Source: Oceaniferula flava
GTDB taxonomy: Bacteria > Verrucomicrobiota > Verrucomicrobiia > Verrucomicrobiales > Akkermansiaceae
Direction of reading: 5' to 3'
Length of the DNA stretch: 64,000 nt
Assembly (NCBI RefSeq): GCF_016811075.1
Contig: NZ_JAFBGL010000002.1
Location: 372,001-436,000 of the forward strand
In this document: positions 1 through 64,000 of the stretch, piece after piece
Layout of the letters: each line of letters begins with the position of its first letter
Position numbering within the stretch: the stretch's first letter is position 1
Translations under genes and position numbers: made by a program
The notes under the pieces: model-generated
Databases searched by the model: none
Told to the model about the DNA's origin: nothing
The model's input: the letters and a program-made list of their open reading frames with translations, nothing else

Positions 1-153
1 AACACGATCGTAGCTAGTGGCCGCGGACCGTAGCGTGAATTATCGCTGATTGCGGAGTGGATGCACGTCAAAAAAGGAGACGATTCAACCTCGGCGCGAT
101 GTCCTCAGTGCTAGCGGGACGGCTCGCATGGCTGTGCACGCTTCCTGATGCAC

Positions 154-627
154 TTACACGCGGGTTTCCAAAACTCTACCGACGAGAGCGGCACAGAATT
201 CCAGTTCATCCATATCGGCGGAGGTAAATGCCTGGCTATTTTCCGCAGGTGAGTCGATCTGACTGGTGTGCACGCAAGTGATTACGCCTGCCATTTCCCC
301 GGCAGAGACCACCGGGACTACGATCATGGCATCAGTCTGAATGCCGAGCTGCTGGTCGAGGCGGGAGCTGTGCTGAGGATTTGCTTGGATATTGTTTTCA
401 CAAAACGGCTGCCCGGAAGCGAAGACCATACTGATCAGGCCTTCACTGAGCGGGTGGCGGTAGTCGCCAATAAAGCGCGATGAGTGCGGACCGTGACCGA
501 GCAGTGGGTGGAGGTGATCGTTTCCAGCCAACCAAAGCGCGCAATCGCTGCAATGGACAACGCCACAGCAGCGTTGGAGCACCTCAGTGAGGAGCGCGCT
601 GGTGGCGTCATCGATTTCGGGGGGCAT
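154..627 (-). CDS. Single-domain GAF protein with N-terminal cysteine cluster
   Basis: A 157-residue soluble protein that is almost entirely one GAF domain (about residues 10-155). Features typical of the fold are the central segment PLSEGLISMVFASGQPF and the strand pair VVPVVSAGEMAGVITCVHT. GAF domains bind small ligands or mediate dimerisation; no effector domain is attached, so it probably acts through a partner. Cysteines at residues 20, 21, 26 and 29 form a CC-x4-C-x2-C group at the start of the domain, which is unusual and could bind metal or respond to redox state (inference). It lies 28 bp downstream of a small anti-sigma-like gene on the same strand, so the two probably form one operon. 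It is not an obvious free-methionine sulfoxide reductase, the other common single-GAF protein. Ligand and partner are unknown. Confidence 0.75.
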   Translation of the reverse strand: MPPEIDDATSALLTEVLQRCCGVVHCSDCALWLAGNDHLHPLLGHGPHSSRFIGDYRHPLSEGLISMVFASGQPFCENNIQANPQHSSRLDQQLGIQTDAMIVVPVVSAGEMAGVITCVHTSQIDSPAENSQAFTSADMDELEFCAALVGRVLETRV

Positions 628-655
628 GGGTTCCTTGGGGCGCGGGGAGCGCCAG

Positions 656-877
656 TTATGCGTTGTTGTGGAGAAGGTCGGCCAAGGTGCTCAAGGCATG
701 TTCATTGGCTAAAATCTCACGAGAAAGATGGCGTCCCTCGTCCTCGGGAAGCTCGCCAGCAGCCATCTTTTCCAGTTTCTGGCGAAGTTCTGGAGTAATG
801 GCCTCGCTGGAACGTCCGGAAACTTCCGGAGCAAAGGCAGTGAGGAATTCAGAGATGGTTGCAAATTCGTTGTTCAT
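656..877 (-). CDS. Small anti-sigma-like protein, function unknown
   Basis: A 73-residue protein when started at the ATG giving MNNEFATISEFL. The frame stays open to an ATG at 964, but those extra 29 residues are basic and look untranslated. The body, ending with ELRQKLEKMAAGELPEDEG and a helix rich in Leu and Glu, resembles the short helical domain of ECF anti-sigma factors (the 'LDGELSPEE...' pattern). The His/Cys zinc ligands of that family are absent: only one His sits near the expected place. It has no membrane segment. It is the upstream partner of the GAF gene. I see no Shine-Dalgarno sequence before the start. A role as a regulator or adaptor is inference from the resemblance only. 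Confidence 0.55.
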   Translation of the reverse strand: MNNEFATISEFLTAFAPEVSGRSSEAITPELRQKLEKMAAGELPEDEGRHLSREILANEHALSTLADLLHNNA

Positions 878-1084
878 GATGAGATGGTTAGCTTGTGCGC
901 TCATTAGACGGGGCGGTTTCTCCCGTATGCAATATTTAAGCTGAATTTCCATTAATCTGCTCATTACTCGGTAAATTGCAAGCTTCTAGCTCATCGCTTG
1001 GAGGCTAGAGAGGGGGCTGTTCAAAGTGATTTTGAGCATGTGGGTTTTACGCATCATGATGTGGGGTGATGAGTCATTTGAATG

Positions 1085-1114
1085 TTGACCATGAGTGAAT
1101 TAGATTAATTATAC
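1085..1114 (+). promoter_or_regulatory. Putative sigma-70-type promoter of the first giant-prepilin cassette
   Basis: TTGACC (1085-1090) and TTATAC (1109-1114) are separated by 18 bases and lie 16 bp before the ATG at 1131, in the most AT-rich stretch of the intergenic region. The leader would be very short. The paralogous cassette at 18.9 kb has a similarly placed TTGTCA-18-TATTGT. Prediction by eye only. Confidence 0.35.
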
Positions 1115-1130
1115 GGTAGTCATTATGTAA

Positions 1131-4100
1131 ATGCATAGTATTTCGTTAGCTCCCCCCGAAACAATGATGGTTCATCCACTTAACCCATTTTGTCCGCAAA
1201 TTACCGAGAGGAGACTTCGTGTCTGCTTTTCAAGTGAAAATGGTTTTGCGCTGATCGCCTCGATATCGGTGATGGTGCTGCTGGTAATGATCTCACTGGC
1301 GATGTTGAGCCTTTCCACCATCCAGCTGCGTTCCAGTGAGGCCGGCAGGGATGCAGAGGAGGCCAAGACCAATGCGCGCATGGCGCTGATGATGGCGATT
1401 GCCGAATTACAGAAAACAACGGGAGCTGACACCAGGATCACCGCCCCGGCAGATGCTCTTTCCACCAGCGACGCTCAAACTAGTAAGCATGTCAGGCAGC
1501 TCACTGGAGTGTGGCGTTCCTGGGAGGGGCTGGATCACGATACCTCAACGGGGCGGCCGATTGCTCCTGATTACGATATCAAAGGAGCAGCCGATCAGAG
1601 CGGCTCCGGAAATGGACGCTTTCTACGCTGGCTCATCTCAGACGATACCCAAGACCTTTACGATCCCTCTAACCCACCAGCTCTGGACGAAACCAGCGAG
1701 ACCGTGCCGCTACTGGCCGCAGGCACGCTGCCAAGTGGAAGCGATCAAGAAGTGCACGTGGTTCCTACGGAAATCAGCAACGACAACGGTCGCGGTGCCG
1801 TGGCTTGGTGGATTCAAGGTGAGAATACCAAGGTCCGTCTGAAACCCACCACCGCTCCGGTGTCCACCACCGAAGCCGTTGATCAGATGGTGGTTTCTCC
1901 CGGTCCCAGTGGTGATGCATTCAGCATCGAAGATAGCAGTGAGACCGATAAAGCGCTGACACAACCATCGCTGACTTTGGTTAAAAACTCATCGTCGTCA
2001 GGCGCGGCGGATCCGGCCGAGTTCTTTCACGACCTCACCGCGCATTCGAAAGGTTTGTTAACCAACAATGCCAACGGTGGCTGGAAGCGTGATTTATCGA
2101 TTTTTACCGAGAGTTTTGCGGCTATTTCAGAGCCTTTCCCCTCGTTGACCCTTGAGCCAGGAGAGGTCTATGAGGCAAGTAAGCAGCATGTCGGCGCAGG
2201 TGCTGGATCGGCACTCATTTACCCTTGGGGGAATCAGACTAGCGTCTATCCGGACGCCGTGAGCTGGTCGGCTCTCGTAGAATACATGACGCAATATCGC
2301 CGTGTTCAAAGTTCGGGCAACCCCATCACGAAGGTTCCCTTGTATTCCAGTAAGACGCACACCGATTGGATCGATAAGGTTAGGCATCTGCCCGTGCTGG
2401 CTCGGGCACACTTGGTGGTTTCACTCACAGCGCGTGAAGATACCGCCAGCTCGACCTATGTGCCCTCGATCCTGATCACCCCGGTAATCACTCTTTGGAA
2501 CCCATACAGCATCGCTCTCGATACCAGCAATTACAACAACATGCAGTTTGCCCTCAGCGATGTGGCTTGTCCGGTGAACTTTCAATTCAAGGTCGGGGCC
2601 GACTCGGTTACCAAGGACTTGGCTAAAATTGTCGCTCACGCCACGAACAACAGCAGCAACATGACCTGTTATATTCCGATCGCTTCGCCGAACTTGTGGC
2701 TGCCGGGCGAAGTTAGGGTGTTTTCTCCTCAGGGGAATGCGATTGCGAACAAGAATATCAAAAGCAAGATCACCTTTGTGGAGGGCTATCGTCCTGACAG
2801 TGGTCTGAGTTACAAACTGCTCAACAATGCGAACCGGTATTACCCCGCACAGCCAGGCACCGTTCAATATTCAGTGGGCAAAGCCACCATGGACGCCACC
2901 TTCACAGGTCCCAACGTCAAGGGGACAGGTTTATATTTTACACAGAAACTCGGCACGGGAAGCAATGCCAGCACCACGAATGTGCAGAACATGCTCGATA
3001 CCGATGATGCCCAGCGGATGTTGGGCGAAGAGGTGGTTTTGACCGCTACCAGTTCGGCATCTTTGTCTAGTTTGGCCTCTTCCCCCCAACCAGTTCTCAG
3101 CGTCATTATGGGCCTGCGCTACGGTCGCGACACCAATCCGAACCGAGACAACATCATGGTCAATGGGATTCACAACATGAACCCAACCGTGGGCTTCATC
3201 GTGGGTGGCGCAGCCGAGGCTGACGAACAGGACATGCAGGCACGCTTTGATGGTTTCCCCTACAACATTCAGCTGTATGCGGTGAATTCCTATGCCGACC
3301 CAGGCATGCCCAGCGGTATTACCGATGACCTTGAAGGCTACATTGGCAGTGGATTTGGCGCCAGTGATGGTCTGGCAAACTTGGTGCTGCTGGAAATCCC
3401 AAGTCGTCCGCTGCGCACGATCGGGGCGCTGCAGCATTTCAACGTCAATGCCTGTGATGATGCCGGCCCATACACGCTCAATGCCTTGGGCAACAGTCGC
3501 ACCAGCCCGTTTATCGAAAGCGATGAAATCCGCGTCAAACCAGTGGGTGGCGGAGCTGAATATGGGCACGATCATAGCTATGCGATCAACCACGTGATGA
3601 TGGACGATTGGTTTGTCTCCTCCATCACGCCCGGCATGAACGACTGGTCGGCCAATCAAAGCCGCAGCATGGAAGACGTCTATGCCGATCACCTCAGCGG
3701 CAGCGAGCCTCTGCCCAACCATTATTATACCCCCGCGAATGCGATGGGGGTGTCCGATGCCGCCGGTGAAGCAGCCGATTTTCTGAGCTATGAAGATGCC
3801 TGGCAGAAAGTCGCCGCAGAGCTCGAAGTCACGGGCATGTTCAACGTCAACTCCACCTCGGAACTGGCCTGGGCCATGTTGTTGAAACGGAACTTCAGTG
3901 GTGGCGATGGTCCCGGAGTTTTGACTTTAAACGACAGCACTCCAGGCAACGCGAGTGCCTCGGCCTCGTTGGTGGAGAACAGCGGCACTCCTTTCCCTCG
4001 GACGCTTATTAGCTCGGACAGCTCCGCAGGTGCCGGCGGGTACACTGAGCTCACTCAGCCAAGGCGTTTCACGGACGAGCAAATCATGGCCCTGGCGCGT

Positions 4101-4637
4101 GAGATTGTGGCAGAGGTGAAGAAGCGTGGCCCTTTTCTCTCGCTCTCTGAATTTTACAACCGTCAGCTTTCGGGAGACAGTGACCTCGCTCAAGCTGGGG
4201 CGGTTGAGAGTGCTTTGATGCGCTTGGCTGAGGGGGGGAGTAGTGAAAACCCCTTCCGTGATTTGCAAACGATCTTCACCGACACAGCCTCCTCTGTGAC
4301 TCCAACAGGTTCTCCTCTTACCTATCCCTTCCCAGCCGCGGCCGAAGGAAACCCTGCCTATGGCTTCCCTGGCTGGACTCGCCAGGCGGATGTGCTTCGC
4401 CCTCTTAGCGGAATCCTAACAGCCCGTGATGATACCTTTGTCATCCGTGCTTACGGCGCCAGCAAGGATGATTCAGGCAAGGTGTTAGCCGAAGCCTGGT
4501 GCGAGGCCGTGGTGCAGAGAACGGCAGAATTTGTTGACGGCTCCGATAAATACGCCCTGCCGAGCGATGATGAGCAGTCGTATGGTCGTCGATACGAAGT
4601 GAAAAAATTCCGATGGATGAACCCTAACGAGATCTAA
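1131..4637 (+). CDS. Giant prepilin-like protein (Verru_Chthon cassette A / GspK-like), copy 1
   Basis: A 1168-residue exported protein. A short basic leader is followed by a class III (type IV prepilin) signal: Gly then FALIASISVMVLLVMISLAM, about residues 38-58. Position +5 of the mature protein is not Glu, as in the tip pseudopilin GspK/PilX rather than major pilins. A helix (EEAKTNARMALMMAIAELQ) continues the pilin stalk. Near the C-terminus, GMFNVNSTSELAWAM and REIVAEVKKRGPFLSLSEF resemble the 'N-x-N-T/S ... R..GPF.S..E' signature of GspK. The tail carries ARDDTFVIRAYG and AWCEAVVQRTAEFVD, typical of the proteins NCBI calls Verru_Chthon cassette protein A. The usual B, C and D cassette partners are absent; instead a small secreted protein follows 19 bp downstream. 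A close paralog lies at 15370-18852. Several internal Met codons exist near the start, so the exact N-terminus is uncertain. The role as the tip of a pseudopilus-like structure is inferred. Confidence 0.8.
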   Translation: MHSISLAPPETMMVHPLNPFCPQITERRLRVCFSSENGFALIASISVMVLLVMISLAMLSLSTIQLRSSEAGRDAEEAKTNARMALMMAIAELQKTTGADTRITAPADALSTSDAQTSKHVRQLTGVWRSWEGLDHDTSTGRPIAPDYDIKGAADQSGSGNGRFLRWLISDDTQDLYDPSNPPALDETSETVPLLAAGTLPSGSDQEVHVVPTEISNDNGRGAVAWWIQGENTKVRLKPTTAPVSTTEAVDQMVVSPGPSGDAFSIEDSSETDKALTQPSLTLVKNSSSSGAADPAEFFHDLTAHSKGLLTNNANGGWKRDLSIFTESFAAISEPFPSLTLEPGEVYEASKQHVGAGAGSALIYPWGNQTSVYPDAVSWSALVEYMTQYRRVQSSGNPITKVPLYSSKTHTDWIDKVRHLPVLARAHLVVSLTAREDTASSTYVPSILITPVITLWNPYSIALDTSNYNNMQFALSDVACPVNFQFKVGADSVTKDLAKIVAHATNNSSNMTCYIPIASPNLWLPGEVRVFSPQGNAIANKNIKSKITFVEGYRPDSGLSYKLLNNANRYYPAQPGTVQYSVGKATMDATFTGPNVKGTGLYFTQKLGTGSNASTTNVQNMLDTDDAQRMLGEEVVLTATSSASLSSLASSPQPVLSVIMGLRYGRDTNPNRDNIMVNGIHNMNPTVGFIVGGAAEADEQDMQARFDGFPYNIQLYAVNSYADPGMPSGITDDLEGYIGSGFGASDGLANLVLLEIPSRPLRTIGALQHFNVNACDDAGPYTLNALGNSRTSPFIESDEIRVKPVGGGAEYGHDHSYAINHVMMDDWFVSSITPGMNDWSANQSRSMEDVYADHLSGSEPLPNHYYTPANAMGVSDAAGEAADFLSYEDAWQKVAAELEVTGMFNVNSTSELAWAMLLKRNFSGGDGPGVLTLNDSTPGNASASASLVENSGTPFPRTLISSDSSAGAGGYTELTQPRRFTDEQIMALAREIVAEVKKRGPFLSLSEFYNRQLSGDSDLAQAGAVESALMRLAEGGSSENPFRDLQTIFTDTASSVTPTGSPLTYPFPAAAEGNPAYGFPGWTRQADVLRPLSGILTARDDTFVIRAYGASKDDSGKVLAEAWCEAVVQRTAEFVDGSDKYALPSDDEQSYGRRYEVKKFRWMNPNEI

Positions 4638-4656
4638 GATTTTCGAATTACAGAGA

Positions 4657-5364
4657 ATGAAAACCCAAGATAAAAAAATGGTCCGACTGATACTGCTGCT
4701 GAGTGGATTGCTGTCAGCCATCGGTCTGGCTCAGGAGGCTGAAAACAAGGGCCGCCCTGTGAAATTGATGTATTACCTGGCCCCCGCGGATGCCCCCAGT
4801 GAAGCCTATCTCTATGCCGGAGGCAAGCAGGTGGCACAGACGGAACTGACCCGCACCAATTTTTCCGAAACCTTTAAGATCCCTCAGGGTGATCTGTTGT
4901 TGCGCTTTCTCAGCTCGCCACTGGCAGAGGGCCAGCGGCTGCCGAAGCGAGCTCCCTTGGTTAGAATCCCGGAAAAGTGGCAGAAGGTGCTACTGCTGGT
5001 ATTCGAAGACCCGAAGAACAGGGTGATGCCCATCCGAATTCAGGCGATCAATGCCAGCGATCGGCATTTTGGCCTCGGCAGCATTTACATGATGAACTTT
5101 TCTGAGGCGGGAGTGGTCGGTTCCATCGGCGACAAGCATCTGAAACTCAAACCGAAGTCGCTGAAAATCGTCAAGAACCCGGTGCAGAAAAATGGCTATT
5201 ACCCGGTGAAGTTAAATGCCGTGATCCGCGGAGAAAAAAAACCGCGCCGACTTGTGAAACAGATGTGGAGTCACAGCGACCGGATTCGCAATGTACTCTT
5301 TATCATGCCGAAGCCTGCGCCGCAGCATACCACCTACTACTGCGCTCCGATCCGCGATTTTTAA
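4657..5364 (+). CDS. Small secreted partner of the giant prepilin-like protein, copy 1
   Basis: A 235-residue protein with an N-terminal signal peptide (MVRLILLLSGLLSAIGLAQ, cleavage after Ala-Gln likely); translation could start at Met1 or Met8. No known domain is recognised. It is homologous to the 228-residue protein at 14630-15316. Shared features are an Ile-Pro-x2-Trp segment followed by a Leu/Val-rich strand, an Ala-Ile-Asn-Ala/Ser-Ser-Asp motif, a Tyr-Pro-Val motif, a Trp-x-His motif and a closing strand LFIMP. The mature protein looks beta-rich and basic. In both places the gene directly follows a giant prepilin-like gene, so the proteins probably work together in the periplasm or at the surface (inference). 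Its stop codon overlaps that of the convergent sigma-factor gene by three bases. Confidence 0.8.
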   Translation: MKTQDKKMVRLILLLSGLLSAIGLAQEAENKGRPVKLMYYLAPADAPSEAYLYAGGKQVAQTELTRTNFSETFKIPQGDLLLRFLSSPLAEGQRLPKRAPLVRIPEKWQKVLLLVFEDPKNRVMPIRIQAINASDRHFGLGSIYMMNFSEAGVVGSIGDKHLKLKPKSLKIVKNPVQKNGYYPVKLNAVIRGEKKPRRLVKQMWSHSDRIRNVLFIMPKPAPQHTTYYCAPIRDF

Positions 5365-6056
5365 GAGGAGCTAGCGCCGACCAGAAAGCCGGTGGATGAG
5401 CGGCAGAGACTGAGGAAGTCTTCCCACTCGAGCTCCAGCCATGGATCGGCGGCTTTCAGCTCGGCCATAGTCTCCTCCTTGATGGTGGTCATCACCGATG
5501 AGATTGCCCGGCTGACCTTGGATTGGCTCCAGCCGAATAAGGTTCCCACGGCGTCTTGTTTGACACCATGGACCACGACTAAGCGCATAAGCAGAAGATG
5601 GAGAGGATCGCAACGACTAATGGCATGCACGAGGGCATCGCGGATGAGTCCCACGAGTTGATCCTCGTCCGGAGGACTTGCGCCATCCTCGCCTGCGAGC
5701 ATGTCGAATTCATCTGTGGGTGCTGAATCCAGGTTACGGCTGGGTAATTGACCTTGGAACTTGGCGTGGCGTTTGTAATCGATGAGTCGATTGATCGCCG
5801 CGCGAGTTAGGAAAGCACGAACCTTGCCCTTACCATTGTATTTTTCCAGTAGGGGAGGTTTTCCATTTTTCCCTCCAAAGCAATCTGCGATAAGGTCCGC
5901 TGCGATATCTGAGGCCTCGCTGTGGCTGGCTCCTCGTTTGACGAGGACTGCGTGTAGCCAGTTCAGAGTTTCCTGACCGCCAATCTGGGCGCAGGCAGCC
6001 GCGTCACCGCCGAGTGCTGCTGCAACCAGTTCGCTATCGTTGGGATGATCTGACAT
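5361..6056 (-). CDS. ECF-type RNA polymerase sigma factor
   Basis: A 231-residue protein with the sigma-70 region 2 pattern at about 30-105 (SEASDIAADLIADCF, then KVRAFLTRAAINRLIDYKR, the promoter-melting and -10 recognition helices). Region 4 is at about 150-200 (DAVGTLFGWSQSKVSRAIS, a helix-turn-helix for the -35 element). A C-terminal extension (PWLELEWEDFLSL) is unlike typical ECF proteins and may be regulatory. It is the last gene of a minus-strand group: outer-membrane barrel, FecR-domain protein, sigma factor, with only 26 bp to the FecR gene. No membrane anti-sigma factor is next to it. The FecR protein is exported with no membrane segment after its signal peptide, so it cannot itself contact a cytoplasmic sigma factor. 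The regulon is unknown. Confidence 0.85.
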   Translation of the reverse strand: MSDHPNDSELVAAALGGDAAACAQIGGQETLNWLHAVLVKRGASHSEASDIAADLIADCFGGKNGKPPLLEKYNGKGKVRAFLTRAAINRLIDYKRHAKFQGQLPSRNLDSAPTDEFDMLAGEDGASPPDEDQLVGLIRDALVHAISRCDPLHLLLMRLVVVHGVKQDAVGTLFGWSQSKVSRAISSVMTTIKEETMAELKAADPWLELEWEDFLSLCRSSTGFLVGASSS

Positions 6057-6082
6057 AGGATTTGATCGGTTAAGTCTGACTG

Positions 6083-6964
6083 TTAGGGGGTCACATCGGG
6101 GGGCGTGCCATTGCCTCCTGTTGTGTCTCCCGGATAATCGTCAGGATAGTCTGTCTCGTACTCGTAGGGATCTGGCTTGTCGAGAATGTCGCGAAGGTCG
6201 TTGCGGTCCGCGATGACTCTTGAACCCGGATGGCGATTGACTTGGTTCTCGCTCACCAAGATGCCTTTGCGTTTGAGTTTTTCCTGCGCTTCCACGGCGA
6301 GAGCAATGTGCCGGCGAGCTTCAGGTGAGAGCGGACCGAAGACTTGGTTGCCTGCGAGCAGGGAGCTTTCCAGCAATCGTTTCAGGTCAACGTCCACCGG
6401 GCGGGTGATGATTGTCCCGTCGGGGCGCATGACGATCATTTGGCCGGCAGGCACTTTAACTTTCTGGGCTCGGCGGAACAGGCCACCTTTGCCTTTTTGT
6501 TTTCCCAGATTGAGAGACACGGTGCCTTCCAGAGTAATTAATTTGACCCACTTATCACGGTTGTATTCCATCAGCAGGGTCGTGCCTGTGATTGCCGCGG
6601 TGACGGTGGCTGTGCGAATGGTAGCTCCTCCGGCGCTCTTGGGAACTTGTAGTAAAATAGAGCCCTGATTGAGATTAATATCGCGACTGCCCTGGCGGAA
6701 GGTGAAGGCTGAGTTCGCTCCGAGCCGAGTGACTGTCCGATCCTGGAAGGTTAGTTCAGCACGAGAGCGGCGGCCTGTCTGCACGGAGGTATGGCCGCGG
6801 ACGGTATCTCCCACTTTCGCTTGGCGGGAGGAGTTCGGCTGGTGCAAACGGACGTCATTGACGCGGGTGGTGACTTTGGCTGATTGTAAATTATCCGCCT
6901 GCAGGCTGGGCCCCAGCAATAAACTGGCAGCGCTGAGTGTGGTGATGAGTGAGATTCGGCTCAT
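6083..6964 (-). CDS. Secreted FecR-domain protein
   Basis: A 293-residue protein with a signal peptide (residues 1-23, ending SLQAD) and a FecR beta-helix-like domain at about 30-150. Recognisable parts are VGDTVRGHTSVQTGRRSRAE, the DRTVTRLGANSAFTF strand, and ATVTAAITGTTLLMEY followed by LITLEGTVSLN. A helical segment rich in Glu and Lys follows, then an acidic, Tyr/Pro/Gly-rich tail (DPYEYETDYPDDYPGD). Unlike classical FecR it lacks the N-terminal cytoplasmic anti-sigma part and any retained transmembrane helix. It is therefore a periplasmic or surface member of the family, often found near CHASE2 cyclases and outer-membrane proteins. It lies between the barrel gene (85 bp upstream) and the sigma gene. 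Confidence 0.85.
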   Translation of the reverse strand: MSRISLITTLSAASLLLGPSLQADNLQSAKVTTRVNDVRLHQPNSSRQAKVGDTVRGHTSVQTGRRSRAELTFQDRTVTRLGANSAFTFRQGSRDINLNQGSILLQVPKSAGGATIRTATVTAAITGTTLLMEYNRDKWVKLITLEGTVSLNLGKQKGKGGLFRRAQKVKVPAGQMIVMRPDGTIITRPVDVDLKRLLESSLLAGNQVFGPLSPEARRHIALAVEAQEKLKRKGILVSENQVNRHPGSRVIADRNDLRDILDKPDPYEYETDYPDDYPGDTTGGNGTPPDVTP

Positions 6965-7049
6965 GGCGATGTGGGGTTGTTGAGTGGCGTTGTTGTTGTG
7001 TCGCTGTCTAGGACGGGGTGAACGGTGGATGCATTCAGTTTTTTATCGC

Positions 7050-8021
7050 TTAGAAATTGAAGGTCATCCCAAGACCAAGGCCTCCTTGAAAAGCGCTGTA
7101 ATCGGCGGCGCCGTCGGAGAGGTTGGAATCGTTTTCCGCGTAAAGTAAGGAAGCGTGAACTCGGGCAGAGCGATTCAATTGCCAGTAAAGTTCGGCCCCA
7201 GCGACTTGGTTCACGTCGTCGCGCCCAGCCTGATCGTAATCGTAAAGTGCTAGATGATAGAAAAAGACCGCCTTCAGGTCGTCAGTGATTTGGTAGGTGT
7301 AGCCAAGGTGCGCGCTGTATTCATCACGCTCCAGTCGACTCGGTTTAGTATTCAGATCATAGGCATAATCCAAGGCGACGTAGGCGGTGTGTTTCGGCGT
7401 GCTGAGGAAGACCTTGTGGGCTCCAACGCGCAGCCGATGTGAATTGTAGATTCCGTCACTGAGTGAACCAGAGGTAACACGGGCGTATTCGTATCGCGCA
7501 AAAAACAGCATGTCGAAGAACTCGGGGACGATTTTCACCAATCCCACACGACCGTCCGTGCGCTCGAAGTCCAGGCGGCTGGGCGAATCATAGCGATAGA
7601 TGCTCTGGGTGATGGAGAAATCGGCAAAGAGGTTATCCCCGATGCGTGGTTTCCAGGACGCGGCGGCCCGAGTTTTCCAGATCACACCATCGTCTTCGTT
7701 GCTTCGAGTGCTAGCCACGTTGTCCGTCCAGAAGAGGTGGGTCGCGATGTCAAAACGCAGTGGTGCGCGTCCTTGGTAACGTTTTAAAATCAACTGGTCT
7801 CCCAAGTCCGAGTCGCCGGGGCTGGTGGGGGCGAAACGCTTCTGCTGGTCGAGGTTCTGATCGCTGTATTCGTCTGGGTCGAAGCCGTCTCCCAAGAAGC
7901 GTTCGACGGGTGAGAGGGCGTCAATGGCAAAGCTGGCGACAGAACTCGCGGTGAGGGTAGCGACCACAAGGGCGGGTGATAGGAACCCTGAAGGTTTTGA
8001 TAGAGTAGCGATTTTTCGCAT
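7050..8021 (-). CDS. Outer-membrane beta-barrel protein
   Basis: A 323-residue protein with a signal peptide (cleavage near SVASFA). From about residue 90 on it shows regularly alternating amphipathic strands rich in Tyr, Phe and Arg (for example FDIATHLFWTDN, NLFADFSITQSIYRY, HTAYVALDYAYDLN, DLKAVFFYHLALYDYDQ, RVHASLLYAEND). It ends in the strand GLGLGMTFNF with a terminal Phe, the usual signal for BAM-dependent insertion. About 60 residues between signal and barrel (AIDALSPVERFLGDGFDPDE...) are low in strand character. No TonB plug domain is present, so it is not a FecA-type receptor. It starts the minus-strand barrel-FecR-sigma group and is divergent from the cyclase, with a 66-bp shared upstream region. 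It is probably a porin-like or exopolysaccharide/adhesin-related barrel; the substrate is unknown. Confidence 0.8.
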   Translation of the reverse strand: MRKIATLSKPSGFLSPALVVATLTASSVASFAIDALSPVERFLGDGFDPDEYSDQNLDQQKRFAPTSPGDSDLGDQLILKRYQGRAPLRFDIATHLFWTDNVASTRSNEDDGVIWKTRAAASWKPRIGDNLFADFSITQSIYRYDSPSRLDFERTDGRVGLVKIVPEFFDMLFFARYEYARVTSGSLSDGIYNSHRLRVGAHKVFLSTPKHTAYVALDYAYDLNTKPSRLERDEYSAHLGYTYQITDDLKAVFFYHLALYDYDQAGRDDVNQVAGAELYWQLNRSARVHASLLYAENDSNLSDGAADYSAFQGGLGLGMTFNF

Positions 8022-8087
8022 GGCAGGTGGGTTGTTGTTCAGTTACACAGAGATAACGAAGGTCAACCTAGGGCACTAACATTAGCG

Positions 8088-10250
8088 ATGACAAGCAAAC
8101 AGACCAATAATAGCACGCGTTCTGGCGAAACTCTGCGGTGGGGTCGCTGGGATCAGGACACCCGGAGCAGGGTGTTAGCCTGCTTCATTTGCGGTCTACT
8201 CGCTGCCGCGATGTGGTGGTTGCCGGTCATGGGAGACTTTCTGGCCAAGCAGGAACGGATGCTGCGGGACTTTTTCACCGCCCACGACCATCGATTGAAA
8301 CCCAGAGAGGATTTTGTTTTTCTGGGCATCGATTCCGCCAGCCTGACCCTCGACGGCCCTGCTGCGGAAGTGGTGGCAGGAAACTCGACGCTGGAAAAAA
8401 TGTCGAAGCGTTATCCTTGGGACCGCCGGGTTTATGCAGAGGCCATTGACCGCCTCGCCAATGCGGGGGCTAAGTTGATCATCATTGATCTCGTTTTCCC
8501 CCAAGGCGCCACTGCCGAGGAGGATGAGGCGTTGGCTGCTGCGATAGCGCGACACCGCAACAAGGTGGTGCTGGCGTCCGCTTTCATGGCTCAAGCCGCC
8601 GGCGATCAGCAGACGGTGACTCAGATGGTGGAACCTATTGAGCCGTTTCTAGGACCACTCGATAGTGAAACACCGTCAGGCTATGTCAATTTCTGGCCTC
8701 ATTACAAAGATCGGCTAGTGCGCGAAGTGCAGCTGAGTAAAACCCTCAGAGAGGTCAATAATCAGCCGCGGCGATCGGATGAGCCGGTGTTTGTGCCTCT
8801 CTCTGTGGCGGCGGCACGGCAGTTGGGAAAAGAGCCGACCGCGCCGAGTCAGATCGCCCGGTTCCGCATGGCGAGGGTGCAAGGGCGCAATGTCGACGAG
8901 GTTTATGAGCCTCAAAGTTTGTATCGCATCTTTGTGCCGAGCGATTGGCAGCAGTATCGTGAGGCGGCATTTTTTCAGGACAAGGTGGTCATTATCGGGC
9001 CGGCGGCTCCCACCTTTCAAGACGCGCACGACACGCCGGCAGGTAAGGTGTATGGTGCCCAGCTGCACCTTCACGCACTGGGGGCGATTCTTGAAGACGC
9101 TTGGTATCGTGAAGGCTTGTTAGGCGACGGGCTTTTGTTGCGTTGGATTCTTTGCGGTGTCGCTCTGATGGTTTCTTGTGCAGTGGCCTTTGCCTGGAGC
9201 CGGGTAGGGAGGTTGCTGCTGGCCTTGTCAGTAGCCTTTGTCCTTTGGTTGGGCACCGCCTATTTCACCTGCTACTTCACCGGGGTGGTCATTGGTGGTG
9301 TGCCATGGATGGCTACGACCTCATCCGGGATTTTTGGCGCGATGATATGGCAGGCCATCACGGAACGTGCGCGCCGGCAGCAATTGCACCGTCATTTGCA
9401 GAGATCGATGTCGCCGGATGTAGCTGATGCCATCGTGAAAGCTCCGTCCGGCTACTACGCGGCAGCTTCAGGAAATAGGAAAGAGGTGACCGTTCTGTTC
9501 GCCGATGTGCGCGACTTCACCACACGTTCGGAGCAGCAGGATGCGGTGCAGCTGGTGAGCCAGCTGAACGAATACCTCGAGAAAATGGTGGAGGTGATTT
9601 TTGCCCATGGTGGCACGGTGGATAAATTCATCGGCGATGCCATTATGGCAACGTGGGGCGGGCTGGATCGCGATGACTCACAAGCTCAGGCCGAGGCCTC
9701 TGTGCAGGCAGCCAAAGGGATGTTGCATGAGCTGGCGAAGTTGAATGCGAAGTGGGCGAGTGAAGGCTTGGAACCGTTCCACATAGGTATCGGTATTCAC
9801 CATGGCGAGGCGGTGGTGGGCGAGGTCGGCTCGGATCAACGCACTGACTTCACCGTCATTGGTGATGCGGTCAACCTGGCATCCCGGACTGAGGGTTTGA
9901 CCAAAAAGTTGGCTGTCGAGTTGCTCATTTCCTCTGCAGTGTATGCGCATCTGACCGAGCCGCAGGGGTGGGTCGAAGTGCTCAGTGTGCGGGTCAAGGG
10001 ACGCGATGCCGCGGTGTCACTCTACACGCCATTCCCTCACGATGATCAACAACGGCTCGTCTTGGAAGCAGGGGTAGCCGCCTTCCGCAGTGGTGATTTG
10101 AGCAAAGCGACCGCTCACTTTGCTGAGCTCGAAGCAGCTCCCACCTTTGCCGGTGTGGCCCGGTTCTATCAGCAGGAGCTAATGAAGCTGAGTGCGGGCA
10201 CAAAAACGCCGCCCGGATGGGACGGCGTGATTCGGATGGACAGTAAATAG
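8088..10250 (+). CDS. CHASE2-domain adenylate cyclase (class III)
   Basis: A 720-residue membrane protein. One N-terminal membrane segment (about 30-48) leads into a periplasmic CHASE2 sensor (about 55-330; DFVFLGIDSASL, AEAIDRLANAGAKLIIIDLV). Three membrane helices follow at about 345-430 and a class III cyclase catalytic domain at about 460-650. Catalytic features are visible: metal-binding Asp residues in FADVRDFT (about 471-478) and KFIGDAIMATWG (about 512), the Lys of that motif and the Asp-Phe-Thr of DFTVIGDAVNLASR, which favour ATP over GTP, and the transition-state Asn and Arg in the same motif. A C-terminal helical segment of about 70 residues has TPR-like character. It should make cAMP in response to an envelope signal. 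It is divergent from the barrel/FecR/sigma genes, suggesting a shared circuit (inference). Confidence 0.9.
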   Translation: MTSKQTNNSTRSGETLRWGRWDQDTRSRVLACFICGLLAAAMWWLPVMGDFLAKQERMLRDFFTAHDHRLKPREDFVFLGIDSASLTLDGPAAEVVAGNSTLEKMSKRYPWDRRVYAEAIDRLANAGAKLIIIDLVFPQGATAEEDEALAAAIARHRNKVVLASAFMAQAAGDQQTVTQMVEPIEPFLGPLDSETPSGYVNFWPHYKDRLVREVQLSKTLREVNNQPRRSDEPVFVPLSVAAARQLGKEPTAPSQIARFRMARVQGRNVDEVYEPQSLYRIFVPSDWQQYREAAFFQDKVVIIGPAAPTFQDAHDTPAGKVYGAQLHLHALGAILEDAWYREGLLGDGLLLRWILCGVALMVSCAVAFAWSRVGRLLLALSVAFVLWLGTAYFTCYFTGVVIGGVPWMATTSSGIFGAMIWQAITERARRQQLHRHLQRSMSPDVADAIVKAPSGYYAAASGNRKEVTVLFADVRDFTTRSEQQDAVQLVSQLNEYLEKMVEVIFAHGGTVDKFIGDAIMATWGGLDRDDSQAQAEASVQAAKGMLHELAKLNAKWASEGLEPFHIGIGIHHGEAVVGEVGSDQRTDFTVIGDAVNLASRTEGLTKKLAVELLISSAVYAHLTEPQGWVEVLSVRVKGRDAAVSLYTPFPHDDQQRLVLEAGVAAFRSGDLSKATAHFAELEAAPTFAGVARFYQQELMKLSAGTKTPPGWDGVIRMDSK

Positions 10251-10277
10251 CGATGGGCAAACCGCCACCTGAGAATA

Positions 10278-10703
10278 CTAGAGCTCGGGGAGAGATCCTC
10301 CACCATCGAGCGATGATCCTTGGCCGGGATTCAGTGGGGGAAGCAGGCCTCCGTCGGTAGGTAGGCTTCTTTCGTCCGGCAGGGTAGGTGCTTTGTAATT
10401 TTTAGGAGAAAACCAGCTGCGCGAGTTGGAGGCGAAACGCTGAGAATTGAGATGGCGCTCCCAAGCGAGAGCGCGATCGGCACCAGTGGGCATTTCTTGC
10501 AAATCTTGAGCTCGCACGGTGGCGATGGGCACACGGGACGGGATGATGTTTGATGAGATGGATTTCACCGATTTGACCGACTTCTTAGCGAGGTCTGTCG
10601 CGCTGAAATTGCTGCATGAAGTCATGATCAGGCAGGCTGTAAGGGTGAGGCTCACGCGGGTCAACTGGGGGGCGAGGGGGGAAGATTCGTGGGAGTGACT
10701 CAT
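10278..10703 (-). CDS. Small putative lipoprotein
   Basis: A 141-residue protein with an N-terminal hydrophobic segment (VSLTLTACLIMTSCSN) ending in a lipobox-like Met-Thr-Ser-Cys at about residue 30. It is therefore probably lipid-anchored. The remainder is low-complexity: Lys/Ser-rich (SVKSVKSISSN) after the anchor, then Pro/Gly-rich at the end (GGLLPPLNPGQGSSLDGGG). A central stretch (GADRALAWERHLNSQRFASN) may be helical. No known domain is recognised. It converges on the cyclase gene with 27 bp between stops. Downstream of it on the same strand (10704-10853 is upstream of its start) nothing clear is seen. Confidence 0.65.
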   Translation of the reverse strand: MSHSHESSPLAPQLTRVSLTLTACLIMTSCSNFSATDLAKKSVKSVKSISSNIIPSRVPIATVRAQDLQEMPTGADRALAWERHLNSQRFASNSRSWFSPKNYKAPTLPDERSLPTDGGLLPPLNPGQGSSLDGGGSLPEL

Positions 10704-10853
10704 AAGTTATTGGGTATCAGTTCTGGGGGGTGAATGCACGTGGTAAATGTAAGACATCGCAGCGGGTGCCATGTTCAAGGGATTTGAGGGTTTCTTGTTA
10801 AGTTTTCTTAATTATCCGGCTAAGTGGAGGATATTGCTGCTTGTGAGGGGGCT

Positions 10854-11672
10854 TTACCATCCAAGGCAGCGCACAGAGCGGTCGTTGTGCGTCCATTGAT
10901 ATGAGCCGGTGATTAATTCTTGCACCGTTTTGATCCCGTTTTCCACGGCAGTCTCGACGGATTGACCGTGGGCGATGCCCGCAGTGATGGCGGAGGAAAG
11001 CGCGCAGCCGGTGCCGTGAATGCCGGAGCCAATGTGGGCGTCCGGATGCTGGAAGCGGTAGGCGGCGCCATCGTGCCAGAGCACGTCTAAGCGATCGTCC
11101 GTGCCGGGAAGATGGCCTCCTTTGACCAGGCAGGAGGTGTTGAATTTTTCAGCGATTTCCTTGGCCGCTGGTTCGAGATCGCGCTCGCTGCGGATTTCGC
11201 GATCGAGCAATACCGAGGCCTCGGGCATATTTGGAGTGACCAGAGTGGTGAGGGGGATGAGCCGATCGGCGATGGCCATAGCGGCGTCATTTTGCATTAG
11301 CGCGGAACCACTGGAGGCGACCATGACCGGATCCACCACGATGGGAATATCGAGGTCTTTTAAGATTTCACAGACGGCGACGATGCATGCACGTGATGGT
11401 AGCAGGCCCGTTTTCACAGCGGTCACAGGGTAGCTCTCGAGTAGGATTTGAATCTGACTTTGGAGCAGAGGTAGGGCTGTGGCTTCGATTTCGCGCACTT
11501 CTAGAGGCGTTTCAGACACCACGCTGGTGAGGGCTGATAGGCCATGCACACCAAGGCGCTGAAAGGTTTTCAGATCGGCTTGGATGCCGGCACCCGCTGA
11601 GCAGTCAGAACCAGCAATGCTGAGAGCGACCGGAGGTGCGCTGTGTTGGTTGGAGGACGATGACGAGTTCAT
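10854..11672 (-). CDS. thiD: Hydroxymethylpyrimidine / phosphomethylpyrimidine kinase
   Basis: A 272-residue ribokinase-fold enzyme that phosphorylates HMP and HMP-phosphate in thiamine pyrophosphate synthesis. Diagnostic parts are [20 protein letters not shown] near the N-terminus, [31 protein letters not shown] and the C-terminal anion-hole motif [10 protein letters not shown] with its catalytic Asp replaced at the usual GTGC-t-S position as in the family. The ATG at 11672 is preferred over the upstream ATG at 11732, whose extra 20 residues are unlike the family. The length is normal for ThiD alone; no ThiE or TenA fusion is present. It follows the large VWA gene by 108 bp, and no TPP riboswitch sequence is evident there. 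It appears isolated from other thiamine genes. Confidence 0.92.
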
Positions 11673-11780
11673 GGATGATAGGACGAATGCGATGTTGAGC
11701 CTGTAACATACACAGGATCTGCGGGGGTGCATCTGATTTTTCTGTCACAGTGCGAGACCTAGGGAGAGCTGGGAAATGGG

Positions 11781-14492
11781 TTACCGCTTTTTCTTGGCCC
11801 GGCTGAAGCGTGAGCTCCGGCTTGTTTCCGGCATCGTCACATCCGGGGCGGCGCTCGGGTTGGATGGTGGCGGTGAAGCTTTAGCGATAGAAGGTTCTGG
11901 GGGCGCTGTCGGCACGGCGGCGGGGCTTGGTTGGATCACTTTGGCTTTGGCGGGGCGTTGCGTGATCGCAGGCAATGGCAATTTCCATCCCGTGCGGGTA
12001 ATTAGTGCGTCGAGAACGACCAAGAGCAATGCGATGATCGCAAGCGGGATCCGAAGGTCGGTATCGTGGATTTGTGGCGGGCGCATCCAGGCCTGGGAAA
12101 GATCCACCAGCTCACGTCCGCCAGTTTGGGCTGAGACGGAGCGGAGTTCGGCAAGGCGGTCGGGATCGAATGCCCACTCGGTGCTGGAGCCAACGATGAG
12201 TGGGCCGAAGGGGATGGCGTGTTCTCCGGTTTGAATCGCACCGCGGATCAGACTGCCTTCTTCCAAGTCTCTGGTGAGAGAGAAACGACCCGGTGCAATG
12301 CGTTTCCAGGCCACCTCGTAAGGGGTGCCTGCGGCGTCGCCTTCCAGAAGGCGAATTCGCGGCGGGGTGATGGCGAATTTTTGGCCCCATTCTTCATGAT
12401 CGTAGAGGAGATCGATAGTGAGGCGAGTGCCTTCGAGCCGATGCCTGAGCCCGATTCCTGGCGGTAATTGATCGCCCATCAGCCACTGGGTGAGGGTCTG
12501 GATGAAGTCGCCATATGGTGGCCAAGCGCGGATTTTTTCAGAGTATTTCCCACCCAAGGGAAAGGAGACAGCCGCTGTGCGTCCGATGCCACGGCGGGCG
12601 TGGGCGACGAGTGGCGCGAGGTATTCATCGGTGGTGGCTAGGGAGGTGGTGGCATCTGGGCGGGCGTAGGAAAGGTTGTAGCCGTCAGCCTGTGCAGGCC
12701 AGCTGAAGGGGGTGGCCGAGACTTCACTCCACTTGCCTGTGGCGCGAGTGCCTACCGGATCGGTGACGAATGCCGAGCGCGCAATGGTGACTGTTTCCTG
12801 GGCAAATAGTCGTGGGATGTCGGCGGGGCGGGTGGTGAAAAAACAACGGCCCTTGCCGAGCTTGGCGATCTCTTGCAGGAGCTTGGCGTCGCTGTCGGCC
12901 GGGGTGCCGAGGCCGATGACGGAAACGGTGGCCCCTTCACGTGTCATCTCGGCTAACAACTTCTTATAAGCGCCGGGCTCTTCGGAGTCGGCGGCATCGG
13001 AAAAGAGGATGATATGGCGGGTGCCGGCGCTGGCCTTCTTCAGCTCCTTCCACGCGGCGCTCAGGCCGTTGTAAACGTAGATGCCGCCGCCCTGAGATTT
13101 GATGCGGCGGATTTTGCCGGTGATGGCATTTTTCTTGTCCTGGATTTCTACCAGGGGGACCATCTTGTGGGCTTCGCTATCGACGGCAAAGACGGCGACC
13201 TGATCCATGGTGCCCAACAGCTCAACCGCGCGGGCGGCTCCGGTGTTGGCGAGATCCATTTTGGATTTTCCGGCACCGGCACTCATCGACATCGAGCCGG
13301 AGCGGTCCATGACGATTGCCATGGCGACGGCGAGCTTACGGTGCTCGTTTTTCAACTCCATGGAAACGGGCAGCAGGGGATCGATGGGTGATTGGAAATA
13401 GCCACCGGAGCCGAAGGATTGTTTCCCTCCCACCATCATGAAGCCTCCACCCTGCTCGCGCACGTAGAAGTTCAGCGCGTCTTGAAAGGCGGCGGGGACT
13501 TCGAAGGCGGGGATATTGTTAAACACCACCGAGCGCGCACCGGCGAGCTGCCCGACTCTAAGACTGCCTGGTTCGCTGACCACCTGCACATCGTAGTCCT
13601 GATCTTTCAAGGCGGCTGCTAGAGGATCGTCGATGTATTTGCTGACTAACAGAACGCGTGGGCCGCCGGTTACCTCGATCCATCGCTCCGCCCGGTTGTT
13701 GCCTGGGTGGGCATCTTTTTCCGGCATGATGTCGGCGGTGTATTCATAAGAGCCACTGCGTGCGATCCGATCAGTAAACTCCGCCTTGCCGGTGCCCCCG
13801 GTGATTTTGACTTGGGTTTCTGAAAGTGTCTGGCCGTTGCGTTTGATGATCAAGGGCACGGTGGTATCGGTGAAGCCACGCACGGTGACGCCTAAAACAA
13901 AGGGCTCGCCCACCTGAGTTCTGACCGGGAGGTGGATGCGGGCCACGCGGAAGTCATCGGTGGTTTCCTCCCTCACCAAGCGGTAATCAAGGGGGATTCC
14001 CATCGAGCTGAGCTTGGCGGCTGCTTCGGAGAGGGGCTCCGTGGAGTAGCCATCGCTGAAGACGAGGATGCGCGATGGTCGGTCTTTCGGTGCCAGGGCG
14101 GTGATGTTTTGGATCGCCAGATTGGTGCGCGTCATCTTCCGGCTGCCGGTGAACACGGCGGTCTCGGTGCCAGGTTTTTGCTCCACGACTTCGGAGGCGT
14201 AATCGATGAAATGAAGTCGGTCTTGGCGCGAAGGTTTTGATTTCTCCAACAGCTTTTTCCACTCCGGCAAGCCTTTGTCGACAAGGTCCTCGGTGGATTC
14301 AGAGCGGTCTAACATCACCCACAGGTCGAGTGCGTCCTGTTGCTTGTTGATATGGGGGTCGGCTAACAAGACCGTGAGTGTCAGCAGCAACAGCGCACGC
14401 AGTGGTTTCCACAATTGCAAGGACCGCCATAGCAAACCTAACAGGATAAAGACGGGTAGCAGAAAAAACCACTCTGGAGCGCTGAATGTCAT
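11781..14492 (-). CDS. Large membrane VWA-domain protein with glutamine-amidotransferase-like fold
   Basis: A 903-residue protein. Two N-terminal membrane helices (about 8-45) are followed by a first degenerate VWA-like region (LDLWVMLDRSEST, then RILVFSDGYSTEP). Next come an immunoglobulin-like segment, a ThuA/GATase1-like region (GPRVLLVSKYIDDPLAAAL ... GGGFMMVGGKQSFGSGGY) and a full VWA domain at about 385-560 with an intact MIDAS (MDRSGSMSMS). The motif HIILFSDAADSEEPG supplies further ligands. A C-terminal membrane helix (IPLAIIALLLVVLDALI) precedes a Pro/Ala-rich, basic cytoplasmic tail. This architecture is common in Planctomycetota and Verrucomicrobiota beside MoxR/DUF58 genes and is probably an envelope-complex scaffold; the biochemical role is unknown. 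The tail ends in Arg/Lys residues. It lies upstream of thiD on the same strand. Confidence 0.85.
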   Translation of the reverse strand: MTFSAPEWFFLLPVFILLGLLWRSLQLWKPLRALLLLTLTVLLADPHINKQQDALDLWVMLDRSESTEDLVDKGLPEWKKLLEKSKPSRQDRLHFIDYASEVVEQKPGTETAVFTGSRKMTRTNLAIQNITALAPKDRPSRILVFSDGYSTEPLSEAAAKLSSMGIPLDYRLVREETTDDFRVARIHLPVRTQVGEPFVLGVTVRGFTDTTVPLIIKRNGQTLSETQVKITGGTGKAEFTDRIARSGSYEYTADIMPEKDAHPGNNRAERWIEVTGGPRVLLVSKYIDDPLAAALKDQDYDVQVVSEPGSLRVGQLAGARSVVFNNIPAFEVPAAFQDALNFYVREQGGGFMMVGGKQSFGSGGYFQSPIDPLLPVSMELKNEHRKLAVAMAIVMDRSGSMSMSAGAGKSKMDLANTGAARAVELLGTMDQVAVFAVDSEAHKMVPLVEIQDKKNAITGKIRRIKSQGGGIYVYNGLSAAWKELKKASAGTRHIILFSDAADSEEPGAYKKLLAEMTREGATVSVIGLGTPADSDAKLLQEIAKLGKGRCFFTTRPADIPRLFAQETVTIARSAFVTDPVGTRATGKWSEVSATPFSWPAQADGYNLSYARPDATTSLATTDEYLAPLVAHARRGIGRTAAVSFPLGGKYSEKIRAWPPYGDFIQTLTQWLMGDQLPPGIGLRHRLEGTRLTIDLLYDHEEWGQKFAITPPRIRLLEGDAAGTPYEVAWKRIAPGRFSLTRDLEEGSLIRGAIQTGEHAIPFGPLIVGSSTEWAFDPDRLAELRSVSAQTGGRELVDLSQAWMRPPQIHDTDLRIPLAIIALLLVVLDALITRTGWKLPLPAITQRPAKAKVIQPSPAAVPTAPPEPSIAKASPPPSNPSAAPDVTMPETSRSSRFSRAKKKR

Positions 14493-14629
14493 CGTGAATC
14501 AAGCAGTGGGATACTGCCATGATCCCAACCTGCCCAGTCGCTCAAAAATTGCAATGTTCAGCTCTTGAAAAATCCGCCCAACGGCGTTGGACAGTGCAGT
14601 TGGGAACGATACGTTTTCGTGATTAGAGA

Positions 14630-15316
14630 TCACGGTTCTTTTCTCTCATCCCTCCGATCGAGCACGCCCCAGACACGCGGGACTTTCTGGCCCGATGAGG
14701 GGACGACAAAAAGAATCTGACGAGCTTTTGGGTGATGCATCCAGTTGGTGCGACAAATGGCAGAACGTTTTTTTGTTTCAGGTAAGACACAATCGATGGC
14801 CACAGGATACGAGCCTCTTTTATCGATGGGGGCTTTGACGATACCTGATTTCCTCGGGCGAACGGAGAGCTGAGTCTGATTCCCGAATTTACCGATGAAA
14901 AGTGCATCGGAGAGGTTGTAAACCATGGTGTCTCCCTTGGCGATGTTACTGTCCGAGCTATTGATGGCCATGACGACGGCGGGGAAACCGGGTCGGTTGG
15001 GCTTTGGGATGAACACTAACAAGCAGCGGCTCCATTGCGCGGGTATCTTGACTGACTGGATGCCACGAGGAACTTCAACTCCCTCGGTAAGCTTGCTCTG
15101 ACTCACGGCCAAGGTCACCTTCCCTTCGGGTATCTCCACTTGGGGGGAGAGATTGCGTCTGGGCAGATCAATCTCTATCGACTTGGTTCCTGTGAAGAGA
15201 AAGGCTGTTTTCGGAGCTCCGCGGTGGGGCTGAAGGAAAATCGCTCGCACAGTGCGAGCCGAGAGCATGGGGGCGGCTACGAGGAGCACGAGAAGGATAA
15301 TCGACTGAATTCTCAT
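14630..15316 (-). CDS. Small secreted partner of the giant prepilin-like protein, copy 2
   Basis: A 228-residue protein with a clear signal peptide (MRIQSIILLVLLVAAPMLSA). It is the paralog of the protein at 4657-5364: IPAQWSRCLLVFIP, AINSSDSNIAKGD, GSYPVAIDCVL and TNWMHHPKARQILFVVP align with the corresponding segments there, and both end near an Arg-Asp. The first 70 mature residues are less conserved. No family is recognised. It lies 53 bp downstream of the giant prepilin-like gene, repeating the order seen in copy 1. A basic, beta-rich periplasmic protein that binds or matures its large neighbour is a reasonable guess (inference). Confidence 0.8.
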   Translation of the reverse strand: MRIQSIILLVLLVAAPMLSARTVRAIFLQPHRGAPKTAFLFTGTKSIEIDLPRRNLSPQVEIPEGKVTLAVSQSKLTEGVEVPRGIQSVKIPAQWSRCLLVFIPKPNRPGFPAVVMAINSSDSNIAKGDTMVYNLSDALFIGKFGNQTQLSVRPRKSGIVKAPIDKRGSYPVAIDCVLPETKKRSAICRTNWMHHPKARQILFVVPSSGQKVPRVWGVLDRRDERKEP

Positions 15317-15369
15317 GGGGGGAGTGTCAGTTAAGGTAGGGGTGATGAAGGTGGATACAAGGTTTCTTT

Positions 15370-18300
15370 TTACAACTCATCTTTTGCAAGCCAGCGAAAT
15401 GCTACGATCTGATAGCGTCGTCCATAACGCTTGTTCACCTCAGACTTCATCTCTGTGGAATAAGGGTCGATGACGCTGGGGTCGCTGGGGTCGACAAATT
15501 CGGCGCTGCGCTGCACCGTGGCTTCACACCATGCGGTGGCGACGATTTTATCAGGGTCAGAGGCATCTCTGGCATCGCCGTAGGCTCGGATGGTGAAGGT
15601 GTCGTCACGAGCGGTGATGATGGGGGCCAGTGGGGTGAGAATGTCAGCCTGGCGCACCCAGCCGGGCACTCCGAAAGCGGAGGACCCCAGAGCGGCTTCT
15701 GGGAATTTGTAATCGGTGTTTCCTGGAGGAGGAGATGTGATCTCAAAGGCTCTTGATTGGATTTCAGCAAAGGGGTTCTCTGCTGAGGTGCCCATGGCTG
15801 CCAAATTATCGAGTGCCTTTTGAATAGTGCTGGCAATGGCAAGGTCCTTGTCCGAAGAAAGTTGACGATTCACAAACTCGGAGAGCGAGAGGAATGGTCC
15901 ACGTTTGCGGATTTCCTCAACAATTTCCTCGGCGAGCGCGTCCACTTGCTCGTCCGTGAGTGCCGGGTAGCCAGCAAAAATGGCGGCGTCACTGTTCAAT
16001 GGGTTGGATTCGGTGGAGCCGGAATTTACCGCCTGATCGCCAGCGATTGAGGTTCTGGGGTAGGGATAGGACCTTGGCGCATCAGAGGTGGTGCTGCCGT
16101 TCGATGCCAAATAGGGGACTTCGCTATCGCGGCTGTGTTTCAAAATAGCTTTCCATGCCTCGACGGATACCGAGTTCACATTGAACATACCGGCTACTTC
16201 TAGCTGGGAAGCAATCGAGGCGTAAGTGTAAACGTTGGTGGCTGAGTTGACATGGTCACTGACGGCATCTTCATCGGCCCCGCTGGCTGGCAGGTAGAAG
16301 CGGTTGGGTAGTCGTTCGACGCCTGTGACATGGTCGCGGTAGACGGTTTCATAATCTCGATCTTCCGAATTGCTGAAATCATCGAGGTCAGGCGCGATGG
16401 AGGATACAAACCAGTCGTCAAAGAGGAGATGGTTGAGCATATAAGTGTCGTCGTTGATCATCCCTGAGTTCACAGACGTCGAGACCGAGACCTGGGTGGG
16501 TTCGAAAAGTGGATGAGCCGAGCCGTTGCCGATCAAGTTGAACTGGAATGGGGGGATGGGGTTGTTGTTGCGGGCGTCGAAGTGCTGCAGTTGCGCTAAA
16601 CTTTGTAGTGGTCGGGTCGGGAGCTCGGCCATCACGCTACGTGTCAGTCCGTCGTAGGCCGATAAACCGGAGACGATATATCCGCTGTTTGTGCTGGCAT
16701 CAAATTGGGGGATATAACGCGTATCATTCCAGCCATTCACGTCTAAGAAGGCAAAATCATAGGGGGCGTTGATCGGGTGGAATACGCCAGAGCCAGCCAT
16801 CGTTGTAAGGCTGGACCCATTATCTTCTTTGCCCACCTCCGCATAGTAATTGAGCGGATTGCTCTGCAGCATGCCTTTCGAATAAAGGTGCTGGTGCTCT
16901 GGCGCGGATGAGATGGGGGTTGCCATACGGAAGCCGAAGATTGCGCTGGCAAAGGCATAGCTGCCAGTGTCCTCAACATCGTCGACACGGTCGACTTCGG
17001 CACTCTGGGTGAGCGGTGGATAAAGCTGCTCGACAACATCTGAGCCTCCGAGCTGATCTTCACGATAGCCCATGCGCTGGGCCAAGGTGTAGGAGCTATT
17101 GATCGTGGTATCGAAGTAGATACCGATGCTGCCGTTCCCTGCAGAGGTATCATTGTAGGCGACTTCTTCGATGCTGTATGGATCGCTGGCATTCACGTAA
17201 ACTTCATTACCTGAATTAATGCGATAAAATCGCAAGCCGCCACCGGGCTGGTATCCGGGCACCAAATCGAGTGTGCGATTAGCGGCATCTTGCGGGCTGT
17301 TATTGCTCAGTCCGAAAATACGCGTGGCACCGGGGGCAAGGGTGAATGAGTTGCGAATCCTCAGCGTGATATCCCCGTTGGTGATCTGCGGAATCGAGGT
17401 GAGCGGGTAGACGGTTGATCCCACTTTAAAGGAGAACCTCAGAGGCACAATTCCTTCGCGGCGGATTCTCATTTGATAGGCTGAGGTGGTAAGTTCCACG
17501 TTGTAGGGGTTCCATAGCGTGACCACGGGCGTGAGCATCAGGCCTGGTTTGTATTTCCCCGCATTGGTGCCACTCACTTGCTTAGTGGAGCAGAGTGAGA
17601 AGACCCACTGAATGCGTGCCAGTTGCGGAATACGACGAACTTTTTCCTGAAAGTTATAACGGTCATTGGCGCCAATGCCAGAAATGTGGGTGTTCATGGC
17701 CGTCTTGGCTGATGAGCCGCTGGTCAGGTTCTGGTATTGCAACGCGTAATCCACCAAGGCGGTCCAAGAGCAGATGGGTGGGACCTTGCCCCATGCTGTA
17801 TTGCGGACGTTGCGGTAGCTCGACCATGGGTAAATCAAGGCATCGTTGGGGAAGCTGCTCTGTGTGGCCTTGTCAAAAGTTTCAATGTCTCCAGGCTCCA
17901 TGGTGAACGATGGAAGGTCGGTGTTAGGAAGCTGTTGATACTGCTCGGACAGCAGAGAGATATCTTTTCTCCAGCCTCCCGTGGCAGTGTTGGTCAACAG
18001 ACCTCGATTATAGGTTGTGAGATCGTGGAATTTTCGCACCTCGGCGCCTGATTCTACGAGTTCTAGACTTTCTCTGCTGGGAACGGTGGAGCCCACAGCG
18101 CGGTCATTGATTTTCCCCAGTCCAAAGGTTTCCGCATCGGCACGTCCATTCGAGCGCACACGCTGATGCCACTCCACCACAGAGGATGGTGTTTCGGTGA
18201 GGTCGGTGTTAATCATCGCCTTGCTGTTGTCCCCACTGGTCCACCAAGCGACCGCACCCCGGCCATCGTTCACCGGTAAGGGGTTGACGTAGACATGTTC

Positions 18301-18852
18301 ATCGGGGCTGGCCACGCTGCCGGAGCCTAGCATTAGAATGTAATCATCGGTTGCAGTTTTGGAAAAATCACTGAGGTCATCGACGCTGGGGCTGGCCGAG
18401 GTAGAAGCCAGCCAACCTAGGAAACGTCCATCGTCACTGGCGTTGGCGGGATCTTTGTCAGGGTCACCTGTGCGTGTTTTTAGGTCGTAGTCCGGAGCCT
18501 TCGGTTTACCCGTGCCGTCATGATCGGTCCCTTCCCAACTTCTCCAAACGCCGGTCGCAGCCACGTGGCTTTCCGACAGTAAACGTGAGCTCGCGGTCAC
18601 TCGCGTGTCGGGCCCTGATAGCGACTGCAGCTGGCCGATGGCCATCATCAATGAAAGTCGAGCATTGTGCCTAGCTTCCTCCATGGCTTGGTCATGGTTT
18701 GAAGACCGCACGGAGATGCTGGACAGTGAGAGCATCGCCAATGCGATCATGGATAAGAGCACCATCACCGATATCGTGGCGATGAGTGCGAAGCCGGATT
18801 GTGTGTGGCCGTGTGAGGAGCCTCCGTTTCGATGGGGGTGTGTAGTTTTCAT
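15370..18852 (-). CDS. Giant prepilin-like protein (Verru_Chthon cassette A / GspK-like), copy 2
   Basis: A 1160-residue paralog of the protein at 1131-4637. The N-terminus is short and basic, then Gly with FALIATISVMVLLSMIALAM, a class III prepilin signal again without Glu5. Landmarks shared with copy 1 are TGVWRSWEGTDHD, NDGRGAVAWW, RGLLTNTATGGWRKD, VVTLWNPYNVEL, HLLFDDWFVSS, AGMFNVNSV, RKRGPFLSLSEFVNRQL and, at the end, ARDDTFTIRAYG, AWCEATVQRSAEFVD and RYGRRYQIVAFRW. The middle parts have diverged strongly, so this is an old duplication or separate acquisition, not a recent copy. The start at 18852 gives a 19-residue leader before the Ser-Gly-Phe cleavage site, which is normal for prepilins and cleaner than in copy 1. 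The partner gene follows at 53 bp. Confidence 0.82.
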   Translation of the reverse strand: MKTTHPHRNGGSSHGHTQSGFALIATISVMVLLSMIALAMLSLSSISVRSSNHDQAMEEARHNARLSLMMAIGQLQSLSGPDTRVTASSRLLSESHVAATGVWRSWEGTDHDGTGKPKAPDYDLKTRTGDPDKDPANASDDGRFLGWLASTSASPSVDDLSDFSKTATDDYILMLGSGSVASPDEHVYVNPLPVNDGRGAVAWWTSGDNSKAMINTDLTETPSSVVEWHQRVRSNGRADAETFGLGKINDRAVGSTVPSRESLELVESGAEVRKFHDLTTYNRGLLTNTATGGWRKDISLLSEQYQQLPNTDLPSFTMEPGDIETFDKATQSSFPNDALIYPWSSYRNVRNTAWGKVPPICSWTALVDYALQYQNLTSGSSAKTAMNTHISGIGANDRYNFQEKVRRIPQLARIQWVFSLCSTKQVSGTNAGKYKPGLMLTPVVTLWNPYNVELTTSAYQMRIRREGIVPLRFSFKVGSTVYPLTSIPQITNGDITLRIRNSFTLAPGATRIFGLSNNSPQDAANRTLDLVPGYQPGGGLRFYRINSGNEVYVNASDPYSIEEVAYNDTSAGNGSIGIYFDTTINSSYTLAQRMGYREDQLGGSDVVEQLYPPLTQSAEVDRVDDVEDTGSYAFASAIFGFRMATPISSAPEHQHLYSKGMLQSNPLNYYAEVGKEDNGSSLTTMAGSGVFHPINAPYDFAFLDVNGWNDTRYIPQFDASTNSGYIVSGLSAYDGLTRSVMAELPTRPLQSLAQLQHFDARNNNPIPPFQFNLIGNGSAHPLFEPTQVSVSTSVNSGMINDDTYMLNHLLFDDWFVSSIAPDLDDFSNSEDRDYETVYRDHVTGVERLPNRFYLPASGADEDAVSDHVNSATNVYTYASIASQLEVAGMFNVNSVSVEAWKAILKHSRDSEVPYLASNGSTTSDAPRSYPYPRTSIAGDQAVNSGSTESNPLNSDAAIFAGYPALTDEQVDALAEEIVEEIRKRGPFLSLSEFVNRQLSSDKDLAIASTIQKALDNLAAMGTSAENPFAEIQSRAFEITSPPPGNTDYKFPEAALGSSAFGVPGWVRQADILTPLAPIITARDDTFTIRAYGDARDASDPDKIVATAWCEATVQRSAEFVDPSDPSVIDPYSTEMKSEVNKRYGRRYQIVAFRWLAKDEL

Positions 18853-18896
18853 CGTTTTAATGAATGTATATGTGTTGAATGTTTAGGTATAACCTT

Positions 18897-18926
18897 ACAA
18901 TATGTCATCTTTGCGCATTCTGACAA
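18897..18926 (-). promoter_or_regulatory. Putative promoter of the second giant-prepilin cassette
   Basis: On the minus strand TTGTCA (18926-18921) is separated by 18 bases from TATTGT (18902-18897), about 45 bp before the start codon. The region 18853-18960 is clearly more AT-rich than its surroundings. Spacing matches the candidate promoter of copy 1. Prediction by eye only. Confidence 0.35.
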
Positions 18927-19071
18927 TGAACGTCAATTTAAAATACACATTGTAATGACATGCATAATATTGGCTGTGAGTGACTTTGTTCGTCAGCGAA
19001 AGAGCTTGTAGCGCTGCGCTAAGGTAGGCATTTGCGCAGTGGCGGATGCTGGCTATGGTAATACATCCCCA

Positions 19072-19992
19072 ATGCGTCAATTCATCGCCATCGTTAATCA
19101 AGAGTCAGGTCTCGCGAAGAAGTCCGATCTGGCAGAGCTCTCGACCATGATGCGGCAACGCATGGCGGAATATGAAGTTACGTTGGACGTCAAAATGACG
19201 CGTGGCGCGGAAGTGGAGTCGGTTTTCCAAAAAGTGATACCGCAAAAGCCGGACGGGATACTCGTGGCTGGTGGTGATGGCACGGTCAACACCGCAGCCG
19301 GTATGCTGGCAGGCACTGGCATCGCCATGGGGATTTTGCCGATGGGGACGTTTAATCTCGCTGCACGCGACCACGATATTCCGTTGGAGCTTGATTCGGC
19401 GCTCACTACCCTGGCCCGTGCGGAACCTCGTGACATTCAGCTGATGAAAATCGGCAACCGACCTTGCCTGTGCACCGCGATCATCGGCTTTTATCCGAAA
19501 ATGGCTCGCATGATCGATGAGTATCATGGGAAAAAATGGTGGCGTAAGTCACTACGGATCTTCGGCTGGACGGTGAGCCGTTTTGCGAAATCCACCGTCT
19601 ACCGAGTCACCATCACCGGCACCGATGGGGAGCAAAAAGTTGAGCATCAGTTCAAGAGTCGTATGCTCTCCGTGGTGCCCGGTGCATACCGCGATACCCT
19701 GGGGATCATCCCCGAACGGAAACAGGTCGACCGCATGAAGGCCACGGTCTACGTATTCCGGCACCTGACGCGATGGGCAATGCTGCGGGGGATGCTTTCA
19801 TTTTTGTTAGGAAAAAGTAGCCAGGACCCGGACATGGAAGAGGTCTCGGTCACGGCGGCGACACTCAGTTTCCAAGGCAAGAAGGAGATTAAGATCATGA
19901 TCGATGGCGAAGTGACGCAGTTGCCGTCGCCCTTGAAAATCGAACTAATCCCCCATGCCTTGCGCATGCTCATCCCCAACCCAGAGGTTTAA
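19072..19992 (+). CDS. Diacylglycerol/sphingosine-kinase-like lipid kinase
   Basis: A 306-residue protein of the DAGK catalytic (LCB5/YegS) family. The nucleotide-binding motif is intact: GILVAGGDGTVNTAAG, followed by GILPMGTFNLAARD. A C-terminal beta-sandwich ends with KKEIKIMIDGEVTQLPSPL, the usual 'DGE' motif of the family. I prefer the ATG that gives MRQFIAIVNQESG, which matches the family N-terminus; the frame also contains an ATG 11 codons earlier at 19039. Members phosphorylate diacylglycerol or related lipids with ATP. The substrate here cannot be told. The metallophosphoesterase gene begins 9 bp after its stop, so the two are almost certainly co-transcribed, perhaps acting on related phospholipid head groups. 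Confidence 0.88.
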   Translation: MRQFIAIVNQESGLAKKSDLAELSTMMRQRMAEYEVTLDVKMTRGAEVESVFQKVIPQKPDGILVAGGDGTVNTAAGMLAGTGIAMGILPMGTFNLAARDHDIPLELDSALTTLARAEPRDIQLMKIGNRPCLCTAIIGFYPKMARMIDEYHGKKWWRKSLRIFGWTVSRFAKSTVYRVTITGTDGEQKVEHQFKSRMLSVVPGAYRDTLGIIPERKQVDRMKATVYVFRHLTRWAMLRGMLSFLLGKSSQDPDMEEVSVTAATLSFQGKKEIKIMIDGEVTQLPSPLKIELIPHALRMLIPNPEV

Positions 19993-20001
19993 AGCTCGAC
20001 G

Positions 20002-20808
20002 ATGTATCAAATTCTCCAACTCTCAGACCCCCACTTCGGCGCTGTTGATCTTGAGCAGGCCGAGGCGGCGATTGCCCTGGCAGCGGAGATCCAGCCTGAT
20101 CTTACCCTGGTCCCCGGGGACTTTTCCATGCGAGCACGCAAGCGGGAGATGGTGGCGGCCAGTGCTTGGTTAGAACGATTGCCCGAGCCACGGTTTACGA
20201 TCCCAGGAAACCATGATGTGCCGCTGTTGAACCAGCCGATCGATCGCTTTTTTCGTCCGTTCCGGCGCTATAAAAAATACATCAACGAGGAGCTTGAGCC
20301 GACGCTCGACTTAACGATCGGGCGTTTGTTAGGTTTTAATTCGTCGACTCCTTTCGGTTTGCATATCGATTGGTCACGGGGATTTCTCTCGCCTTTCCAA
20401 GGGCAGCGAATTGCGACCGGTTTTGATGATGCGGAAGGTCTGCGCATGGTGGCTTTTCACCACCCCCTGCACCGTAAGGATGAAACCTCGCGAGTGCTGA
20501 TTTCGCCACTGCCGCTGGTGCAGCGGTCCTTGGCCATGGGAAAAGTGGACATCGTTTTTGCCGGTCATTTTCATCAGTCCTACGCAGGGGTGATTGAGCT
20601 TGGGCACGACGACCGGAATGTGGTCGTGTCCCAGTCATCCACCGTCTGCTCCACCCGCACCAAGGGGGAACCCGCCGGGTTTCATTTGCTGCGTCTGGCA
20701 GAGACGCGGATCGAGATTCTTCGTTACAGCTGGTTGGATGGTTCGTTCACACACGATCTAACAACGAACTTTAAAAAACAACACGGTCGCTGGCATCAAT
20801 GCGGTTGA
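20002..20808 (+). CDS. Calcineurin-like metallophosphoesterase
   Basis: A 268-residue protein with all metal-binding motifs of the family: SDPHFG (D-x-H), PGDFS (GD), IPGNHDVP (GNHD), AFHHPLH and AGHFHQS (GHxH). No signal peptide or membrane segment is seen. The length fits the UDP-diacylglucosamine pyrophosphatase/cAMP phosphodiesterase-like branch, but the substrate is not predictable. It is coupled to the lipid kinase gene upstream. Its last codons (HQCG and the TGA stop) lie inside the first unit of the tandem repeat starting at about 20792, so the present 3' end of the gene was created or replaced by the repeat. Confidence 0.88.
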   Translation: MYQILQLSDPHFGAVDLEQAEAAIALAAEIQPDLTLVPGDFSMRARKREMVAASAWLERLPEPRFTIPGNHDVPLLNQPIDRFFRPFRRYKKYINEELEPTLDLTIGRLLGFNSSTPFGLHIDWSRGFLSPFQGQRIATGFDDAEGLRMVAFHHPLHRKDETSRVLISPLPLVQRSLAMGKVDIVFAGHFHQSYAGVIELGHDDRNVVVSQSSTVCSTRTKGEPAGFHLLRLAETRIEILRYSWLDGSFTHDLTTNFKKQHGRWHQCG

Positions 20809-21398
20809 AGGGCTGAAACGCTAACCGGTAGGGCGGTATGGCCTCATACCGCCGGCAGCGCCATTGACGGATCTGCCTCCGCTAAGGGACCTCAAAGCCA
20901 TTGCCCCATGCGCGTTCGAGCCAAGGTGCCTGACTTCGCTCCGGTTGTTTTGGCAAAACAACCCTACCATGGCTGCAGGGCAGCCTGCTCGGCAATCACA
21001 CCACCGGCATCATTGCGGTCGAATGGCTGGAAATCTAACCGGTAGGGCGGTATGGCCTCATACCGCCGGGCAGCGCCATTCACGGATCCGCCTCCACTCA
21101 GGGACCTCAAAGCCATTGCCCCATGCGCGTTCGAGCCAAGGTGCCTGACTTCGCTCCGGTTGTTTTGGCAAAACAACCCTACCACGGCCGCAGGGCAGCC
21201 TGCGCGGCAATCACACTACCGGCATCATTGCGGTCGAATGGCTGGAAATCTAACCGGTAGGGCGGTATGGCCTCATACCGCCGGGCAGCGCCATTCACGG
21301 ATCCGTCTCCACTCAGGCACCTCAAAGCCATTGCCCCATGCGCACCCGTGCCAAGGTGCATGACTTCGCTCCGGTTGTTTTGGCAAAACAACCCTACC
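20792..21398. repeat. Three tandem ~214-bp units with REP-like hairpins
   Basis: Units start at about 20792, 21006 and 21221; the third is truncated at about 21398. Each begins with GGCATCA(T/A)TGCGGT and carries a perfect 9-bp stem GGCGGTATG/CATACCGCC with a 4-base loop (20832-20853, 21046-21067, 21261-21282). It ends with a second perfect 9-bp stem GGTTGTTTT/AAAACAACC with a 3-base loop (20943-20963, 21158-21178, 21373-21393). In the first two units a short stem GCAGG/CCTGC follows. The units differ at only a few positions. They look like non-coding REP/BIME-type elements; reading frames across them are artefacts of the duplication. The array separates two convergent genes and would form strong hairpins in either transcript, so it could act as a bidirectional terminator or 3' stabiliser. 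No transposase or RAYT gene is in the window. Confidence 0.9.
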
Positions 21399-23190
21399 GC
21401 GCCGTTTCTGGTAGGCTTTCTTTTCGGCCCGACTTGGTAAACCACCATGCTCCGAACACGGCAGCTAGAATCATACAGACCCAGATGCGCCAGAGATGGT
21501 CGTCGCGGGTGTGATGGTCCACGGCGCTGGCCATGCTGCTGGCGGGTGATTCTTCCGTGGCGCAGTCGGAGAAATCAGCTTCCCGGGTATCTGCGAAGTA
21601 AGTGGCCGAGGTGAGCAGCGCTTGATCACCCTGGCTGAGGATGAAAAAGCCGGGTTGCTCCGGCGCACTGAGGTCGTTGCGGCTGGTGGGGATTTCCCGG
21701 GCTTCCAAGCTTTCGCCAGCGAGGGTGATGATGTTCTGCACCAATGGCGCCGCGTCGGCGCCGGTGTGATGCGTGATTTGCAGCGGTTCGCCAGTTTCGG
21801 TGAGGCGGGTTTCGGGGGCCACTTTTTCACGCTGCAGCAGCTCGCAGTATCTCAGCATCAACACCGCGAGAGCTGGCTGTTTCATGCCGTTGGAGCGACT
21901 GATATCGAAGTTGAAAATCAGCGCCTTCTTGCGTGAGTTCGGATGGGTTCGGAGGTAGATCAGCGCGCGGTTGCCCTGCCAGAGCAGGACCTCGTCATCC
22001 GCCGCGTGGGGGATGGAATAACTTTCGCGCACCAGCAAGGTTTGCCAGTTCAGTCCCTCGGTTAGCGGGTGCTTGGTGGCCACAATGTTGCCTGTGAGGT
22101 AGGGACGACTGCTGGCTTTGTCCTGAGGAAAAACCATCAGGTGCTGGGTCGTGGGCGTGGTCTCGGTGGAGGTGACGATGAGGTCCGCCGCAGCGAACTC
22201 GGGCGCTGGTTTCAGGTTGGGAAAACTGGCGAGCATCCGATCGCTCAAGAACACGGTTTCCTTAGGCAGGGTGGAGGTGACGAAGAGTGGTTTCGGCGAC
22301 GGTACAACCATCGGCAGGGTGTCATCGAGATCAAAGGCATCAGCGCTGAGCACCAGTCGGCAGCGAGTATGATCCTTGGGGAAGGCTCCTTGCAGCGTTG
22401 TTAGGCTTTCGGCTTTCAGGGTGATCTCCCGACTACTGCTGGCACCTGTGGCGGTTTCCAGTTTCCATGTGCAGGTTTGTTCGGTGCTTGAGTAGTTTCT
22501 AACAATGGCCTTCCAAATCACATTCGGGCCATCGGATTCGAAGGTGACTCCGGTGAAGCCGCAGTTATCGGTCGGCTCGCCAATGGCGATGGTTGAGCTG
22601 TTGTAGGGGGCGTGGTTGGCGAGTGGGCTGTCGGTGATGTAGCTCACGGCGCCTTCGCTGCCTACCAGACTGCGAGCCACGCGCAGGGTATTGGTCGGTT
22701 CGGTGGCGCCTGCGCTCGGTGACCAGTCGGCGAGTGCTGTGAGCAGGTCTTCGGTTGAGTTCCCCTGGTAAATTTTTGCCTTCGATGGATCCGACTCCAT
22801 AAGCCAGACTTCGATGTTAGCGGCGTTGCCCTGTAAGCGGGGGATCTCACGCTGGATGGTCTCGGGTAGCTTGTCTTTAAAAACACGCATGGATGCCGAA
22901 CTGTCTAACACGATGGCGATACGCTGGGTGGATTTGGCCTTCACATAGCGTGGCTGAAGCAGCAGCCAGGTGGCTAACAGAACGGCTAAAATTTGCAGCC
23001 ACAGCGGCACGGAGTTGACCAGTCGATCGAAGCGGCGGCCACTGGTCGATTCCCGCTGAGTCTGCTTCAGCAGGAACAGGGTGCTCACCGTTTCCACTTT
23101 TGCCCGGCGTTGCAGGAAGTGGATCAGGATGACCGCAGGGATGCCGAGTAGCGCCCAGAAGCCGTGAAAGTTGGTGAGGATGAGGTTGAT
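21394..23190 (-). CDS. BatA-like membrane protein with VWA domain (probable AUC/ATC start)
   Basis: From the GTG at 23097 the product is 567 residues, but this misses the conserved N-terminal membrane segment. The same frame stays open upstream and reads NLILTNFHGFWALLGIPAVI then LIHFLQRRAKVETVS, exactly the BatA-type N-terminus. It meets the stop of the upstream DUF58 gene with no ATG, GTG or TTG between; the best initiation codon is ATC at 23190. The full protein is about 598 residues: two N-terminal helices, a VWA domain (IVLDSSASM with MIDAS D-x-S-x-S; AVSYITDSPL), a long periplasmic region and a C-terminal helix (IWVCMILAAVFGAWWF). The final Arg codon and the TAG stop are formed by repeat sequence at 21394-21399. 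Translational coupling to the DUF58 gene (12 bp) is likely. Confidence 0.8.
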   Translation of the reverse strand: MNLILTNFHGFWALLGIPAVILIHFLQRRAKVETVSTLFLLKQTQRESTSGRRFDRLVNSVPLWLQILAVLLATWLLLQPRYVKAKSTQRIAIVLDSSASMRVFKDKLPETIQREIPRLQGNAANIEVWLMESDPSKAKIYQGNSTEDLLTALADWSPSAGATEPTNTLRVARSLVGSEGAVSYITDSPLANHAPYNSSTIAIGEPTDNCGFTGVTFESDGPNVIWKAIVRNYSSTEQTCTWKLETATGASSSREITLKAESLTTLQGAFPKDHTRCRLVLSADAFDLDDTLPMVVPSPKPLFVTSTLPKETVFLSDRMLASFPNLKPAPEFAAADLIVTSTETTPTTQHLMVFPQDKASSRPYLTGNIVATKHPLTEGLNWQTLLVRESYSIPHAADDEVLLWQGNRALIYLRTHPNSRKKALIFNFDISRSNGMKQPALAVLMLRYCELLQREKVAPETRLTETGEPLQITHHTGADAAPLVQNIITLAGESLEAREIPTSRNDLSAPEQPGFFILSQGDQALLTSATYFADTREADFSDCATEESPASSMASAVDHHTRDDHLWRIWVCMILAAVFGAWWFTKSGRKESLPETAR

Positions 23191-23202
23191 GGGAGGTCGT
23201 GG

Positions 23203-24081
23203 TTAGGAAATGGTGAGAGCACCGGCGGTGACCGCTTCTTCGTTCAGGGCGGTAAGCAGGTCGGTGTTGGTGCTGACGCGGGCGAAGGGGGCGTTGAAAC
23301 GGCGGGCGGCGGCGTGCCATTGGGTGAAGTGTTCTCGGTAGGCTTGATGATACTGGCGCAGGGTGGATTTCTCAATCCGGTGCGGGTGGTGGCTGGTTTG
23401 CTCGGCATCGATGAATTCGTAATTTCCTTCCCACTCAGGACGGGCTTCCGATTGTAAAAAAGGAGCCAGCAGGATCGCCTTGCCTTGCTGCTGGGTGAGG
23501 TGTCGCAGCGGTGGTGTGGGGTCTCCTTCGAAGAGCAAATCGGAGATCAGCACGCGGATGGCATTGCCTCGCATCGGCACCTTGTCGAGGGCCAGCGGTG
23601 AGGCATCGTGATCGGAGCTGAGCGACTTCGCGGTATCGAGCCAGTGGTGTGAGCTGACGGCATCCATCGGAATCTCTCGGTAGCTGGCACCTTTGAGCAG
23701 ATGCAAGCGCGTGGAGGCCCCTGCCTGCATCGCCGAGACCACGGTGAAGTAGAACAACTCCGCCGTGCGCTCGGCCTTGTCTTGCTGGAAGAACATCGAC
23801 TCGGAAACGTCCAGGATGATGTCGATGACAGGCCGTACCTCTTCGCGGTAAAGCTTCATCGAGTAGTCCCCGGTGCGGGCGTAGGCCTGCCAGTTGATAT
23901 GGCGAGGATCGTCGCCCGGCACGTAGGCGCGGTGGTCTTGGAAATCGATCGATGAGCCGGTGCCTGCGCCCTGGAACTCGCCGGCCATACCGCGCCAGAC
24001 CTGACTGCGGAAAGGCAGGGTCAAGCGCTCCGCACAGACGGTCGCTTGGGTGTAGAGTTGGCTAAGCTGCTCGGGTGTCAT
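23203..24081 (-). CDS. DUF58-domain protein
   Basis: A 292-residue soluble protein with the DUF58 signature GAGTGSSIDFQDHRAYVPGD followed by PRHINWQAYARTG and MKLYREE, and a VWA-like core (VIDIILDVSESM, then IRVLISDLLF). Such proteins are encoded with MoxR AAA+ ATPases and BatA-like membrane proteins in envelope-stress or chaperone modules whose exact activity is unsettled. The start overlaps the end of the ABC permease gene (ATGA, 4 bases), showing tight coupling. It is shorter than the second DUF58 protein of this window (55580-56965), which has membrane helices. This one has none, so it is probably a cytoplasmic component. Confidence 0.88.
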   Translation of the reverse strand: MTPEQLSQLYTQATVCAERLTLPFRSQVWRGMAGEFQGAGTGSSIDFQDHRAYVPGDDPRHINWQAYARTGDYSMKLYREEVRPVIDIILDVSESMFFQQDKAERTAELFYFTVVSAMQAGASTRLHLLKGASYREIPMDAVSSHHWLDTAKSLSSDHDASPLALDKVPMRGNAIRVLISDLLFEGDPTPPLRHLTQQQGKAILLAPFLQSEARPEWEGNYEFIDAEQTSHHPHRIEKSTLRQYHQAYREHFTQWHAAARRFNAPFARVSTNTDLLTALNEEAVTAGALTIS

Positions 24082-25514
24082 GCTTCGTTGTTAGGGAGGA
24101 TTTGAGATTCACTCTCACGCACCTGGCGCCAGACTGGCAGTGAAGTGGCGAGTGCGGCGAGAAAGTAGAAAGCCACATTGCCGTAGGCGATGTAGAGCAG
24201 CGTCTGGGGTGAGAAGAAATCGCGGTGGTGCAGCACCGGGAGGGTGATTGGCACCCAGCAGAAGTAGGGCAGCACCTCGAGCTTGGTCGACCACTCTTCG
24301 GTGGCCGCGACGATGGCTAGAATCAGGAACTGGGTACAAACAAAGAGGATGAAGAGGCCAAAGCGGTTGTCATGTTTCCGCGCCAGCAAGCGAGTCAATG
24401 CCAGGGGGAACAAGAGCGCGCCAAACAGCGTGGGGATGAACAGCAGCTCGAGACTTCCGGCGTGGCTGCCGTCGCTCAGAATGAAATACATGCCGTGCAC
24501 CATCAGGAAGAGCAGCGAGGTGAAAAACAGACCGGTCGCCCAGCCGGGGTAAAACATCCTACCGACCAGTTTACCCAAGCCTCCTTTTCTCACGAAGGGA
24601 GCCGCGATGGGAGGCACGAGGTGTGGGTTTTCGGTGAGGCAGATCAAGGTGACTGGGATGCAGAGTGTCAGCGCGGCAGTCACCGCCATCGCGAGATCAG
24701 CGCCAGCCAACGACAGTGCCGTCAGGGTGAGGGTGATGAGGCCGAGGCTGACGACGCGTTTAAGAGTCGAGCGGTTCTCTGCCACCGGTGCGATCTGGGT
24801 GGTGCCGAGGTCCAGGCACATCCACCCGGCGTAAAGGCACATCACCACGAAGGCCAGGAAGCCTAACTGGCTGGTGCCGGTGGTGAGGGTGAAGCTTTGC
24901 ACGAGTTCTTGATAGGCGTAGCGATTGGTTACGAAGAGCGACCAGATGTAACCAAACATGAAACAGGCCCCGGTGATCGGCAGCAGCACTCGGATCAGGG
25001 TGGAGCCGATGGCGCTGAAGCCCACGGTGAAGGCTGTCAGGGTGATGGAAACCAGAAAGATGCTGAGCAGGATCAAGACCTCCGCGAGCAGCTGCATGTC
25101 GCCGAAAAAGTAGCGCAGAATGAGGTAGGGGACGACGGCTGTTAGGATGAGTGCCGATTGGCTGACGAGCGAGATCCATTTGCCAAAAGTAATCCGCCAT
25201 GCGCTCAAGCGAGTCAGGCAGAGGAGATCGATGGTGTTGCCTTTGATCTCTGAAGATAGCGCCGAGATTCCGCGCAGGGGTTGCACCACCAGCACCGCGA
25301 AGGAGAACAGGAAAAAGATCACCCTGGAGAGTAGGTGGCCGGCATTTTGATAGGAGGCACCTGCAGCAGTCACTAACAAGATAAAGGCGAGAAAGGCCTG
25401 TAGGGTGATGAAAAGAACCACAAAACCGACACCGCGCAGCCCCTGACGAAGCTCCTTCACCAACATCGGGTTGAGCTTGTCCGGGAAATCGGCGATATGT
25501 TTGATGGAAGACAT
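24078..25514 (-). CDS. ABC-2-type transporter permease
   Basis: A 478-residue integral membrane protein with about ten to twelve hydrophobic helices (for example GFVVLFITLQAFLAFILLVT, LLIFFLFSFAVLVVQPL-like segments, VLILLSIFLVSITLTAF). The N-terminal NPMLVKELRQGLRG is the 'NP...KE.R...R' motif of ABC-2 permeases related to gliding/NosY-type transporters. I chose the ATG at 25514 (MSSIKHIADFPDKLNP); an open frame continues to 25709 but that part overlaps the ATPase gene in another frame and looks non-coding. It follows the ATPase by 22 bp and overlaps the DUF58 gene by 4 bases. The substrate is unknown. Confidence 0.88.
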   Translation of the reverse strand: MSSIKHIADFPDKLNPMLVKELRQGLRGVGFVVLFITLQAFLAFILLVTAAGASYQNAGHLLSRVIFFLFSFAVLVVQPLRGISALSSEIKGNTIDLLCLTRLSAWRITFGKWISLVSQSALILTAVVPYLILRYFFGDMQLLAEVLILLSIFLVSITLTAFTVGFSAIGSTLIRVLLPITGACFMFGYIWSLFVTNRYAYQELVQSFTLTTGTSQLGFLAFVVMCLYAGWMCLDLGTTQIAPVAENRSTLKRVVSLGLITLTLTALSLAGADLAMAVTAALTLCIPVTLICLTENPHLVPPIAAPFVRKGGLGKLVGRMFYPGWATGLFFTSLLFLMVHGMYFILSDGSHAGSLELLFIPTLFGALLFPLALTRLLARKHDNRFGLFILFVCTQFLILAIVAATEEWSTKLEVLPYFCWVPITLPVLHHRDFFSPQTLLYIAYGNVAFYFLAALATSLPVWRQVRESESQILPNNEA

Positions 25515-25536
25515 AGGTCGTATGGGCCTCTGGGAC

Positions 25537-26499
25537 TTATGGCTGCTTGGGCATGGCCGGCGGGGTGTTGACCTTGTCCAACATATCGATGAAGGCGTCT
25601 TCCAGATTCCTCTGCTCTTTGTGGAATTCCACCACCTGCAGGCCGTCTTTGACCATGCTGTTAAGGACACGGGAGGCATTTTCCAGCGAGTCGATACGGA
25701 GTCGGCCACCTTGCTTGCGGCTTTCGATGAACTCGGCGTAGGGGTTGGTCACGGCCCAGTCGGAGACCGCTTGCGGGTTTCCTAACACCTGCACATCGAA
25801 GAAGTAGCCGCCGAGGCTGTCGGTGCCCTGACGCAGCGATTCGGCATCGCCATGGTGCACGATGCGACCGTTGTTGATGAACAGCAGGCTATCGCACATT
25901 TCTCCCAGCTCTGACAGGATGTGGGAGGAGATGAAAATCGTTTTTCCCTCCTCGGCGAGGATGCGGATCAGGTGTTTCAGCTCGACTCGAGCCTTGGGGT
26001 CGAGACCGGCGGCCGGCTCGTCCATGATCAGGACTTGCGGGTCGTGGATGAGCGATCGACCAAGACAGAGTCTCTGCGTCATGCCCTTCGAGAGTTTGTT
26101 AGAAAGCCGGTCGGCCAGTGGGATGAGGTCGGCAAACTCCATCACCTCTTGGATGCGCATCTGGCGTTCCTTGCCGGAGTAACCGAGAGCACGGGCGTAG
26201 AAATCCAGATACTCCAGCACCGTCATGTGCTCGTAGTTGCCAAAATGATCTGGCATCCAGCCGATCAACGATCGCACCTTCGCCGGGTGATTGACCACAT
26301 TGATGCCGCAAATTTCCGCCGTCCCCATGGTCGGGTAATCCAGTGTGGCCAGCACCCGCATGGTGGTGGTTTTTCCCGCACCGTTCGCCCCGACAAAGCC
26401 ACAGACCGACCCGTGAGGCACCTCAAAGTTGATTCCGTCCACAGCCTTCAGCGGGCCGAAGTAGCGGTAGAGATTATTGACGACGATGGCGTGGCTCAT
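25537..26499 (-). CDS. ABC transporter ATP-binding protein
   Basis: A 320-residue ATPase with Walker A GANGAGKTT (about 37-45), signature LSKGMTQR (about 138), Walker B VLIMDEPAAGLDP (about 158) and switch His in ISSHILSE. The signature is the LSKGM form found in GldA/NosF/CcmA-type exporters rather than LSGGQ. A C-terminal domain of about 90 residues follows, as is usual in this branch. It pairs with the permease 22 bp downstream. The preceding gene encodes a large periplasmic protein with membrane helices that resembles the accessory GldG-like role in position only. The group is flanked by MoxR and DUF58 genes, a known combination in this phylum. Confidence 0.92.
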   Translation of the reverse strand: MSHAIVVNNLYRYFGPLKAVDGINFEVPHGSVCGFVGANGAGKTTTMRVLATLDYPTMGTAEICGINVVNHPAKVRSLIGWMPDHFGNYEHMTVLEYLDFYARALGYSGKERQMRIQEVMEFADLIPLADRLSNKLSKGMTQRLCLGRSLIHDPQVLIMDEPAAGLDPKARVELKHLIRILAEEGKTIFISSHILSELGEMCDSLLFINNGRIVHHGDAESLRQGTDSLGGYFFDVQVLGNPQAVSDWAVTNPYAEFIESRKQGGRLRIDSLENASRVLNSMVKDGLQVVEFHKEQRNLEDAFIDMLDKVNTPPAMPKQP

Positions 26500-26542
26500 G
26501 ATTGAAAAGATGGGACAGATCGGTCTGATCGGACGGATCGGG

Positions 26543-28378
26543 TTAGCGTGCGATGTGCCCTGTGATCAGGGTGTTGGTGCTTAGCCATTTGATGGAACGG
26601 TAAGTTTCGATGGCGGGAGCGTTTTCGGTGAGGGCGTAGAAGCGGCCGGGCTGGCGGGCGAGGAAATCGAGTTGCTTGGCATTGCCGGATGAGAACTGGT
26701 GGCGCTGGGTGACGAACCATTTTTGGAAAGCGCTTTTGCTACTGGGGCTGAGGGTCACGGAGTTGCCTTTGCCGAGGGCGTCCGATGTCCACCAGGCGCC
26801 GTCTTTCGATTGATAAAATACAGTGCCGAGATCGTAGTCGAAGGTGGAAGTCAGCACGGGGGCTCCGGCTTCGGGGGAGAGCTCGATCCTGCCACGGGTG
26901 GAACGCACGGATTGCAATAGGTGGCCGTGAATACTGCGGGACTGAAACCAATCGCCCGAGGCATCGAGCCCGTCGTCGCCTTCATTGGCGGTGTAGGAAC
27001 TGGGGGCATTACTATCGGTGGTGACACGCGACCAGCGCGACGGACTGAGCGCCACGGGGGTCATCAGAGTGCGCTCGGAGGTTTCAAAGGAAGCGCCTAA
27101 CAGGACTCCGGTTCGGGCTGCTTGCTCCTGGATGATGTAGGCCTTATTTTCCTGCGGTTGAATTTCCATCAGGACCATCCGGTGACCACGGCCCCCAAAG
27201 CCGTCTTGGAACAGGATTAGCACAATCAAGAGAGCACTGGCGGCGAGGGAGATGATTGGCGTGGTGATGAAGAGCTTGTGACGATTGCCAGCTTTGGCGA
27301 ACACAAAGAGATTGATCGGCCCAATCAGAATAGCGAAGGCAAGTAGGATGAGGATAAAGAAGACAGTGTTGAAATGCTTTTGACCCAAGATGTCCAAAAG
27401 CGGCCATTTAGCGGCGTAGCTGTAGAGTAAATGGTAGTAGTTGGTATGCTGGCCCAAGCTGGAGTAGCCGGGGGTGAGCTGAGTTTTCCCCGTCGAGTTG
27501 CCTCGAACCATGGCGGTGGTCGCGGTGGCGTCGAGCCGGCCGGAAGTGGGTAAGGGCAGGAGGCTGACGGTGCCGAAACTGCGCTGGATCACTCTGCTGC
27601 CCGAGTCTGCCGGGCTGTTGGAATCGATTTGTAAACTGGCGAAAGTCTCGGACGCGGCGGAGGTGTAGATGAGCAGTCGGCCTCCCAGCCGATTCCATTC
27701 CAAGATGGCATTGCGTGCGCCGGGGTCGAGTTTGGTCCAGTCGGTGCTGGTGAGCATCATCACGTCTCGACCGATGTAGGCACGCCAGTCGGTAGACATG
27801 TTAGATGGGTCGAAGCTGCTGGCGAACTCCACATTCGATGAGCTGCGTGAGCTACTGGAGATGTGGCTGGTCAGGGTGGAGGCATTGGGCACATAGAGAG
27901 CGCTGCTCGCGACCACCGATGGCCAATCGTAGGAGAGCACGCTGCTTAGGCTGCCACTGACCTGAGGAAACCCGCTGCAGTTCAGCTTCATGATCAGCTC
28001 GCTGCCGGTGTCGTAGGTGGAGGTTTGAAAGATGGTGGTGACCGGCACGATGAAGTCGTAGGTTTCACGACTCTCGGCATCACAGGAGAATTCGAAGGAT
28101 GAGTTCAATCGGCTGCCGCTTTCCGATCCAAAGCCCGAGTGGTCCTTGGAGGTGAATTCGAGGGTGAGGTTGCGATCGATCTCGGTGGCGTTGTTCATCT
28201 CCACCCGGATTGGCACGTATCCGTAAGCAGGAAGACTGCCAAAGAGGCAGGTGACCTTCACCCAGGTGTTGCTCTTGGTGTCGTAAACATTTCTCGCCAG
28301 CTGATGCTGGGCCGGGAGCTGGGCGCATCCTAACAGGGCGAACGCGACGATGAGGAGTCGGAGAAAGATGGGTCTCAT
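26543..28378 (-). CDS. Large exported membrane protein of the MoxR/ABC operon
   Basis: A 611-residue protein from the ATG giving MRPIFLRLLIVAFALLG, which is a good signal peptide (a second ATG six codons upstream at 28396 is possible). The N-terminal 330 residues are periplasmic: beta-rich, Ser-rich, with a region (IGRDVMMLTSTDWTKLD ... AILEWNRLGGRLLIYTS) that resembles the Rossmann/GATase-like fold used by many transporter-associated proteins in this phylum. Two membrane helices follow (TVFFILILLAFAILIGPINL; IISLAASALLIVLILF), then a second periplasmic beta-rich part of about 200 residues. No enzyme motif is complete. It is 19 bp after the MoxR gene and 43 bp before the ABC ATPase gene, so it is probably an accessory subunit of this transporter-like complex (inference). 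Confidence 0.8.
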   Translation of the reverse strand: MRPIFLRLLIVAFALLGCAQLPAQHQLARNVYDTKSNTWVKVTCLFGSLPAYGYVPIRVEMNNATEIDRNLTLEFTSKDHSGFGSESGSRLNSSFEFSCDAESRETYDFIVPVTTIFQTSTYDTGSELIMKLNCSGFPQVSGSLSSVLSYDWPSVVASSALYVPNASTLTSHISSSSRSSSNVEFASSFDPSNMSTDWRAYIGRDVMMLTSTDWTKLDPGARNAILEWNRLGGRLLIYTSAASETFASLQIDSNSPADSGSRVIQRSFGTVSLLPLPTSGRLDATATTAMVRGNSTGKTQLTPGYSSLGQHTNYYHLLYSYAAKWPLLDILGQKHFNTVFFILILLAFAILIGPINLFVFAKAGNRHKLFITTPIISLAASALLIVLILFQDGFGGRGHRMVLMEIQPQENKAYIIQEQAARTGVLLGASFETSERTLMTPVALSPSRWSRVTTDSNAPSSYTANEGDDGLDASGDWFQSRSIHGHLLQSVRSTRGRIELSPEAGAPVLTSTFDYDLGTVFYQSKDGAWWTSDALGKGNSVTLSPSSKSAFQKWFVTQRHQFSSGNAKQLDFLARQPGRFYALTENAPAIETYRSIKWLSTNTLITGHIAR

Positions 28379-28397
28379 GGTAAGCGGGAAGCGCAAG

Positions 28398-29405
28398 TTA
28401 TTGACTGACCATGGTGCGCGGAGCTTCCTTGGACTGGAAGGGCACTTCTTCTAACAATGCGTGGATGGTGTCATTGGTTGTCTTGCCTTCCACCCGGGCA
28501 TTGTAGTCGAGAATCATCCTGTGACGGAGCACGGCGGGGGCGACGTATTTGACGTCCTCGAAGCTGGCGTGGGTGCGCTCGTTCATCATGGCGCGGGCTT
28601 TCGCGGCGGACGCTAGGGACAGCGCGGCCCGCGGGCTGGAGCCGTATTTGATCCCGGCGGCGGCGGTGGATTGGCCCGGGTGGGTAGCATCGACCAGGCG
28701 CGCGATGTAGTTGGCCACCACGTCCGGTAGATAAATCCGACGCACCAGGGTGAGCACCTCGTCCAGCTGGCTGGCATCCATCACGGAGCTGACTTCCGGC
28801 TCGGTGCCGAGCTCGCGGTGGTTGACGATTTTTTCCAAGGTCTCAACATTGTTGCGGCTGACCTCGAGTTTGAACATAAAGCGATCCAGCTGCGCCTCGG
28901 GCAGGGGGTAGGTGCCTTCGAGTTCGATGGGGTTCTGGGTGGCGAGGACGAAAAATGGAGCTGGGAGATCGTGAGTTTCTCCGATCACCGTGACGCGACG
29001 TTCCTGCATGGCCTCTAACATCGCCGACTGGGTCTTGGGCGATGCCCGGTTGATTTCATCGGCTAACAGAATGTTGGTGAACAAGGGCCCCGGTTGGAAA
29101 ATGAACTTCCGCTGTCCATCCTGCTCCTGAAGAACAGGGTTACCGGTGATGTCGCCGGGGAGAAGGTCCGGGGTGAACTGGATACGTTTGGATCCCAGTC
29201 CGAGCGCTTTCGAAAGACCCTTCACCAGCTCCGTTTTTCCCAATCCGGGTAAACCTTCTAACAAGATGTGACCGCGTGCCAGCAGTCCGGTGGTAACCAG
29301 CTCGATCAACTCCTCCTGCCCGAAGAGCACTTGGTTCAGGGTGGCATTGAGTGAGCGCACGTGTTTGCTGGCGGCGGCGATTTCAGATTCGGTGGCGAAC
29401 TGCAT
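28398..29405 (-). CDS. MoxR-family AAA+ ATPase (first module)
   Basis: A 335-residue AAA+ ATPase. Walker A is GLPGLGKTELVK, followed by the family sequence IQFTPDLLPGDITGNPVL. Walker B is LLADEINRASPKTQSAMLEA with sensor 1 in LATQNPIELEGTYPLPEAQ. The C-terminal lid carries GSSPRAALSLASAAKARAM (sensor 2 Arg). I prefer the ATG giving MQFATESEIAAA over the upstream one at 29441. MoxR proteins act as chaperones with VWA-domain partners; here the likely partners are the DUF58 and BatA-like proteins in the same operon. There is 98 bp to the preceding gene. A second MoxR is at 56978-57913. Confidence 0.93.
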   Translation of the reverse strand: MQFATESEIAAASKHVRSLNATLNQVLFGQEELIELVTTGLLARGHILLEGLPGLGKTELVKGLSKALGLGSKRIQFTPDLLPGDITGNPVLQEQDGQRKFIFQPGPLFTNILLADEINRASPKTQSAMLEAMQERRVTVIGETHDLPAPFFVLATQNPIELEGTYPLPEAQLDRFMFKLEVSRNNVETLEKIVNHRELGTEPEVSSVMDASQLDEVLTLVRRIYLPDVVANYIARLVDATHPGQSTAAAGIKYGSSPRAALSLASAAKARAMMNERTHASFEDVKYVAPAVLRHRMILDYNARVEGKTTNDTIHALLEEVPFQSKEAPRTMVSQ

Positions 29406-29503
29406 GATGTTAGGTTTCAAATACCAAGTTCCAAAAACCAATGGGGTGTCTGGACGATGGATAGGTTAGTGATGGGACAGGGATTGATTGGGAGTGAAGC
29501 GTT

Positions 29504-30823
29504 TCATTTGAAAAACTTCTTCAGAGCTTTTTGTTCTTCGGGGAGGAGGGAGTCTTTCCAAACGCGGTCGCCGCCTTGGCCTTTGTTGCTGGCGGCACCA
29601 CCGGCGGTGGGGCCTGTCGGAGTTTGATCGACATCGTGTTTGCCGTCGCTGGTCTGGAGCAGGTCGCCTGGCAGGGCTTGGTCTTTGTTGTCGTTTTGGA
29701 GTCGTTCCAGTTTCCCTTTGCCTGCATCGGCATGCGGGTCGCCGAGGACATCAGGGGCGGTGCCGGGGCCTCGATTGATACCACCTTGGCCGGGTTGATC
29801 TCCTTCGCCATCTTCGCCCTCACCTTCCGGGTCGTTCATCCAGTCGTCTTCACCTTCGCCTGGCTGGTCGCCTTTTCCCTCGCCCTGCTGCTTCAGCTTC
29901 TCGGCGTGCTGGCGCATGTTTTCGCGCAACTGATCGAGCTGTTCGGGGGTGAGGTTTCCGAGCTCGTTGGGGTCGAGTTTTTGCAGCTGTTTGAGCAGCT
30001 CCTCGTTCGGTTTCATGCCTCCCTGTTCCATCTTCTGAAGGGCTTGGTCGAACTCATTGAGCAGGCGTTGTTTTTTCTCCTGGTTCATTTTGCCACCGCC
30101 TTGTTGGAGTTCGGCGAGGTTGCGTTCGGCCCGTTGCAGGTTGTTTTTCAGTGCTTCTTGCTCGTTGGCGTGGCTTTTTTTCAGGTTGTCGGTGGCTTCC
30201 AGGCTCGAGTGGCTGAACCATTCGTCGGGCGATTGCTCACGGAGCTTTTCAAGTTTCTCACGCATCTCGTCGACATATTCCTGCTGCACCACTTCCTGGT
30301 TATCGAGCTGGTCCAGGCTGGTATCGAGCTCGTTCCAGGCGGACGGCTCTTGGGTCGATGCCTCCGGTGCCGACTTGGCATGGATGGGGATGAGGAAGCC
30401 GCAGGCGATGATTAGCAGGGCACCGACGAGTGGCGGGGCGAGACGCTGCCAGCGCCAGCTTGTGCCATCGTTGATGATTGCGGGGACTTGGGGCCAGGGG
30501 GCGATGCCGTGGTCGGCGGCTGTCAAGGCGTTGCGCAATCGCATGGAGGCCTCGAGCCGGACGAGTGATTGCTGACTGGTCTCGAAGTGCTTGCGCGCGG
30601 CGAGCCAGCAGGCGACCCCAGTGAGGGCTAAAGCGGCGACTGTGCCAGCGCCGATTTCCAACCAGGGCAGGGCATCGAGCTCACGCCGCACGATCAAGAT
30701 TCCGCAGGCGATCAGCAAGGCGGTGATCAGCAGGGGCGTAGCCAGAACTTGCAACCACCAACCGAAGTTGATCTTACGTGATGTTCTGTTGGCGATCGTG
30801 CGCCATGTTTGTTCTGCGGCCAT
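29504..30823 (-). CDS. Membrane-anchored, coiled-coil, acidic Gln/Gly-rich protein
   Basis: A 439-residue protein from ATG at 30823. Three hydrophobic segments lie in the first 160 residues (LLITALLIACGILIV; AGTVAALALTGVACWL; PPLVGALLIIACGFLIPI). They are followed by a long charged helical region of about 150 residues (QQEYVDEMREKLEKLREQ, LKNNLQRAERNLAELQQGG, LLKQLQKLDPNELGNL) predicted to be coiled coil. A disordered Gly/Glu/Asp/Gln-rich segment (GEGEDDWMNDPEGEGEDGEG) and a short conserved-looking tail (LPEEQKALKKFFK) close it. The layout resembles the DUF4175-type proteins that precede MoxR/DUF58 genes. It is the first gene of the operon that runs to 21394. Function unknown; a scaffold in the membrane is plausible. 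Confidence 0.75.
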   Translation of the reverse strand: MAAEQTWRTIANRTSRKINFGWWLQVLATPLLITALLIACGILIVRRELDALPWLEIGAGTVAALALTGVACWLAARKHFETSQQSLVRLEASMRLRNALTAADHGIAPWPQVPAIINDGTSWRWQRLAPPLVGALLIIACGFLIPIHAKSAPEASTQEPSAWNELDTSLDQLDNQEVVQQEYVDEMREKLEKLREQSPDEWFSHSSLEATDNLKKSHANEQEALKNNLQRAERNLAELQQGGGKMNQEKKQRLLNEFDQALQKMEQGGMKPNEELLKQLQKLDPNELGNLTPEQLDQLRENMRQHAEKLKQQGEGKGDQPGEGEDDWMNDPEGEGEDGEGDQPGQGGINRGPGTAPDVLGDPHADAGKGKLERLQNDNKDQALPGDLLQTSDGKHDVDQTPTGPTAGGAASNKGQGGDRVWKDSLLPEEQKALKKFFK

Positions 30824-30910
30824 GGTAGGGGGCAAGTGGTGAATATCATGTTAGTTGAGAAATACCCCTCGGCAAGATGAGAAGTATGAAAATCTGATGA
30901 AGCGGGTATA

Positions 30911-30940
30911 AAAAAACGGCTCCACTGTGAAGTGGAGCCG
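30911..30940 (-). terminator. Rho-independent terminator after the squalene-cyclase-like gene
   Basis: Read on the minus strand, a perfect 10-bp stem CGGCTCCACT/AGTGGAGCCG with a 4-base loop (30917-30940) is followed by six T residues (30916-30911). It begins 20 bp after the stop of the gene at 30961. It separates that gene from the downstream seven-gene operon, whose first start is at 30823. Confidence 0.9.
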
Positions 30941-30960
30941 TTGGAAAGTAAGGGGTAGCC

Positions 30961-32460
30961 CTAGTGTTTCGAGCCTGTCGCTGGGAGGAAGCGGTAGTAA
31001 ACCTCGAGCATGAAGGTCGCCAGGCAAGTGCGGTAATGCACGGCCACTTCAGATCCACCTTGGAAGCGGGCAGCCACGCCGTTGACTTTGGCCCCGCCAC
31101 CGACGTTCTTGTATGTGCCGTCTTTGTTCTGATTGTTGAGCAGCTGGTCGCGGAACATGTTGTTATAATTATCCCACTCTTTGCCGCCGCGGTTGATCAT
31201 CGCTTGGGCGTGGTAGTAGTGACGGTAGAGGTCGGAATCTGCGGTGTTCCAGTCGAACTTGGCATTCTTCTGGATGTAGCGTGAACCTTTGCGGACTACG
31301 GAGTCGTGGCTTTTTCCCCACATTTGGAAGGCGAGCATACCGCCTCCGGTCATGGTGAACCCTTTTTCGCCATGAGGTTTTGGCGCGGTGTAGCCGACGC
31401 CGCCGTCCGAGCTTTGCTTGCTTTTAAGGTATTCCAAGGACTCGCGAATTGGGCTGGTGAAGGTTTTTTCTTCCCAGAGGCCTGTGTGTTTGCAGGCTTT
31501 GAGTGCCTGAATGTGCCAGAGGGCGATGGAGGTATCTCCGCCGCGTTTTCCGGACATGTCGTAATCGTAATCCCAAGCTCCGGACGAGTGTTGGTGCTCG
31601 AGGATCCAGTCTCCGGATTTCTTAGTCGCATCGTTCAGTTTGGGGATGTTGATGCCCAGTTTGATGCAGAATGTTGCGGCCTCGCCGAGCGCGTAGGTGG
31701 CGATGGAGTGCTCGTATGGCCAGTGGCGGTCCTTGAAGTCATCGGCCATTTTGCCGCCATTTTTCATGCTGACATTGACGAGGTAAACGATGGCACGGGT
31801 GACGGCATCGCCGAACTCCTCGGAGTTGGGCGTTTCACAGTGGCCGAGGAAGGCAAGCAGGGCGAAACCGGTCATGGCGACTTTTTGGTCGGTCCAGCTA
31901 CCATCTTTATTCTGGGTCTTTTTCAACCAGCGCAGTGAGCTCATCACGGCTTCTTCACATTTTTCATTACCGCCATTCTTGGCCAGGCGGTTCAAGCGAT
32001 CATCTCTGGAACAACGCTCGCGCATGGTGGCCGGGATGCTGCCAAATCCACCGCCGCCGCCTTCGCCGTCTCCGCTGCCCCAGCCATCGCCAAAGTCATC
32101 GCCATTACCAAAGTCCATGGAGGGATCCGGAACGTCGATTTCCGGAACTGGCACGGCGGTGGTGGACGAGGTGTTCGCTGCGATCACTTTCGCCATGGAG
32201 GAAGAGGGGGCCGATGGCTTGCGCTCGACGGCGCGGGTCATTTCGCGCTTGGTCACCTTTTCCTTGTCGTCAGCTCCGGATTGGTAGGAAACGATTTCCG
32301 GGGTGAAGTTATCAACCGGCGGCAAGAGCAAGAAAAGCAGAATGATCCCGATCAGGGTGACCACCAAAAGTGAGATGATAATACTGGTGATGGTGGAGTT
32401 CCGCTGCTGTGCAGCCAGTCTGGCTTGGGCTTCTGGTGAAAGTTGGGCGTGTAAGCTCAT
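30961..32460 (-). CDS. Membrane-anchored prenyltransferase/squalene-cyclase-fold protein
   Basis: A 499-residue protein with a short cytoplasmic N-terminus, one membrane helix (about 24-47, SIIISLLVVTLIGIILLFLL) and a periplasmic linker containing a Gly/Asp/Phe-rich run (GNGDDFGDGWGSGDGEGGGG). Residues 165-490 have the alpha-alpha-toroid repeats of squalene cyclase and prenyltransferase proteins: AVMSSLRWLKKTQNKDGSW, HQHSSGAWDYDYDMSG, SLEYLKSKQSSDGGVGYTAP, LLNNQNKDGTYKN. The repeated Q-x2-DG-x-W/Y motif is clear. The Asp-rich catalytic motif of true cyclases (DCTAE) is not visible, so it is probably not a terpene cyclase but a related binding or scaffold protein, as in many members from this phylum. 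It has its own terminator and is transcribed apart from the next operon. Confidence 0.82.
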   Translation of the reverse strand: MSLHAQLSPEAQARLAAQQRNSTITSIIISLLVVTLIGIILLFLLLPPVDNFTPEIVSYQSGADDKEKVTKREMTRAVERKPSAPSSSMAKVIAANTSSTTAVPVPEIDVPDPSMDFGNGDDFGDGWGSGDGEGGGGGFGSIPATMRERCSRDDRLNRLAKNGGNEKCEEAVMSSLRWLKKTQNKDGSWTDQKVAMTGFALLAFLGHCETPNSEEFGDAVTRAIVYLVNVSMKNGGKMADDFKDRHWPYEHSIATYALGEAATFCIKLGINIPKLNDATKKSGDWILEHQHSSGAWDYDYDMSGKRGGDTSIALWHIQALKACKHTGLWEEKTFTSPIRESLEYLKSKQSSDGGVGYTAPKPHGEKGFTMTGGGMLAFQMWGKSHDSVVRKGSRYIQKNAKFDWNTADSDLYRHYYHAQAMINRGGKEWDNYNNMFRDQLLNNQNKDGTYKNVGGGAKVNGVAARFQGGSEVAVHYRTCLATFMLEVYYRFLPATGSKH

Positions 32461-32745
32461 GCTGTAGTTAATGTTGGGGTGGAATAGGAGCGAAGATACA
32501 TTTCAAATTGAAGTGCAGACTACGAGACTATGATGGTTAGTAAATATAGGTTGGAGAATAACCCTGACCAGCGAAAAATATGTAATAAAAAAATTGCCAA
32601 TCTTGGGTTTGGTAATCCTTCATCGATAAGATGATTCAGATTACGCTCTCGTTATAGATCAAAATTGTCAGAAAGATCTTTGGCATTTTGCGACATTTTC
32701 TTTCACGCTCTTGTCACGACGCTGGCTTTGATCTAAACAGCCACC
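32461..32745. other. Divergent intergenic region, no gene seen
   Basis: This 285-bp AT-rich stretch must hold the promoters of the cyclase-fold gene (minus) and of the oxidoreductase gene (plus). TTGTCA at 32712-32717 is a possible -35 element for the latter, but no convincing -10 follows at normal spacing. A run of A residues lies near 32585. I find no hairpin, RNA gene or Rex-like operator here. Confidence 0.5.
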
Positions 32746-33669
32746 ATGAATTTAAAAGCTGGTGTGGCCGGAGCAGGCGCAATGGGGCGGAATCACGCCC
32801 GGGTGTTTTCCCTACTTGAAGGCGTGGAATTGACCGCGGTGTATGATCAGGACAAAAACCGAGCCGAGGCCGTGGCCGCCGAGTTTGGTGGTGTGGCTGT
32901 GGATACGCTGGATGCCTTTGTTGAATTGGTCGATGCCGCCACGGTCGCCGTGCCCACCATCGCGCACCGCAGTGTCGGGTGCGAACTGATGGAGAAGGGC
33001 GTGCATGTGCTGATGGAAAAACCCATCGCAGATAGCCTGGACGACGCCACGGTGCTGATCGAAACCTCCCAGAAATACGATCGCATTCTACAGGTCGGCC
33101 ACATCGAACGCTTCAACCCGGTGATGCGCGAACTGGAAGATCGACTGGCAGAGCCCCGCTTCATCGAAGCACACCGACTGTCGCCATTTCCTAACCGGAG
33201 CATCGATATCGGCGTGGTTCTGGATCTCATGATTCACGATTTGGAAATCATCCTGCACCTGGTGCGCTCACCGATTGTGAGTGTGGATGCTGTGGGCGTG
33301 GCGGTGATGACCTCGCGCGAAGATATTGCCAATGCACGCATTCGCTTTGAAAACGGCTGCGTGGCCAATGTCACGGCGAGCCGGATCAGTCCGGAGCGGA
33401 TGCGCAAGATCCGGGTGTTCCAAGGCGACTGCTACCTGTCCCTCGATTACCAGGAGCAGAGTGCCGGCATGTATCGTATTGGTGGCTCCGGGGTGGAGAA
33501 AGTGGATGTCAGTGTGGAAAAAGACGAGCCGCTGAAGCTCGAGCTGGCGTCGTTCGTAGAATGCGCGAAAAAGGGACAGACGCCTCAGGTGTCCGGCCAG
33601 CAAGGTGCCGCTGCGCTTGATCTGGCATTGGACATTACCAATCGGATCACCTCCAGTTTCGACAAATAA
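32746..33669 (+). CDS. Gfo/Idh/MocA-family NAD(P)-dependent oxidoreductase (GnnA-like)
   Basis: A 307-residue protein with an N-terminal Rossmann domain (GVAGAGAMGRNHARVF), the family motif EKPIADSLDDA at about 90-100, and the catalytic-region motif DLMIHDLEIILHLV at about 160-175. The segment VGHIERFNPVMRELE is typical of the branch containing UDP-N-acetylglucosamine 3-dehydrogenase (GnnA), which makes the 3-amino sugar of some lipid A molecules. That identification is by motif only, and a partner aminotransferase (GnnB) or lpx genes are not seen here. The start ATG is unambiguous. It is followed after 62 bp by rex on the same strand. Confidence 0.85.
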   Translation: MNLKAGVAGAGAMGRNHARVFSLLEGVELTAVYDQDKNRAEAVAAEFGGVAVDTLDAFVELVDAATVAVPTIAHRSVGCELMEKGVHVLMEKPIADSLDDATVLIETSQKYDRILQVGHIERFNPVMRELEDRLAEPRFIEAHRLSPFPNRSIDIGVVLDLMIHDLEIILHLVRSPIVSVDAVGVAVMTSREDIANARIRFENGCVANVTASRISPERMRKIRVFQGDCYLSLDYQEQSAGMYRIGGSGVEKVDVSVEKDEPLKLELASFVECAKKGQTPQVSGQQGAAALDLALDITNRITSSFDK

Positions 33670-33731
33670 TCTGACAACCTCGCGAGTTCTGCTTTCTTGA
33701 CTCGAAGCGTGAGCAAGGCAAACTTCTCGTT

Positions 33732-34355
33732 GTGGAAAGGTTAGAAATACCGCAGAAGTCGATCTACCGGATCTCGCTCTACAGCCGCTGTCTCGAGCGG
33801 CTGGAGGCGAATGGTCATGAGATGGTCAGTTCGGCAGCTCTGGCGGCCGCCGCAGGCGTGAAATCCTCCCAGCTGCGTCGCGACTTGGCCTACTTCGGGG
33901 CTTTTGGCACCCGAGGCCGAGGTTATCCGGTGCAAGCTCTGCGCCTGGCCATTCACGAAGGTTTGGGGCGTGCGAAGCTCCAGCCGGTGATTATGGTGGG
34001 TGCCGGGAACTTGGGGCGGGCCCTGCTGCGCTACGATGGTTTCAAGAAAGAAGGTTACGACATCCTCGCTGCTTTCGACTCGGATTCCGAAAAATTGTCC
34101 GAGAAAAGCATCCCTGTGCCACTTTTTCCCTCGGAGGAGATTGCTTCCTTCGCCCGCCAACACCACGTGAAAATGGCAATCCTCTGTGTGCCCGCCGCGC
34201 ATGCCCAGGAGGCGGTGAATGTACTGGTGGAGGCCGGCATCCAAGGCGTGCTTAACTTTTCCCCGGCCGTGCTCCAGGTGCCTGCGGATGTCACCGTGAA
34301 CAACGTCGACCTCGCCCTGGAGTTGGAAAATTTGAGCTATTTCGTGCGCAAATAG
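33732..34355 (+). CDS. rex: Redox-sensing transcriptional repressor Rex
   Basis: A 207-residue protein of normal Rex length. The N-terminal winged-helix DNA-binding domain (about 1-80) contains SAALAAAAGVKSSQLRRDLA and FGAFGTRGRGYPV. It is followed by an NAD(H)-binding Rossmann domain with MVGAGNLGRALLRY at about 88-100. A domain-swap helix closes the protein (NNVDLALELENLSYFVRK). Rex senses the NADH/NAD+ ratio and represses fermentation and respiration genes. The start is GTG at 33732, matching the family N-terminus (P-x-x-S-I-x-R). I searched upstream and around nearby genes for the TTGTG-N8-CACAA operator and saw none. Confidence 0.93.
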   Translation: MERLEIPQKSIYRISLYSRCLERLEANGHEMVSSAALAAAAGVKSSQLRRDLAYFGAFGTRGRGYPVQALRLAIHEGLGRAKLQPVIMVGAGNLGRALLRYDGFKKEGYDILAAFDSDSEKLSEKSIPVPLFPSEEIASFARQHHVKMAILCVPAAHAQEAVNVLVEAGIQGVLNFSPAVLQVPADVTVNNVDLALELENLSYFVRK

Positions 34356-34420
34356 CGATTGTTGCTTTTTTCCCCAAGAAAATCTGAGCCACTGCGTTTC
34401 ACCCCATAGAACTTGCCTCA

Positions 34421-34954
34421 ATGGGCGATCCAAACGACAAAGATATGGTGGAAACCAGCTCAGAACTGGTCGAACGGGCGATCTCGGAATTCGAGTCCCC
34501 CCTGATCGGCTACGCCAAGACCATCGTGCATGATCTTGATCGCGCTCGCGACGTGGTTCAGGACACCTTCATCCGCCTCTACCAGCAGGACGCAGGCAAG
34601 GTGAACGACGGCTTGAAGTCCTGGCTGTTTACCGTCTGCCGCAACCGCGCTCTCGATGTGCTGCGGAAGGAAAAACGCATGGTCCCCACCGATGAGGACC
34701 TGCTGGCCGCCCAGGACAGCGGCACCGATTCTCCCGCCACCATCACCGTGGCGCAAGAACGGGTCGAGCAGGTGAAAGCCTGTATTTCCAAGCTCCCGGA
34801 GAACCAGGCCACAGTGATTCTGCTCAAGTTCGAAAAAGGCTACAGCTACCAGGAAATCAGCGATCAAACCGGGCTGAGCACCGGCAATGTGGGCTTCCTG
34901 ATCCACACCGGCATGAAGCGCCTGCGCTCCATCCTTCCCGACGACCTCAAATAA
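34421..34954 (+). CDS. ECF-type RNA polymerase sigma factor
   Basis: A 177-residue protein. Region 2 (about 15-85) shows RARDVVQDTFIRLYQQ and SWLFTVCRNRALDVLRKEKR. Region 4 (about 115-170) shows CISKLPENQATVILLKFEKG then SYQEISDQTGLSTGNVGFLI, with the HTH. The length is typical. The next gene, 28 bp downstream, has an N-terminal anti-sigma-like segment and a membrane helix, so the pair is a sigma/anti-sigma module. No promoter motif of its own could be assigned. An ATG at 34421 and another 8 codons later are both possible starts. Confidence 0.92.
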   Translation: MGDPNDKDMVETSSELVERAISEFESPLIGYAKTIVHDLDRARDVVQDTFIRLYQQDAGKVNDGLKSWLFTVCRNRALDVLRKEKRMVPTDEDLLAAQDSGTDSPATITVAQERVEQVKACISKLPENQATVILLKFEKGYSYQEISDQTGLSTGNVGFLIHTGMKRLRSILPDDLK

Positions 34955-34982
34955 TTTTACCCCACGAACACCCACCACCGAG

Positions 34983-36359
34983 ATGAAAATCGACGTTAAT
35001 GACCCACGCATCACCGCTTTTGCACTAGGCGAACTGACCGGCAGCGAGGCTGTTGAGATCGCACGGGCGATGCACTCAGACCCACGCATTCGCCGTGCGG
35101 TGGACGAGGTGCGGGAAACGGCCTCCCTGCTGCACGGCACGCTGGGAGATGGAGCCAATGAATTTCTTACCCCGGAGCAGCGGAAAACGGTTCGCAGTGC
35201 CGGCGGGGGACCGGTGATCGAGGACATCGCCAGCGGCCAGGTGCCATTCTGGAAACGCCCGGCCGTGGTCGGTATCGGCGCGGCTGCGGCCGTGGCGATC
35301 GGTTTGTTCCTCAGCCAGCGCAGTGGCCACCAGCCGCAGCCAAGAGATCTCGCCGACGGCGGGAATGGTATGGACTGGAGTCAGGTGGATATGGAAAACC
35401 TCAGCTCGCCAGCCGTGGTCGATGGCTCGGGTGGCGATGTCGCACCAGCACCGAACAGCGACCCAGAGTCCACGGCTCGCTCGGTGGCCTCGGCCATCAG
35501 TGAAGATACCGATCGCTACCGCCGAGAACTGACCAGACGGATCAATCAGCAGGATTTACAATCCCCTTTGCCGATGCCCGAGCTTGAGGAGGCGGATTGG
35601 AAAAACATTGGCTCCGGCAGCTCCTCCTTTGAGGTGCCTGTGGCGTCCGGCGCCTCCAGCTGGCCGCTACTACGGCGCTATGTCACCGAGCGGAAAACGC
35701 TGCCGCCAGCACGCGCTATTCGCATCGAGGAGCTGGTGAACCACTTTGGCTACCGCCCACCCAGCATGCTGAAGGGGAATGGGTTGGTCGCGGATTTCGA
35801 GCTTTGTCAAACACCCTGGAACCCCGCCACCATCCTGCTGGCCGTGCACCTTGGAGCCGCCAGCGCTCAGCCACCGACTGCCGCTGCGGTGGTGGATTTC
35901 AATCCTGATAACGTCAAACGTGCGCGTTTGTTAGGTTATGCCGGGGTGAAGCCGGGCATGGCCGCTGCACCGGCGGGGCCTGGCAAGCTATCGCGCTCGC
36001 ACGGGAACTATGTGATCTACGAGCTGCAGCCGAATGAAGCCGCTACGGGTGCCATCTCGGAGGCGGCAACGCTCGTCACGCTGCGTCTCGGAACTCAGCC
36101 TGAGGACTTGCTGAACATGACAGGAGGTCAGGTGCAGGCATGGACTGCCGCCAGTGCGGACCTGCGCTTCGCATCCACTGTCACCGCCACCGGGATGCTG
36201 CTGTCGGAGACTTCAGCGAGAGGAAAGCTGGATGCAGGAGAACTGCTCTCGATGGTGGACGTCATTGAGCAAAACGATCTCGGCCCATTTCCTGACGCCC
36301 GTGGCGAGGCGCTTGAGTTGCTCAAGGCGATTGCCGCACTTTTGGCCCAGGGCGAATAG
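34983..36359 (+). CDS. Anti-sigma/YfbK-like membrane protein lacking the VWA domain
   Basis: A 458-residue protein. Residues 1-60 (DPRITAFALGELTGSEAVEI ...) form the helical anti-sigma-like segment common in this phylum, without zinc ligands. A membrane helix lies at about 93-112 (PAVVGIGAAAAVAIGLFLSQ). A disordered part follows, then the N-terminal domain of YfbK-type VWA proteins at about 219-290 (SSWPLLRRYVTERKTLPPAR, IRIEELVNHFGYRPP, TPWNPATILLAVHLG). Only about 10 residues later the YfbK C-terminal domain begins (VVDFNPDNVKRARLLGYAG, about 302 onward). In YfbK a VWA domain of about 180-200 residues with the MIDAS lies between these parts; here it is cleanly missing. The reading frame is intact. 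It probably sequesters the sigma factor encoded upstream and senses the envelope. Confidence 0.82.
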   Translation: MKIDVNDPRITAFALGELTGSEAVEIARAMHSDPRIRRAVDEVRETASLLHGTLGDGANEFLTPEQRKTVRSAGGGPVIEDIASGQVPFWKRPAVVGIGAAAAVAIGLFLSQRSGHQPQPRDLADGGNGMDWSQVDMENLSSPAVVDGSGGDVAPAPNSDPESTARSVASAISEDTDRYRRELTRRINQQDLQSPLPMPELEEADWKNIGSGSSSFEVPVASGASSWPLLRRYVTERKTLPPARAIRIEELVNHFGYRPPSMLKGNGLVADFELCQTPWNPATILLAVHLGAASAQPPTAAAVVDFNPDNVKRARLLGYAGVKPGMAAAPAGPGKLSRSHGNYVIYELQPNEAATGAISEAATLVTLRLGTQPEDLLNMTGGQVQAWTAASADLRFASTVTATGMLLSETSARGKLDAGELLSMVDVIEQNDLGPFPDARGEALELLKAIAALLAQGE

Positions 36360-36521
36360 TCGATCTCGGAGAGCCGGGCGGGGGATCTCCGTAACTGCGG
36401 GGCTTTTTGCTTTTCATCCCGCATAAAAGCGGTATGCCTGCCCCCAGCCGGTCGACCCGACCACGAGCCCCACTGAGGGCCGCTGCGCACAGTCCGTGCG
36501 GAACCTAAGCATTTTATTATC
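36360..36521 (+). other. GC-rich leader before methionine aminopeptidase
   Basis: This 162-bp gap is very GC-rich except for its last 15 bases. CGGAGA (36367-36372) can pair with TCTCCG (36386-36391), followed after a spacer by a run of T (36414-36418), which could be a weak terminator for the preceding gene. Further on, CGCAC and GTGCG form a small stem near 36486-36500. No known structured RNA is recognised. Confidence 0.35.
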
Positions 36522-37331
36522 ATGGCCAAAAAAATCCGAATCCCGATCAAGACTCCAGCCGACATCAGAAAGATGCGCGTCGCCTGTGAAACCGCCAGTG
36601 AGATCCTCCAGCTCTGTGCCAAAGCCGTGGCACCTGGGAAGACCACCGGTGAGATCGATGCCTACGCGGCCGAGCTGATCAAGGAGCGCGGCTGCAAAAG
36701 TGCCTTCCTCGGCTACCGTGGATTCCCTGGCAATATCTGTATTTCCCGAAACGAGGAAGTGGTGCACGGAATCGGCTCGGACACCGTGATCCAAGAGGGC
36801 GACATCATGAAAATCGACGTCGGCATCACCAAGGGCGGCTGGATCGGCGATAACGCCACCACCGTGCCGGCCGGCGAAATCGATCTGGAAACCAAACGTC
36901 TGCTCTGTGCGACGGAACAATCACTTTACGAGGCCATCGATCACGCCCGCAACGGTGTGCTGTTAGCTGACCTCTGTGGTTCTGTGGAAGCGCATGTGAA
37001 GAAGTTCAATTTCACCGTGGTGAAGGAATTTGTCGGTCACGGTGTGGGACGAAATCTGCACGAAGAGCCGCAGGTGCCGAACTTCCGACCACACGGTCGT
37101 TCTCCCAAGCTGCGACCGGGCATGGTGCTCGCCATCGAACCGATGGTGAACGCCGGGGTGCCGGATGTCACCATTCTCGACGATGGCTGGACCGTCATCA
37201 CCAACGATCGCAAATACTCTTCTCACTTCGAGCACACGGTGCTGGTGACCGAAGGAAAACCGGACATTCTCACGGCGCGTCCGCGCGAAGCCACGGAGGA
37301 GTTGTTAGGCATTTCCATGAGCGATGCCTAG
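36522..37331 (+). CDS. map: Type I methionine aminopeptidase
   Basis: A 269-residue metalloprotease that removes the initiator Met from nascent proteins. The five metal ligands of the family are visible: Asp in MKIDVG and IGDNATT, His in FVGHGVGRNLHEEP, Glu in LAIEPMVN and Glu in HFEHTVLV. The substrate-pocket His is in NEEVVHGIG. Length and motif spacing are normal, and there is no N-terminal SH3-like extension. Its stop codon overlaps the start of the epimerase gene by 8 bases (ATGCCTAG), so the two are co-translated. It is the housekeeping copy as far as the window shows. Confidence 0.95.
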   Translation: MAKKIRIPIKTPADIRKMRVACETASEILQLCAKAVAPGKTTGEIDAYAAELIKERGCKSAFLGYRGFPGNICISRNEEVVHGIGSDTVIQEGDIMKIDVGITKGGWIGDNATTVPAGEIDLETKRLLCATEQSLYEAIDHARNGVLLADLCGSVEAHVKKFNFTVVKEFVGHGVGRNLHEEPQVPNFRPHGRSPKLRPGMVLAIEPMVNAGVPDVTILDDGWTVITNDRKYSSHFEHTVLVTEGKPDILTARPREATEELLGISMSDA

Positions 37332-38142
37332 TCTGCTCATCGCCGGTCACGGCTTTCTAGGCGCTGCGTTGAAAGATGAATTCAACGCGGCTGGCTGGGA
37401 GGTGACCACCCTTAGCCGCAGTGAGGACGCCGACATCTGCTGCGATCTCACCTGTTCCGATCAGGTGATGGCTATTGCCGGCGACTACGATGTGGTCATC
37501 CAGTGCGCCTCCAGTGGCGGTGGAGGCGAGGAAAAGTATCGGCAGGTTTATCTGGAATCTGCGAAGCATCTGATCGCACGCTTTCCAGCGAGCTCGTTGA
37601 TCTACGTCTCCAGCACCTCGGTCTATGCCCAGGAAGACCACAGTGAGGTTTGTGAAGCCAGTGTGGCTGCACCGAAAACGGCCACCGGGAAAATTCTGAA
37701 GCAAACCGAGGATCTGGTGCTGGCGGCCGGAGGTCGGGTCGCTCGACTCTCAGGCCTCTACGGGCCGGGGCGCTGCCACATTGTCAAAAACCTGCTCGCA
37801 GGAAAAGCTCGGCTCGATGGCGAGGGCGAGCGTGTGATGAATTTTGTGCATCGAGCCGATGCCGCGTCAGCGCTGAGACTGATCGCGGAACAGCCCGGCA
37901 GCGGCGATGTTCTCTATAACGTCTCCGCCGGTTCCTGCACCCAGCGGCAGTGCTATCAGGCACTGGCCGATCACTTTGGCCTGCCGCTGTCAGAAAGCGC
38001 AGCAACCACGGACCAGCCGAGAAAACGGGGCAATAGCAGCAAATACGTGCGCTGCACCCACCTGGAAGCGCTCGGCTGGCAGCCACGCTACCCGGATTTT
38101 CTGTCTATGGCCCTGGCCTGTCTGCCGGAAGAGCACGATTGA
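37324..38142 (+). CDS. NAD-dependent epimerase/dehydratase-family protein
   Basis: A 272-residue extended-SDR-like protein with an N-terminal glycine motif LLIAGHGFLGAALK, a serine and tyrosine active-site pair in IYVSSTSVYAQEDHSEV (S-x-x-V-Y), and a later conserved segment RLSGLYGPGR. The catalytic Lys of the Y-x3-K motif is not in its usual place, since this branch (YeeZ-like) has a shortened active site. The cofactor motif GHGFLG instead of GATGFIG is typical of YeeZ. The substrate is unknown. It is translationally coupled to map. Confidence 0.8.
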   Translation: MPSLLIAGHGFLGAALKDEFNAAGWEVTTLSRSEDADICCDLTCSDQVMAIAGDYDVVIQCASSGGGGEEKYRQVYLESAKHLIARFPASSLIYVSSTSVYAQEDHSEVCEASVAAPKTATGKILKQTEDLVLAAGGRVARLSGLYGPGRCHIVKNLLAGKARLDGEGERVMNFVHRADAASALRLIAEQPGSGDVLYNVSAGSCTQRQCYQALADHFGLPLSESAATTDQPRKRGNSSKYVRCTHLEALGWQPRYPDFLSMALACLPEEHD

Positions 38143-38227
38143 TCGGGTCGGCGATCCTCGCCAATTGACATGTTTTAGGCGATGCGATAATAACTCGTGG
38201 CATCCTCCCAACGCACCTCAAGGAAGT

Positions 38228-39283
38228 ATGCCCACCCAACCATCTGCACCGCAGCCAGGAACCTCTGATTCTGGAAAAGTCCGCCACGTTGCGTGGTGTT
38301 TATTGCCTCACCTTCTGTTTGTTCTCCTGGCCCTTGGGGTCTGGTTGAGCGGCTGGTGGATGGTGCTGCCTTTGGCTTTTTTACTGGTGGTGGTTCCATT
38401 GTTAGATACGGTCACTGGCTGGCAGGACACCGGAGAGTTTGAAAAAGGAAGCTTTGGCCCTCTGGCGCTGTCGGTGCTCCACTGGAACACGCGACTCTAC
38501 GCCCTGGGCTACATCGGCACCGTGGTTTGGTTGGCGATGCATATCGAGCGCTTCAGCCCATTGGAGCTTGGCCTTTTACTTCCCTCGGTGAGCTTGATCG
38601 GAGGGATTGCCTTTGCCGCCTGCCACGAGCTGCTGCATGGCAAAGAGCGGATGGATCAATTTTGTCAGCGGATCACCACCACCTTCATTTTTTACCCCCA
38701 CTACAAGCTCATCCACATTCGCAGTCACCACGTTCATGCTGGCACTGACCACGATGAGAACACGGCGTGGATGAACGAAAGTATCTACGCATACATCATC
38801 CGCACCATCCCCGGTAGCATGCTGCGCTCCTGGCAGATGGAGGCAAAGCGGTCGGGCTTCTTCAGCAACAAAATGGTGACCTACGCCGTGGGGCAGGTGG
38901 CGATTTTACTGCTAATGTGGCTGATCGCCGGTCCTTGGGGATTCTTGTTCTACATCACGCACGTCGTGGGATCGCATTTCGTCCTGGAGGCGGTGAATTA
39001 CATCCAGCACTACGGTCTGCTGCGTGAGAAGGTGGAGGAAACCGGGAAGTTTGAAAAAACCGGGGCAGAACACTCATGGGACACCTATCACTTTTTCTCC
39101 AGCTTCGTCACCTTCCGCGTGGGACACCACTCCTACCACCATCTGGCGGTGAAACCTTACTATCTGTTAGCCACCGAGGAAAAAGCCCCGAAGCTGCCGG
39201 CTGGTTACTTCTGGACCATCGCCGTGGTGCTGCTGCCGCCATGGTGGCGTAAGGTGGCGCATGCCCGACTTGGGGTGGAATAG
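38228..39283 (+). CDS. AlkB-like membrane di-iron hydroxylase/desaturase
   Basis: A 351-residue integral membrane protein starting at ATG 38228, which has a GGAAG ribosome site just upstream. The same frame is open from 37907 but that part lies inside the epimerase gene. About six membrane helices are interrupted by the His boxes of the alkane hydroxylase/fatty acid desaturase fold: CHELLHGKERMDQF, HIRSHHVHAGTDHDENTAW, NYIQHYGLLRE and VGHHSYHHLAVKPYY. The NYxxHYGL box is specific for the AlkB (alkane 1-monooxygenase) branch rather than for acyl-lipid desaturases. No rubredoxin gene is next to it. The substrate may be an alkane, fatty acid or other lipid. It converges on uvrA with only 8 bp between stops. 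Confidence 0.87.
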   Translation: MPTQPSAPQPGTSDSGKVRHVAWCLLPHLLFVLLALGVWLSGWWMVLPLAFLLVVVPLLDTVTGWQDTGEFEKGSFGPLALSVLHWNTRLYALGYIGTVVWLAMHIERFSPLELGLLLPSVSLIGGIAFAACHELLHGKERMDQFCQRITTTFIFYPHYKLIHIRSHHVHAGTDHDENTAWMNESIYAYIIRTIPGSMLRSWQMEAKRSGFFSNKMVTYAVGQVAILLLMWLIAGPWGFLFYITHVVGSHFVLEAVNYIQHYGLLREKVEETGKFEKTGAEHSWDTYHFFSSFVTFRVGHHSYHHLAVKPYYLLATEEKAPKLPAGYFWTIAVVLLPPWWRKVAHARLGVE

Positions 39284-39291
39284 AGAAGGTG

Positions 39292-42200
39292 CTAGAGGTC
39301 AAGGAAGGGAGCGGTGCGCGAGGTCTTGGACTTGGCAACGTGTTCGGGGGTGCCTTGGCTGACGATTTTGCCTCCTTTCTCTCCCGCCTCCGGGCCGATG
39401 TCGATGATGTAGTCGGCCTCCGCCATGATGGCCGTGTGGTGCTCGATGACGATGACCGTGTGGCCTTCGTTGACCAGGCGATGCAGCACGTCGATGAGTT
39501 TCCTAACATCCTCTTCGTGCAGGCCGATGCTGGGCTCTTCGATTAGGTAGAGGTTGTTGTTTTGCAGAGCTCCCTTGGTCAGTGACTTCCGTCCCTTGGT
39601 GAGCTCACTGACTAGCTTGATCCGCTGGGCCTCGCCGCCGGAGAGCGTGGGGCTGGGCTGGCCGAGCTGAAGGTAGCCGAGGCCGGTGTCGCTGAGCAGG
39701 GCGAGGGTGCGGTGGATTTTGGTGTGGGCGTGGAAAAAGTCGGCCGCCTCGCGGATGTTCATTTTCAGCACCTCACCGATGTTCTTGCCGTTGTAGCGAA
39801 TTTCCAGAGTCGCGGGATTATAGCGCATCTCGTTGCAGGCCTCGCAGGGCACCCAGGTGGTGGGGAGGAAGTCCATCTCTAACTTGATCCTGCCATTGCC
39901 CTTGCATTCCGGGCATTGGCCTTCGGCATTGTTGAACGAGAAGCGGGAGGCGGTGAAGCCGCGGGTGCGGGCGTCGGGGAGCTGGGCGAAGGTTTGCCTG
40001 ATCGCGTCTAGCAGCTTTACGTAGGTCGCTGGGCAGGAGCGCGAGGTTTTCCCGATCGGTGTCTGATCGACCTCGAAGGTGTGCTTGATCTTGGAAAAGC
40101 CGGTGGCCTTGTCAAATGGACGGTCCTTGGCTTTGGATGTCTTGCCTGCGGCGATCGCGATGCAGCCACGCATTAGCGACGACTTACCACAGCCCGACAC
40201 TCCGGTGAGCACAGTGAGTCGTGCCTGGGGGATGCGGACATCGATGTTCTTCAGGTTGTTGGCCCGACAGCCGGTGAGCTTCATCCAGCCGGATTTGGCA
40301 GATACTTTTGGCAGTGAGCGGCGTGGGTGGTCTTCCTTCATCACCGCCGGAGCGGAGGTGGTTTCGGGCGGTTTGCCATCGTAGGTCACTTCACCGCCGA
40401 GCACACCGGCACCCGGGCCGAGCTCGATCAGGTGGGACGCGCGGGCGATGGTTTCATCATCGTGCTCCACGACTAACAGCGAGTTGCCACGATCGCGCAG
40501 GGCGGCGAGGGTGTCGAGCAGCTTGACGTTGTCACGCGGGTGCAGACCGATGGTTGGTTCGTCTAACACATAGAGCACACCGCGCAGGTTCGATCCCAGC
40601 TGGGCGGCGAGGCGGATGCGTTGGCTTTCACCACCCGAGAGGGTGTCGGCAGAGCGATCCAGCTGCAAGTATCCCAGACCGACATGATCGAGGAAATGCA
40701 GACGCTGGATGATTTCCGGCAGGATGTCGCGTGCCAGAAGTTGCTCGCGATCGGCAAATTTCCAGGTTTCTAACAATTCCGCGGCTTCAGTGACGGAGAG
40801 CGCATTGATCGCATAGATTGGGTGCCCCTTGATCAGCACGTGGCGCGAGTCTTCACGGAGTCGGCTGCCCTGGCAATCCGGGCAGGGGACGCGGGCGTCC
40901 GGATCGTTGTTGGCCAGTGTCTCGTGAATTTCCGCTTCGAGAGCCGAGTTGTATTGATCGGTCTTCACGCGCTTGCTCGCGCCGGCGTTGATAGTGCCGT
41001 AGCCGCGGCAGCGTGGGCACCAGCCGCGGTGTGAGTTGAAGGAAAAATGATGAGGGTCCGGGTCTTCAAACGACTTACCGGTCACCGGTGAAACCCGGGC
41101 GGTGGAGAAGGCGATGAGCTCGCTGTCCGACGGCTTGAGCAGCACGGAGCAGTGACCTTTGCCCATTTTCAAAGCCTCCTCACTGCTATCGCAGACGGCG
41201 AAGATATCGTGCACCTTGTAACGGGTGAGAGGTTCGAAATCGGCGGTGTTGATCAGCTGGCCATCCACTAACAATTGCTTGGTGCCCCTGCGCGCAGCGG
41301 CGGCGGCGACATCGGTGTGGTAACCTTTCCTCGAGCGGATCAGCGGTGCGAGGATGAGGAGGTTTTTGTGTTTCTTCCTAAGCTTTTCAATCTGCAGCTC
41401 GATCGCTTCTGCGGTCTGCGAGATCACTGGTTCGCCGGATTCCGGGCAGTGCTGGATGCCGAGCTTGGCGTAGAGTAGGCGGAGGAAGTGATAGATCTCG
41501 GTGACGGTTCCGGTGGTCGATTTGCCACCGCCTCGGGAGACGCGCTGCGCGATGGCGACGGTGGGAGGCAGGCCGGTGATGCGATCGATGTCGGGCTTCT
41601 CTAACTGACCGGCAAACTGGCGGGCGTAGGGCGACATCGAATCGAGGAAACGCCGTTGCCCCTCGGCAAACACGATGTCAAAGGCGAGGGTGGATTTGCC
41701 GGATCCGGAGAGGCCGGTGACGACCACCAATTCATCGCGGGGGATTTCTACCGAGATGTCCTTGAGGTTGTGCTCGCGCGCGCCGGAGATGACGATGGAG
41801 TTGTTGTTTTTGACAGAATGAACAGAATTTTTCAGAATTTTCTTAGTACTCTGTGTGCTGGGATTGAGGGCTTTGGCGGTTTCTGTTTTTTTCTTTAGGA
41901 TTTGATCGGGGGTGCCGGTGAAGACGATTTCGCCACCGTCGACACCTGGTCCCGGACCGAGGTCGATGATGTGATCGCAGGCGCGGATGACGTCGAGGTT
42001 GTGCTCGATGACGAGCAGGGTGTGGCCGGCGTCGGCGAGGCGATGGAAGACTTCTAACAACCTTTCGATGTCGGTGAAATGCAGGCCCGTGGTGGGTTCG
42101 TCGAGGATCAGTAGTCGGGTCTTCGCTTCGCCTGCGGCCTTTTTCTTGGTCCCCGATTCTGCCAGCACGCCGCAGAGTTTGAGTCGCTGGGACTCGCCGC

Positions 42201-44760
42201 CGGAGAGGGTGTTGAGTGGTTGACCGAGACGCAGGTAGCCGAGGCCGACATCGATCAGTGGCTGCAGCGCGGATTGGATTTTTTTCCGCAAGGTGGCTTC
42301 CTTGCCGCTGTGTGATTCGGCTTCGAAAGCGGCAACCGCCTCGGTGGCTGTTAGGCTGAGGGTTTCGGCGATGTTGCGTCCGTCGTATTCGTATTCGAGA
42401 GTCTTTTGGTGGTAGCGTTTTCCCTCGCACTCCGGACAGGTGATGTAGAGATCGGAGAGGAATTGCATCTCGACTTTTTCAAAGCCATTGCCGAGGCAGC
42501 GCTGGCAGCGGCCGTCGCCTGAGTTGAAGGAAAAGTAGCCGGGTTTCAGCTTCTGCGCCTTGGCCTCGGGCGTCATGGTGAACAGCTGACGGATCGCTTC
42601 AAAGGCGCCGGAGTGCACGGCGGGGGTCGAGCGTGGCGTGCGGGTCAGCGGTGATTGATCGATCCGCTCGACCGTGCGGATGTGATTGCTGCCGGTGATG
42701 TTCTTGATCGGTGCCGCTTCATCGCTGGCGGTCAGGCCGAGTTGGCTGGCGAGATTGAGGTAGAGCACGTCATTGGCCAAGGTGGATTTGCCCGATCCGG
42801 AGACGCCTGTTAGGCAGGTGAAAATTCCGAGTGGTAGATCGAAATCGAGGTTCTTGATGTTATGCCGATTGGCGCCGGTGATCTTGAGATGCTGTTTGGC
42901 TTTCCGGCGTTTTTTCGGGACGCTGATGCTTTGCTGGCCGCTGAGGTAGGGCAGGGTGGTCGACTGCGGGAAGCGGCTGAGCGACTTCTTGAGTTGGGCC
43001 TGACGGCCGGACAGCTCAGCCACGATTTCACCCCCATGTTCACCGGCGGCGGGGCCGAGGTCGATCAGGTGATCGCAAGCGCGCATGACGGTTTCCTCAT
43101 GCTCCACCACGACCACGGTGTTCCCCTTGTCGCGGAGATCGTTCATCACGCGGACCAGCTGATCGATATCGCGCTGGTGCAGGCCGACGGTTGGTTCATC
43201 GAGGACGAAAAGTGTGTTGGTCAGCGCGGCGCCGAGGCAGGTGGTGAGGTTGACACGTTCGATTTCGCCGCCGGAGAGGGTGTTGGCCGCGCGGTCGAGG
43301 GTGAGGTAAGTGAGACCGACATCGCAGAGGTAGGACAAGCGGGACTTCACCTCGGTGAGGGCGTGCAGGGTGCTGGAATCGAAGCCGGATTTCTTTTTCG
43401 ACGTGTCAAAATGCTCGGCAAACCAATCGCAGAGCCGGTTGATCGGCATGCTCCAGAGGTCCGGCAGGGTTTGGCCATGGATTTTGAAACAGAGCGCCTC
43501 GGGGGTGAGGCGGGAGCCGTTGCAGTGAGGGCAGTCGGTGTAGGCGCGGTAGCGAGACAGGAAGACGCGGACGTGCATCTTGTAGGACTTGGTCTCGACC
43601 CAATCGAAGAAGCCTTTCACGCCATACCACTCGCCGCTTTCCCAGGCATCCTCCGAGTTCTCGCGCTCGCCACGCATCAGCCAGCGGCGTTCGTGTTCTT
43701 CGAGTTCGAAGTAAGGCGTGTTGATATCGATGCCGTTGGCTTTGGCGGCTCTGAGCAGGTCACGTTGACAATCGGCGCCGCGCGAGGTCTGGAAAGGAGC
43801 GACGCAGCCCTGTTTGATGCTCAGTGAGGGATCGGGGATGGCTTTCGAGAGATCGATGCCGATCATCCGACCAAATCCGCGGCAATGTTCGCAGGCTCCC
43901 AGTGGCGAGTTGAATGAGAACAGGGAGGCGGTTGGACGGCGGAGGGTGAAGCCGGTGTTCGGATTTTTCCACTGGGTGGAGAAATCTTGCTGGCTTGGTT
44001 TTTTCCCCGCTGTCGAGACGATGCTGCACTCTCCTTTGCCGAGTGACAGGCTGGTCTCGATCGCCTCTAACAATCGGGCTCGATTGCGTGTGGTGATCTT
44101 CACACGGTCCTGAACGACGAGGCTCTTGCCGGAAAGCTTGGCCTTAGATTTTTCCGGAGCCTCATCGGTGCGGATGATTTCGCCGCCGTGGAAAATCCGG
44201 GTGTATCCCTGCTGGTTGAGAATTTCAAAGGTATCGGCAATGTCGCCCTGTGCGGGGAGATCGACGGGGAAAACGACCAATGCCTGCTCGTCAGCCAAGT
44301 TTTCCAAACACCACGCGAGAATGCTGTCGGGGCTGTCGGGTGTGATTTCCTCGCCGGTCTTCGGATCGTATCCGACCGCGAGGCGGGGGTAGAGCAGCTT
44401 GAGGTAATCGTTCAGCTCGGTGAGCGTGCCCACGGTCGAGCGGGTGGTGCGGATGGTGTTCTTCTGCTCGATGGCGATGGCGGGCGGGATTCCATCGATG
44501 CGATCGACTGCAGGCTTGTCCATGCGGTCCAAAAATTGGCGGACGTAGGGAGAAAATGTTTCCACATAACGCCGCTGCCCCTCCGCGTAGAGGGTGTGGA
44601 AGGCCAAGGAAGATTTCCCCGATCCGGACGGGCCGGTGATCACGCTGAACTTGCCGAGGGGGATCTCGAGATCCAGATTTTTCAGGTTGTGTTGGCGTGC
44701 GCCTTTGATGCTGATGACATCGGTCTGGGCGGCATTCTGACTACGTTTCTTCGGTGGCAC
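39292..44760 (-). CDS. uvrA: Excinuclease ABC subunit A, tandem-fused double-length form
   Basis: An 1822-residue protein made of two complete UvrA units in one frame. Unit 1 (about 1-955) has Walker [13 protein letters not shown] and [13 protein letters not shown], signatures [11 protein letters not shown] and [11 protein letters not shown], Walker [12 protein letters not shown] and [11 protein letters not shown], and the zinc module CQRCLGNG ... CPECEGKRY. Unit 2 (about 985-1822) repeats this with [47 protein letters not shown] and CPECKGNG ... CEACNEMRY. All four ATP sites look intact. UvrA normally acts as a dimer of about 940-residue chains in nucleotide excision repair; here the dimer is fused. 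The linker (about 41810-41880) is markedly AT-rich and repeats AATTCTG. Double-length UvrA is known in several phyla. No uvrB is nearby. Confidence 0.95.
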
Positions 44761-44818
44761 GCAGCCACTATGCTTGCTGTGTGCAGAAAAGCAAATCCGA
44801 GAATCGGGCGGTCAGAGA

Positions 44819-46015
44819 TTACAGGCTGTTGGCGGTAATCCCTGGTCCGATCGTGGGTTCAGTCCTGTTTTCATCGTTCTCCAGCACGGATTGCTTGGGC
44901 TGAGAACTTGGTTGAGTCATCCTGCTGGTGGCGGGCCCGGAATCGACTTGGGTGTGGCTGATCACCAGACCGGTGACCAAAAATGCGATGGCCAAGCAGG
45001 CGGCGAGAGCCAACTTGGTGGACCAAGATGTTTCGCGTGAATGATCCAATTTCGGTGATTCGTTAGCTGGAGGTTCTTCCCCGTTGATGGGCTTTACCTT
45101 GGGTGGGGGTGTAGGAGCCACAGCCACGATCGGACTTGAGGGAACGCGACGCACCATTTGCGGATGGTTCACCGGAGTGTGTAGTAGCGGTGTGGGGCTT
45201 AGCATCTGTCCGGCGAGCACTTTATCAAGATCTGCAGCGAGGTCCTCGGCTTTGTGGTAGCGCATCGATGGGCTTGGGTGGATGGCACGCATGACGATGC
45301 TGTCGTAGCGGGGATCCACGGTGACTAGGCTGGATGGCGGCAGGTAGGGCGACTGCGGAAGCTGCCCGGTGAGTAGCTCATGGAGTAGCACTCCGAGGGA
45401 GAAAATATCAGCTCGCTGGTCGGCACTGAATGGAGGCGTAATGACCTCGGGCGCGGTGTAACCCGGAGTGCCAAAGACGGTTTCGCCTTTCTTGGTAGAT
45501 TCATCCGACTGGTGGGCGAGGCCGAAATCGACCACCACTGGGTTGATCTTGGAATCGACGAGGATGTTGGCCGGTTTAATATCGCGGTGTAGGATTCCCG
45601 AGTTATGGGCATCGGCTAGCGCTTTACTCACGGTAGAAATCAGAGCTGCGGCCTCGTGGGCTTCGACAGACTTACCGTGGGCGGCATCGTGAAGTGAACG
45701 GCCTTGGACGAACTGCATCACGATATACAGCAAGCCGTGCGCTTCGCCGTAATCGTAGATTGAAACCAAGTTTGGATGGTTGAGCTTGGCCATCACTTGG
45801 GCCTCGCACTTGAAAATTTGGCGGAACTGGAGCGAGGACGAACAGGCGTGTGTAAGCACCTTGATGGCCACCGTGCGGTCCAATGAAATCTGCCGTGCGC
45901 GGTAGACGGCGCCCATGCCACCGGTCGCAATCAGCTCCACACGGTCATAGGCCGGTAGGTATGATTCGATCTCCTCTGCGCTAGGCGAGGTGTTCGCGGT
46001 GGGCTTCGATGTCAT
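44819..46015 (-). CDS. Membrane-anchored Ser/Thr protein kinase
   Basis: A 398-residue Hanks-type kinase. The catalytic domain (about 22-285) is complete: Gly loop ATGGMGAVYRA, Lys in VAIKVL, HRDIKPANIL, DFGLAH, FGTPGYTAPEV. A Pro-rich juxtamembrane segment follows, then one membrane helix at about 335-353 (LALAACLAIAFLVTGLVI) and a short periplasmic tail of about 45 residues without a known sensor. It is 127 bp downstream of the larger kinase on the same strand and is close to it in sequence, so duplication is likely. Its start is 58 bp from... the uvrA start lies on the far side of its stop (44819 versus 44760), so uvrA may be transcribed from within or after this gene. Confidence 0.9.
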   Translation of the reverse strand: MTSKPTANTSPSAEEIESYLPAYDRVELIATGGMGAVYRARQISLDRTVAIKVLTHACSSSLQFRQIFKCEAQVMAKLNHPNLVSIYDYGEAHGLLYIVMQFVQGRSLHDAAHGKSVEAHEAAALISTVSKALADAHNSGILHRDIKPANILVDSKINPVVVDFGLAHQSDESTKKGETVFGTPGYTAPEVITPPFSADQRADIFSLGVLLHELLTGQLPQSPYLPPSSLVTVDPRYDSIVMRAIHPSPSMRYHKAEDLAADLDKVLAGQMLSPTPLLHTPVNHPQMVRRVPSSPIVAVAPTPPPKVKPINGEEPPANESPKLDHSRETSWSTKLALAACLAIAFLVTGLVISHTQVDSGPATSRMTQPSSQPKQSVLENDENRTEPTIGPGITANSL

Positions 46016-46142
46016 GTCCAGAAGGATTTGACATCAACTACTAAGGAAGTTTTAATATTACGTCAAGCGGAACCGATCCTTTTTTAAAAAACGACAGTAG
46101 CTTTGCTTTGGTAATTCAATAGATTGTCCAAAAGTGTGTTTT

Positions 46143-48737
46143 TTACTGGCTATTCAGTATATACTTTTCGAAGGCCAATGGCTGACTGTGCGATTTGGTG
46201 ATCTCTTTACGCACGCGTGTCAGGTGGGATTTCAGTCCTTTGCTAGAGAGCTCTTGGGCGATTTTTTCCAAGTTGGCGCGGTATTTCTCACTGAGGCTCT
46301 GGATTTCCGCAGCGTATTTTGCGGTGGTCAGAGTCTGTCGGTTAATGCGGGAGTCGAGGATCTCGGTGACTTTGGCCGGCATATTGGCCCGAGGGATGTC
46401 ATCGGGGATGCGATTGCCTGGATAGCGGCTGGTCATGATGGCCAAGCCTGGGCGGACCGCTTCGGCGACTGACTTGGAGAGGCTTCGTTCGTAAGCTCTC
46501 AATTCCTGCTCGTAGCCTTTGATGTTATTGGAATACTCTTTGTCGTAGCGTTGCTGAATGTCCTTGATCAAGGCGGCGCATTTTTGACGTAGGGGAGTAA
46601 GTTGATCGTTGCCATCGCCGATGTCGGCGACTTCCTCGTTACCTTCTCCGTCTTGGCTCCACTCGATAATCAAATGCGAGGATTTACCTGAGGCAGGGAA
46701 GTCGTTCCAATTTTGATTGGCTGTAATGGCGCAACCGGCTGCGATGGTCGGTTTGGCATTCGGGGCACCTTGATTCCAGTTGGCGAATTCCCAAGCCTCG
46801 CCGTTGGCCCACTGCCAGGAGCCGTTCGGTGGGCGGTGACCGCCAATCCAGCAGACCTCTCCTTTACCCAAGGCGGCTGCTACGAACTCGACGAGCCAGA
46901 CATTTTCGTCCGGATTGGATGGGACGGCGAGAGTGGCACCTCCGATTTCAGCCAGGGCTTGGGCCTCTTGCCAGGTGGCTCGCTTCTGCAGTAGGAGGTA
47001 GTGCCGATTATCATATGAGGTGGTTCCAGCCGGGTATTGAGGATCTCCGTTGGCGATGGACTCTGCGCAGCGCTTCAGTTGGTTCTCAACGGTGCCTGGA
47101 TTCGTTCCATCCATGTTCCACTCGATGAAAAAGGTGCGTTTGGCGGTTGCAGGCACAGGCTCGAGGATGGAGGTATCGTCGACAGCTACGTAAGCGGCTT
47201 TGGACGTGCTGCGGATTTCCTGATTCCATGGAGTGCCATCGACCCAGCGCCACTGACCGTCACCTGCGCTGCCTGCGCCGAGCCAGATTTTCTGATCGGA
47301 TTCCAATTTACCACAAAGCCATTGCAGATCGGCCTCAGTAGGAAGAACGGCGATGTAGCCACCGTGGCGGGCGCAGAAGTTCTGGGCCTGGTGCCAAGTT
47401 AGATTGTTCCGAATATACATCCGCGCGCGGCCATCGCGGGTGAAAGTGCCCTTAGGCATCTCACTGCGCATTCCTTGGGCCAACTTGGGACGGAGTCGCA
47501 TCAATGTCTGCCATGGTGTTTCCTCTTTGACAGGGGGCGGTGTGAGTTTTTTAACAGGGGGAGTCGGTTGGACGCGTTTGGGGGCATTTGCTAGAGCCGC
47601 CTTGGCTTTTTCCTCTCGTTTTTTCTGCTTTTCCTCATCCTGCTGCTTCACCAAGTCGTTTTCTGCAGCGCGTTCCGCTCTGACTGCTTTCAGGCTTTCC
47701 CAAGCAATGTAAATCGCGGCGAGCAAGCCGATGATGATGATCACATTGCGGATGAAAGGCACATTGGAACCGACCTTGGGAGGTGGCACCGATGCAGGGG
47801 TGGATCTAGCCCGAGAGCCCGCAGCAGAGGCTTGTAAACCCGGACGGCTGCCCGCGGCGGCAGGGACGGCAAGAGCGTTTCTGTTGTTTGAATGAGTGGC
47901 GGGGCGAGTCAGTAGGCGATTCGACGAGTTCTGCTGACAGACCTTTTCCAGCTCGTCAGCCATGTCATCGGCGCTGCGGTAGCGCATGGTGGGCGTCGGG
48001 TGCGTGGCTTTGCGGATGATTTGATCAAACCTCGCATCGCACTTGGCAATGGTCGAAGCGGGTGTGTAAACGTTATCCGGCAGAGCTCCGGTGAGTAGCT
48101 CGTAGAGCATCACGCCCACAGAGTAGATATCGGTGCTCTGGTCGACCGCGCTGGGGTCGTTCATCACTTCCGGCGCCGTGTAGCCGGGGGTGCCAAAAGC
48201 GCTGTCGCTCTCGTGATCGCCGACGGGACGCGCCAAACCAAAGTCACCAATTTTTGGAGATGCTTTGGGTCCGAGCAGGATATTTGCCGGTTTGATATCG
48301 CGGTGCAAAATCCCATGACTATGCGCGCTGCTGAGCCCCTTACAGATGCCGATAATAATCCGGCTGGCTTCCTCTGGATCGATGGTTTTCCCGTAGGAGT
48401 AGTGATAGAGAGACTCTCCATGCACCATCTCCATGATGATGTAGAGTAGGCCATCAACCTGACCAAAATCGTAGATCCCGATCAAGTTCGGGTGGTTGAA
48501 CTTGGCCATACTTTTCGCCTCCGCTTGAAATGAAGCGCGGAAGCTTGCATCGGCTCCGTATTGGCGGGGCAGAATCTTGATCGCTACTTCACGGTCTAAC
48601 GATTTTTGGCGAGCGAGATAGACGGCTCCCATGCCCCCTTTGGCAATAAAGGAGAGAATTTCATAGGCCGGGAGTAAACCAGCGATTTCTTCGATCTCAG
48701 GGGGCGTGAAATCGTCGGGTGTAGGTGTTGGGGTCAT
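46143..48737 (-). CDS. Ser/Thr protein kinase with two extracytoplasmic C-type-lectin-like domains
   Basis: An 864-residue protein. The cytoplasmic kinase (about 25-290) is complete: AKGGMGAVYLA, VAIKIL, HRDIKPANILL, GDFGLARP, FGTPGYTAPEV. A membrane helix (about 331-346, NVIIIIGLLAAIYIAW) and a charged helical spacer follow. Then come two C-type-lectin-like domains: about 430-550 (MYIRNNLTWHQAQNFCARHG ... GQWRWVDGTPW ... FFIEWNMDG) and about 570-700 (HYLLLQKRATWQEAQALAEI ... GSWQWANGEAWEFANWNQG ... HLIIEWSQDG). The W-x-G-x-x-W/F-x-W and E-x-W patterns are typical; the calcium-binding QPD/EPN triad is not evident. The C-terminal 160 residues are helical, probably coiled coil. It is likely a receptor kinase that recognises an envelope or extracellular ligand. 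It lies 80 bp after the M23 peptidase gene. Confidence 0.9.
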   Translation of the reverse strand: MTPTPTPDDFTPPEIEEIAGLLPAYEILSFIAKGGMGAVYLARQKSLDREVAIKILPRQYGADASFRASFQAEAKSMAKFNHPNLIGIYDFGQVDGLLYIIMEMVHGESLYHYSYGKTIDPEEASRIIIGICKGLSSAHSHGILHRDIKPANILLGPKASPKIGDFGLARPVGDHESDSAFGTPGYTAPEVMNDPSAVDQSTDIYSVGVMLYELLTGALPDNVYTPASTIAKCDARFDQIIRKATHPTPTMRYRSADDMADELEKVCQQNSSNRLLTRPATHSNNRNALAVPAAAGSRPGLQASAAGSRARSTPASVPPPKVGSNVPFIRNVIIIIGLLAAIYIAWESLKAVRAERAAENDLVKQQDEEKQKKREEKAKAALANAPKRVQPTPPVKKLTPPPVKEETPWQTLMRLRPKLAQGMRSEMPKGTFTRDGRARMYIRNNLTWHQAQNFCARHGGYIAVLPTEADLQWLCGKLESDQKIWLGAGSAGDGQWRWVDGTPWNQEIRSTSKAAYVAVDDTSILEPVPATAKRTFFIEWNMDGTNPGTVENQLKRCAESIANGDPQYPAGTTSYDNRHYLLLQKRATWQEAQALAEIGGATLAVPSNPDENVWLVEFVAAALGKGEVCWIGGHRPPNGSWQWANGEAWEFANWNQGAPNAKPTIAAGCAITANQNWNDFPASGKSSHLIIEWSQDGEGNEEVADIGDGNDQLTPLRQKCAALIKDIQQRYDKEYSNNIKGYEQELRAYERSLSKSVAEAVRPGLAIMTSRYPGNRIPDDIPRANMPAKVTEILDSRINRQTLTTAKYAAEIQSLSEKYRANLEKIAQELSSKGLKSHLTRVRKEITKSHSQPLAFEKYILNSQ

Positions 48738-48817
48738 CGAGAAAAAGGTTAGGTAAAATTCGTCTTGAAATCGGTTAGGTGACTTAGGTCTGACCGAGGA
48801 ATCTCAATCGATCAATG

Positions 48818-49669
48818 TTAATTATCTTGAGTGCTCTGGTTTTGAATCGAGAGGTTCTGCTGAGTATACTCGAGATTTTCCTGCATCATGATCGCCAGTG
48901 GACTGTTGTAAAGCTGATGAGGGGCGCCAGTGGATTGTTGCGTAATGGCATGGCTGGGGTCGACCCGATCTCCTAGAACCTTCGTATAGCCAGCCCCTAT
49001 GTGGACTCCGGAGCTTCGATGCATCTCGAGATGTAGATGGGCTGGGTAATTAAGATTGGCTGTGCCGACGGTGCCGATCGTTTCCCCGAGTGAAACCATA
49101 CTGCCGTAAGGGGTATAAATTTGATCCAGATGGGCATACATTGACATGAAGATGGCACCTTCCACATCGCGGTGGGCCAGCATCAACGTGTTGCCCCATC
49201 CTTTGGAGGGTTCGCCTCGATAGACGGACAGTCCGTTGGCTACCGCGTAGACAGGATCGCCCAAATCCGTATTCATGCCGCCGATGCCATTGAAATCATC
49301 CCCCGTGTGATGACCGCCACGTTTTGGATTATCGGCCCAATAGGGTTGTGCATTGTAGGTTAGAGCGCCGAACTCGCTGCCCATGGCGGAGTGCATGCGC
49401 GTAGTAACGGGGACCCGGGCACGCTCGAAGGCCGAGAGTTGGATCAGGCGGGAATCAAAGTTTGGGATCTGCGCATCCTCGCTGGGGTTTTCGGAGAGCG
49501 ATGCGAAATTAAGGGGGTAGCCTAGCGGAGCATCGGCCTGCTGCCAGGAGTCCATGGATTTAACCAGGACCTCGTAGCCAGAGCGGGATTTAAGAAATCC
49601 GCGCACAACCAGACAGGCGACGAGGATGAACAGGATGGCAACCGCTCCAAGAATAATGCGTTGTTTCAT
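48818..49669 (-). CDS. M23-family metallopeptidase, membrane-anchored
   Basis: A 283-residue protein with an N-terminal membrane anchor (IILGAVAILFILVACLVVRGF) and an LytM/M23 domain at about 115-225. Zinc ligands are in GGHHTGDDFNG (H-x3-D) and PAHLHLEMH (H-x-H); the catalytic His is in MYAHLDQIY. All are present, so it should be an active endopeptidase cutting peptidoglycan cross-links or bridging peptides, in the periplasm. The tail after residue 240 is Gln/Asn-rich. It follows the OmpA-family gene by 19 bp and precedes the lectin-kinase gene, suggesting an operon for peptidoglycan sensing or remodelling (inference). Confidence 0.9.
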   Translation of the reverse strand: MKQRIILGAVAILFILVACLVVRGFLKSRSGYEVLVKSMDSWQQADAPLGYPLNFASLSENPSEDAQIPNFDSRLIQLSAFERARVPVTTRMHSAMGSEFGALTYNAQPYWADNPKRGGHHTGDDFNGIGGMNTDLGDPVYAVANGLSVYRGEPSKGWGNTLMLAHRDVEGAIFMSMYAHLDQIYTPYGSMVSLGETIGTVGTANLNYPAHLHLEMHRSSGVHIGAGYTKVLGDRVDPSHAITQQSTGAPHQLYNSPLAIMMQENLEYTQQNLSIQNQSTQDN

Positions 49670-49688
49670 GATGATTGCCTAAATAAAG

Positions 49689-51011
49689 TTAGAAGTTGAG
49701 TAGGATTTCAGCCCTGCGGTTGGCGCGCCTACCGTCTGGAGCGTCCTTGCCGTCTTGAGTGGTGTTAGGGCGGCGCGGTTGTGATTTGCCATATCCGGTG
49801 ACCATCATTTGTGGGGCGTTGACCCCCTGTTCGGTGAGGTATGCCATCACCTTACGAGCTCGCTGCTCGGATAGTTTCAGGTTGTGAGCATCTGAGCCCA
49901 GAGCATCGGTATGACCGGAAATGGTGAGTTTTTTACCCGCATCATTTTTCAGTAAATTGGCAACGATCTTGAGCTGACGTTTGGTCCTCGCGGTGAGTTC
50001 TTCGGAATCCAGGTCAAAGTAGATCGCCAGGCTGTCACCACCCTTCGGGTTCTTGATCAGTGGGGTGTAGTAAATATCGCCGCCGCTGAATCTGCCGGCG
50101 TAATCTGCCAAGAGTTTATCGAGGTTGATCTCGGTGATTTTCCATGGAGAGTTGGCATCCTTGCGCTTGGTGCTGATCGCGAACATGGCCATCTGGGTGG
50201 CGTCTTTGGTCGTGACCCGAGCGAGCCAGCCAGCCGACTTGTCTCGCAGGAACATCTTGCGGACGGCGCGATCCTCAGCGAGCTGGTAGGCTCCTTCTTC
50301 GAAGACAATGCAGAGACCGGCGAGCTTGGCGTAGTTGACCTGTGACTCATCGACAAATGATCGGGCGCTGGTGGGATCGAGCTTCAAGATAGCTTCCATG
50401 AACTTGTGCACGGTGATAGCTGCTTGGCGTTCGTCTTCCGGTGTCGCGGGATCGATGCCGTAGGCGTTCGCCGCACGACGCTCGCCGGGGAGAGTGACTG
50501 TGTTGACTTTCCACTGACCCTCTTGGGTTTTGGCTAGATCGAGAAGGATGCGCTGTCGGTCGGCGAGATTCATGGCCCAGCGGTCATCGGCATTTTTTAA
50601 CAGCGAAAAGGGCTCGGAGCTATCGAGCTTCAATCGAGTACTGGCGGCGAGTTGGTGCAGGTCTTTGGATTGTTGATCGGTCAGAGCTCCTTCGCCGAGA
50701 AATTTGATCAAGTCTTGGGCATCGCCACTGTCGTTTGCCTCAACGATTAGGTCACGGATATGTCCCACCAATTCCTCCGGGGTGCCGGTGCGGGCGGTGC
50801 TGGTTTCGTCGACATGCTTGCCGTCGACGGTCAGTGAAATGCTGTCGGCGTCTGCCGCACTTTGCTCAGTATCGGCGGCTCCGTCTTGGCCTGTGCCATC
50901 ATCTGCTGGTTGCGAAGAACATTGGCGCACCAGCAACACCATAGCGATGAGTGTCAGCACGATGACTGAGATGAAAAAAATATAGGGGGTCTTGGATCTG
51001 GTGTGCTCCAT
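49689..51011 (-). CDS. OmpA-family protein with N-terminal membrane anchor
   Basis: A 440-residue protein. One membrane helix (YIFFISVIVLTLIAMVLLV, about 10-28) is followed by an acidic low-complexity linker and two alpha/beta segments of about 110 residues each that resemble NTF2-like folds (ending QWKVNTVTL and PWKITEINL). An OmpA/Pal peptidoglycan-binding domain at about 325-440 contains YFDLDSEELTARTKRQL, ISGHTDALGSDAHNLKLSEQ and RRANRRAEI. The diaminopimelate-binding Asp and Arg are present. It is not a barrel: the anchor places it in the inner membrane and the OmpA domain in the periplasm. The M23 gene follows after 19 bp. Confidence 0.88.
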   Translation of the reverse strand: MEHTRSKTPYIFFISVIVLTLIAMVLLVRQCSSQPADDGTGQDGAADTEQSAADADSISLTVDGKHVDETSTARTGTPEELVGHIRDLIVEANDSGDAQDLIKFLGEGALTDQQSKDLHQLAASTRLKLDSSEPFSLLKNADDRWAMNLADRQRILLDLAKTQEGQWKVNTVTLPGERRAANAYGIDPATPEDERQAAITVHKFMEAILKLDPTSARSFVDESQVNYAKLAGLCIVFEEGAYQLAEDRAVRKMFLRDKSAGWLARVTTKDATQMAMFAISTKRKDANSPWKITEINLDKLLADYAGRFSGGDIYYTPLIKNPKGGDSLAIYFDLDSEELTARTKRQLKIVANLLKNDAGKKLTISGHTDALGSDAHNLKLSEQRARKVMAYLTEQGVNAPQMMVTGYGKSQPRRPNTTQDGKDAPDGRRANRRAEILLNF

Positions 51012-51113
51012 GGCCGAAACATGAACTCTAAACGAATGACTTCCAACCAGAAAAACTCCTGAAAACGATGAATCGCAATCAGGAGTTAGATCATCTTGAG
51101 ATGTGAAAAAAAA

Positions 51114-51962
51114 CTATCGTGCTCGTGTCGATGGAGCTTCTGCAAAGGGGCTGGCGCTGTGGCGACGCTGGACTGCGCTATTCGACCATTTCCAAGGATC
51201 TACACCTTGCTGGGTAAACACCGCCATGCCGATCACGCCGACGTTGCGAGTTTTGCCGTGTTTCAAGTTCGCGTAGGAGCCTGCGACGGAGGAGAATTTG
51301 AAAGCTGCCACGGCCGCCTCGCTGGTGCGGAAACCTTTGACCGTCAGAGTTTTTCCTGGCTGGATAATGTAGCCTCGTTTCTTGAAGGAGGCAGTTTTGC
51401 CATCCATGACATCCAGCCCGTCGACACTGAGAACGATCTCAAGAGCTGATCGGCTCAGGTTCTTGACCACCAAGGCATAATCGCTGCCTTTGCGACCTAC
51501 TACGTAGCGCCGACCGCCGGAGTTGTAGTTTTTCAGCATGCTCCAGCCGCCTTTGACGCCCCATTCCACCAATCCGCCAGCCGCGCGCTGCATGCCGCTG
51601 CCGCTGTATTTCCAAGCTCCGGTCATGGCGGCGACTCCTTCCTTATCGTTGTAATAAATGGATGCCACTCCGGCGGGTTTCGAGCTGGCGCGGGTAAAGC
51701 TCGAGTAACCAACCTGGGATGAAACCGTCTCGCCCCAACCGGTGCCTAAACCTGGGCGGCGCACAGCTGCACTTGCGTTCACTGCGCGGCTTTTTTGAGA
51801 GGAAGCGCCCGTGGCCGGAGCATTCCACGGCATGTTGGAATCGGCTTCAACACTCACTGCCGGTGCCGGAGCGCTGGTTTCGGGCGAAGCACAAGATGCC
51901 AGTAGCCAGGTGACGGCGGCGAGGAACGCTAGGGGGGCAAGCTGACGGATAGGGTGTTTCAT
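51114..51962 (-). CDS. Putative lipoprotein of unknown function
   Basis: A 282-residue protein from the ATG giving MKHPIRQLAPLAFLAAV, with a lipobox Leu-Ala-Ser-Cys at about residue 24 (the ORF extends upstream to 52001 but the lipoprotein signal decides the start). A Ser/Ala-rich linker is followed by a beta-rich domain (about 90-270) with many Gly and Ser: GVASIYYNDKEGVAAMTGAW, NYNSGGRRYVVGRKGSDYAL, ALEIVLSVDGLDVMDGKTAS, GFRTSEAAVAAFKFSSVAGS. No family is recognised with certainty. It is divergent from the BlaI-type repressor, and the spacer contains the candidate operators listed separately, so it may be a target of that repressor (inference). Confidence 0.72.
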   Translation of the reverse strand: MKHPIRQLAPLAFLAAVTWLLASCASPETSAPAPAVSVEADSNMPWNAPATGASSQKSRAVNASAAVRRPGLGTGWGETVSSQVGYSSFTRASSKPAGVASIYYNDKEGVAAMTGAWKYSGSGMQRAAGGLVEWGVKGGWSMLKNYNSGGRRYVVGRKGSDYALVVKNLSRSALEIVLSVDGLDVMDGKTASFKKRGYIIQPGKTLTVKGFRTSEAAVAAFKFSSVAGSYANLKHGKTRNVGVIGMAVFTQQGVDPWKWSNSAVQRRHSASPFAEAPSTRAR

Positions 51963-51967
51963 AATGG

Positions 51968-52050
51968 TGCTAGAAAAGCAGCAATTATGGAGGTGTGTCA
52001 ATCTCTTTGTGCTAAAATAACAGCATTTTTTAATTGCGGCATTTTTAGCA
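51968..52050. promoter_or_regulatory. Candidate operator cluster of the BlaI-type repressor
   Basis: Between the divergent lipoprotein and repressor genes lie TGCTAGAAAAGCA (51968-51980), TGCTAAAATAACAGCA (52010-52025) and GGCATTTTTAGCA (52038-52050, the same half-site inverted). All contain TGCT/AGCA dyads with A/T-rich centres, the general form of BlaI/MecI operators though not their TACA/TGTA core. Autoregulation and control of the lipoprotein gene are inferred. Confidence 0.4.
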
Positions 52051-52068
52051 TTGTGGGAACTTCAGGGC

Positions 52069-52458
52069 ATGAATCGATTGGAAAAAGGCCACATGTCCAG
52101 ACGCGAGCGTCAGATCATGGACATTTTGTATCGGCTGGGGCAGGCCTCGGCCAAGGAAGTGCTGGAGGCCATGCCTGACCCTCCGTCGTATTCCGCTGTC
52201 CGCGCCTTGATGGCCACCTTGGAAGGTAAGGGGATGGTGACTCACAGCAAGGAGTCCCGGCGCTATATCTACAAGCCGGCCATCGCCGAAAAGCGTGCCC
52301 GGAGATCGGCGATGATGAATTTACTAAGCACCTTCTTCGATGGTCGACCCGAAAAGCTGGTTGCCGCTCTGCTCGACCCCAAGGACATGCAGTTGGACGA
52401 GAAGGAGATCGAGAAAATCCGCAATGCTCTGGAAGATCAGAGTCCTTCGGATGCGTAA
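52069..52458 (+). CDS. BlaI/MecI-family transcriptional repressor
   Basis: A 129-residue protein from the ATG giving MNRLEKGHMSRRE. A winged-helix domain at about 10-80 contains RRERQIMDILYRLGQASAKE, YSAVRALMATLEGKGMV and SRRYIYKP, the family pattern. The C-terminal dimerisation region includes LLSTFFDGRPEKLVAALLD, matching BlaI. The inactivating cleavage site is not obvious. The M56 peptidase gene begins 31 bp after its stop, the standard BlaI-BlaR1 order. A TTG six codons upstream is in frame but has no family support. Confidence 0.9.
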   Translation: MNRLEKGHMSRRERQIMDILYRLGQASAKEVLEAMPDPPSYSAVRALMATLEGKGMVTHSKESRRYIYKPAIAEKRARRSAMMNLLSTFFDGRPEKLVAALLDPKDMQLDEKEIEKIRNALEDQSPSDA

Positions 52459-52489
52459 GTTCTAGGAAACCTGCCACCCGCCGCGAGCC

Positions 52490-53467
52490 ATGTCCCTTTT
52501 GATCACTAGCCTACTGATGTCTCTCATCGCCGCTTTGTGGGTGTGGGTGACGGGGCGGAAGGACCCTTGCGGGCGGCCTTGGCTGACGGCGTTGTGTTTG
52601 GGTTTGCTGTTGGTTTTACCTCTCTTGGCTCTGCTGCCGAAAGTGCAGGTCGTGATGCCTCGGGCGGAAGATGCTGTCGCCAGTCTGTCTTCGTGGGGGA
52701 TGACGGGTCTGTTACCCATCGCCTGGGCTGCCATGGCTCTGCTGATGCTGCTGCGTATAGTCAGGCATCACATCGCTCTGCACCGATGGCTGGAGCAGTC
52801 TGATGACGTGGATCCTCAAGATTGGAAACCTGTGTTAGTCGAGTGCGCTGAACTTCTGGGACTAACCAAGCTCCCCGAGATGAAGATCAAGTCAGGTCTG
52901 AGCTCGCCAGTGGTGGCTCGGTTATTTCGCCCGGTGATTTTACTCCCCATCTGTGCTCATGATTGGAGTGACGAAACGCGGAAAATGGCAATTTTACACG
53001 AGCTGGGGCATCTTCGTCGCAGGGACCTGTGGTTCCGTCTGGCTGCTGAAATCGCCTGTGCCCTGCACTGGTATAATCCCTTGGTATGGTGGCTGCGTGG
53101 CAAGTTTCTCACCCAGTGCGAATATGCCTGTGATGCCTTGGTGGTATCGGCCGGGGCCGATCGGAAAAGCTACATCAGCGCGCTCTGCGACGTGGTGGAA
53201 ACGGCGATGGCCGAAGCTCGACCTCCAGGTGCCATGGCGATGGCCGATCACGCGCCATTGAAACTGAGAGTCAACCGACTGCTTGGTGGTGGCCGCAGCG
53301 GCAGCTCTCTGTTAGCCATCACTGCCGCCATTTTGACCACGTCCACCGCACTCGGGCTCAGTTTGCTTCGGCCGGCGGATGTGCTTGAACCCCTGCAGGA
53401 GATCGGGGGCTACACGCCGGAGGAAATCGACCTTCGTCACAGTGCCAATCCGTTCCCAGGCGAATGA
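52490..53467 (+). CDS. M56-family membrane metallopeptidase (BlaR1-like, no sensor domain)
   Basis: A 325-residue membrane protein. Membrane helices lie at about 3-18, 30-50 and 70-90, and again near 270-290. The zinc-binding motif ILHELGHLRRRD (HExxH) is at about residues 165-175, with a downstream Glu in CEYACDALVV (E-x2-x2-D). In BlaR1 the peptidase is followed by a penicillin-binding sensor domain; here only about 40 residues follow the last helix. It should therefore respond to something other than beta-lactam through that domain, or need a separate sensor. It is encoded with the BlaI-type repressor, which it probably inactivates by proteolysis. Confidence 0.88.
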   Translation: MSLLITSLLMSLIAALWVWVTGRKDPCGRPWLTALCLGLLLVLPLLALLPKVQVVMPRAEDAVASLSSWGMTGLLPIAWAAMALLMLLRIVRHHIALHRWLEQSDDVDPQDWKPVLVECAELLGLTKLPEMKIKSGLSSPVVARLFRPVILLPICAHDWSDETRKMAILHELGHLRRRDLWFRLAAEIACALHWYNPLVWWLRGKFLTQCEYACDALVVSAGADRKSYISALCDVVETAMAEARPPGAMAMADHAPLKLRVNRLLGGGRSGSSLLAITAAILTTSTALGLSLLRPADVLEPLQEIGGYTPEEIDLRHSANPFPGE

Positions 53468-53481
53468 GTCCCTCTGCCGGT

Positions 53482-55578
53482 CTAGGCGGGCATCGTTTTC
53501 AGGCGTTTCTTCAAGGCGGCGCTGAGCTCGGTGATCTTGGCAGCATGCTCTTCGCTGCTGTGCTCGGGATCGAAGCGGACTTCTGAATGGAGCTGGGTCA
53601 ATGGCGCGATGATGCTCTGCAGGCTCGGGTCTTTGGTTTCGAGTAGACGAACCCAATCGCAGAGTGGCTGGCCCTCGGGGCGAGGTCCTATTTTTCTAGC
53701 AATCCTGCGCTCCAATTTGTTGAGTGCTGTTTGCGGCGTTCCCTTCGGGCGTTGGTAGCGAGCTTTCGGTCCTTTCTTCTCTCCGCGTTGACGGGATTTC
53801 CACAGTCTCCAAGCGATCCATGCCAGCAGCAGGGCGAGTAAAGCGCCGGCGACCACGGCCGTTTTGGTTTTGTTCTCATCCTGCGTTCTCCAGATCAAGA
53901 AGTCCTCGCGCAGTCGCTGCCACCAATCGACCAACTTAAGCTGCCAGGCGGATGCGTTGGCTTCTTCCAGCGACTCCCACGATGGTGGTGTCAGATCGAC
54001 ATCTTCCCAGTGGTCGCGGTTCCACACTCGCACCCACGCGTGGGCATGTTTGCCACGCAACACCCACTCATCGCGCTCGCTATCGAACTCGGTGACGGCG
54101 AAACCGACGCAATAGCGTGCCGGCACCCCGCACTCGCGGAGGATCAGAGCGGTGGCGGTGGCGAAGTATTCGCAGTGACCGCGTCGGCTGCTCTCAAGAA
54201 AGCGACCAATGGCGGTGCCGCGGGTGTTCTTGCGCAAGCCAGGTGTGGTGAGGTGGGTGGTGTATTTGAATTTGTTAGAAAAGTGGGATCGCAGCCGGAG
54301 CACGATTTTTTCTGCGGACATGCCTTTCTCGAGCCCGAGTTCGTCGCAGACGCGGCGAACCGCAGCGCGTTCCTCCGGCGGGAGGTCGTAATCGTGCCGC
54401 TGGTTGGGGGCGGTCTCAGTGGTCGATTCATCGCCGAGCCAGATTGAGTAGGAGACCACGTTGTAGTCTGGGTTAATGATCCTCACCGTGCCGAGCTCGT
54501 TGCACTCCAGCGAGACCTCGCTCTCTTTCCCAAGATCTCCAACCGCCTGGGTGAAATGCGGCATCGGAATGGGGTTGGCGATCACCGCGGAATCGACCTC
54601 GCCAACTAGGCGCACGGTGGGGTTTCCTGTGATGTTTGGGGTGTCGGAACTGGTTTGTTTAAAAACCCGGATATCGCGCCCCGTGCCGAGCTCGATCCGT
54701 GTTTCGTCCATAAAGCCGTCGTCCTTGATCAGGCTGTCCTCCTCGGTAGGGCTTGGGATGTTTCTCCAGACCGCGCGGCTGTAGTTGTTGTAGGTGGCAG
54801 TTCGCAGTAGCTGCGGCGTGTTGTCATCGGCAACACTCATCCGCCAGAAGATGTTAGGGCTGAGCTTGAGGCGGCCTAGCTTACCGATGCTGGTGCGGGC
54901 TTCGTTGGCTGAGGTGTGTCGACTGTCGACCGTAGAGTCTCCGCCTTGACCGTAGTGCTGATAGAGTTTGAACAAGCCCCAGTGGCCGGCGTAGGAGAAG
55001 GTGATGATGGTGGCGAAGGCCACCAGCCAGGCGAGCGGGCGGAAGCCGTTCTGGCGTGCATTGAATAACAGGCAGGCACCGAAAATGATCGCCAGTCCGA
55101 CGAAGTGCTGGATTTCATTCCGACTCGCCACCGCCGTGGCTAACAGCACGATGGCCAGGTAGATGTAGCCGGTGTTGATCATCCGGGGATTGGTGTGGTG
55201 ACCATTTTTCAGGTCGGACTCCATCTTGCGTCGGGCGAAAAAGGAGAAGGTGTTCAGCGGAATCAACGCGGCCTTGCCGTAGCGTTGGGCCAGCTCAATC
55301 GGCAGTAGGGTCAGGGGGGCCCAGACAAAGAGAGTGTGAATTCTCCCCACCTTCATACCGTTGAGCCAAGAGACCACCGCTAAGAGGAGTGCGCAGATCA
55401 CGGAAAAGTGCCAGGCTCTGACGTAGGAAACCCGACTGAACTCCCAGCGCAATGACGCCCAAGATCTGGCTTCCAGGAGCGCCGCCGCGAGCAAACCGAG
55501 GATCGGGCTGCCGGTCAGGCCTCCCCAGAAAAGCAGGGCGACGCCGGTGAGTAAGCGAGGTGGTGCGTGTTGATTCAT
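53482..55578 (-). CDS. Transglutaminase-domain membrane protein (TgpA-like)
   Basis: A 698-residue protein from the ATG giving MNQHAPPRLLTG, one base after the DUF58 gene's stop (an upstream in-frame ATG at 55611 overlaps that gene). Several N-terminal membrane helices form the TgpA N-terminal region. A periplasmic transglutaminase core lies at about 440-530: Cys in RRGHCEYFATATALILRE, His in GKHAHAWVRVW, Asp in WEDVDLTPPSW, so the catalytic triad is complete. A membrane helix at about 570 and a basic cytoplasmic tail follow. TgpA-type proteins are encoded with DUF58 and MoxR genes, as here, and act in the envelope; the substrate is unsettled. Confidence 0.9.
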   Translation of the reverse strand: MNQHAPPRLLTGVALLFWGGLTGSPILGLLAAALLEARSWASLRWEFSRVSYVRAWHFSVICALLLAVVSWLNGMKVGRIHTLFVWAPLTLLPIELAQRYGKAALIPLNTFSFFARRKMESDLKNGHHTNPRMINTGYIYLAIVLLATAVASRNEIQHFVGLAIIFGACLLFNARQNGFRPLAWLVAFATIITFSYAGHWGLFKLYQHYGQGGDSTVDSRHTSANEARTSIGKLGRLKLSPNIFWRMSVADDNTPQLLRTATYNNYSRAVWRNIPSPTEEDSLIKDDGFMDETRIELGTGRDIRVFKQTSSDTPNITGNPTVRLVGEVDSAVIANPIPMPHFTQAVGDLGKESEVSLECNELGTVRIINPDYNVVSYSIWLGDESTTETAPNQRHDYDLPPEERAAVRRVCDELGLEKGMSAEKIVLRLRSHFSNKFKYTTHLTTPGLRKNTRGTAIGRFLESSRRGHCEYFATATALILRECGVPARYCVGFAVTEFDSERDEWVLRGKHAHAWVRVWNRDHWEDVDLTPPSWESLEEANASAWQLKLVDWWQRLREDFLIWRTQDENKTKTAVVAGALLALLLAWIAWRLWKSRQRGEKKGPKARYQRPKGTPQTALNKLERRIARKIGPRPEGQPLCDWVRLLETKDPSLQSIIAPLTQLHSEVRFDPEHSSEEHAAKITELSAALKKRLKTMPA

Positions 55579-55579
55579 C

Positions 55580-56965
55580 TTAGGCGAGTCGCTGGTGCAG
55601 GTCTTCTTCAATGTGGGTGGTTCGTAACCATTGAATGGGAACGGGCGCTGGGAATTCGGCGTGCAGGCGGTGTGCCGATTCCAGGTCCTGACAAATCGAG
55701 ATCACTTTGAGCTGCATGCCCACCCGGCGCAGGTTGGCGACCACGTCACGGCGTTGTTCGCACCAGCCGGTGAAAATACAGATGCAGGCGGTAAGATCAT
55801 CGCGGTATCGTAGAATCAGTTTCTGCAAGGCTTCAAAATCTTGTTGAGGCGCACACTGGACCCCGGCAAGCACCTCGAGCATTTTATCAATGCGCTCTTC
55901 ACCCCGGCCAGCGCTGAACACATAGGCCTCGGAGCGAATGAACATGAGGTCCAGCAGGCTCTCACGGGTATCGATGCTGGCGGCGAATGAGGCCGCTACC
56001 GAGACGGCTTGCTCAAACATCTCAGCTTCCTCGGCGGGAGCAAAGGTATCTAACACTAAGCCGTAGCGAGGAAAGAAAACGTCCTCGTATTCCTTGACGA
56101 TCGCCTTGCCGGTGCGGGCCCAACTTTTCCAGTGAATATGGCGCAGCGGATCGCCGGGGCGGTATTCGCGCACGCAGGTGAAGTCACCCGATTGCCCCGT
56201 GGTGCTGGATGCGGCTTCTCCGCCAAGCTGAAATCGCGCACTACCGGGGATCTCGTAGTCGGGCAAACGATAGCGGTGTGGCAGCACGATGAGTTTGCCC
56301 GGCTCCGCCTTGATTTTACGGCAGCGCTGGAACACGCCCAGGGGGTCCGGCAGGCAGACGCGAAGATCAGTCAGGGAAATGATTCCCCGCTTGGTGGGAG
56401 TGAGGCTGAGGCGAGTGGTGGAGGATTCTCCCGGGGCGATGGAGGGGAGTGCTGGGGATGGATCGTTGCTGAAAAGCGTCAGTCCGCGCTGTAGCCACTC
56501 CCAGCGGTAGTAGCCCAGTTTCCGATCGAAAAAGTTGCGCTTCTCTTCCCCCGGCTCGCGGGAATTGGCGAAGTTTTCCAAGGTCGGGCGGTTATCTGGC
56601 ACCATCTCTAACACTCTGGTTCCGGACAGGCGGCGCCGGCCGGTATTCTTCACGATGACCCGGTAGTGCATGGGCTCGCCTGCGGTCGCCAGGCGTGGGA
56701 GCTCGCGCCTGGCTGTGAGCTTGGCGCGACGAAAAAAGGCCCAGATCAGCGAAACCCCCAGCACGGCAAAAATGATCCCACGGATCTGAAACAGGGGGCC
56801 GAGCGCATTCTGTGGCATCAAAATCCAGGCCGCTGGCACGGCGAGAATGAGCAAGACCCCGGCGGGGCGAATGCGCAGGGTGAGAAAGTGCGCCAAGGCC
56901 GAGTTGCGGCGGAACACCTGGTAAATCTGACGCCTGAAGTAACTGGCTGTGTGTGCTTCCGCCAT
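55580..56965 (-). CDS. DUF58-domain membrane protein
   Basis: A 461-residue protein with two N-terminal membrane helices (PAGVLLILAVPAAWILM; GIIFAVLGVSLIWAFF). A beta-sandwich segment with MHYRVIVKNTGRRRLSG leads to the DUF58 core at about 240-290 (SGDFTCVREYRPGDPLRHIH, WKSWARTGKAIVKEYED) and a VWA-like part (RYGLVLDTFAPAEEAEMFEQ). It sits between MoxR (12 bp upstream) and the transglutaminase protein (1 bp downstream), the classical gene order. It is longer than and only distantly similar to the soluble DUF58 protein at 23203-24081. Confidence 0.9.
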   Translation of the reverse strand: MAEAHTASYFRRQIYQVFRRNSALAHFLTLRIRPAGVLLILAVPAAWILMPQNALGPLFQIRGIIFAVLGVSLIWAFFRRAKLTARRELPRLATAGEPMHYRVIVKNTGRRRLSGTRVLEMVPDNRPTLENFANSREPGEEKRNFFDRKLGYYRWEWLQRGLTLFSNDPSPALPSIAPGESSTTRLSLTPTKRGIISLTDLRVCLPDPLGVFQRCRKIKAEPGKLIVLPHRYRLPDYEIPGSARFQLGGEAASSTTGQSGDFTCVREYRPGDPLRHIHWKSWARTGKAIVKEYEDVFFPRYGLVLDTFAPAEEAEMFEQAVSVAASFAASIDTRESLLDLMFIRSEAYVFSAGRGEERIDKMLEVLAGVQCAPQQDFEALQKLILRYRDDLTACICIFTGWCEQRRDVVANLRRVGMQLKVISICQDLESAHRLHAEFPAPVPIQWLRTTHIEEDLHQRLA

Positions 56966-56977
56966 ATCTTGCTGAGC

Positions 56978-57913
56978 CTAGACGGGGGCTGGGATTTTTT
57001 CAAGGATGTCCTCCACCACGCGGCGCCCGGTCAGTCCGCTGAACTTGGCTTCGGGGGCAATCACCAAACGGTGGGCAATGACGTCTGGGGCGATGTCTTG
57101 GATCGTTTCCGGGGTGACAAAATCGCGGCCTTCAAACAGGGAAAGTGCCTGCGCCACCTTCATCAAACTGAGCGAAGCCCGCGGGCTGGCGGAGAGCCGA
57201 ACATCTTCCAAGCCGCGTGTGGCATTGGTCAGAGCGACGATGTAGTGGCGCAGCTCCTCGCTGATGCGGATGTTGGAAACGGCAGCTTGCAGGGCGATGA
57301 CTTCATCGAGGGTGACTGCGGGGTCGAGGCTATCGAGTGGGTGGCCGTTGTTTTGTGAGGCCAGGATGTCGGCTTCCTCGGCGGCGCTGACATAGCCCAG
57401 TGAGCACTGCATGGCAAAGCGGTCCATCTGCGCTTCCGGCAGGGGGTAAGTGCCCCGGAACTCCACGGGGTTCTGGGTGGCGATGACGAAAAACAGCCCT
57501 TCCAGTTGATAACGCTTGCCCTCGATGGTCGCCTGCTGCTCCGCCATTGATTCTAACAAGGCGCTTTGCGTCCGCGGTGATGCCCGGTTAATTTCATCGG
57601 CTAACAGGATGTCGGTAAAAACAGGCCCGGGGTGAAACTGGAACTCGGCTGTCTTCTGGTTGAGAATCGAGACGCCGAGAATGTCCGAGGGGAGAAGGTC
57701 CGGGGTGAACTGGATCCGACTGAAATCGGCCCCTTTGATCGAGCCGGCGATCGCCTTGGCCAAGGTGGTTTTGCCGGTGCCTGGATTGTCTTCGAGCAGA
57801 ACATGGCCACCCGAGATAAGGCAGGCCAGGATGTTGCGGATGGTTTTTTCCTGACCACGGATGATGGTGCAGACGGATTGTTCAAGGCGAGTGGCGGATT
57901 CCGAAGGAGACAT
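56978..57913 (-). CDS. MoxR-family AAA+ ATPase (second module)
   Basis: A 311-residue AAA+ ATPase with Walker A EDNPGTGKTTLAKAIAG, the family segment IQFTPDLLPSDILGVSIL, Walker B LLADEINRASPRTQSALLES and sensor 1 IATQNPVEFRGTYPLPEAQ. Sensor 2 is in SASPRASLSLMKVAQAL. It begins the second MoxR-DUF58-transglutaminase operon and is a paralog of the MoxR at 28398. It probably acts as a chaperone for the DUF58/VWA partner encoded next to it. The ATG at 57913 fits the family N-terminus. Confidence 0.93.
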   Translation of the reverse strand: MSPSESATRLEQSVCTIIRGQEKTIRNILACLISGGHVLLEDNPGTGKTTLAKAIAGSIKGADFSRIQFTPDLLPSDILGVSILNQKTAEFQFHPGPVFTDILLADEINRASPRTQSALLESMAEQQATIEGKRYQLEGLFFVIATQNPVEFRGTYPLPEAQMDRFAMQCSLGYVSAAEEADILASQNNGHPLDSLDPAVTLDEVIALQAAVSNIRISEELRHYIVALTNATRGLEDVRLSASPRASLSLMKVAQALSLFEGRDFVTPETIQDIAPDVIAHRLVIAPEAKFSGLTGRRVVEDILEKIPAPV

Positions 57914-57970
57914 AGAAAAGGGTGATGGCAGGCTGTAAAAAAATCGATGAGGTGAGCAGGAGTGTCGTGT

Positions 57971-59956
57971 TTACTCTTCCTCCTCTTGTTGGTTTTTCGC
58001 GATATCAGCGCGGCTTAATTGACTGTGCAATTTGAACAGTTTCTCAATATCAGCGAGTGAACTTTCCGGCAGCGTCTGCTTGAGCTTGCGCCAGGTTTTG
58101 GCATTGAGCAACTCTCGTCCACGATTGGTGGCTTCGCGCAGGTCGATATCTAACATGATCTTCCCGCCTTGCTCAGTGTGGGCGATCAAATAGAGCGGGT
58201 AATCCATCAGTCCGGAGGACTTCGAAGTGGTGCGCAAGCTCAGTCCGAGCCACTTGCCGGAACGGTTGATGCCAAGGTGAAGGTCCTCGACCGCTTGATC
58301 GTTGGCTCCGCGGATGGCGTAGTTGAAAATCTTCAGCGTTTGGGCGCTGTTAGTTCCTTCGAGGACGGCACAGTGTCCCATGGCAGCGGCCATTTCCTTG
58401 GACTTGAGAAGTTTGCGATAGCTTTTCACCAGCTTTTTGGCATCGGTGTCGCTGACTGGATCTAGCGTCAGTGGTGGGGTCAGGGTGATGACTTTGCCAA
58501 GCAGGTCTTTTGATTGTTTTTCCTGCTGCTCTTTTTGAATCGACTCCAGCTTCTTATCGAGCTTGGCCATCGTGGTCTTACCATCCTTGCCGGACATCAT
58601 GGCGAGAGTTTCCTCGGGGATGAGATACCAGCGCTCCTGCTGACGGATCATCCAGACTTTGATGGTTTCAAACTCACCGGGGCGGTTGCTTTTGGCGAAC
58701 TGTAGGGGGGCGAGTGCGAGGTCTTTTTCCTGCAGCACCCCCAGTTCACGCATCGGGTTGCCGTCCATTTCCATGAGTCGGCGCCAGAGGTTGCCGAGTG
58801 CCGATAGGGTGCTCTTTTTGCGATCGTCTTGCTCGAAATAGGGATCGCCACTGGGCAGCATGGGGATGAGTTGGCTGAAGGTGCCGGATTGTTTGTGATT
58901 GAGCACCGCTTCCATGAGCTGAGCACTCTCTGCCGCACCTTTGGTAGGGTTGTTCTCAAAGATGGCCGCTGGCAGCTTCTTCTCGAGGGCCGTTTCATCG
59001 CCCCGGCGGTGCCGCCAGTGCTGGCGCCATCGTTGGTCTTCCCGCAGAAGGGCGATTTTCATCAGTTGGGAAATGTTGACGAAGGTTCGGCCATCGGATT
59101 CGAAATAGGGGAAATAGAGAATACGCGCCTCGGTCTTGCCGATCGGGTTCCAGAAGCCTAGAGCGATTTCCTTTTTAATCTCATCGACCTTCATCACCTC
59201 GGGAATGACCGAGCGGGAGCTGACCATAAACCAATAGCTTGAGGGATCGGTTTGCTCCAGCCCGCGAGCGATGTAATCGAGGGTGCTGATCAGAGGTTCT
59301 TCGGCTTTTGGTGTGGCTGCGCCGGTGATGGCGAGGGTTTGCAGCAGGTCCTTCTCGCGTAGGGCGGAGATCAGCTTGAGCACCGCCTCTTGCGGACTGA
59401 TGTTTTCCAAGCCTGCGGTTTTCATCCGCTCGGTGATCTGGCCCATGAGCTGAGTGGACGCTTTTTTACGAGCTGCGGTTTCGCGTTTCAGCGTTTCCAC
59501 ATTCATCCAGTTTTCCAGCGACTTGACGGTTTTTTCCACTTCTGGATCGTAGCCGTAGCCGGTATTGGCAAATGAGCCTGGCAGCGGGGCGGGCAGCCAG
59601 GCGTCGTCGCGCTTGAGCATTGCGATCGGGTGGATGTGGATGCTCAGGGGGGAGACGGGATCGACCGATCGGAGTAGCAGGGCTGCGAAGTTACCTTCAG
59701 TTTTATGCGCTTCGAGGGTGTAGACATCTCCTTCGGAAAGGTTCGTCTTATAATAGAACTCGAGCTGTTCTTTGATTTGCTTGCGGCGGTTGATGTCGCA
59801 GTGCGGAGACAGCGCCGTCCGATCCGCGAGTTCAAAGTTCCCGCGATTAAGCATGTTGAGGTAATCGACTGCCGGTTTGACGTCCTCACCAAGATCGGCC
59901 ATGGCCGTGGTGCTCAGGCTGGCGGTCAGGGCGATGATGGAGAGGAAAAGTTTCAT
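57971..59956 (-). CDS. Secreted protein of unknown function, helical repeats
   Basis: A 661-residue protein with a signal peptide (MKLFLSIIALTASLSTTAMA) and no further membrane segment. The mature part looks like repeated alpha/beta modules of about 150 residues. Each has a helix starting with a variant of 'A..L..AL..KD' (PQEAVLKLISALREKDLLQT; SAQLMEAVLNHKQSGTFSQL; DAKKLVKSYRKLLKSKEMAA) and a beta-rich second half. This could be tandem NTF2/SnoaL-like domains, but I cannot confirm it. It ends in an acidic run (five residues, mostly Glu). It is 57 bp before the MoxR gene start on the same strand and 26 bp after the aminopeptidase gene, so it may belong to the MoxR operon. Confidence 0.7.
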   Translation of the reverse strand: MKLFLSIIALTASLSTTAMADLGEDVKPAVDYLNMLNRGNFELADRTALSPHCDINRRKQIKEQLEFYYKTNLSEGDVYTLEAHKTEGNFAALLLRSVDPVSPLSIHIHPIAMLKRDDAWLPAPLPGSFANTGYGYDPEVEKTVKSLENWMNVETLKRETAARKKASTQLMGQITERMKTAGLENISPQEAVLKLISALREKDLLQTLAITGAATPKAEEPLISTLDYIARGLEQTDPSSYWFMVSSRSVIPEVMKVDEIKKEIALGFWNPIGKTEARILYFPYFESDGRTFVNISQLMKIALLREDQRWRQHWRHRRGDETALEKKLPAAIFENNPTKGAAESAQLMEAVLNHKQSGTFSQLIPMLPSGDPYFEQDDRKKSTLSALGNLWRRLMEMDGNPMRELGVLQEKDLALAPLQFAKSNRPGEFETIKVWMIRQQERWYLIPEETLAMMSGKDGKTTMAKLDKKLESIQKEQQEKQSKDLLGKVITLTPPLTLDPVSDTDAKKLVKSYRKLLKSKEMAAAMGHCAVLEGTNSAQTLKIFNYAIRGANDQAVEDLHLGINRSGKWLGLSLRTTSKSSGLMDYPLYLIAHTEQGGKIMLDIDLREATNRGRELLNAKTWRKLKQTLPESSLADIEKLFKLHSQLSRADIAKNQQEEEE

Positions 59957-59982
59957 GGTGGCGGTGAACGGTTGGGGGAGAA

Positions 59983-61071
59983 TTAGAGTTTCTGGCTGAA
60001 GTCATCGCCCGCTTTGAGCGAACTGACAAAGGCAGCAAGGAGGTCGATGGTGGCCTCAATATCGTCCCAATGTGCAGTTTCCACAACTGAATGCATACAG
60101 CGCAGCGGCAAGGAGACCAGTGCGCTGGGCACGCCATGTTGGACATCGAAAATCTTATCGGTATCAGTGCCTGTGAACCGGCTGGCTGCTTCGTGTTGAA
60201 TCGGGATTTCGCTTTTCTCAGCGACGGCCATCAAGCGTTCCACCACCAGTGGGTGGTTAGCGCTTCCGTGGGTCAGGCTGGGGCCTTGGCCGAGTTTGAC
60301 CTCACCGTATTGCGCAGCGCTGAGACCGGGGGTGTCTGTGGCGTGGGTGACATCGAGGCAGATGCAAACCGAGGGCATCAGGCGGTGGGTGGCCATCTTG
60401 GCGCCGGAGCCGCCGATTTCTTCCTGAATGGCATTGAGGCACAGCAGCGAGTGGTTGGGCTTGCTCTTGGCTTTGGCGATTTTTTTCATCACCTGGGCGA
60501 TGATGAATCCGCCGATGCGGTTATCGAGAGCTCTGCCGACGAGGCGTTTGTTCGCCATTTCCATCGGTCCATCTTGATAGACGGCGGCGTGGCCGACCCG
60601 GATGCCCATTTCCGCTACCTCCTCGCGTGAGGATGCTCCGACGTCCACCCAAAGTTGATGGATCTGGGGAGCTTTTTCATTGGCCAACGAGTCGCGGCGT
60701 AGGTGGATGGCGGTGTTGCCGATGATGCCGGTGACCGGTCCTTGCTCGGTGAGGATATCCAGTCGGCGGCCTCGACCGGTGGCGGCGTCGCTTCCCCCTA
60801 CGCGATCGACATACAGGAAGCCGTCCTTGGTGATGTGTTTGATCATGTAGCCGATCTCGTCAGCGTGGGCTTCGAGCATCACCGATTTGGTTTTGCTGGA
60901 ACCCTTCAAGACGGCCCAGGTGGAGCCGTAGGTGTCGCAGTCGACACTGTCGCTGTGCTTGCCGATGTGCTTGGCCCAAACGCGTTGGCCGGGCATTTCG
61001 AAGCCCGTGGGGCTCGGGGTGCTGAGTAGATCGAAGAGGAATTGCTTGTCCGCTTTTGTCATGCCACTCAT
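59983..61071 (-). CDS. M42-family metallo-aminopeptidase
   Basis: A 362-residue enzyme of the M42 family (glutamyl/deblocking aminopeptidase, TET-type oligomers). Visible metal and catalytic residues: His69 and Asp71 in EAHADEIGY, Asp in GRALDNRIGG, the catalytic and metal Glu pair in NAIQEEIGGSGA, Asp in CLDVTHATD, and His in RCMHSVVE. All are present, so it should be active. Length and order are normal. A start at Met1 or Met4 is equally plausible. It is cytosolic and probably used in peptide recycling. The stop lies 26 bp before the unknown secreted protein gene. Confidence 0.92.
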   Translation of the reverse strand: MSGMTKADKQFLFDLLSTPSPTGFEMPGQRVWAKHIGKHSDSVDCDTYGSTWAVLKGSSKTKSVMLEAHADEIGYMIKHITKDGFLYVDRVGGSDAATGRGRRLDILTEQGPVTGIIGNTAIHLRRDSLANEKAPQIHQLWVDVGASSREEVAEMGIRVGHAAVYQDGPMEMANKRLVGRALDNRIGGFIIAQVMKKIAKAKSKPNHSLLCLNAIQEEIGGSGAKMATHRLMPSVCICLDVTHATDTPGLSAAQYGEVKLGQGPSLTHGSANHPLVVERLMAVAEKSEIPIQHEAASRFTGTDTDKIFDVQHGVPSALVSLPLRCMHSVVETAHWDDIEATIDLLAAFVSSLKAGDDFSQKL

Positions 61072-61104
61072 TCAAACAGCTTTACGCCGGATGACAACCC
61101 AAGA

Positions 61105-62634
61105 TCAACGGCTCAGTGAATCAAAGTCGTCCTCAAGTGCCTTTTGTGGGTCAATTGGGGTTGATGGGATGGTTTTTGGCATCGCAGAATTGCCGCCAGC
61201 CGCTTTGATTTGCTCGCCGAGGTTGTCGTATGGATTGTGAATGGTGCCGGAGATGGTCACGGTGGCGTGGTAGAGTCCGTCCTTAGGCCCTTCAAAGGGG
61301 GCGGGCGGGTCACTGTGGAAGGCGGTGGAAGGCACGCCGATATCGAGAGTTCCACTGAGCTTTTTGTCGTCGCCCATGTGGAGGTTGCCACGGATCGTCA
61401 GCAGGCTGCTGCTGATCCAGGCGATATCGTTGATGCTGACACCTTCGGAGGTGCGGGTGATGGTGCCGCGGCTGTTGCGGAAGATCGGGCGCACGTAGTC
61501 GGTATTTCCCGTGAGGTCTTTCAGAGCTGCCAGCATCGGTAGCTCTGTCAGCTGAATATCGGTGGAGGAAAACGGCAGCACAAAGCTGAGTCCGGCGACC
61601 GAACTCTTTTGGTAATCGTAGGAAAGAGTGCCGGTGGAGCTGGTGCATGTCCCCTGAATAATGCGGCCGAGTTCTTTGCCGAGAAGATCGTGGATGGGGT
61701 AATCCTTGGCATTGATGTCCAGTGAGACGGTCTTGTTCATGGCTCTGGAAATACGACCGCTGATTGAAAGTTGGCCGGTTGTGGTATGGCCGGTGGTTCC
61801 GAGCAGGGTTTCGATTTCTGCATACTGCGAGTTAAGCGTGATGACCCCCGAGGCGAGGGTGAGCTCGGGCCAGTTGGGAACTTGGATTAGTCCGTCCTGA
61901 AAAACAAACTGATAGCGCTCGTTCTCCATCTTGCGCTGGGACATCTGCAGGGCGATGATCGATGGAGCATCGCGCTCATCACCGAAGTGGATATCGAGTT
62001 CGTTGCAGCGGTAGGAGCCGAACTGATAAGGGGAGGGAACCGGATCGTGGCTAGTCTCTGCCAGTGACACAGGAGTCTGGAAATAAACTTTGCCAGTGCT
62101 GGCGACAACTTCCTCACCGACCCAATCGCTACCGAAAAAGCTGGTCGCTTTGATGTCGGCCCGAAGGTTGTTCAGAGTTGCTTGATTCAAGAAAGAATGT
62201 CGATCCCAAGAGAGTTCGAATTTCCCAGCCTTGGCAGAAACTGGGGTCACACGGAGCTGTGTCACGGCGGTTTCGGAAGCGCCGGAGATCTCAGCGATTT
62301 TCGCCTCAGTGCTTTCTGTGAATGTGCGGCCGTTGTATTTGGCAATGATGAAAATGATCGCGACCACGATCAATAAAAGAACCCCGATAATGCTGCCTAA
62401 CAAAGCCCACTTGGCCTTCGGACTCAGGGTTTGTTTTTTGGGTTTTTCTGGCTGCTTAGAACGGCGCTTGCGGCGTTTCACTTTGACGACTTGAGTGCCG
62501 TCCTCGCGTGTCACCAATTCACCTTCTCTGCCCGAACTCCTGCGCTGCTTTTGACGGTCGCCTCGCTTGAGGTTGGCCATCATCTCATCGACGGAGTATT
62601 GACTGTTATCTTGGGAAGAGGAATCGGATGCCAT
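61105..62634 (-). CDS. Membrane protein with AsmA-like periplasmic region, near the secretin
   Basis: A 509-residue protein. The N-terminal 73 residues are cytoplasmic and strongly basic (KRGDRQKQRRSSGREG; VKVKRRKRRSKQPEKPKK), followed by one membrane helix (about 76-98, WALLGSIIGVLLLIVVAIIF). The periplasmic part of about 410 residues is beta-rich with the repetitive pattern of AsmA-type proteins: GKFELSWDRHSFLNQATLNN, GTLSYDYQKSSVAGLSFVLP, LLTIRGNLHMGDDKKLSG, TVTISGTIHNPYDNL. No enzyme motif is visible. It follows the secretin gene by 74 bp and may serve assembly or lipid supply of that system (inference). Confidence 0.72.
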   Translation of the reverse strand: MASDSSSQDNSQYSVDEMMANLKRGDRQKQRRSSGREGELVTREDGTQVVKVKRRKRRSKQPEKPKKQTLSPKAKWALLGSIIGVLLLIVVAIIFIIAKYNGRTFTESTEAKIAEISGASETAVTQLRVTPVSAKAGKFELSWDRHSFLNQATLNNLRADIKATSFFGSDWVGEEVVASTGKVYFQTPVSLAETSHDPVPSPYQFGSYRCNELDIHFGDERDAPSIIALQMSQRKMENERYQFVFQDGLIQVPNWPELTLASGVITLNSQYAEIETLLGTTGHTTTGQLSISGRISRAMNKTVSLDINAKDYPIHDLLGKELGRIIQGTCTSSTGTLSYDYQKSSVAGLSFVLPFSSTDIQLTELPMLAALKDLTGNTDYVRPIFRNSRGTITRTSEGVSINDIAWISSSLLTIRGNLHMGDDKKLSGTLDIGVPSTAFHSDPPAPFEGPKDGLYHATVTISGTIHNPYDNLGEQIKAAGGNSAMPKTIPSTPIDPQKALEDDFDSLSR

Positions 62635-62708
62635 AAAACTTTGTGTTAGCAGGCAGGCTAGAAGGAATCATCACCGCTGCAACCGTCAAATCGAGTAAGT
62701 TGTGTCTG

Positions 62709-64000
62709 TTAGCGATTGCGCCAAGGTTTACCTGTAGGGTCTACCAGTTCTACGTGCACGCTAATGATAACAGCTTCATTGAAGGTGGATTCTGCTTCGG
62801 AGCGGAACAAGCGACCTACGTAGGGGATATCGCCTAGAATGGGCGTTTTATCTTCTACCTTGGATTTGCGGCTGGTCATCAACCCTCCGAGCACGACGGT
62901 GGCACCATCCTGAATGGTGACGGCGCTGTTAGGCATGCGGATGGTTTTGAACACGGGCATGAGAATGCTGTTCAGAGTCAGAGGCTCAGTGTCTCCGCTA
63001 GAGAGCAGTCCGGTATCGGTCAGTGCGTAGATGGGAGATCCATAGTTCACGAACCCTTGGAATTCGACGAGCTCAGGGCGAAGCGAAAGCTCGATGAAGT
63101 TTTTATCTGCACTTACCGTAGGCTCCACTTCCAGCGTGACGCCGACATTTCGGGTCTCGAAGGCTGTGGGGGTAGCGGGGGTGACAGGGAAGATGCCGGT
63201 GCTCAGCGTGCTGTTGCCGATGGAGTTAGGAAGTTCTGGTGGTTCGTATTCTGTGGGGTAGATGAATTCCCGTTTGATCTCGATCTTGGACCGTTCGCCG
63301 CTACGAGAGACGACGGATGGGTTCACCATGACATCGGTTCCTTTGTTTTGGTCCAGACCGCGCATCATCATCTGCACCTGGACGCCGCTGCCGATGTAAG
63401 TCAGAGAAAGAATGCCGGGTGCCCGACTAGATGTAGAACCGGAAGTGCCGCCACTAGCTTCGCTAATCAGGGCGTCGATGGAGTCGGATGTGGTAGCGCT
63501 GTTACCGCTACGGTTACCAGAGGTAACGCCGTTGCCTCCGATGTCGATTGAGCCGAGGGATCCCAGATCACTGCCGTTTCCGACAGATCCGCCACCCATG
63601 AAGAGGTTTTGGTTGATGGACCAAGGGGTGATTGCCCAGTCGAACCCGAGTTCCTTGAGCTTGGTCTCGCTCACGCGGATCATGCTGGTCTGGATTTTTA
63701 CCTGAATGGGAGCTTCTCCGGCAATGATGGAGACAAGCTGATCAACGAGATCAATATTATCAGGTGTGTTGCGAACCGTGAGGAGGTTGTTCGAGCGCGT
63801 GTATGTCGCGGAGGCTCCCTCAGGAAAGCTGACACCATTCTGTTTGAGGAACTCGGTGATGGAGATGCGTTTTTTCAGCAGTCCTTCGCCGTTGTTGTCA
63901 TTGCCGCTGTCGAAGATGTTGCCTTCATCGGCGGACTCCTTCGTTGCTGCAGAGCTCAGGAAATTTGGTGGGACGCGGAAAGTGCGGCTGCTGAGTGTGG
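62709..64000 (-). CDS. Type IV pilus-like secretin, Amuc_1098 type (5' part outside window)
   Basis: The C-terminal 430 residues of an outer-membrane secretin; the frame is open to the window edge at 64000 and the N-terminus lies outside. Visible parts: an N1/STN-like domain with ISITEFLKQNGVSF and SNNLLTVRNTPDNIDLVDQL, then PIQVKIQTSMIRVSETKLKE, a Gly/Ser-rich loop (GGGSVGNGSDLGSLGSIDIG) and the secretin core. The core has NPSVVSRSGERSKIEIKREF, AVTIQDGATVVLGGLMTSRK and the closing TPILGDIPYVGRLFRSE, the hallmark of the family. The C-terminus (VHVELVDPTGKPWRNR) is complete. It matches the secretin next to Amuc_1100 in Akkermansia. It should export or display pilin-like proteins, possibly including the giant prepilin-like ones in this window (inference). 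Confidence 0.93.
   Translation of the reverse strand, partial: TLSSRTFRVPPNFLSSAATKESADEGNIFDSGNDNNGEGLLKKRISITEFLKQNGVSFPEGASATYTRSNNLLTVRNTPDNIDLVDQLVSIIAGEAPIQVKIQTSMIRVSETKLKELGFDWAITPWSINQNLFMGGGSVGNGSDLGSLGSIDIGGNGVTSGNRSGNSATTSDSIDALISEASGGTSGSTSSRAPGILSLTYIGSGVQVQMMMRGLDQNKGTDVMVNPSVVSRSGERSKIEIKREFIYPTEYEPPELPNSIGNSTLSTGIFPVTPATPTAFETRNVGVTLEVEPTVSADKNFIELSLRPELVEFQGFVNYGSPIYALTDTGLLSSGDTEPLTLNSILMPVFKTIRMPNSAVTIQDGATVVLGGLMTSRKSKVEDKTPILGDIPYVGRLFRSEAESTFNEAVIISVHVELVDPTGKPWRNR

Follow-up and report, generated by a model that had tools for sequence, protein, structure and literature searches.

Two gene pairs in a 64,000-nucleotide stretch of Oceaniferula flava DNA (the window) each consist of a very large gene with a prepilin-like product, followed by a small gene for a predicted exported protein. 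What do these two proteins do together, and does the small protein stand in for pilin-type subunits that would otherwise be expected beside such a giant? A preliminary description had read the giants as Verru_Chthon cassette A proteins whose B, C and D pseudopilins had been replaced by the small protein, in a system for surface display or adhesion.

Two pairs among thirteen cassettes

The features of the two pairs are as follows.

1131..4637, plus strand: giant 1, a GspK-like prepilin-type protein of 1168 aa, end-to-end homologue of giant 2, with 13 paralogues
1242..1418, plus strand: N-terminal helix of giant 1 (aa 38-96), together with its predicted prepilin-type cleavage site between G38 and F39 (GFALIA, lacking Glu5)
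3822..4637, plus strand: conserved C-terminal region of giant 1, with FNVNSTS, RGPFLSLSEF, ARDDTFVIRAYG and AWCEAVVQR (alignment of paralogues)
4657..5364, plus strand: small exported partner 1, 235 aa, predicted signal peptide and two Ig-like beta-sandwich domains (structure model, fold search)
15370..18852, minus strand: giant 2, a GspK-like prepilin-type protein of 1160 aa (structure model)
18616..18795, minus strand: N-terminal helix of giant 2 (modelled over aa 23-79), together with its predicted prepilin-type cleavage site between G20 and F21
15370..16203, minus strand: conserved C-terminal region of giant 2 (alignment)
14630..15316, minus strand: small, predicted exported partner 2, 228 aa (similarity to small protein 1, family alignment)

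The coordinates of both pairs, the order of giant then small gene, and the spacers of 19 bp (pair 1) and 53 bp (pair 2) were all confirmed. The two giants are 37% identical from end to end (E=0) and the two small proteins 31% (6e-36). The preliminary description had presented the pairs as a duplicated cassette; both are real, but they are only two of the 13 in the genome, where a whole-genome search with giant 1 identified 13 giant loci with open reading frames of 1126-1354 aa (giants of 1124-1350 aa). Its quoted motifs are likewise present in the window copies, but INASD/INSSD and YPV characterise the two window small proteins. The residues that are nearly invariant across the whole small-protein family are G141, N147, G158, W204 and R211 (window numbering).

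A small gene lies 3' of the giant on the same strand in all 13 genome copies, with gaps of 6-53 bp and one overlap that depends on the choice of start. Twelve of these small genes were visible at once, and the thirteenth (contig C2, L038:5259-5993), 52 bp downstream of its giant, was recovered by a profile. The genome also contains one small gene without a giant neighbour (C7:92082-92738, equivalent to L084:7083-7787), which sits among oxidoreductase and DUF1080-like genes.

We considered a recent local inverted duplication as the origin of the window pairs and rejected it, because each copy is closer to its own orthologue in another genus (51% and 48% identity) than to the other window copy (37%), with the same pattern in giant and small genes. 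For the giant and for the small gene alike, the orthologue of copy 1 is in L116/L118 and that of copy 2 in L121, indicating that the pairs were inherited as units and that the split between the window copies is old. The segment between the pairs (5361-10250) encodes a sigma-70-like factor, a FecR-domain protein, a beta-barrel (BBP2_2) protein and an adenylate-cyclase-like protein. Since sigma factors also adjoin the cassettes of loci L029 and L030, some cassettes may be under sigma/FecR-type control. Elsewhere in the window, transglutaminase-like, DUF58-like and MoxR-like ATPase genes stand in a row at 53482-57913, the usual MoxR operon layout as judged from the translations.

Pairing across related genomes

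Of 39 related genomes, 26 gave a match to the small-protein profile. A first model, applied to 18 genomes, recognised a same-strand small gene for 76 of 94 giants; the first pairing counts (76/94 and 97/126) were too low because some small open reading frames begin inside the giant gene or have diverged. With an iterated model, applied to loci from the genomes together with 80 named records, 105 of 125 distinct giants were paired, three lay at contig ends, and 17 (about 14%) had no recognised partner. For at least one of these 17 (L213), the next gene looks like a diverged member of the small family. At several loci the small gene occurs as a tandem pair, and a few small genes stand alone. In L184 and L190, both from Akkermansia-labelled metagenome-assembled genomes, the giants are followed by a different conserved protein of 465-486 aa and no small gene; this protein may be an alternative partner.

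The claim of conserved pairing therefore extends well beyond the window (13/13 copies in the genome, 105/125 across relatives). Small homologues occurring mostly without a giant neighbour had been named in advance as the outcome that would speak against it; in the profile search, pairing prevailed. The named loci all belong to Verrucomicrobia, nearly all of them labelled Akkermansiaceae, Verrucomicrobiaceae or Verrucomicrobiales, and the same giant occurs in a relative from the window's family and in an Akkermansia record (L190 and L203), which makes Akkermansiaceae the probable identity of that family. The small-protein family is previously unnamed and the multi-copy gene family is nameless in the databases searched; no paper describing the giant-small cassettes was found in the open-licence literature.

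Giant and small proteins also diverge together. Their distance matrices agree among the 13 pairs of the genome (Mantel r=0.64, p=2e-4), and their distances correlate across 92 pairs (r=0.93). Because the 13 pairs reside within one genome, species history does not explain their co-divergence. These data bear on a simple alternative, namely that the small protein is a secreted substrate co-expressed with the giant and without physical partnership. Its export signal and the existence of giant-less small genes (such as that at C7:92082) would fit, but co-divergence within one genome and near-invariable adjacency speak against it, and we regard it as very unlikely.

The giant: a prepilin-type helix carrying a large variable body

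To describe how conservation is distributed along the giant, we compared the 13 paralogues. Identity is low in the leader (17%), high in the N-terminal helix (65% on average), down to 14-27% in the centre, and higher again at the C-terminal end (47%), where the two best-kept stretches reach 38% and 47%. The strong central divergence first remarked on in the two window giants is thus true of all 13. Their prepilin-like character was also borne out, with a conserved GFALIA site and a pilin-type N-terminal helix. The predicted cleavage site reads GFALIA, cut after the glycine, in 12 of 13 giants and AFVLIA in one, where Ala and not Gly precedes the cut. Position +5 is Ala in all 13, so that Glu5 is absent. 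The AlphaFold model of giant 2 (pLDDT 88.5, pTM 0.90) begins with a 57-residue helix spanning residues 23-79.

GspK-family pilins are large, lack Glu5 and cap the filament tip (PMC5207764, PMC4471445). GspK lacks Glu5, is larger than the other subunits, and has a bulky domain between the N-terminal helix and the C-terminal strands; the giants share the first two of these properties, having a class III N-terminus without Glu5 and a size above that of the other pseudopilins. A fold search with the giant gave no significant match; GspK (3ci0_K) came first, at a non-significant level (E 0.043, probability 0.12), and XcpX appeared lower down. The NCBIfam GspK model produced weak N-terminal matches in 11 of 13 giants, all below the cut-off (best 2.9e-5), while Pfam PF03934 (T2SSK) matched none of the 13 and nothing in the genome at E<=0.01. 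Other Pfam models gave nothing convincing on the giants, a PDB sequence search with the giant profile found nothing real, and the profile of the giant C-terminus missed the genome's own GspK. A match of that C-terminal profile to DeNovoTIM designs (6e-7) was discarded, as it consists of a 25-residue match repeated four times in the design.

The giants therefore differ from GspK in being three to four times larger, in lacking a Pfam T2SSK match, and in having many paralogues in a genome that possesses its own GspK. On the basis of large size, missing Glu5, weak GspK matches and the tip-pilin literature, we describe the giant as probably working like a GspK-type tip subunit; it is not filed as a GspK or a TIGR02600 member.

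Modular pilins offer another comparison. In proteins such as PilB of Streptococcus sanguinis, a functional module is carried on a pilin helix with a predicted position at the tip (PMC8179133). With a predicted prepilin-peptidase site, a hydrophobic N-terminal helix and a large extra body, the giants would qualify as modular pilins judging from their sequences. The most extreme modular pilin named in that paper has 860 residues, and no companion gene is mentioned in the relevant passages, whereas the giants reach 1124-1350 aa, have a body of unrecognised type, and come with a companion gene.

The small protein: a predicted exported partner

The small protein had no sequence match in Pfam, NCBIfam or PDB, the Pfam scan yielding scattered chance hits only. 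The model of small protein 1 (pLDDT 94.6, pTM 0.85) shows a signal helix at the N-terminus and, after it, beta structure throughout; fold matches together with the strand count point to two Ig-like domains. The nearest folds are the extracellular domain of PepT1/PepT2 (E 2e-7 to 5e-5) and, more weakly, the C-terminal domain of AlgF; both have an Ig-like beta-sandwich as predicted for the small protein, at 11-14% identity and in unrelated contexts. No lipobox was seen by eye in the small-protein N-termini.

The small protein might also be a periplasmic chaperone or assembly factor that caps the beta-rich giant body until it enters the filament and itself stays in the cell. Such a role would suit its two Ig-like domains, its signal peptide, in which no lipobox is evident, and its strict, co-diverging pairing with the giant. 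FimC, a chaperone with two Ig domains, is among the fold matches of the small protein, but weakly (E 0.06, TM about 0.15), and both PepT1/PepT2 (E 2e-7) and AlgF match better. The tandem small genes at some loci and the roughly 14% of giants without any small gene also argue against a chaperone, which we consider a rather unlikely role.

The closest working analogue of the giant-small pair is CofB-CofJ / TcpB-TcpF, in which a large minor pilin specifically binds a co-encoded secreted protein (PMC9565799). As judged from the genes, the likeness would consist of a large pilin co-encoded with a predicted Sec-exported soluble partner, an arrangement found in 13 of 13 cassettes. The analogy has clear limits: no sequence or fold similarity to CofJ or TcpF was found for the small protein, the fold search included; TcpB and CofB keep Glu5, unlike the giants (PMC5207764); and those systems lie within one pilus operon, whereas the giant-small cassettes are scattered and multi-copy.

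Verru_Chthon proteins and the minor pseudopilins

Verru_Chthon A proteins (TIGR02600; B, C and D are TIGR02598, TIGR02599 and TIGR02596) are similar to the giants in length and have a related prepilin-type N-terminus. Nevertheless, identification of the giants as Verru_Chthon A could not be upheld. The window giants score 27.2 and 22.1 bits against TIGR02600 (22-30 bits overall), far under the curated cut-off of 332.3 bits, and the match is confined to the first 60 or so N-terminal residues. No hit above the cut-off was found in this genome or in the window's family, and bona fide members of TIGR02600 come from other families of the order. A weak collinear resemblance between the C-terminal thirds of giant and Verru_Chthon A (hhalign E 0.03) was set aside as suggestive only. 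The giants are further distinguished by the small beta-sandwich gene that follows them and by their many copies per separate D-B-C set.

The B, C and D genes are indeed absent beside both window giants, but their replacement by the small protein proved wrong, because a separate D-B-C set exists in the genome. The genes of this pseudopilin trio, at C2:346.3-348.9 kb, most closely resemble Verru_Chthon D, then B, then C, although none reaches the cut-off; the trio shares its strand with another cassette and lies about 5 kb downstream of that cassette, with other genes intervening. In one relative (G028, locus L240), giant, small, D, B and C genes are contiguous on one strand. Its D-B-C genes are homologous to the trio, and both genes of its pair are closest to one cassette of the present genome (C5:78-82 kb). 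The separate set and this contiguous arrangement together mark the small protein as an added component and not a substitute. A search of 829 kb lying downstream of other giants revealed no D-B-C genes, and they were seen beside giants in that one relative only; most cassettes would thus need D-B-C in trans, if they use them at all.

Secretion machinery is present in the genome, with nine matches to T2SSE-type ATPases, one prepilin peptidase, secretins, and a canonical T2SS cluster. The cluster comprises GspD, G and H, a GspK of 317 aa, and L, M, I and J, these last four being assigned by position or weak match. A gene of the secretin family (Pfam Secretin) also lies at 62709-63998 of the window and runs off its end.

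The usual separation of giants from D-B-C genes and the non-significant GspK match by fold or Pfam leave room for another reading, in which the giant is no filament subunit but sits in the envelope, anchored through its N-terminal helix, with the small protein as a second subunit of that complex, for example in polysaccharide handling. The genome has 90 PEP-CTERM matches, with a weak excess near the cassettes: such genes lie within 4 kb of 8 of 13 cassettes, against 3.1 expected (p=0.004), although significance is lost when the flank is 2 kb (p=0.16). We did not adopt the PEP-CTERM link as main evidence, as the 4-kb flank was chosen after looking, none occur at the window cassettes, and only 12 of the 80 named loci have them. 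Conservation centred on a prepilin-type helix with a GFALIA site and the D-B-C pseudopilins directly after the pair in G028 also weigh against an envelope protein of this kind, and its probability appears low.

A possible repertoire of filament tips

We propose, with a rough probability of 0.5 for the explanation as a whole, that each window pair is one copy of a multi-copy cassette whose giants serve as modular tip subunits of GspK-like type, every giant matched with an exported partner of its own, and possibly exchangeable on shared machinery. The N-terminal helix of the giant would be cut by prepilin peptidase and would anchor the protein at the tip of a pseudopilus or pilus, in the role of GspK, so that the variable body of about 800 residues would be carried at the filament end, where it may engage tip ligands. 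The small gene would lie on the giant's transcript, and its product, probably a Sec-exported two-domain beta-sandwich protein, would be dedicated to the giant of the same cassette, either binding to it or being passed out by it in the manner of CofJ/TcpF. Loci elsewhere in the genome would provide the ATPases, the secretins and the prepilin peptidase, as well as the minor pseudopilins D, B and C.

Several observations count against the tip reading: a canonical T2SS, complete with a GspK of ordinary size, is already present, one giant carries Ala before the site, about 14% of giants are unpaired, D-B-C genes are rarely adjacent, no fold or Pfam T2SSK match is significant, and the small protein showed no relation to CofJ/TcpF in the fold search. 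A surface display or adhesion role for the cassettes, as first suggested, would still be plausible.

Because the shared components are encoded elsewhere, the cassettes would be alternative tips for common machinery. In its strongest form, a filament with swappable tips, a shared pseudopilus core and one D-B-C set would serve 13 or more GspK-like tips with their own partners. This form is conceivable but doubtful; it stems from comparing the number of cassettes in one genome with the single D-B-C set that a non-exhaustive search detected there. The usual view of type IV filaments gives each machine a single tip complex. If tips were swappable, one machine would present or export a repertoire of different ones. 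A lineage with so many tip-like giants, at least a dozen, and an exported partner to match each would offer a natural system for studying tip choice and binding, and the proposal suggests a function that can be tested for a multi-copy gene family of Akkermansiaceae and their relatives.

Follow-up and report, generated by a model that had tools for sequence, protein, structure and literature searches.

Two adjoining, putative signalling modules in Oceaniferula flava: a probable CHASE2 cyclase receptor and a proposed sigma factor switch that may read cAMP

In a 64,000-nucleotide stretch of the Oceaniferula flava genome (the window), we find two adjoining gene modules that we tentatively read as signalling systems, an envelope receptor making cAMP (module 1) and a sigma factor switch that probably reads cAMP (module 2), and we rate this reading as a whole at a little short of an even chance. 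Gene content, conservation, co-occurrence and a triple gene fusion were all observed: an outer-membrane barrel, an exported FecR-domain protein and a CHASE2 adenylate cyclase are a conserved core within the host family (Akkermansiaceae), and the sigma factor belongs to a separate module with a small protein, a GAF-domain protein and often a subtilase.

The barrel, FecR protein and CHASE2 cyclase

The cyclase gene (8088..10250, plus strand, 720 aa) encodes a CHASE2 domain (PF05226, E 6.6e-30) and a Guanylate_cyc domain (PF00211, E 6.6e-22), and is both the one PF00211 gene and the one CHASE2 gene found in the window genome. Its catalytic residues are present (D473, K513, D517, D587, N596, R600), giving it the metal Asp pair, Lys/Asp base pair and Asn-Arg of a class III enzyme beside the CHASE2 sensor; the Lys/Asp pair is the mark of ATP-using class III enzymes. 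Across a divergent gap of 66 bp (8022..8087), the minus strand carries genes for an outer-membrane beta-barrel protein of the BBP2_2 type (7050..8021, 323 aa; PF10082, E 2.4e-7), a FecR-domain protein (6083..6964, 293 aa; PF04773, E 8.8e-13) and an ECF-like sigma factor (5361..6056). A sequence-only reading of this DNA had placed these four ORFs and the gap correctly, and two of its further claims hold. The FecR protein appears to be exported rather than a membrane anti-sigma factor, with a signal-peptide-like N-terminus followed by the FecR domain and no cytoplasmic N-terminal domain (by inspection, and in an alignment of 26), and the barrel has no plug, with TonB and plug families absent at E<=1 in Pfam. 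The barrel also bears a conserved N-terminal segment, S-x-x-D-S-D-x-G-x-Q (alignment of 21), and no TPR match was found by Pfam in the window FecR or barrel proteins.

Within the host family, FecR lies no more than 4.5 kb from the CHASE2 gene in 39/54 CHASE2 loci, against a chance expectation of ~1% per locus for a random point; both FecR and barrel flank the cyclase in 21 of the 54 (core loci), and 14 further loci encode a FecR protein of 1,200 aa directly 5' of the cyclase. In a wider sample of the phylum, for which 60 loci were hand-picked, mostly from the top of a list of 122 genomes with a match, FecR was near CHASE2 in 17/60 loci (18/60 at a looser cut-off), and 35 nearest upstream neighbours of the remaining loci included an M48 peptidase in 8 cases and FecR in 1, so the association with FecR, though strong within the family, does not extend across the phylum. 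A viral_contigs scan with the cyclase alignment returned 11 loci. Neighbourhoods were mapped with custom HMMs and a length-greedy choice of ORFs in place of a gene caller (L039 was read by hand); L086, a second copy of the window locus, and L130, from Brevibacillus at 23% identity, were left out before counting, and the flanks of the fragment G074:C274 were not taken.

The closest precedent comes from Sinorhizobium meliloti, where, in the available text of the two papers, the outer-membrane barrel NsrA is required for cAMP signalling by CyaK and CyaD1/D2 (PMC7529298, PMC13001267). The protein encoded upstream of cyaK carries FecR and TPR domains and is 1,197 aa long, and from its place and size we infer that it is NsrA. 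Both systems encode an exported FecR domain and an outer-membrane barrel beside a CHASE2 class III cyclase; however, NsrA is a single 1,197-aa FecR-TPR-barrel protein on the cyaK strand, whereas the window has two genes, divergent from the cyclase and without TPR, and the two barrels share no detectable homology (hhalign probability 1.1%). By analogy, module 1 appears to be a split counterpart of the NsrA-CyaK receptor arrangement. As a barrel/FecR protein has been found by experiment to act via CHASE2 cyclases in S. meliloti, the circuit is less new than the sequence-only reading held: barrel and FecR acting through the cyclase gains from this precedent and from the recurrence of the genes, and the sigma factor as a fixed member of the circuit does not stand. 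Related arrangements occur elsewhere. In Campylobacterota, a CHASE2 adenylate cyclase clusters with a FecR-domain envelope protein, but the cluster also encodes a phosphodiesterase and a TPR protein, and the available part of the paper mentions no sigma factor for it (PMC9239204). The Burkholderia BiofilmReg operon, as far as the accessible text describes it, likewise pairs an exported protein bearing FecR with a receptor of the CHASE2 type; unlike in the window, a histidine kinase serves as the receptor and works with a response regulator, and LysM is found in the FecR protein (PMC5192318).

The sigma factor, its small protein and its GAF partner

Of the four gene calls, that of the ECF-like sigma factor is the least secure, drawn from relatives and from matches below threshold: Sigma70_r2 at E 5.9e-5 (23.2 vs 24 bits), TIGR02937 at 39.3 vs 42.9 bits, and TIGR03001 at E 2.7e-11, far under its cut-off. 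No sigma4 family matched the protein, which bears a conserved C-terminal extension. The gene begins 26 bp after the FecR gene, likely on one transcript, and the same order is seen in L106, L108 and L109. Across the family, though, a sigma gene is present in 4/21 core loci, and we reject it as a constant fourth member of the barrel-FecR-cyclase set; the neighbourhood survey proposed earlier for all four genes therefore has a split outcome, with barrel, FecR and CHASE2 recurring together and sigma seldom joining them. Evolutionarily, the sigma-bearing core loci form one clade with one loss, so the adjacency may be a single event. At the level of whole genomes, CHASE2 is present in 10/10 host-family genomes bearing the sigma gene, vs 38/145 overall.

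The sigma gene instead keeps company of its own. In 22/24 sigma loci a gene for a small protein lies <=400 bp downstream on the same strand, a GAF gene lies within 4 kb in 19, and a subtilase gene is near in 18; in L104, sigma factor, small protein and GAF are fused in one 466-aa ORF. Among 145 host-family genomes, the sigma gene is found in 10, the GAF gene in 11 and both in 10. In the window, the small-protein gene (656..877, minus strand; the ORF spans 656-964, and a start at 877 would agree with the related proteins) and the GAF gene (154..627, minus strand) are separated from the sigma gene by two intervening plus-strand genes (1131..5364), one Verru_Chthon_A-like (1131-4637) and one at 4657-5364. 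This pair is paralogous to another at 14630-18852, it interrupts the sigma module and shifts the small protein 4.4 kb from the sigma gene, and in L034 and L106 the sigma and small-protein genes have no such pair between them. The region marked out by the sequence-only reading took in its four genes and overlooked the small protein (656-964) and the GAF gene (154-627), which fell outside it, and its statement that the sigma factor has no obvious anti-sigma factor is not supported, given the candidate partner that follows the gene in nearly all loci.

Functionally, the small protein is a candidate soluble anti-sigma factor that weakly resembles an anti-sigma domain. The zf-HC2 profile matched 2/25 of these proteins (best E 0.002) and DdvA gave E 0.099, both sub-threshold; comparison with VIA gave Z 3.5 and, for 45 residues, an rmsd of 2.4, but an unrelated chain did equally well, and Foldseek returned no match at E<=0.001. 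The GAF fold of the window partner is well defined (PF01590, E 3.3e-13; model pLDDT 90.8), and the first PDB matches to its profile were CyaB2 (E 1.9e-19) and the cAMP-bound GAF of Lcd1 (E 2.3e-15). A control GAF from the same genome also had Lcd1 as its best GAF match, but at E 0.014 vs 1.7e-6. Structurally, many GAFs tied in comparison with the model and no ligand class was singled out; the F and E of the cyclic-nucleotide GAF motif are not retained in the window protein. The GAF sequence is closest to cyclic-nucleotide GAFs, a resemblance that is weak as a test of ligand.

Cyclases beside the sigma module, and rival explanations

A class III cyclase gene lies within 9 kb of the sigma gene in 11/24 sigma loci, vs ~0.15 expected at the density of ten host-family genomes. 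These cyclases are of four kinds (divergent CHASE2, NsrA-type CHASE2, TPR-S and HAMP), and the loci that have them are scattered over several places on the sigma tree. For 13/24 sigma loci no cyclase was seen in the flank, some flanks being short, and genome G037 has the sigma factor, small protein, GAF and subtilase and lacks a class III cyclase. In Spartobacteria, L119, L120, L122 and L123 share a run of sigma, small protein, GAF, subtilase, CobW_C and TPR-S cyclase. As for other cAMP readers, PF00027 occurs in one protein of the window genome, a 160-aa ORF, which is rather small to be a CRP that includes a DNA-binding part, and HTH_Crp_2 had no match above cut-off in genome G000.

We posit that a signal reaches the barrel in the outer membrane, that the FecR protein relays it through the periplasm, and that the CHASE2 domain would then set cAMP synthesis in the cytoplasm. 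The most likely working of module 2 is that the small protein sequesters the sigma factor, with the GAF protein deciding on its release. Because module 2 so often adjoins cyclases, cAMP is its most likely signal, read by the GAF directly or via a cNMP-binding protein; interactions, ligand and direction of regulation are here what we infer. The window is one of four loci with the sigma gene placed after those for the barrel and the FecR protein, an order through which the switch may act back on its own receptor. The boldest reading, a cAMP-GAF-anti-sigma-sigma switch, is suggestive. In its full form, with a soluble anti-sigma factor and a cNMP-binding GAF holding the sigma factor, class III cyclases with varied sensors (split NsrA-like, NsrA-type, TPR-S and HAMP) feeding the switch, and the window barrel controlling sigma via cAMP with neither a FecR-type anti-sigma factor nor CRP, we consider it rather unlikely.

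An appreciable possibility, though well below even, is that cAMP from the receptor is read by a stand-alone cNMP-binding protein and that the sigma-small-GAF module is separate, its GAF perhaps binding another ligand, with no more than the neighbourhood in common. A cNMP-binding protein of 160-220 aa is indeed encoded 411-435 bp from the cyclase in 7/23 core-type loci, six of them without a sigma gene at the locus; the window genome keeps its single such protein elsewhere, and sigma adjacency among core loci is confined to one clade. Separate systems sit poorly, however, with a sigma module that adjoins four kinds of cyclase and with CHASE2 in every sigma-bearing genome of the family, and in L110, L118 and L101 the genes for the cNMP-binding protein and the sigma factor are no more than 1 kb apart, which argues that the modules are tied rather than parted.

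The other two accounts concern the sigma factor itself. FecIR-like control of it by the exported FecR protein would suit the close spacing and shared order of the two genes, and the window does resemble FecA-FecR-FecI in grouping a FecR domain, an outer-membrane barrel and an ECF-type sigma gene. But the window set has no plugged TonB-dependent receptor and no membrane FecR protein with an anti-sigma part, and a cyclase is present; the FecR protein lacks a cytoplasmic or membrane part on inspection, FecR occurs without sigma in 17/21 core loci, and sigma factors of this family come with a conserved small partner of their own. We reject this account, which is very improbable, because FecR is exported and sigma has that partner. 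It is also improbable, if somewhat less so, that the sigma module is part of a counter-invader (conflict) system of which the window holds a remnant. The Spartobacteria runs, headed by sigma, would be the fuller form, and published conflict systems include cNMP cyclases, GAF and peptidase domains, with an ECF sigma factor coupled to another; yet the available text of the same papers names no sigma-GAF-subtilase set (PMC7159879, PMC8195603), and the TPR-S part occurs in 5/24 sigma loci, most being without it.

Meaning of the two modules

Module 1 would give a receptor type that experiments have established in one symbiont a second form, in which the receptor is split, and this form should help to find how a FecR domain signals to CHASE2. 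For module 2, the nearest likeness is WhiG-RsiG, where, in the accessible part of the source, a sigma/anti-sigma pair answers to a nucleotide messenger, c-di-GMP, which binds directly to the anti-sigma factor and arms it (PMC8325347); module 2 differs in having a separate GAF protein and, by our proposal, in using cAMP rather than c-di-GMP. Our literature searches found no paper on a sigma/anti-sigma pair that responds to cAMP or cGMP, and module 2 would be such a switch if it works as proposed. It would then be a compact system of three proteins, or of one in the case of L104, that could be tested in E. coli.

The barrel, FecR and CHASE2 genes

In the window, genes for a barrel (7050-8021, minus strand) and an exported FecR protein (6083-6964, minus strand) lie divergent from a CHASE2 adenylate cyclase gene (8088-10250, plus strand), with a sigma factor gene at 5361-6056 (minus strand). 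The positions that a sequence-only reading had assigned to all four were borne out, and profile scans agreed with the domains, at sub-threshold scores for the sigma factor. The cyclase is both the only CHASE2 gene and the only class III cyclase of the host genome (Akkermansiaceae; 3.95 Mb, 98.5% complete). A lipoprotein-like gene adjoins it (10278-10703, minus strand), present at 4/55 loci searched, all within the genus.

Across 54 family CHASE2 loci surveyed for neighbours, FecR was found ≤4.5 kb from the CHASE2 gene at 39, beyond 4.5 kb but inside the stretch at six more, and nowhere in the stretch at nine, part of which are contig ends; the chance expectation from FecR density is ~1% within 4 kb of any point. 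At 21/54 loci the cyclase is adjoined by both FecR and a window-type barrel, and 20 of these 21 core loci have the window layout (cyclase, then divergent barrel and FecR); barrel and FecR are swapped in order at locus L053, and the barrel is present only as a fragment at L052. At another 14/54, a FecR protein of ~1,200 aa or longer is encoded directly upstream of the cyclase on the same strand. Outer-membrane barrels typically end in phenylalanine, as do 16/16 proteins compared (these 14, the long FecR protein of L128 and the one encoded upstream of Sinorhizobium meliloti cyaK), and the L128 protein matches a TonB-receptor barrel profile. The window layout of barrel, FecR and cyclase recurs at three loci from the same taxonomic order (L191-L193), and the pairing is not general in the phylum, since FecR lies near CHASE2 at 17/60 loci of a phylum-wide sample.

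Other neighbours were also recorded: an M48 peptidase gene often just upstream of the cyclase outside the class (L157-L184; 8/35 neighbours scanned), giant proteins of ~1,650-2,650 aa adjoining NsrA-type and related CHASE2 loci (L061, L062, L066, L067-L069, L071, L076, L077), and FecR and barrel repeated in tandem at L039:3080-8552, where a second small protein is encoded close to GAF and subtilase genes.

When the window cyclase was searched against plasmids (tblastn), S. meliloti replicons came top, the product being CyaK wherever annotated, and the product of the gene immediately upstream of cyaK is 1,197 aa long and contains FecR and TPR domains. Its place and size fit NsrA, an outer-membrane protein whose barrel reportedly spans 600-1200 and which is reported to be needed for signalling via the CHASE2 cyclases CyaK and CyaD1/D2 (PMC7529298, PMC13001267). 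Other papers describe CHASE2 cyclases clustering with FecR, TPR and phosphodiesterase genes (PMC9239204), and FecR beside CHASE2 kinases (PMC5192318). A CyaD1 variant deleted for CHASE2 makes cAMP constitutively (PMC5498481), which suggests that CHASE2 holds the enzyme back. Given the NsrA and FecR-CHASE2 precedents, the first half of the circuit proposed from sequence, in which barrel and FecR protein signal to the cyclase, is likely, and it is of a kind already known.

The sigma factor and its partners

The same proposal had made the sigma factor an output of the circuit alongside cAMP. While its other three genes co-occur at 21/54 loci, the sigma factor is present at only four of these (the window, L034, which is on one contig with L106, L039 and L040), which form one clade of the cyclase tree with one sigma-less row. 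It occurs in 10/145 family genomes, each of which is one of the 38 CHASE2 carriers (Fisher 5.7e-7, kinship ignored). A search of genome_contigs gave 25 sigma loci, of which the 24 from Verrucomicrobia were mapped for neighbours: a small protein of ~70-95 aa is encoded ≤400 bp downstream on the same strand at 22, a GAF protein ≤4 kb away at 19, and a subtilase nearby at 18, though none was seen near the window locus or L034, from a same-genus genome. This GAF protein occurs in 11/145 family genomes, ten of them the sigma-factor genomes. A single 466-aa ORF (L104:9855-11255) joins sigma and GAF domains, identified by HMM, with a small-protein-like stretch, recognized by inspection; it adjoins a 3,261-aa repeat protein. 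We consider it quite probable that sigma factor, small protein and GAF act in one switch.

In the window, the small protein (656-877, minus strand) lies 4.4 kb from the sigma gene and the GAF protein (154-627, minus strand) is separated along with it, by two plus-strand genes (1131-5364), whose paralogues, 37% and 31% identical, occupy 14630-18852; L034 has no such insert. In these paralogous cassettes, the first gene has a pilin-like N-terminus and a weak match to Verru_Chthon_A.

The small-protein profile gave sub-threshold matches only. zf-HC2 matched 2/25 members (best 0.002; other families score alike), the DdvA anti-sigma domain reached E 0.099 by sequence, below unrelated chains, and Foldseek rank 3 (E 6.7) by fold, where VIA scored it at Z 3.5 with an rmsd of 2.4 across 45 residues, level with acetone carboxylase. 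Several of these point towards an anti-sigma domain, and on balance we favour the small protein as the anti-sigma factor.

Candidate readers of cAMP

The best PDB matches of the GAF profile were CyaB2 cyclase GAFs (1.9e-19), the cAMP-bound Lcd1 GAF (2.3e-15) and then phosphodiesterases. A control SpoIIE-type GAF protein from the same genome also has Lcd1 as its top GAF hit, at 0.014 versus 1.7e-6 for the window GAF alone, so that a cyclic-nucleotide ligand is suggested at most. A class III cyclase flanks 11/24 sigma loci: divergent CHASE2 (L106, L108, L109), NsrA-type CHASE2 (L118, L128), TPR-S (L119, L120, L122, L123, L127) or HAMP (L111). Ten family genomes carry 16 class III cyclases over 45.6 Mb, a density at which ~0.15 such loci would be expected, and Spartobacterial density may differ. 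Placing the five context labels on the sigma tree takes 8 changes. Counting against the link, no cyclase is seen in the flanks of 13/24 loci, and genome G037 has no class III cyclase at all. A Spartobacterial run of sigma, small protein, GAF, subtilase, CobW_C and TPR-S class III cyclase genes (L119, L120, L122, L123; sigma at ~2141 or ~8983) resembles an operon linked to the cyclase, perhaps of the conflict type, and is not described in the literature surveyed.

The main rival to cAMP reading by these sigma-associated proteins is a stand-alone cNMP-binding protein, encoded 411-435 bp from the cyclase on the opposite strand at 7/23 core-type loci (L009, L037-L039, L048-L050), where it is likely the cAMP receptor of the core module. 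Such a protein also lies ≤1 kb from the sigma gene at L101, L110 and L118, however, which ties some sigma loci themselves to cyclic nucleotides. The window genome has a single one, on a different contig, and no CRP-type helix-turn-helix over the cut-off (two sub-threshold matches); its lack of CRP is a weak argument, because 37/38 CHASE2 genomes have cNMP-binding proteins.

Among the papers listed in a literature search, none describes a sigma switch set by a cyclic nucleotide and wired in this way; the nearest idea is the RsiG-WhiG pair, set by c-di-GMP (PMC8325347). That the sigma factor, small protein and GAF read cAMP in any way is a tentative proposal, somewhat short of even, and reading by the GAF itself is less likely still. 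The barrel, FecR protein and CHASE2 cyclase probably constitute one envelope receptor that feeds cAMP synthesis.
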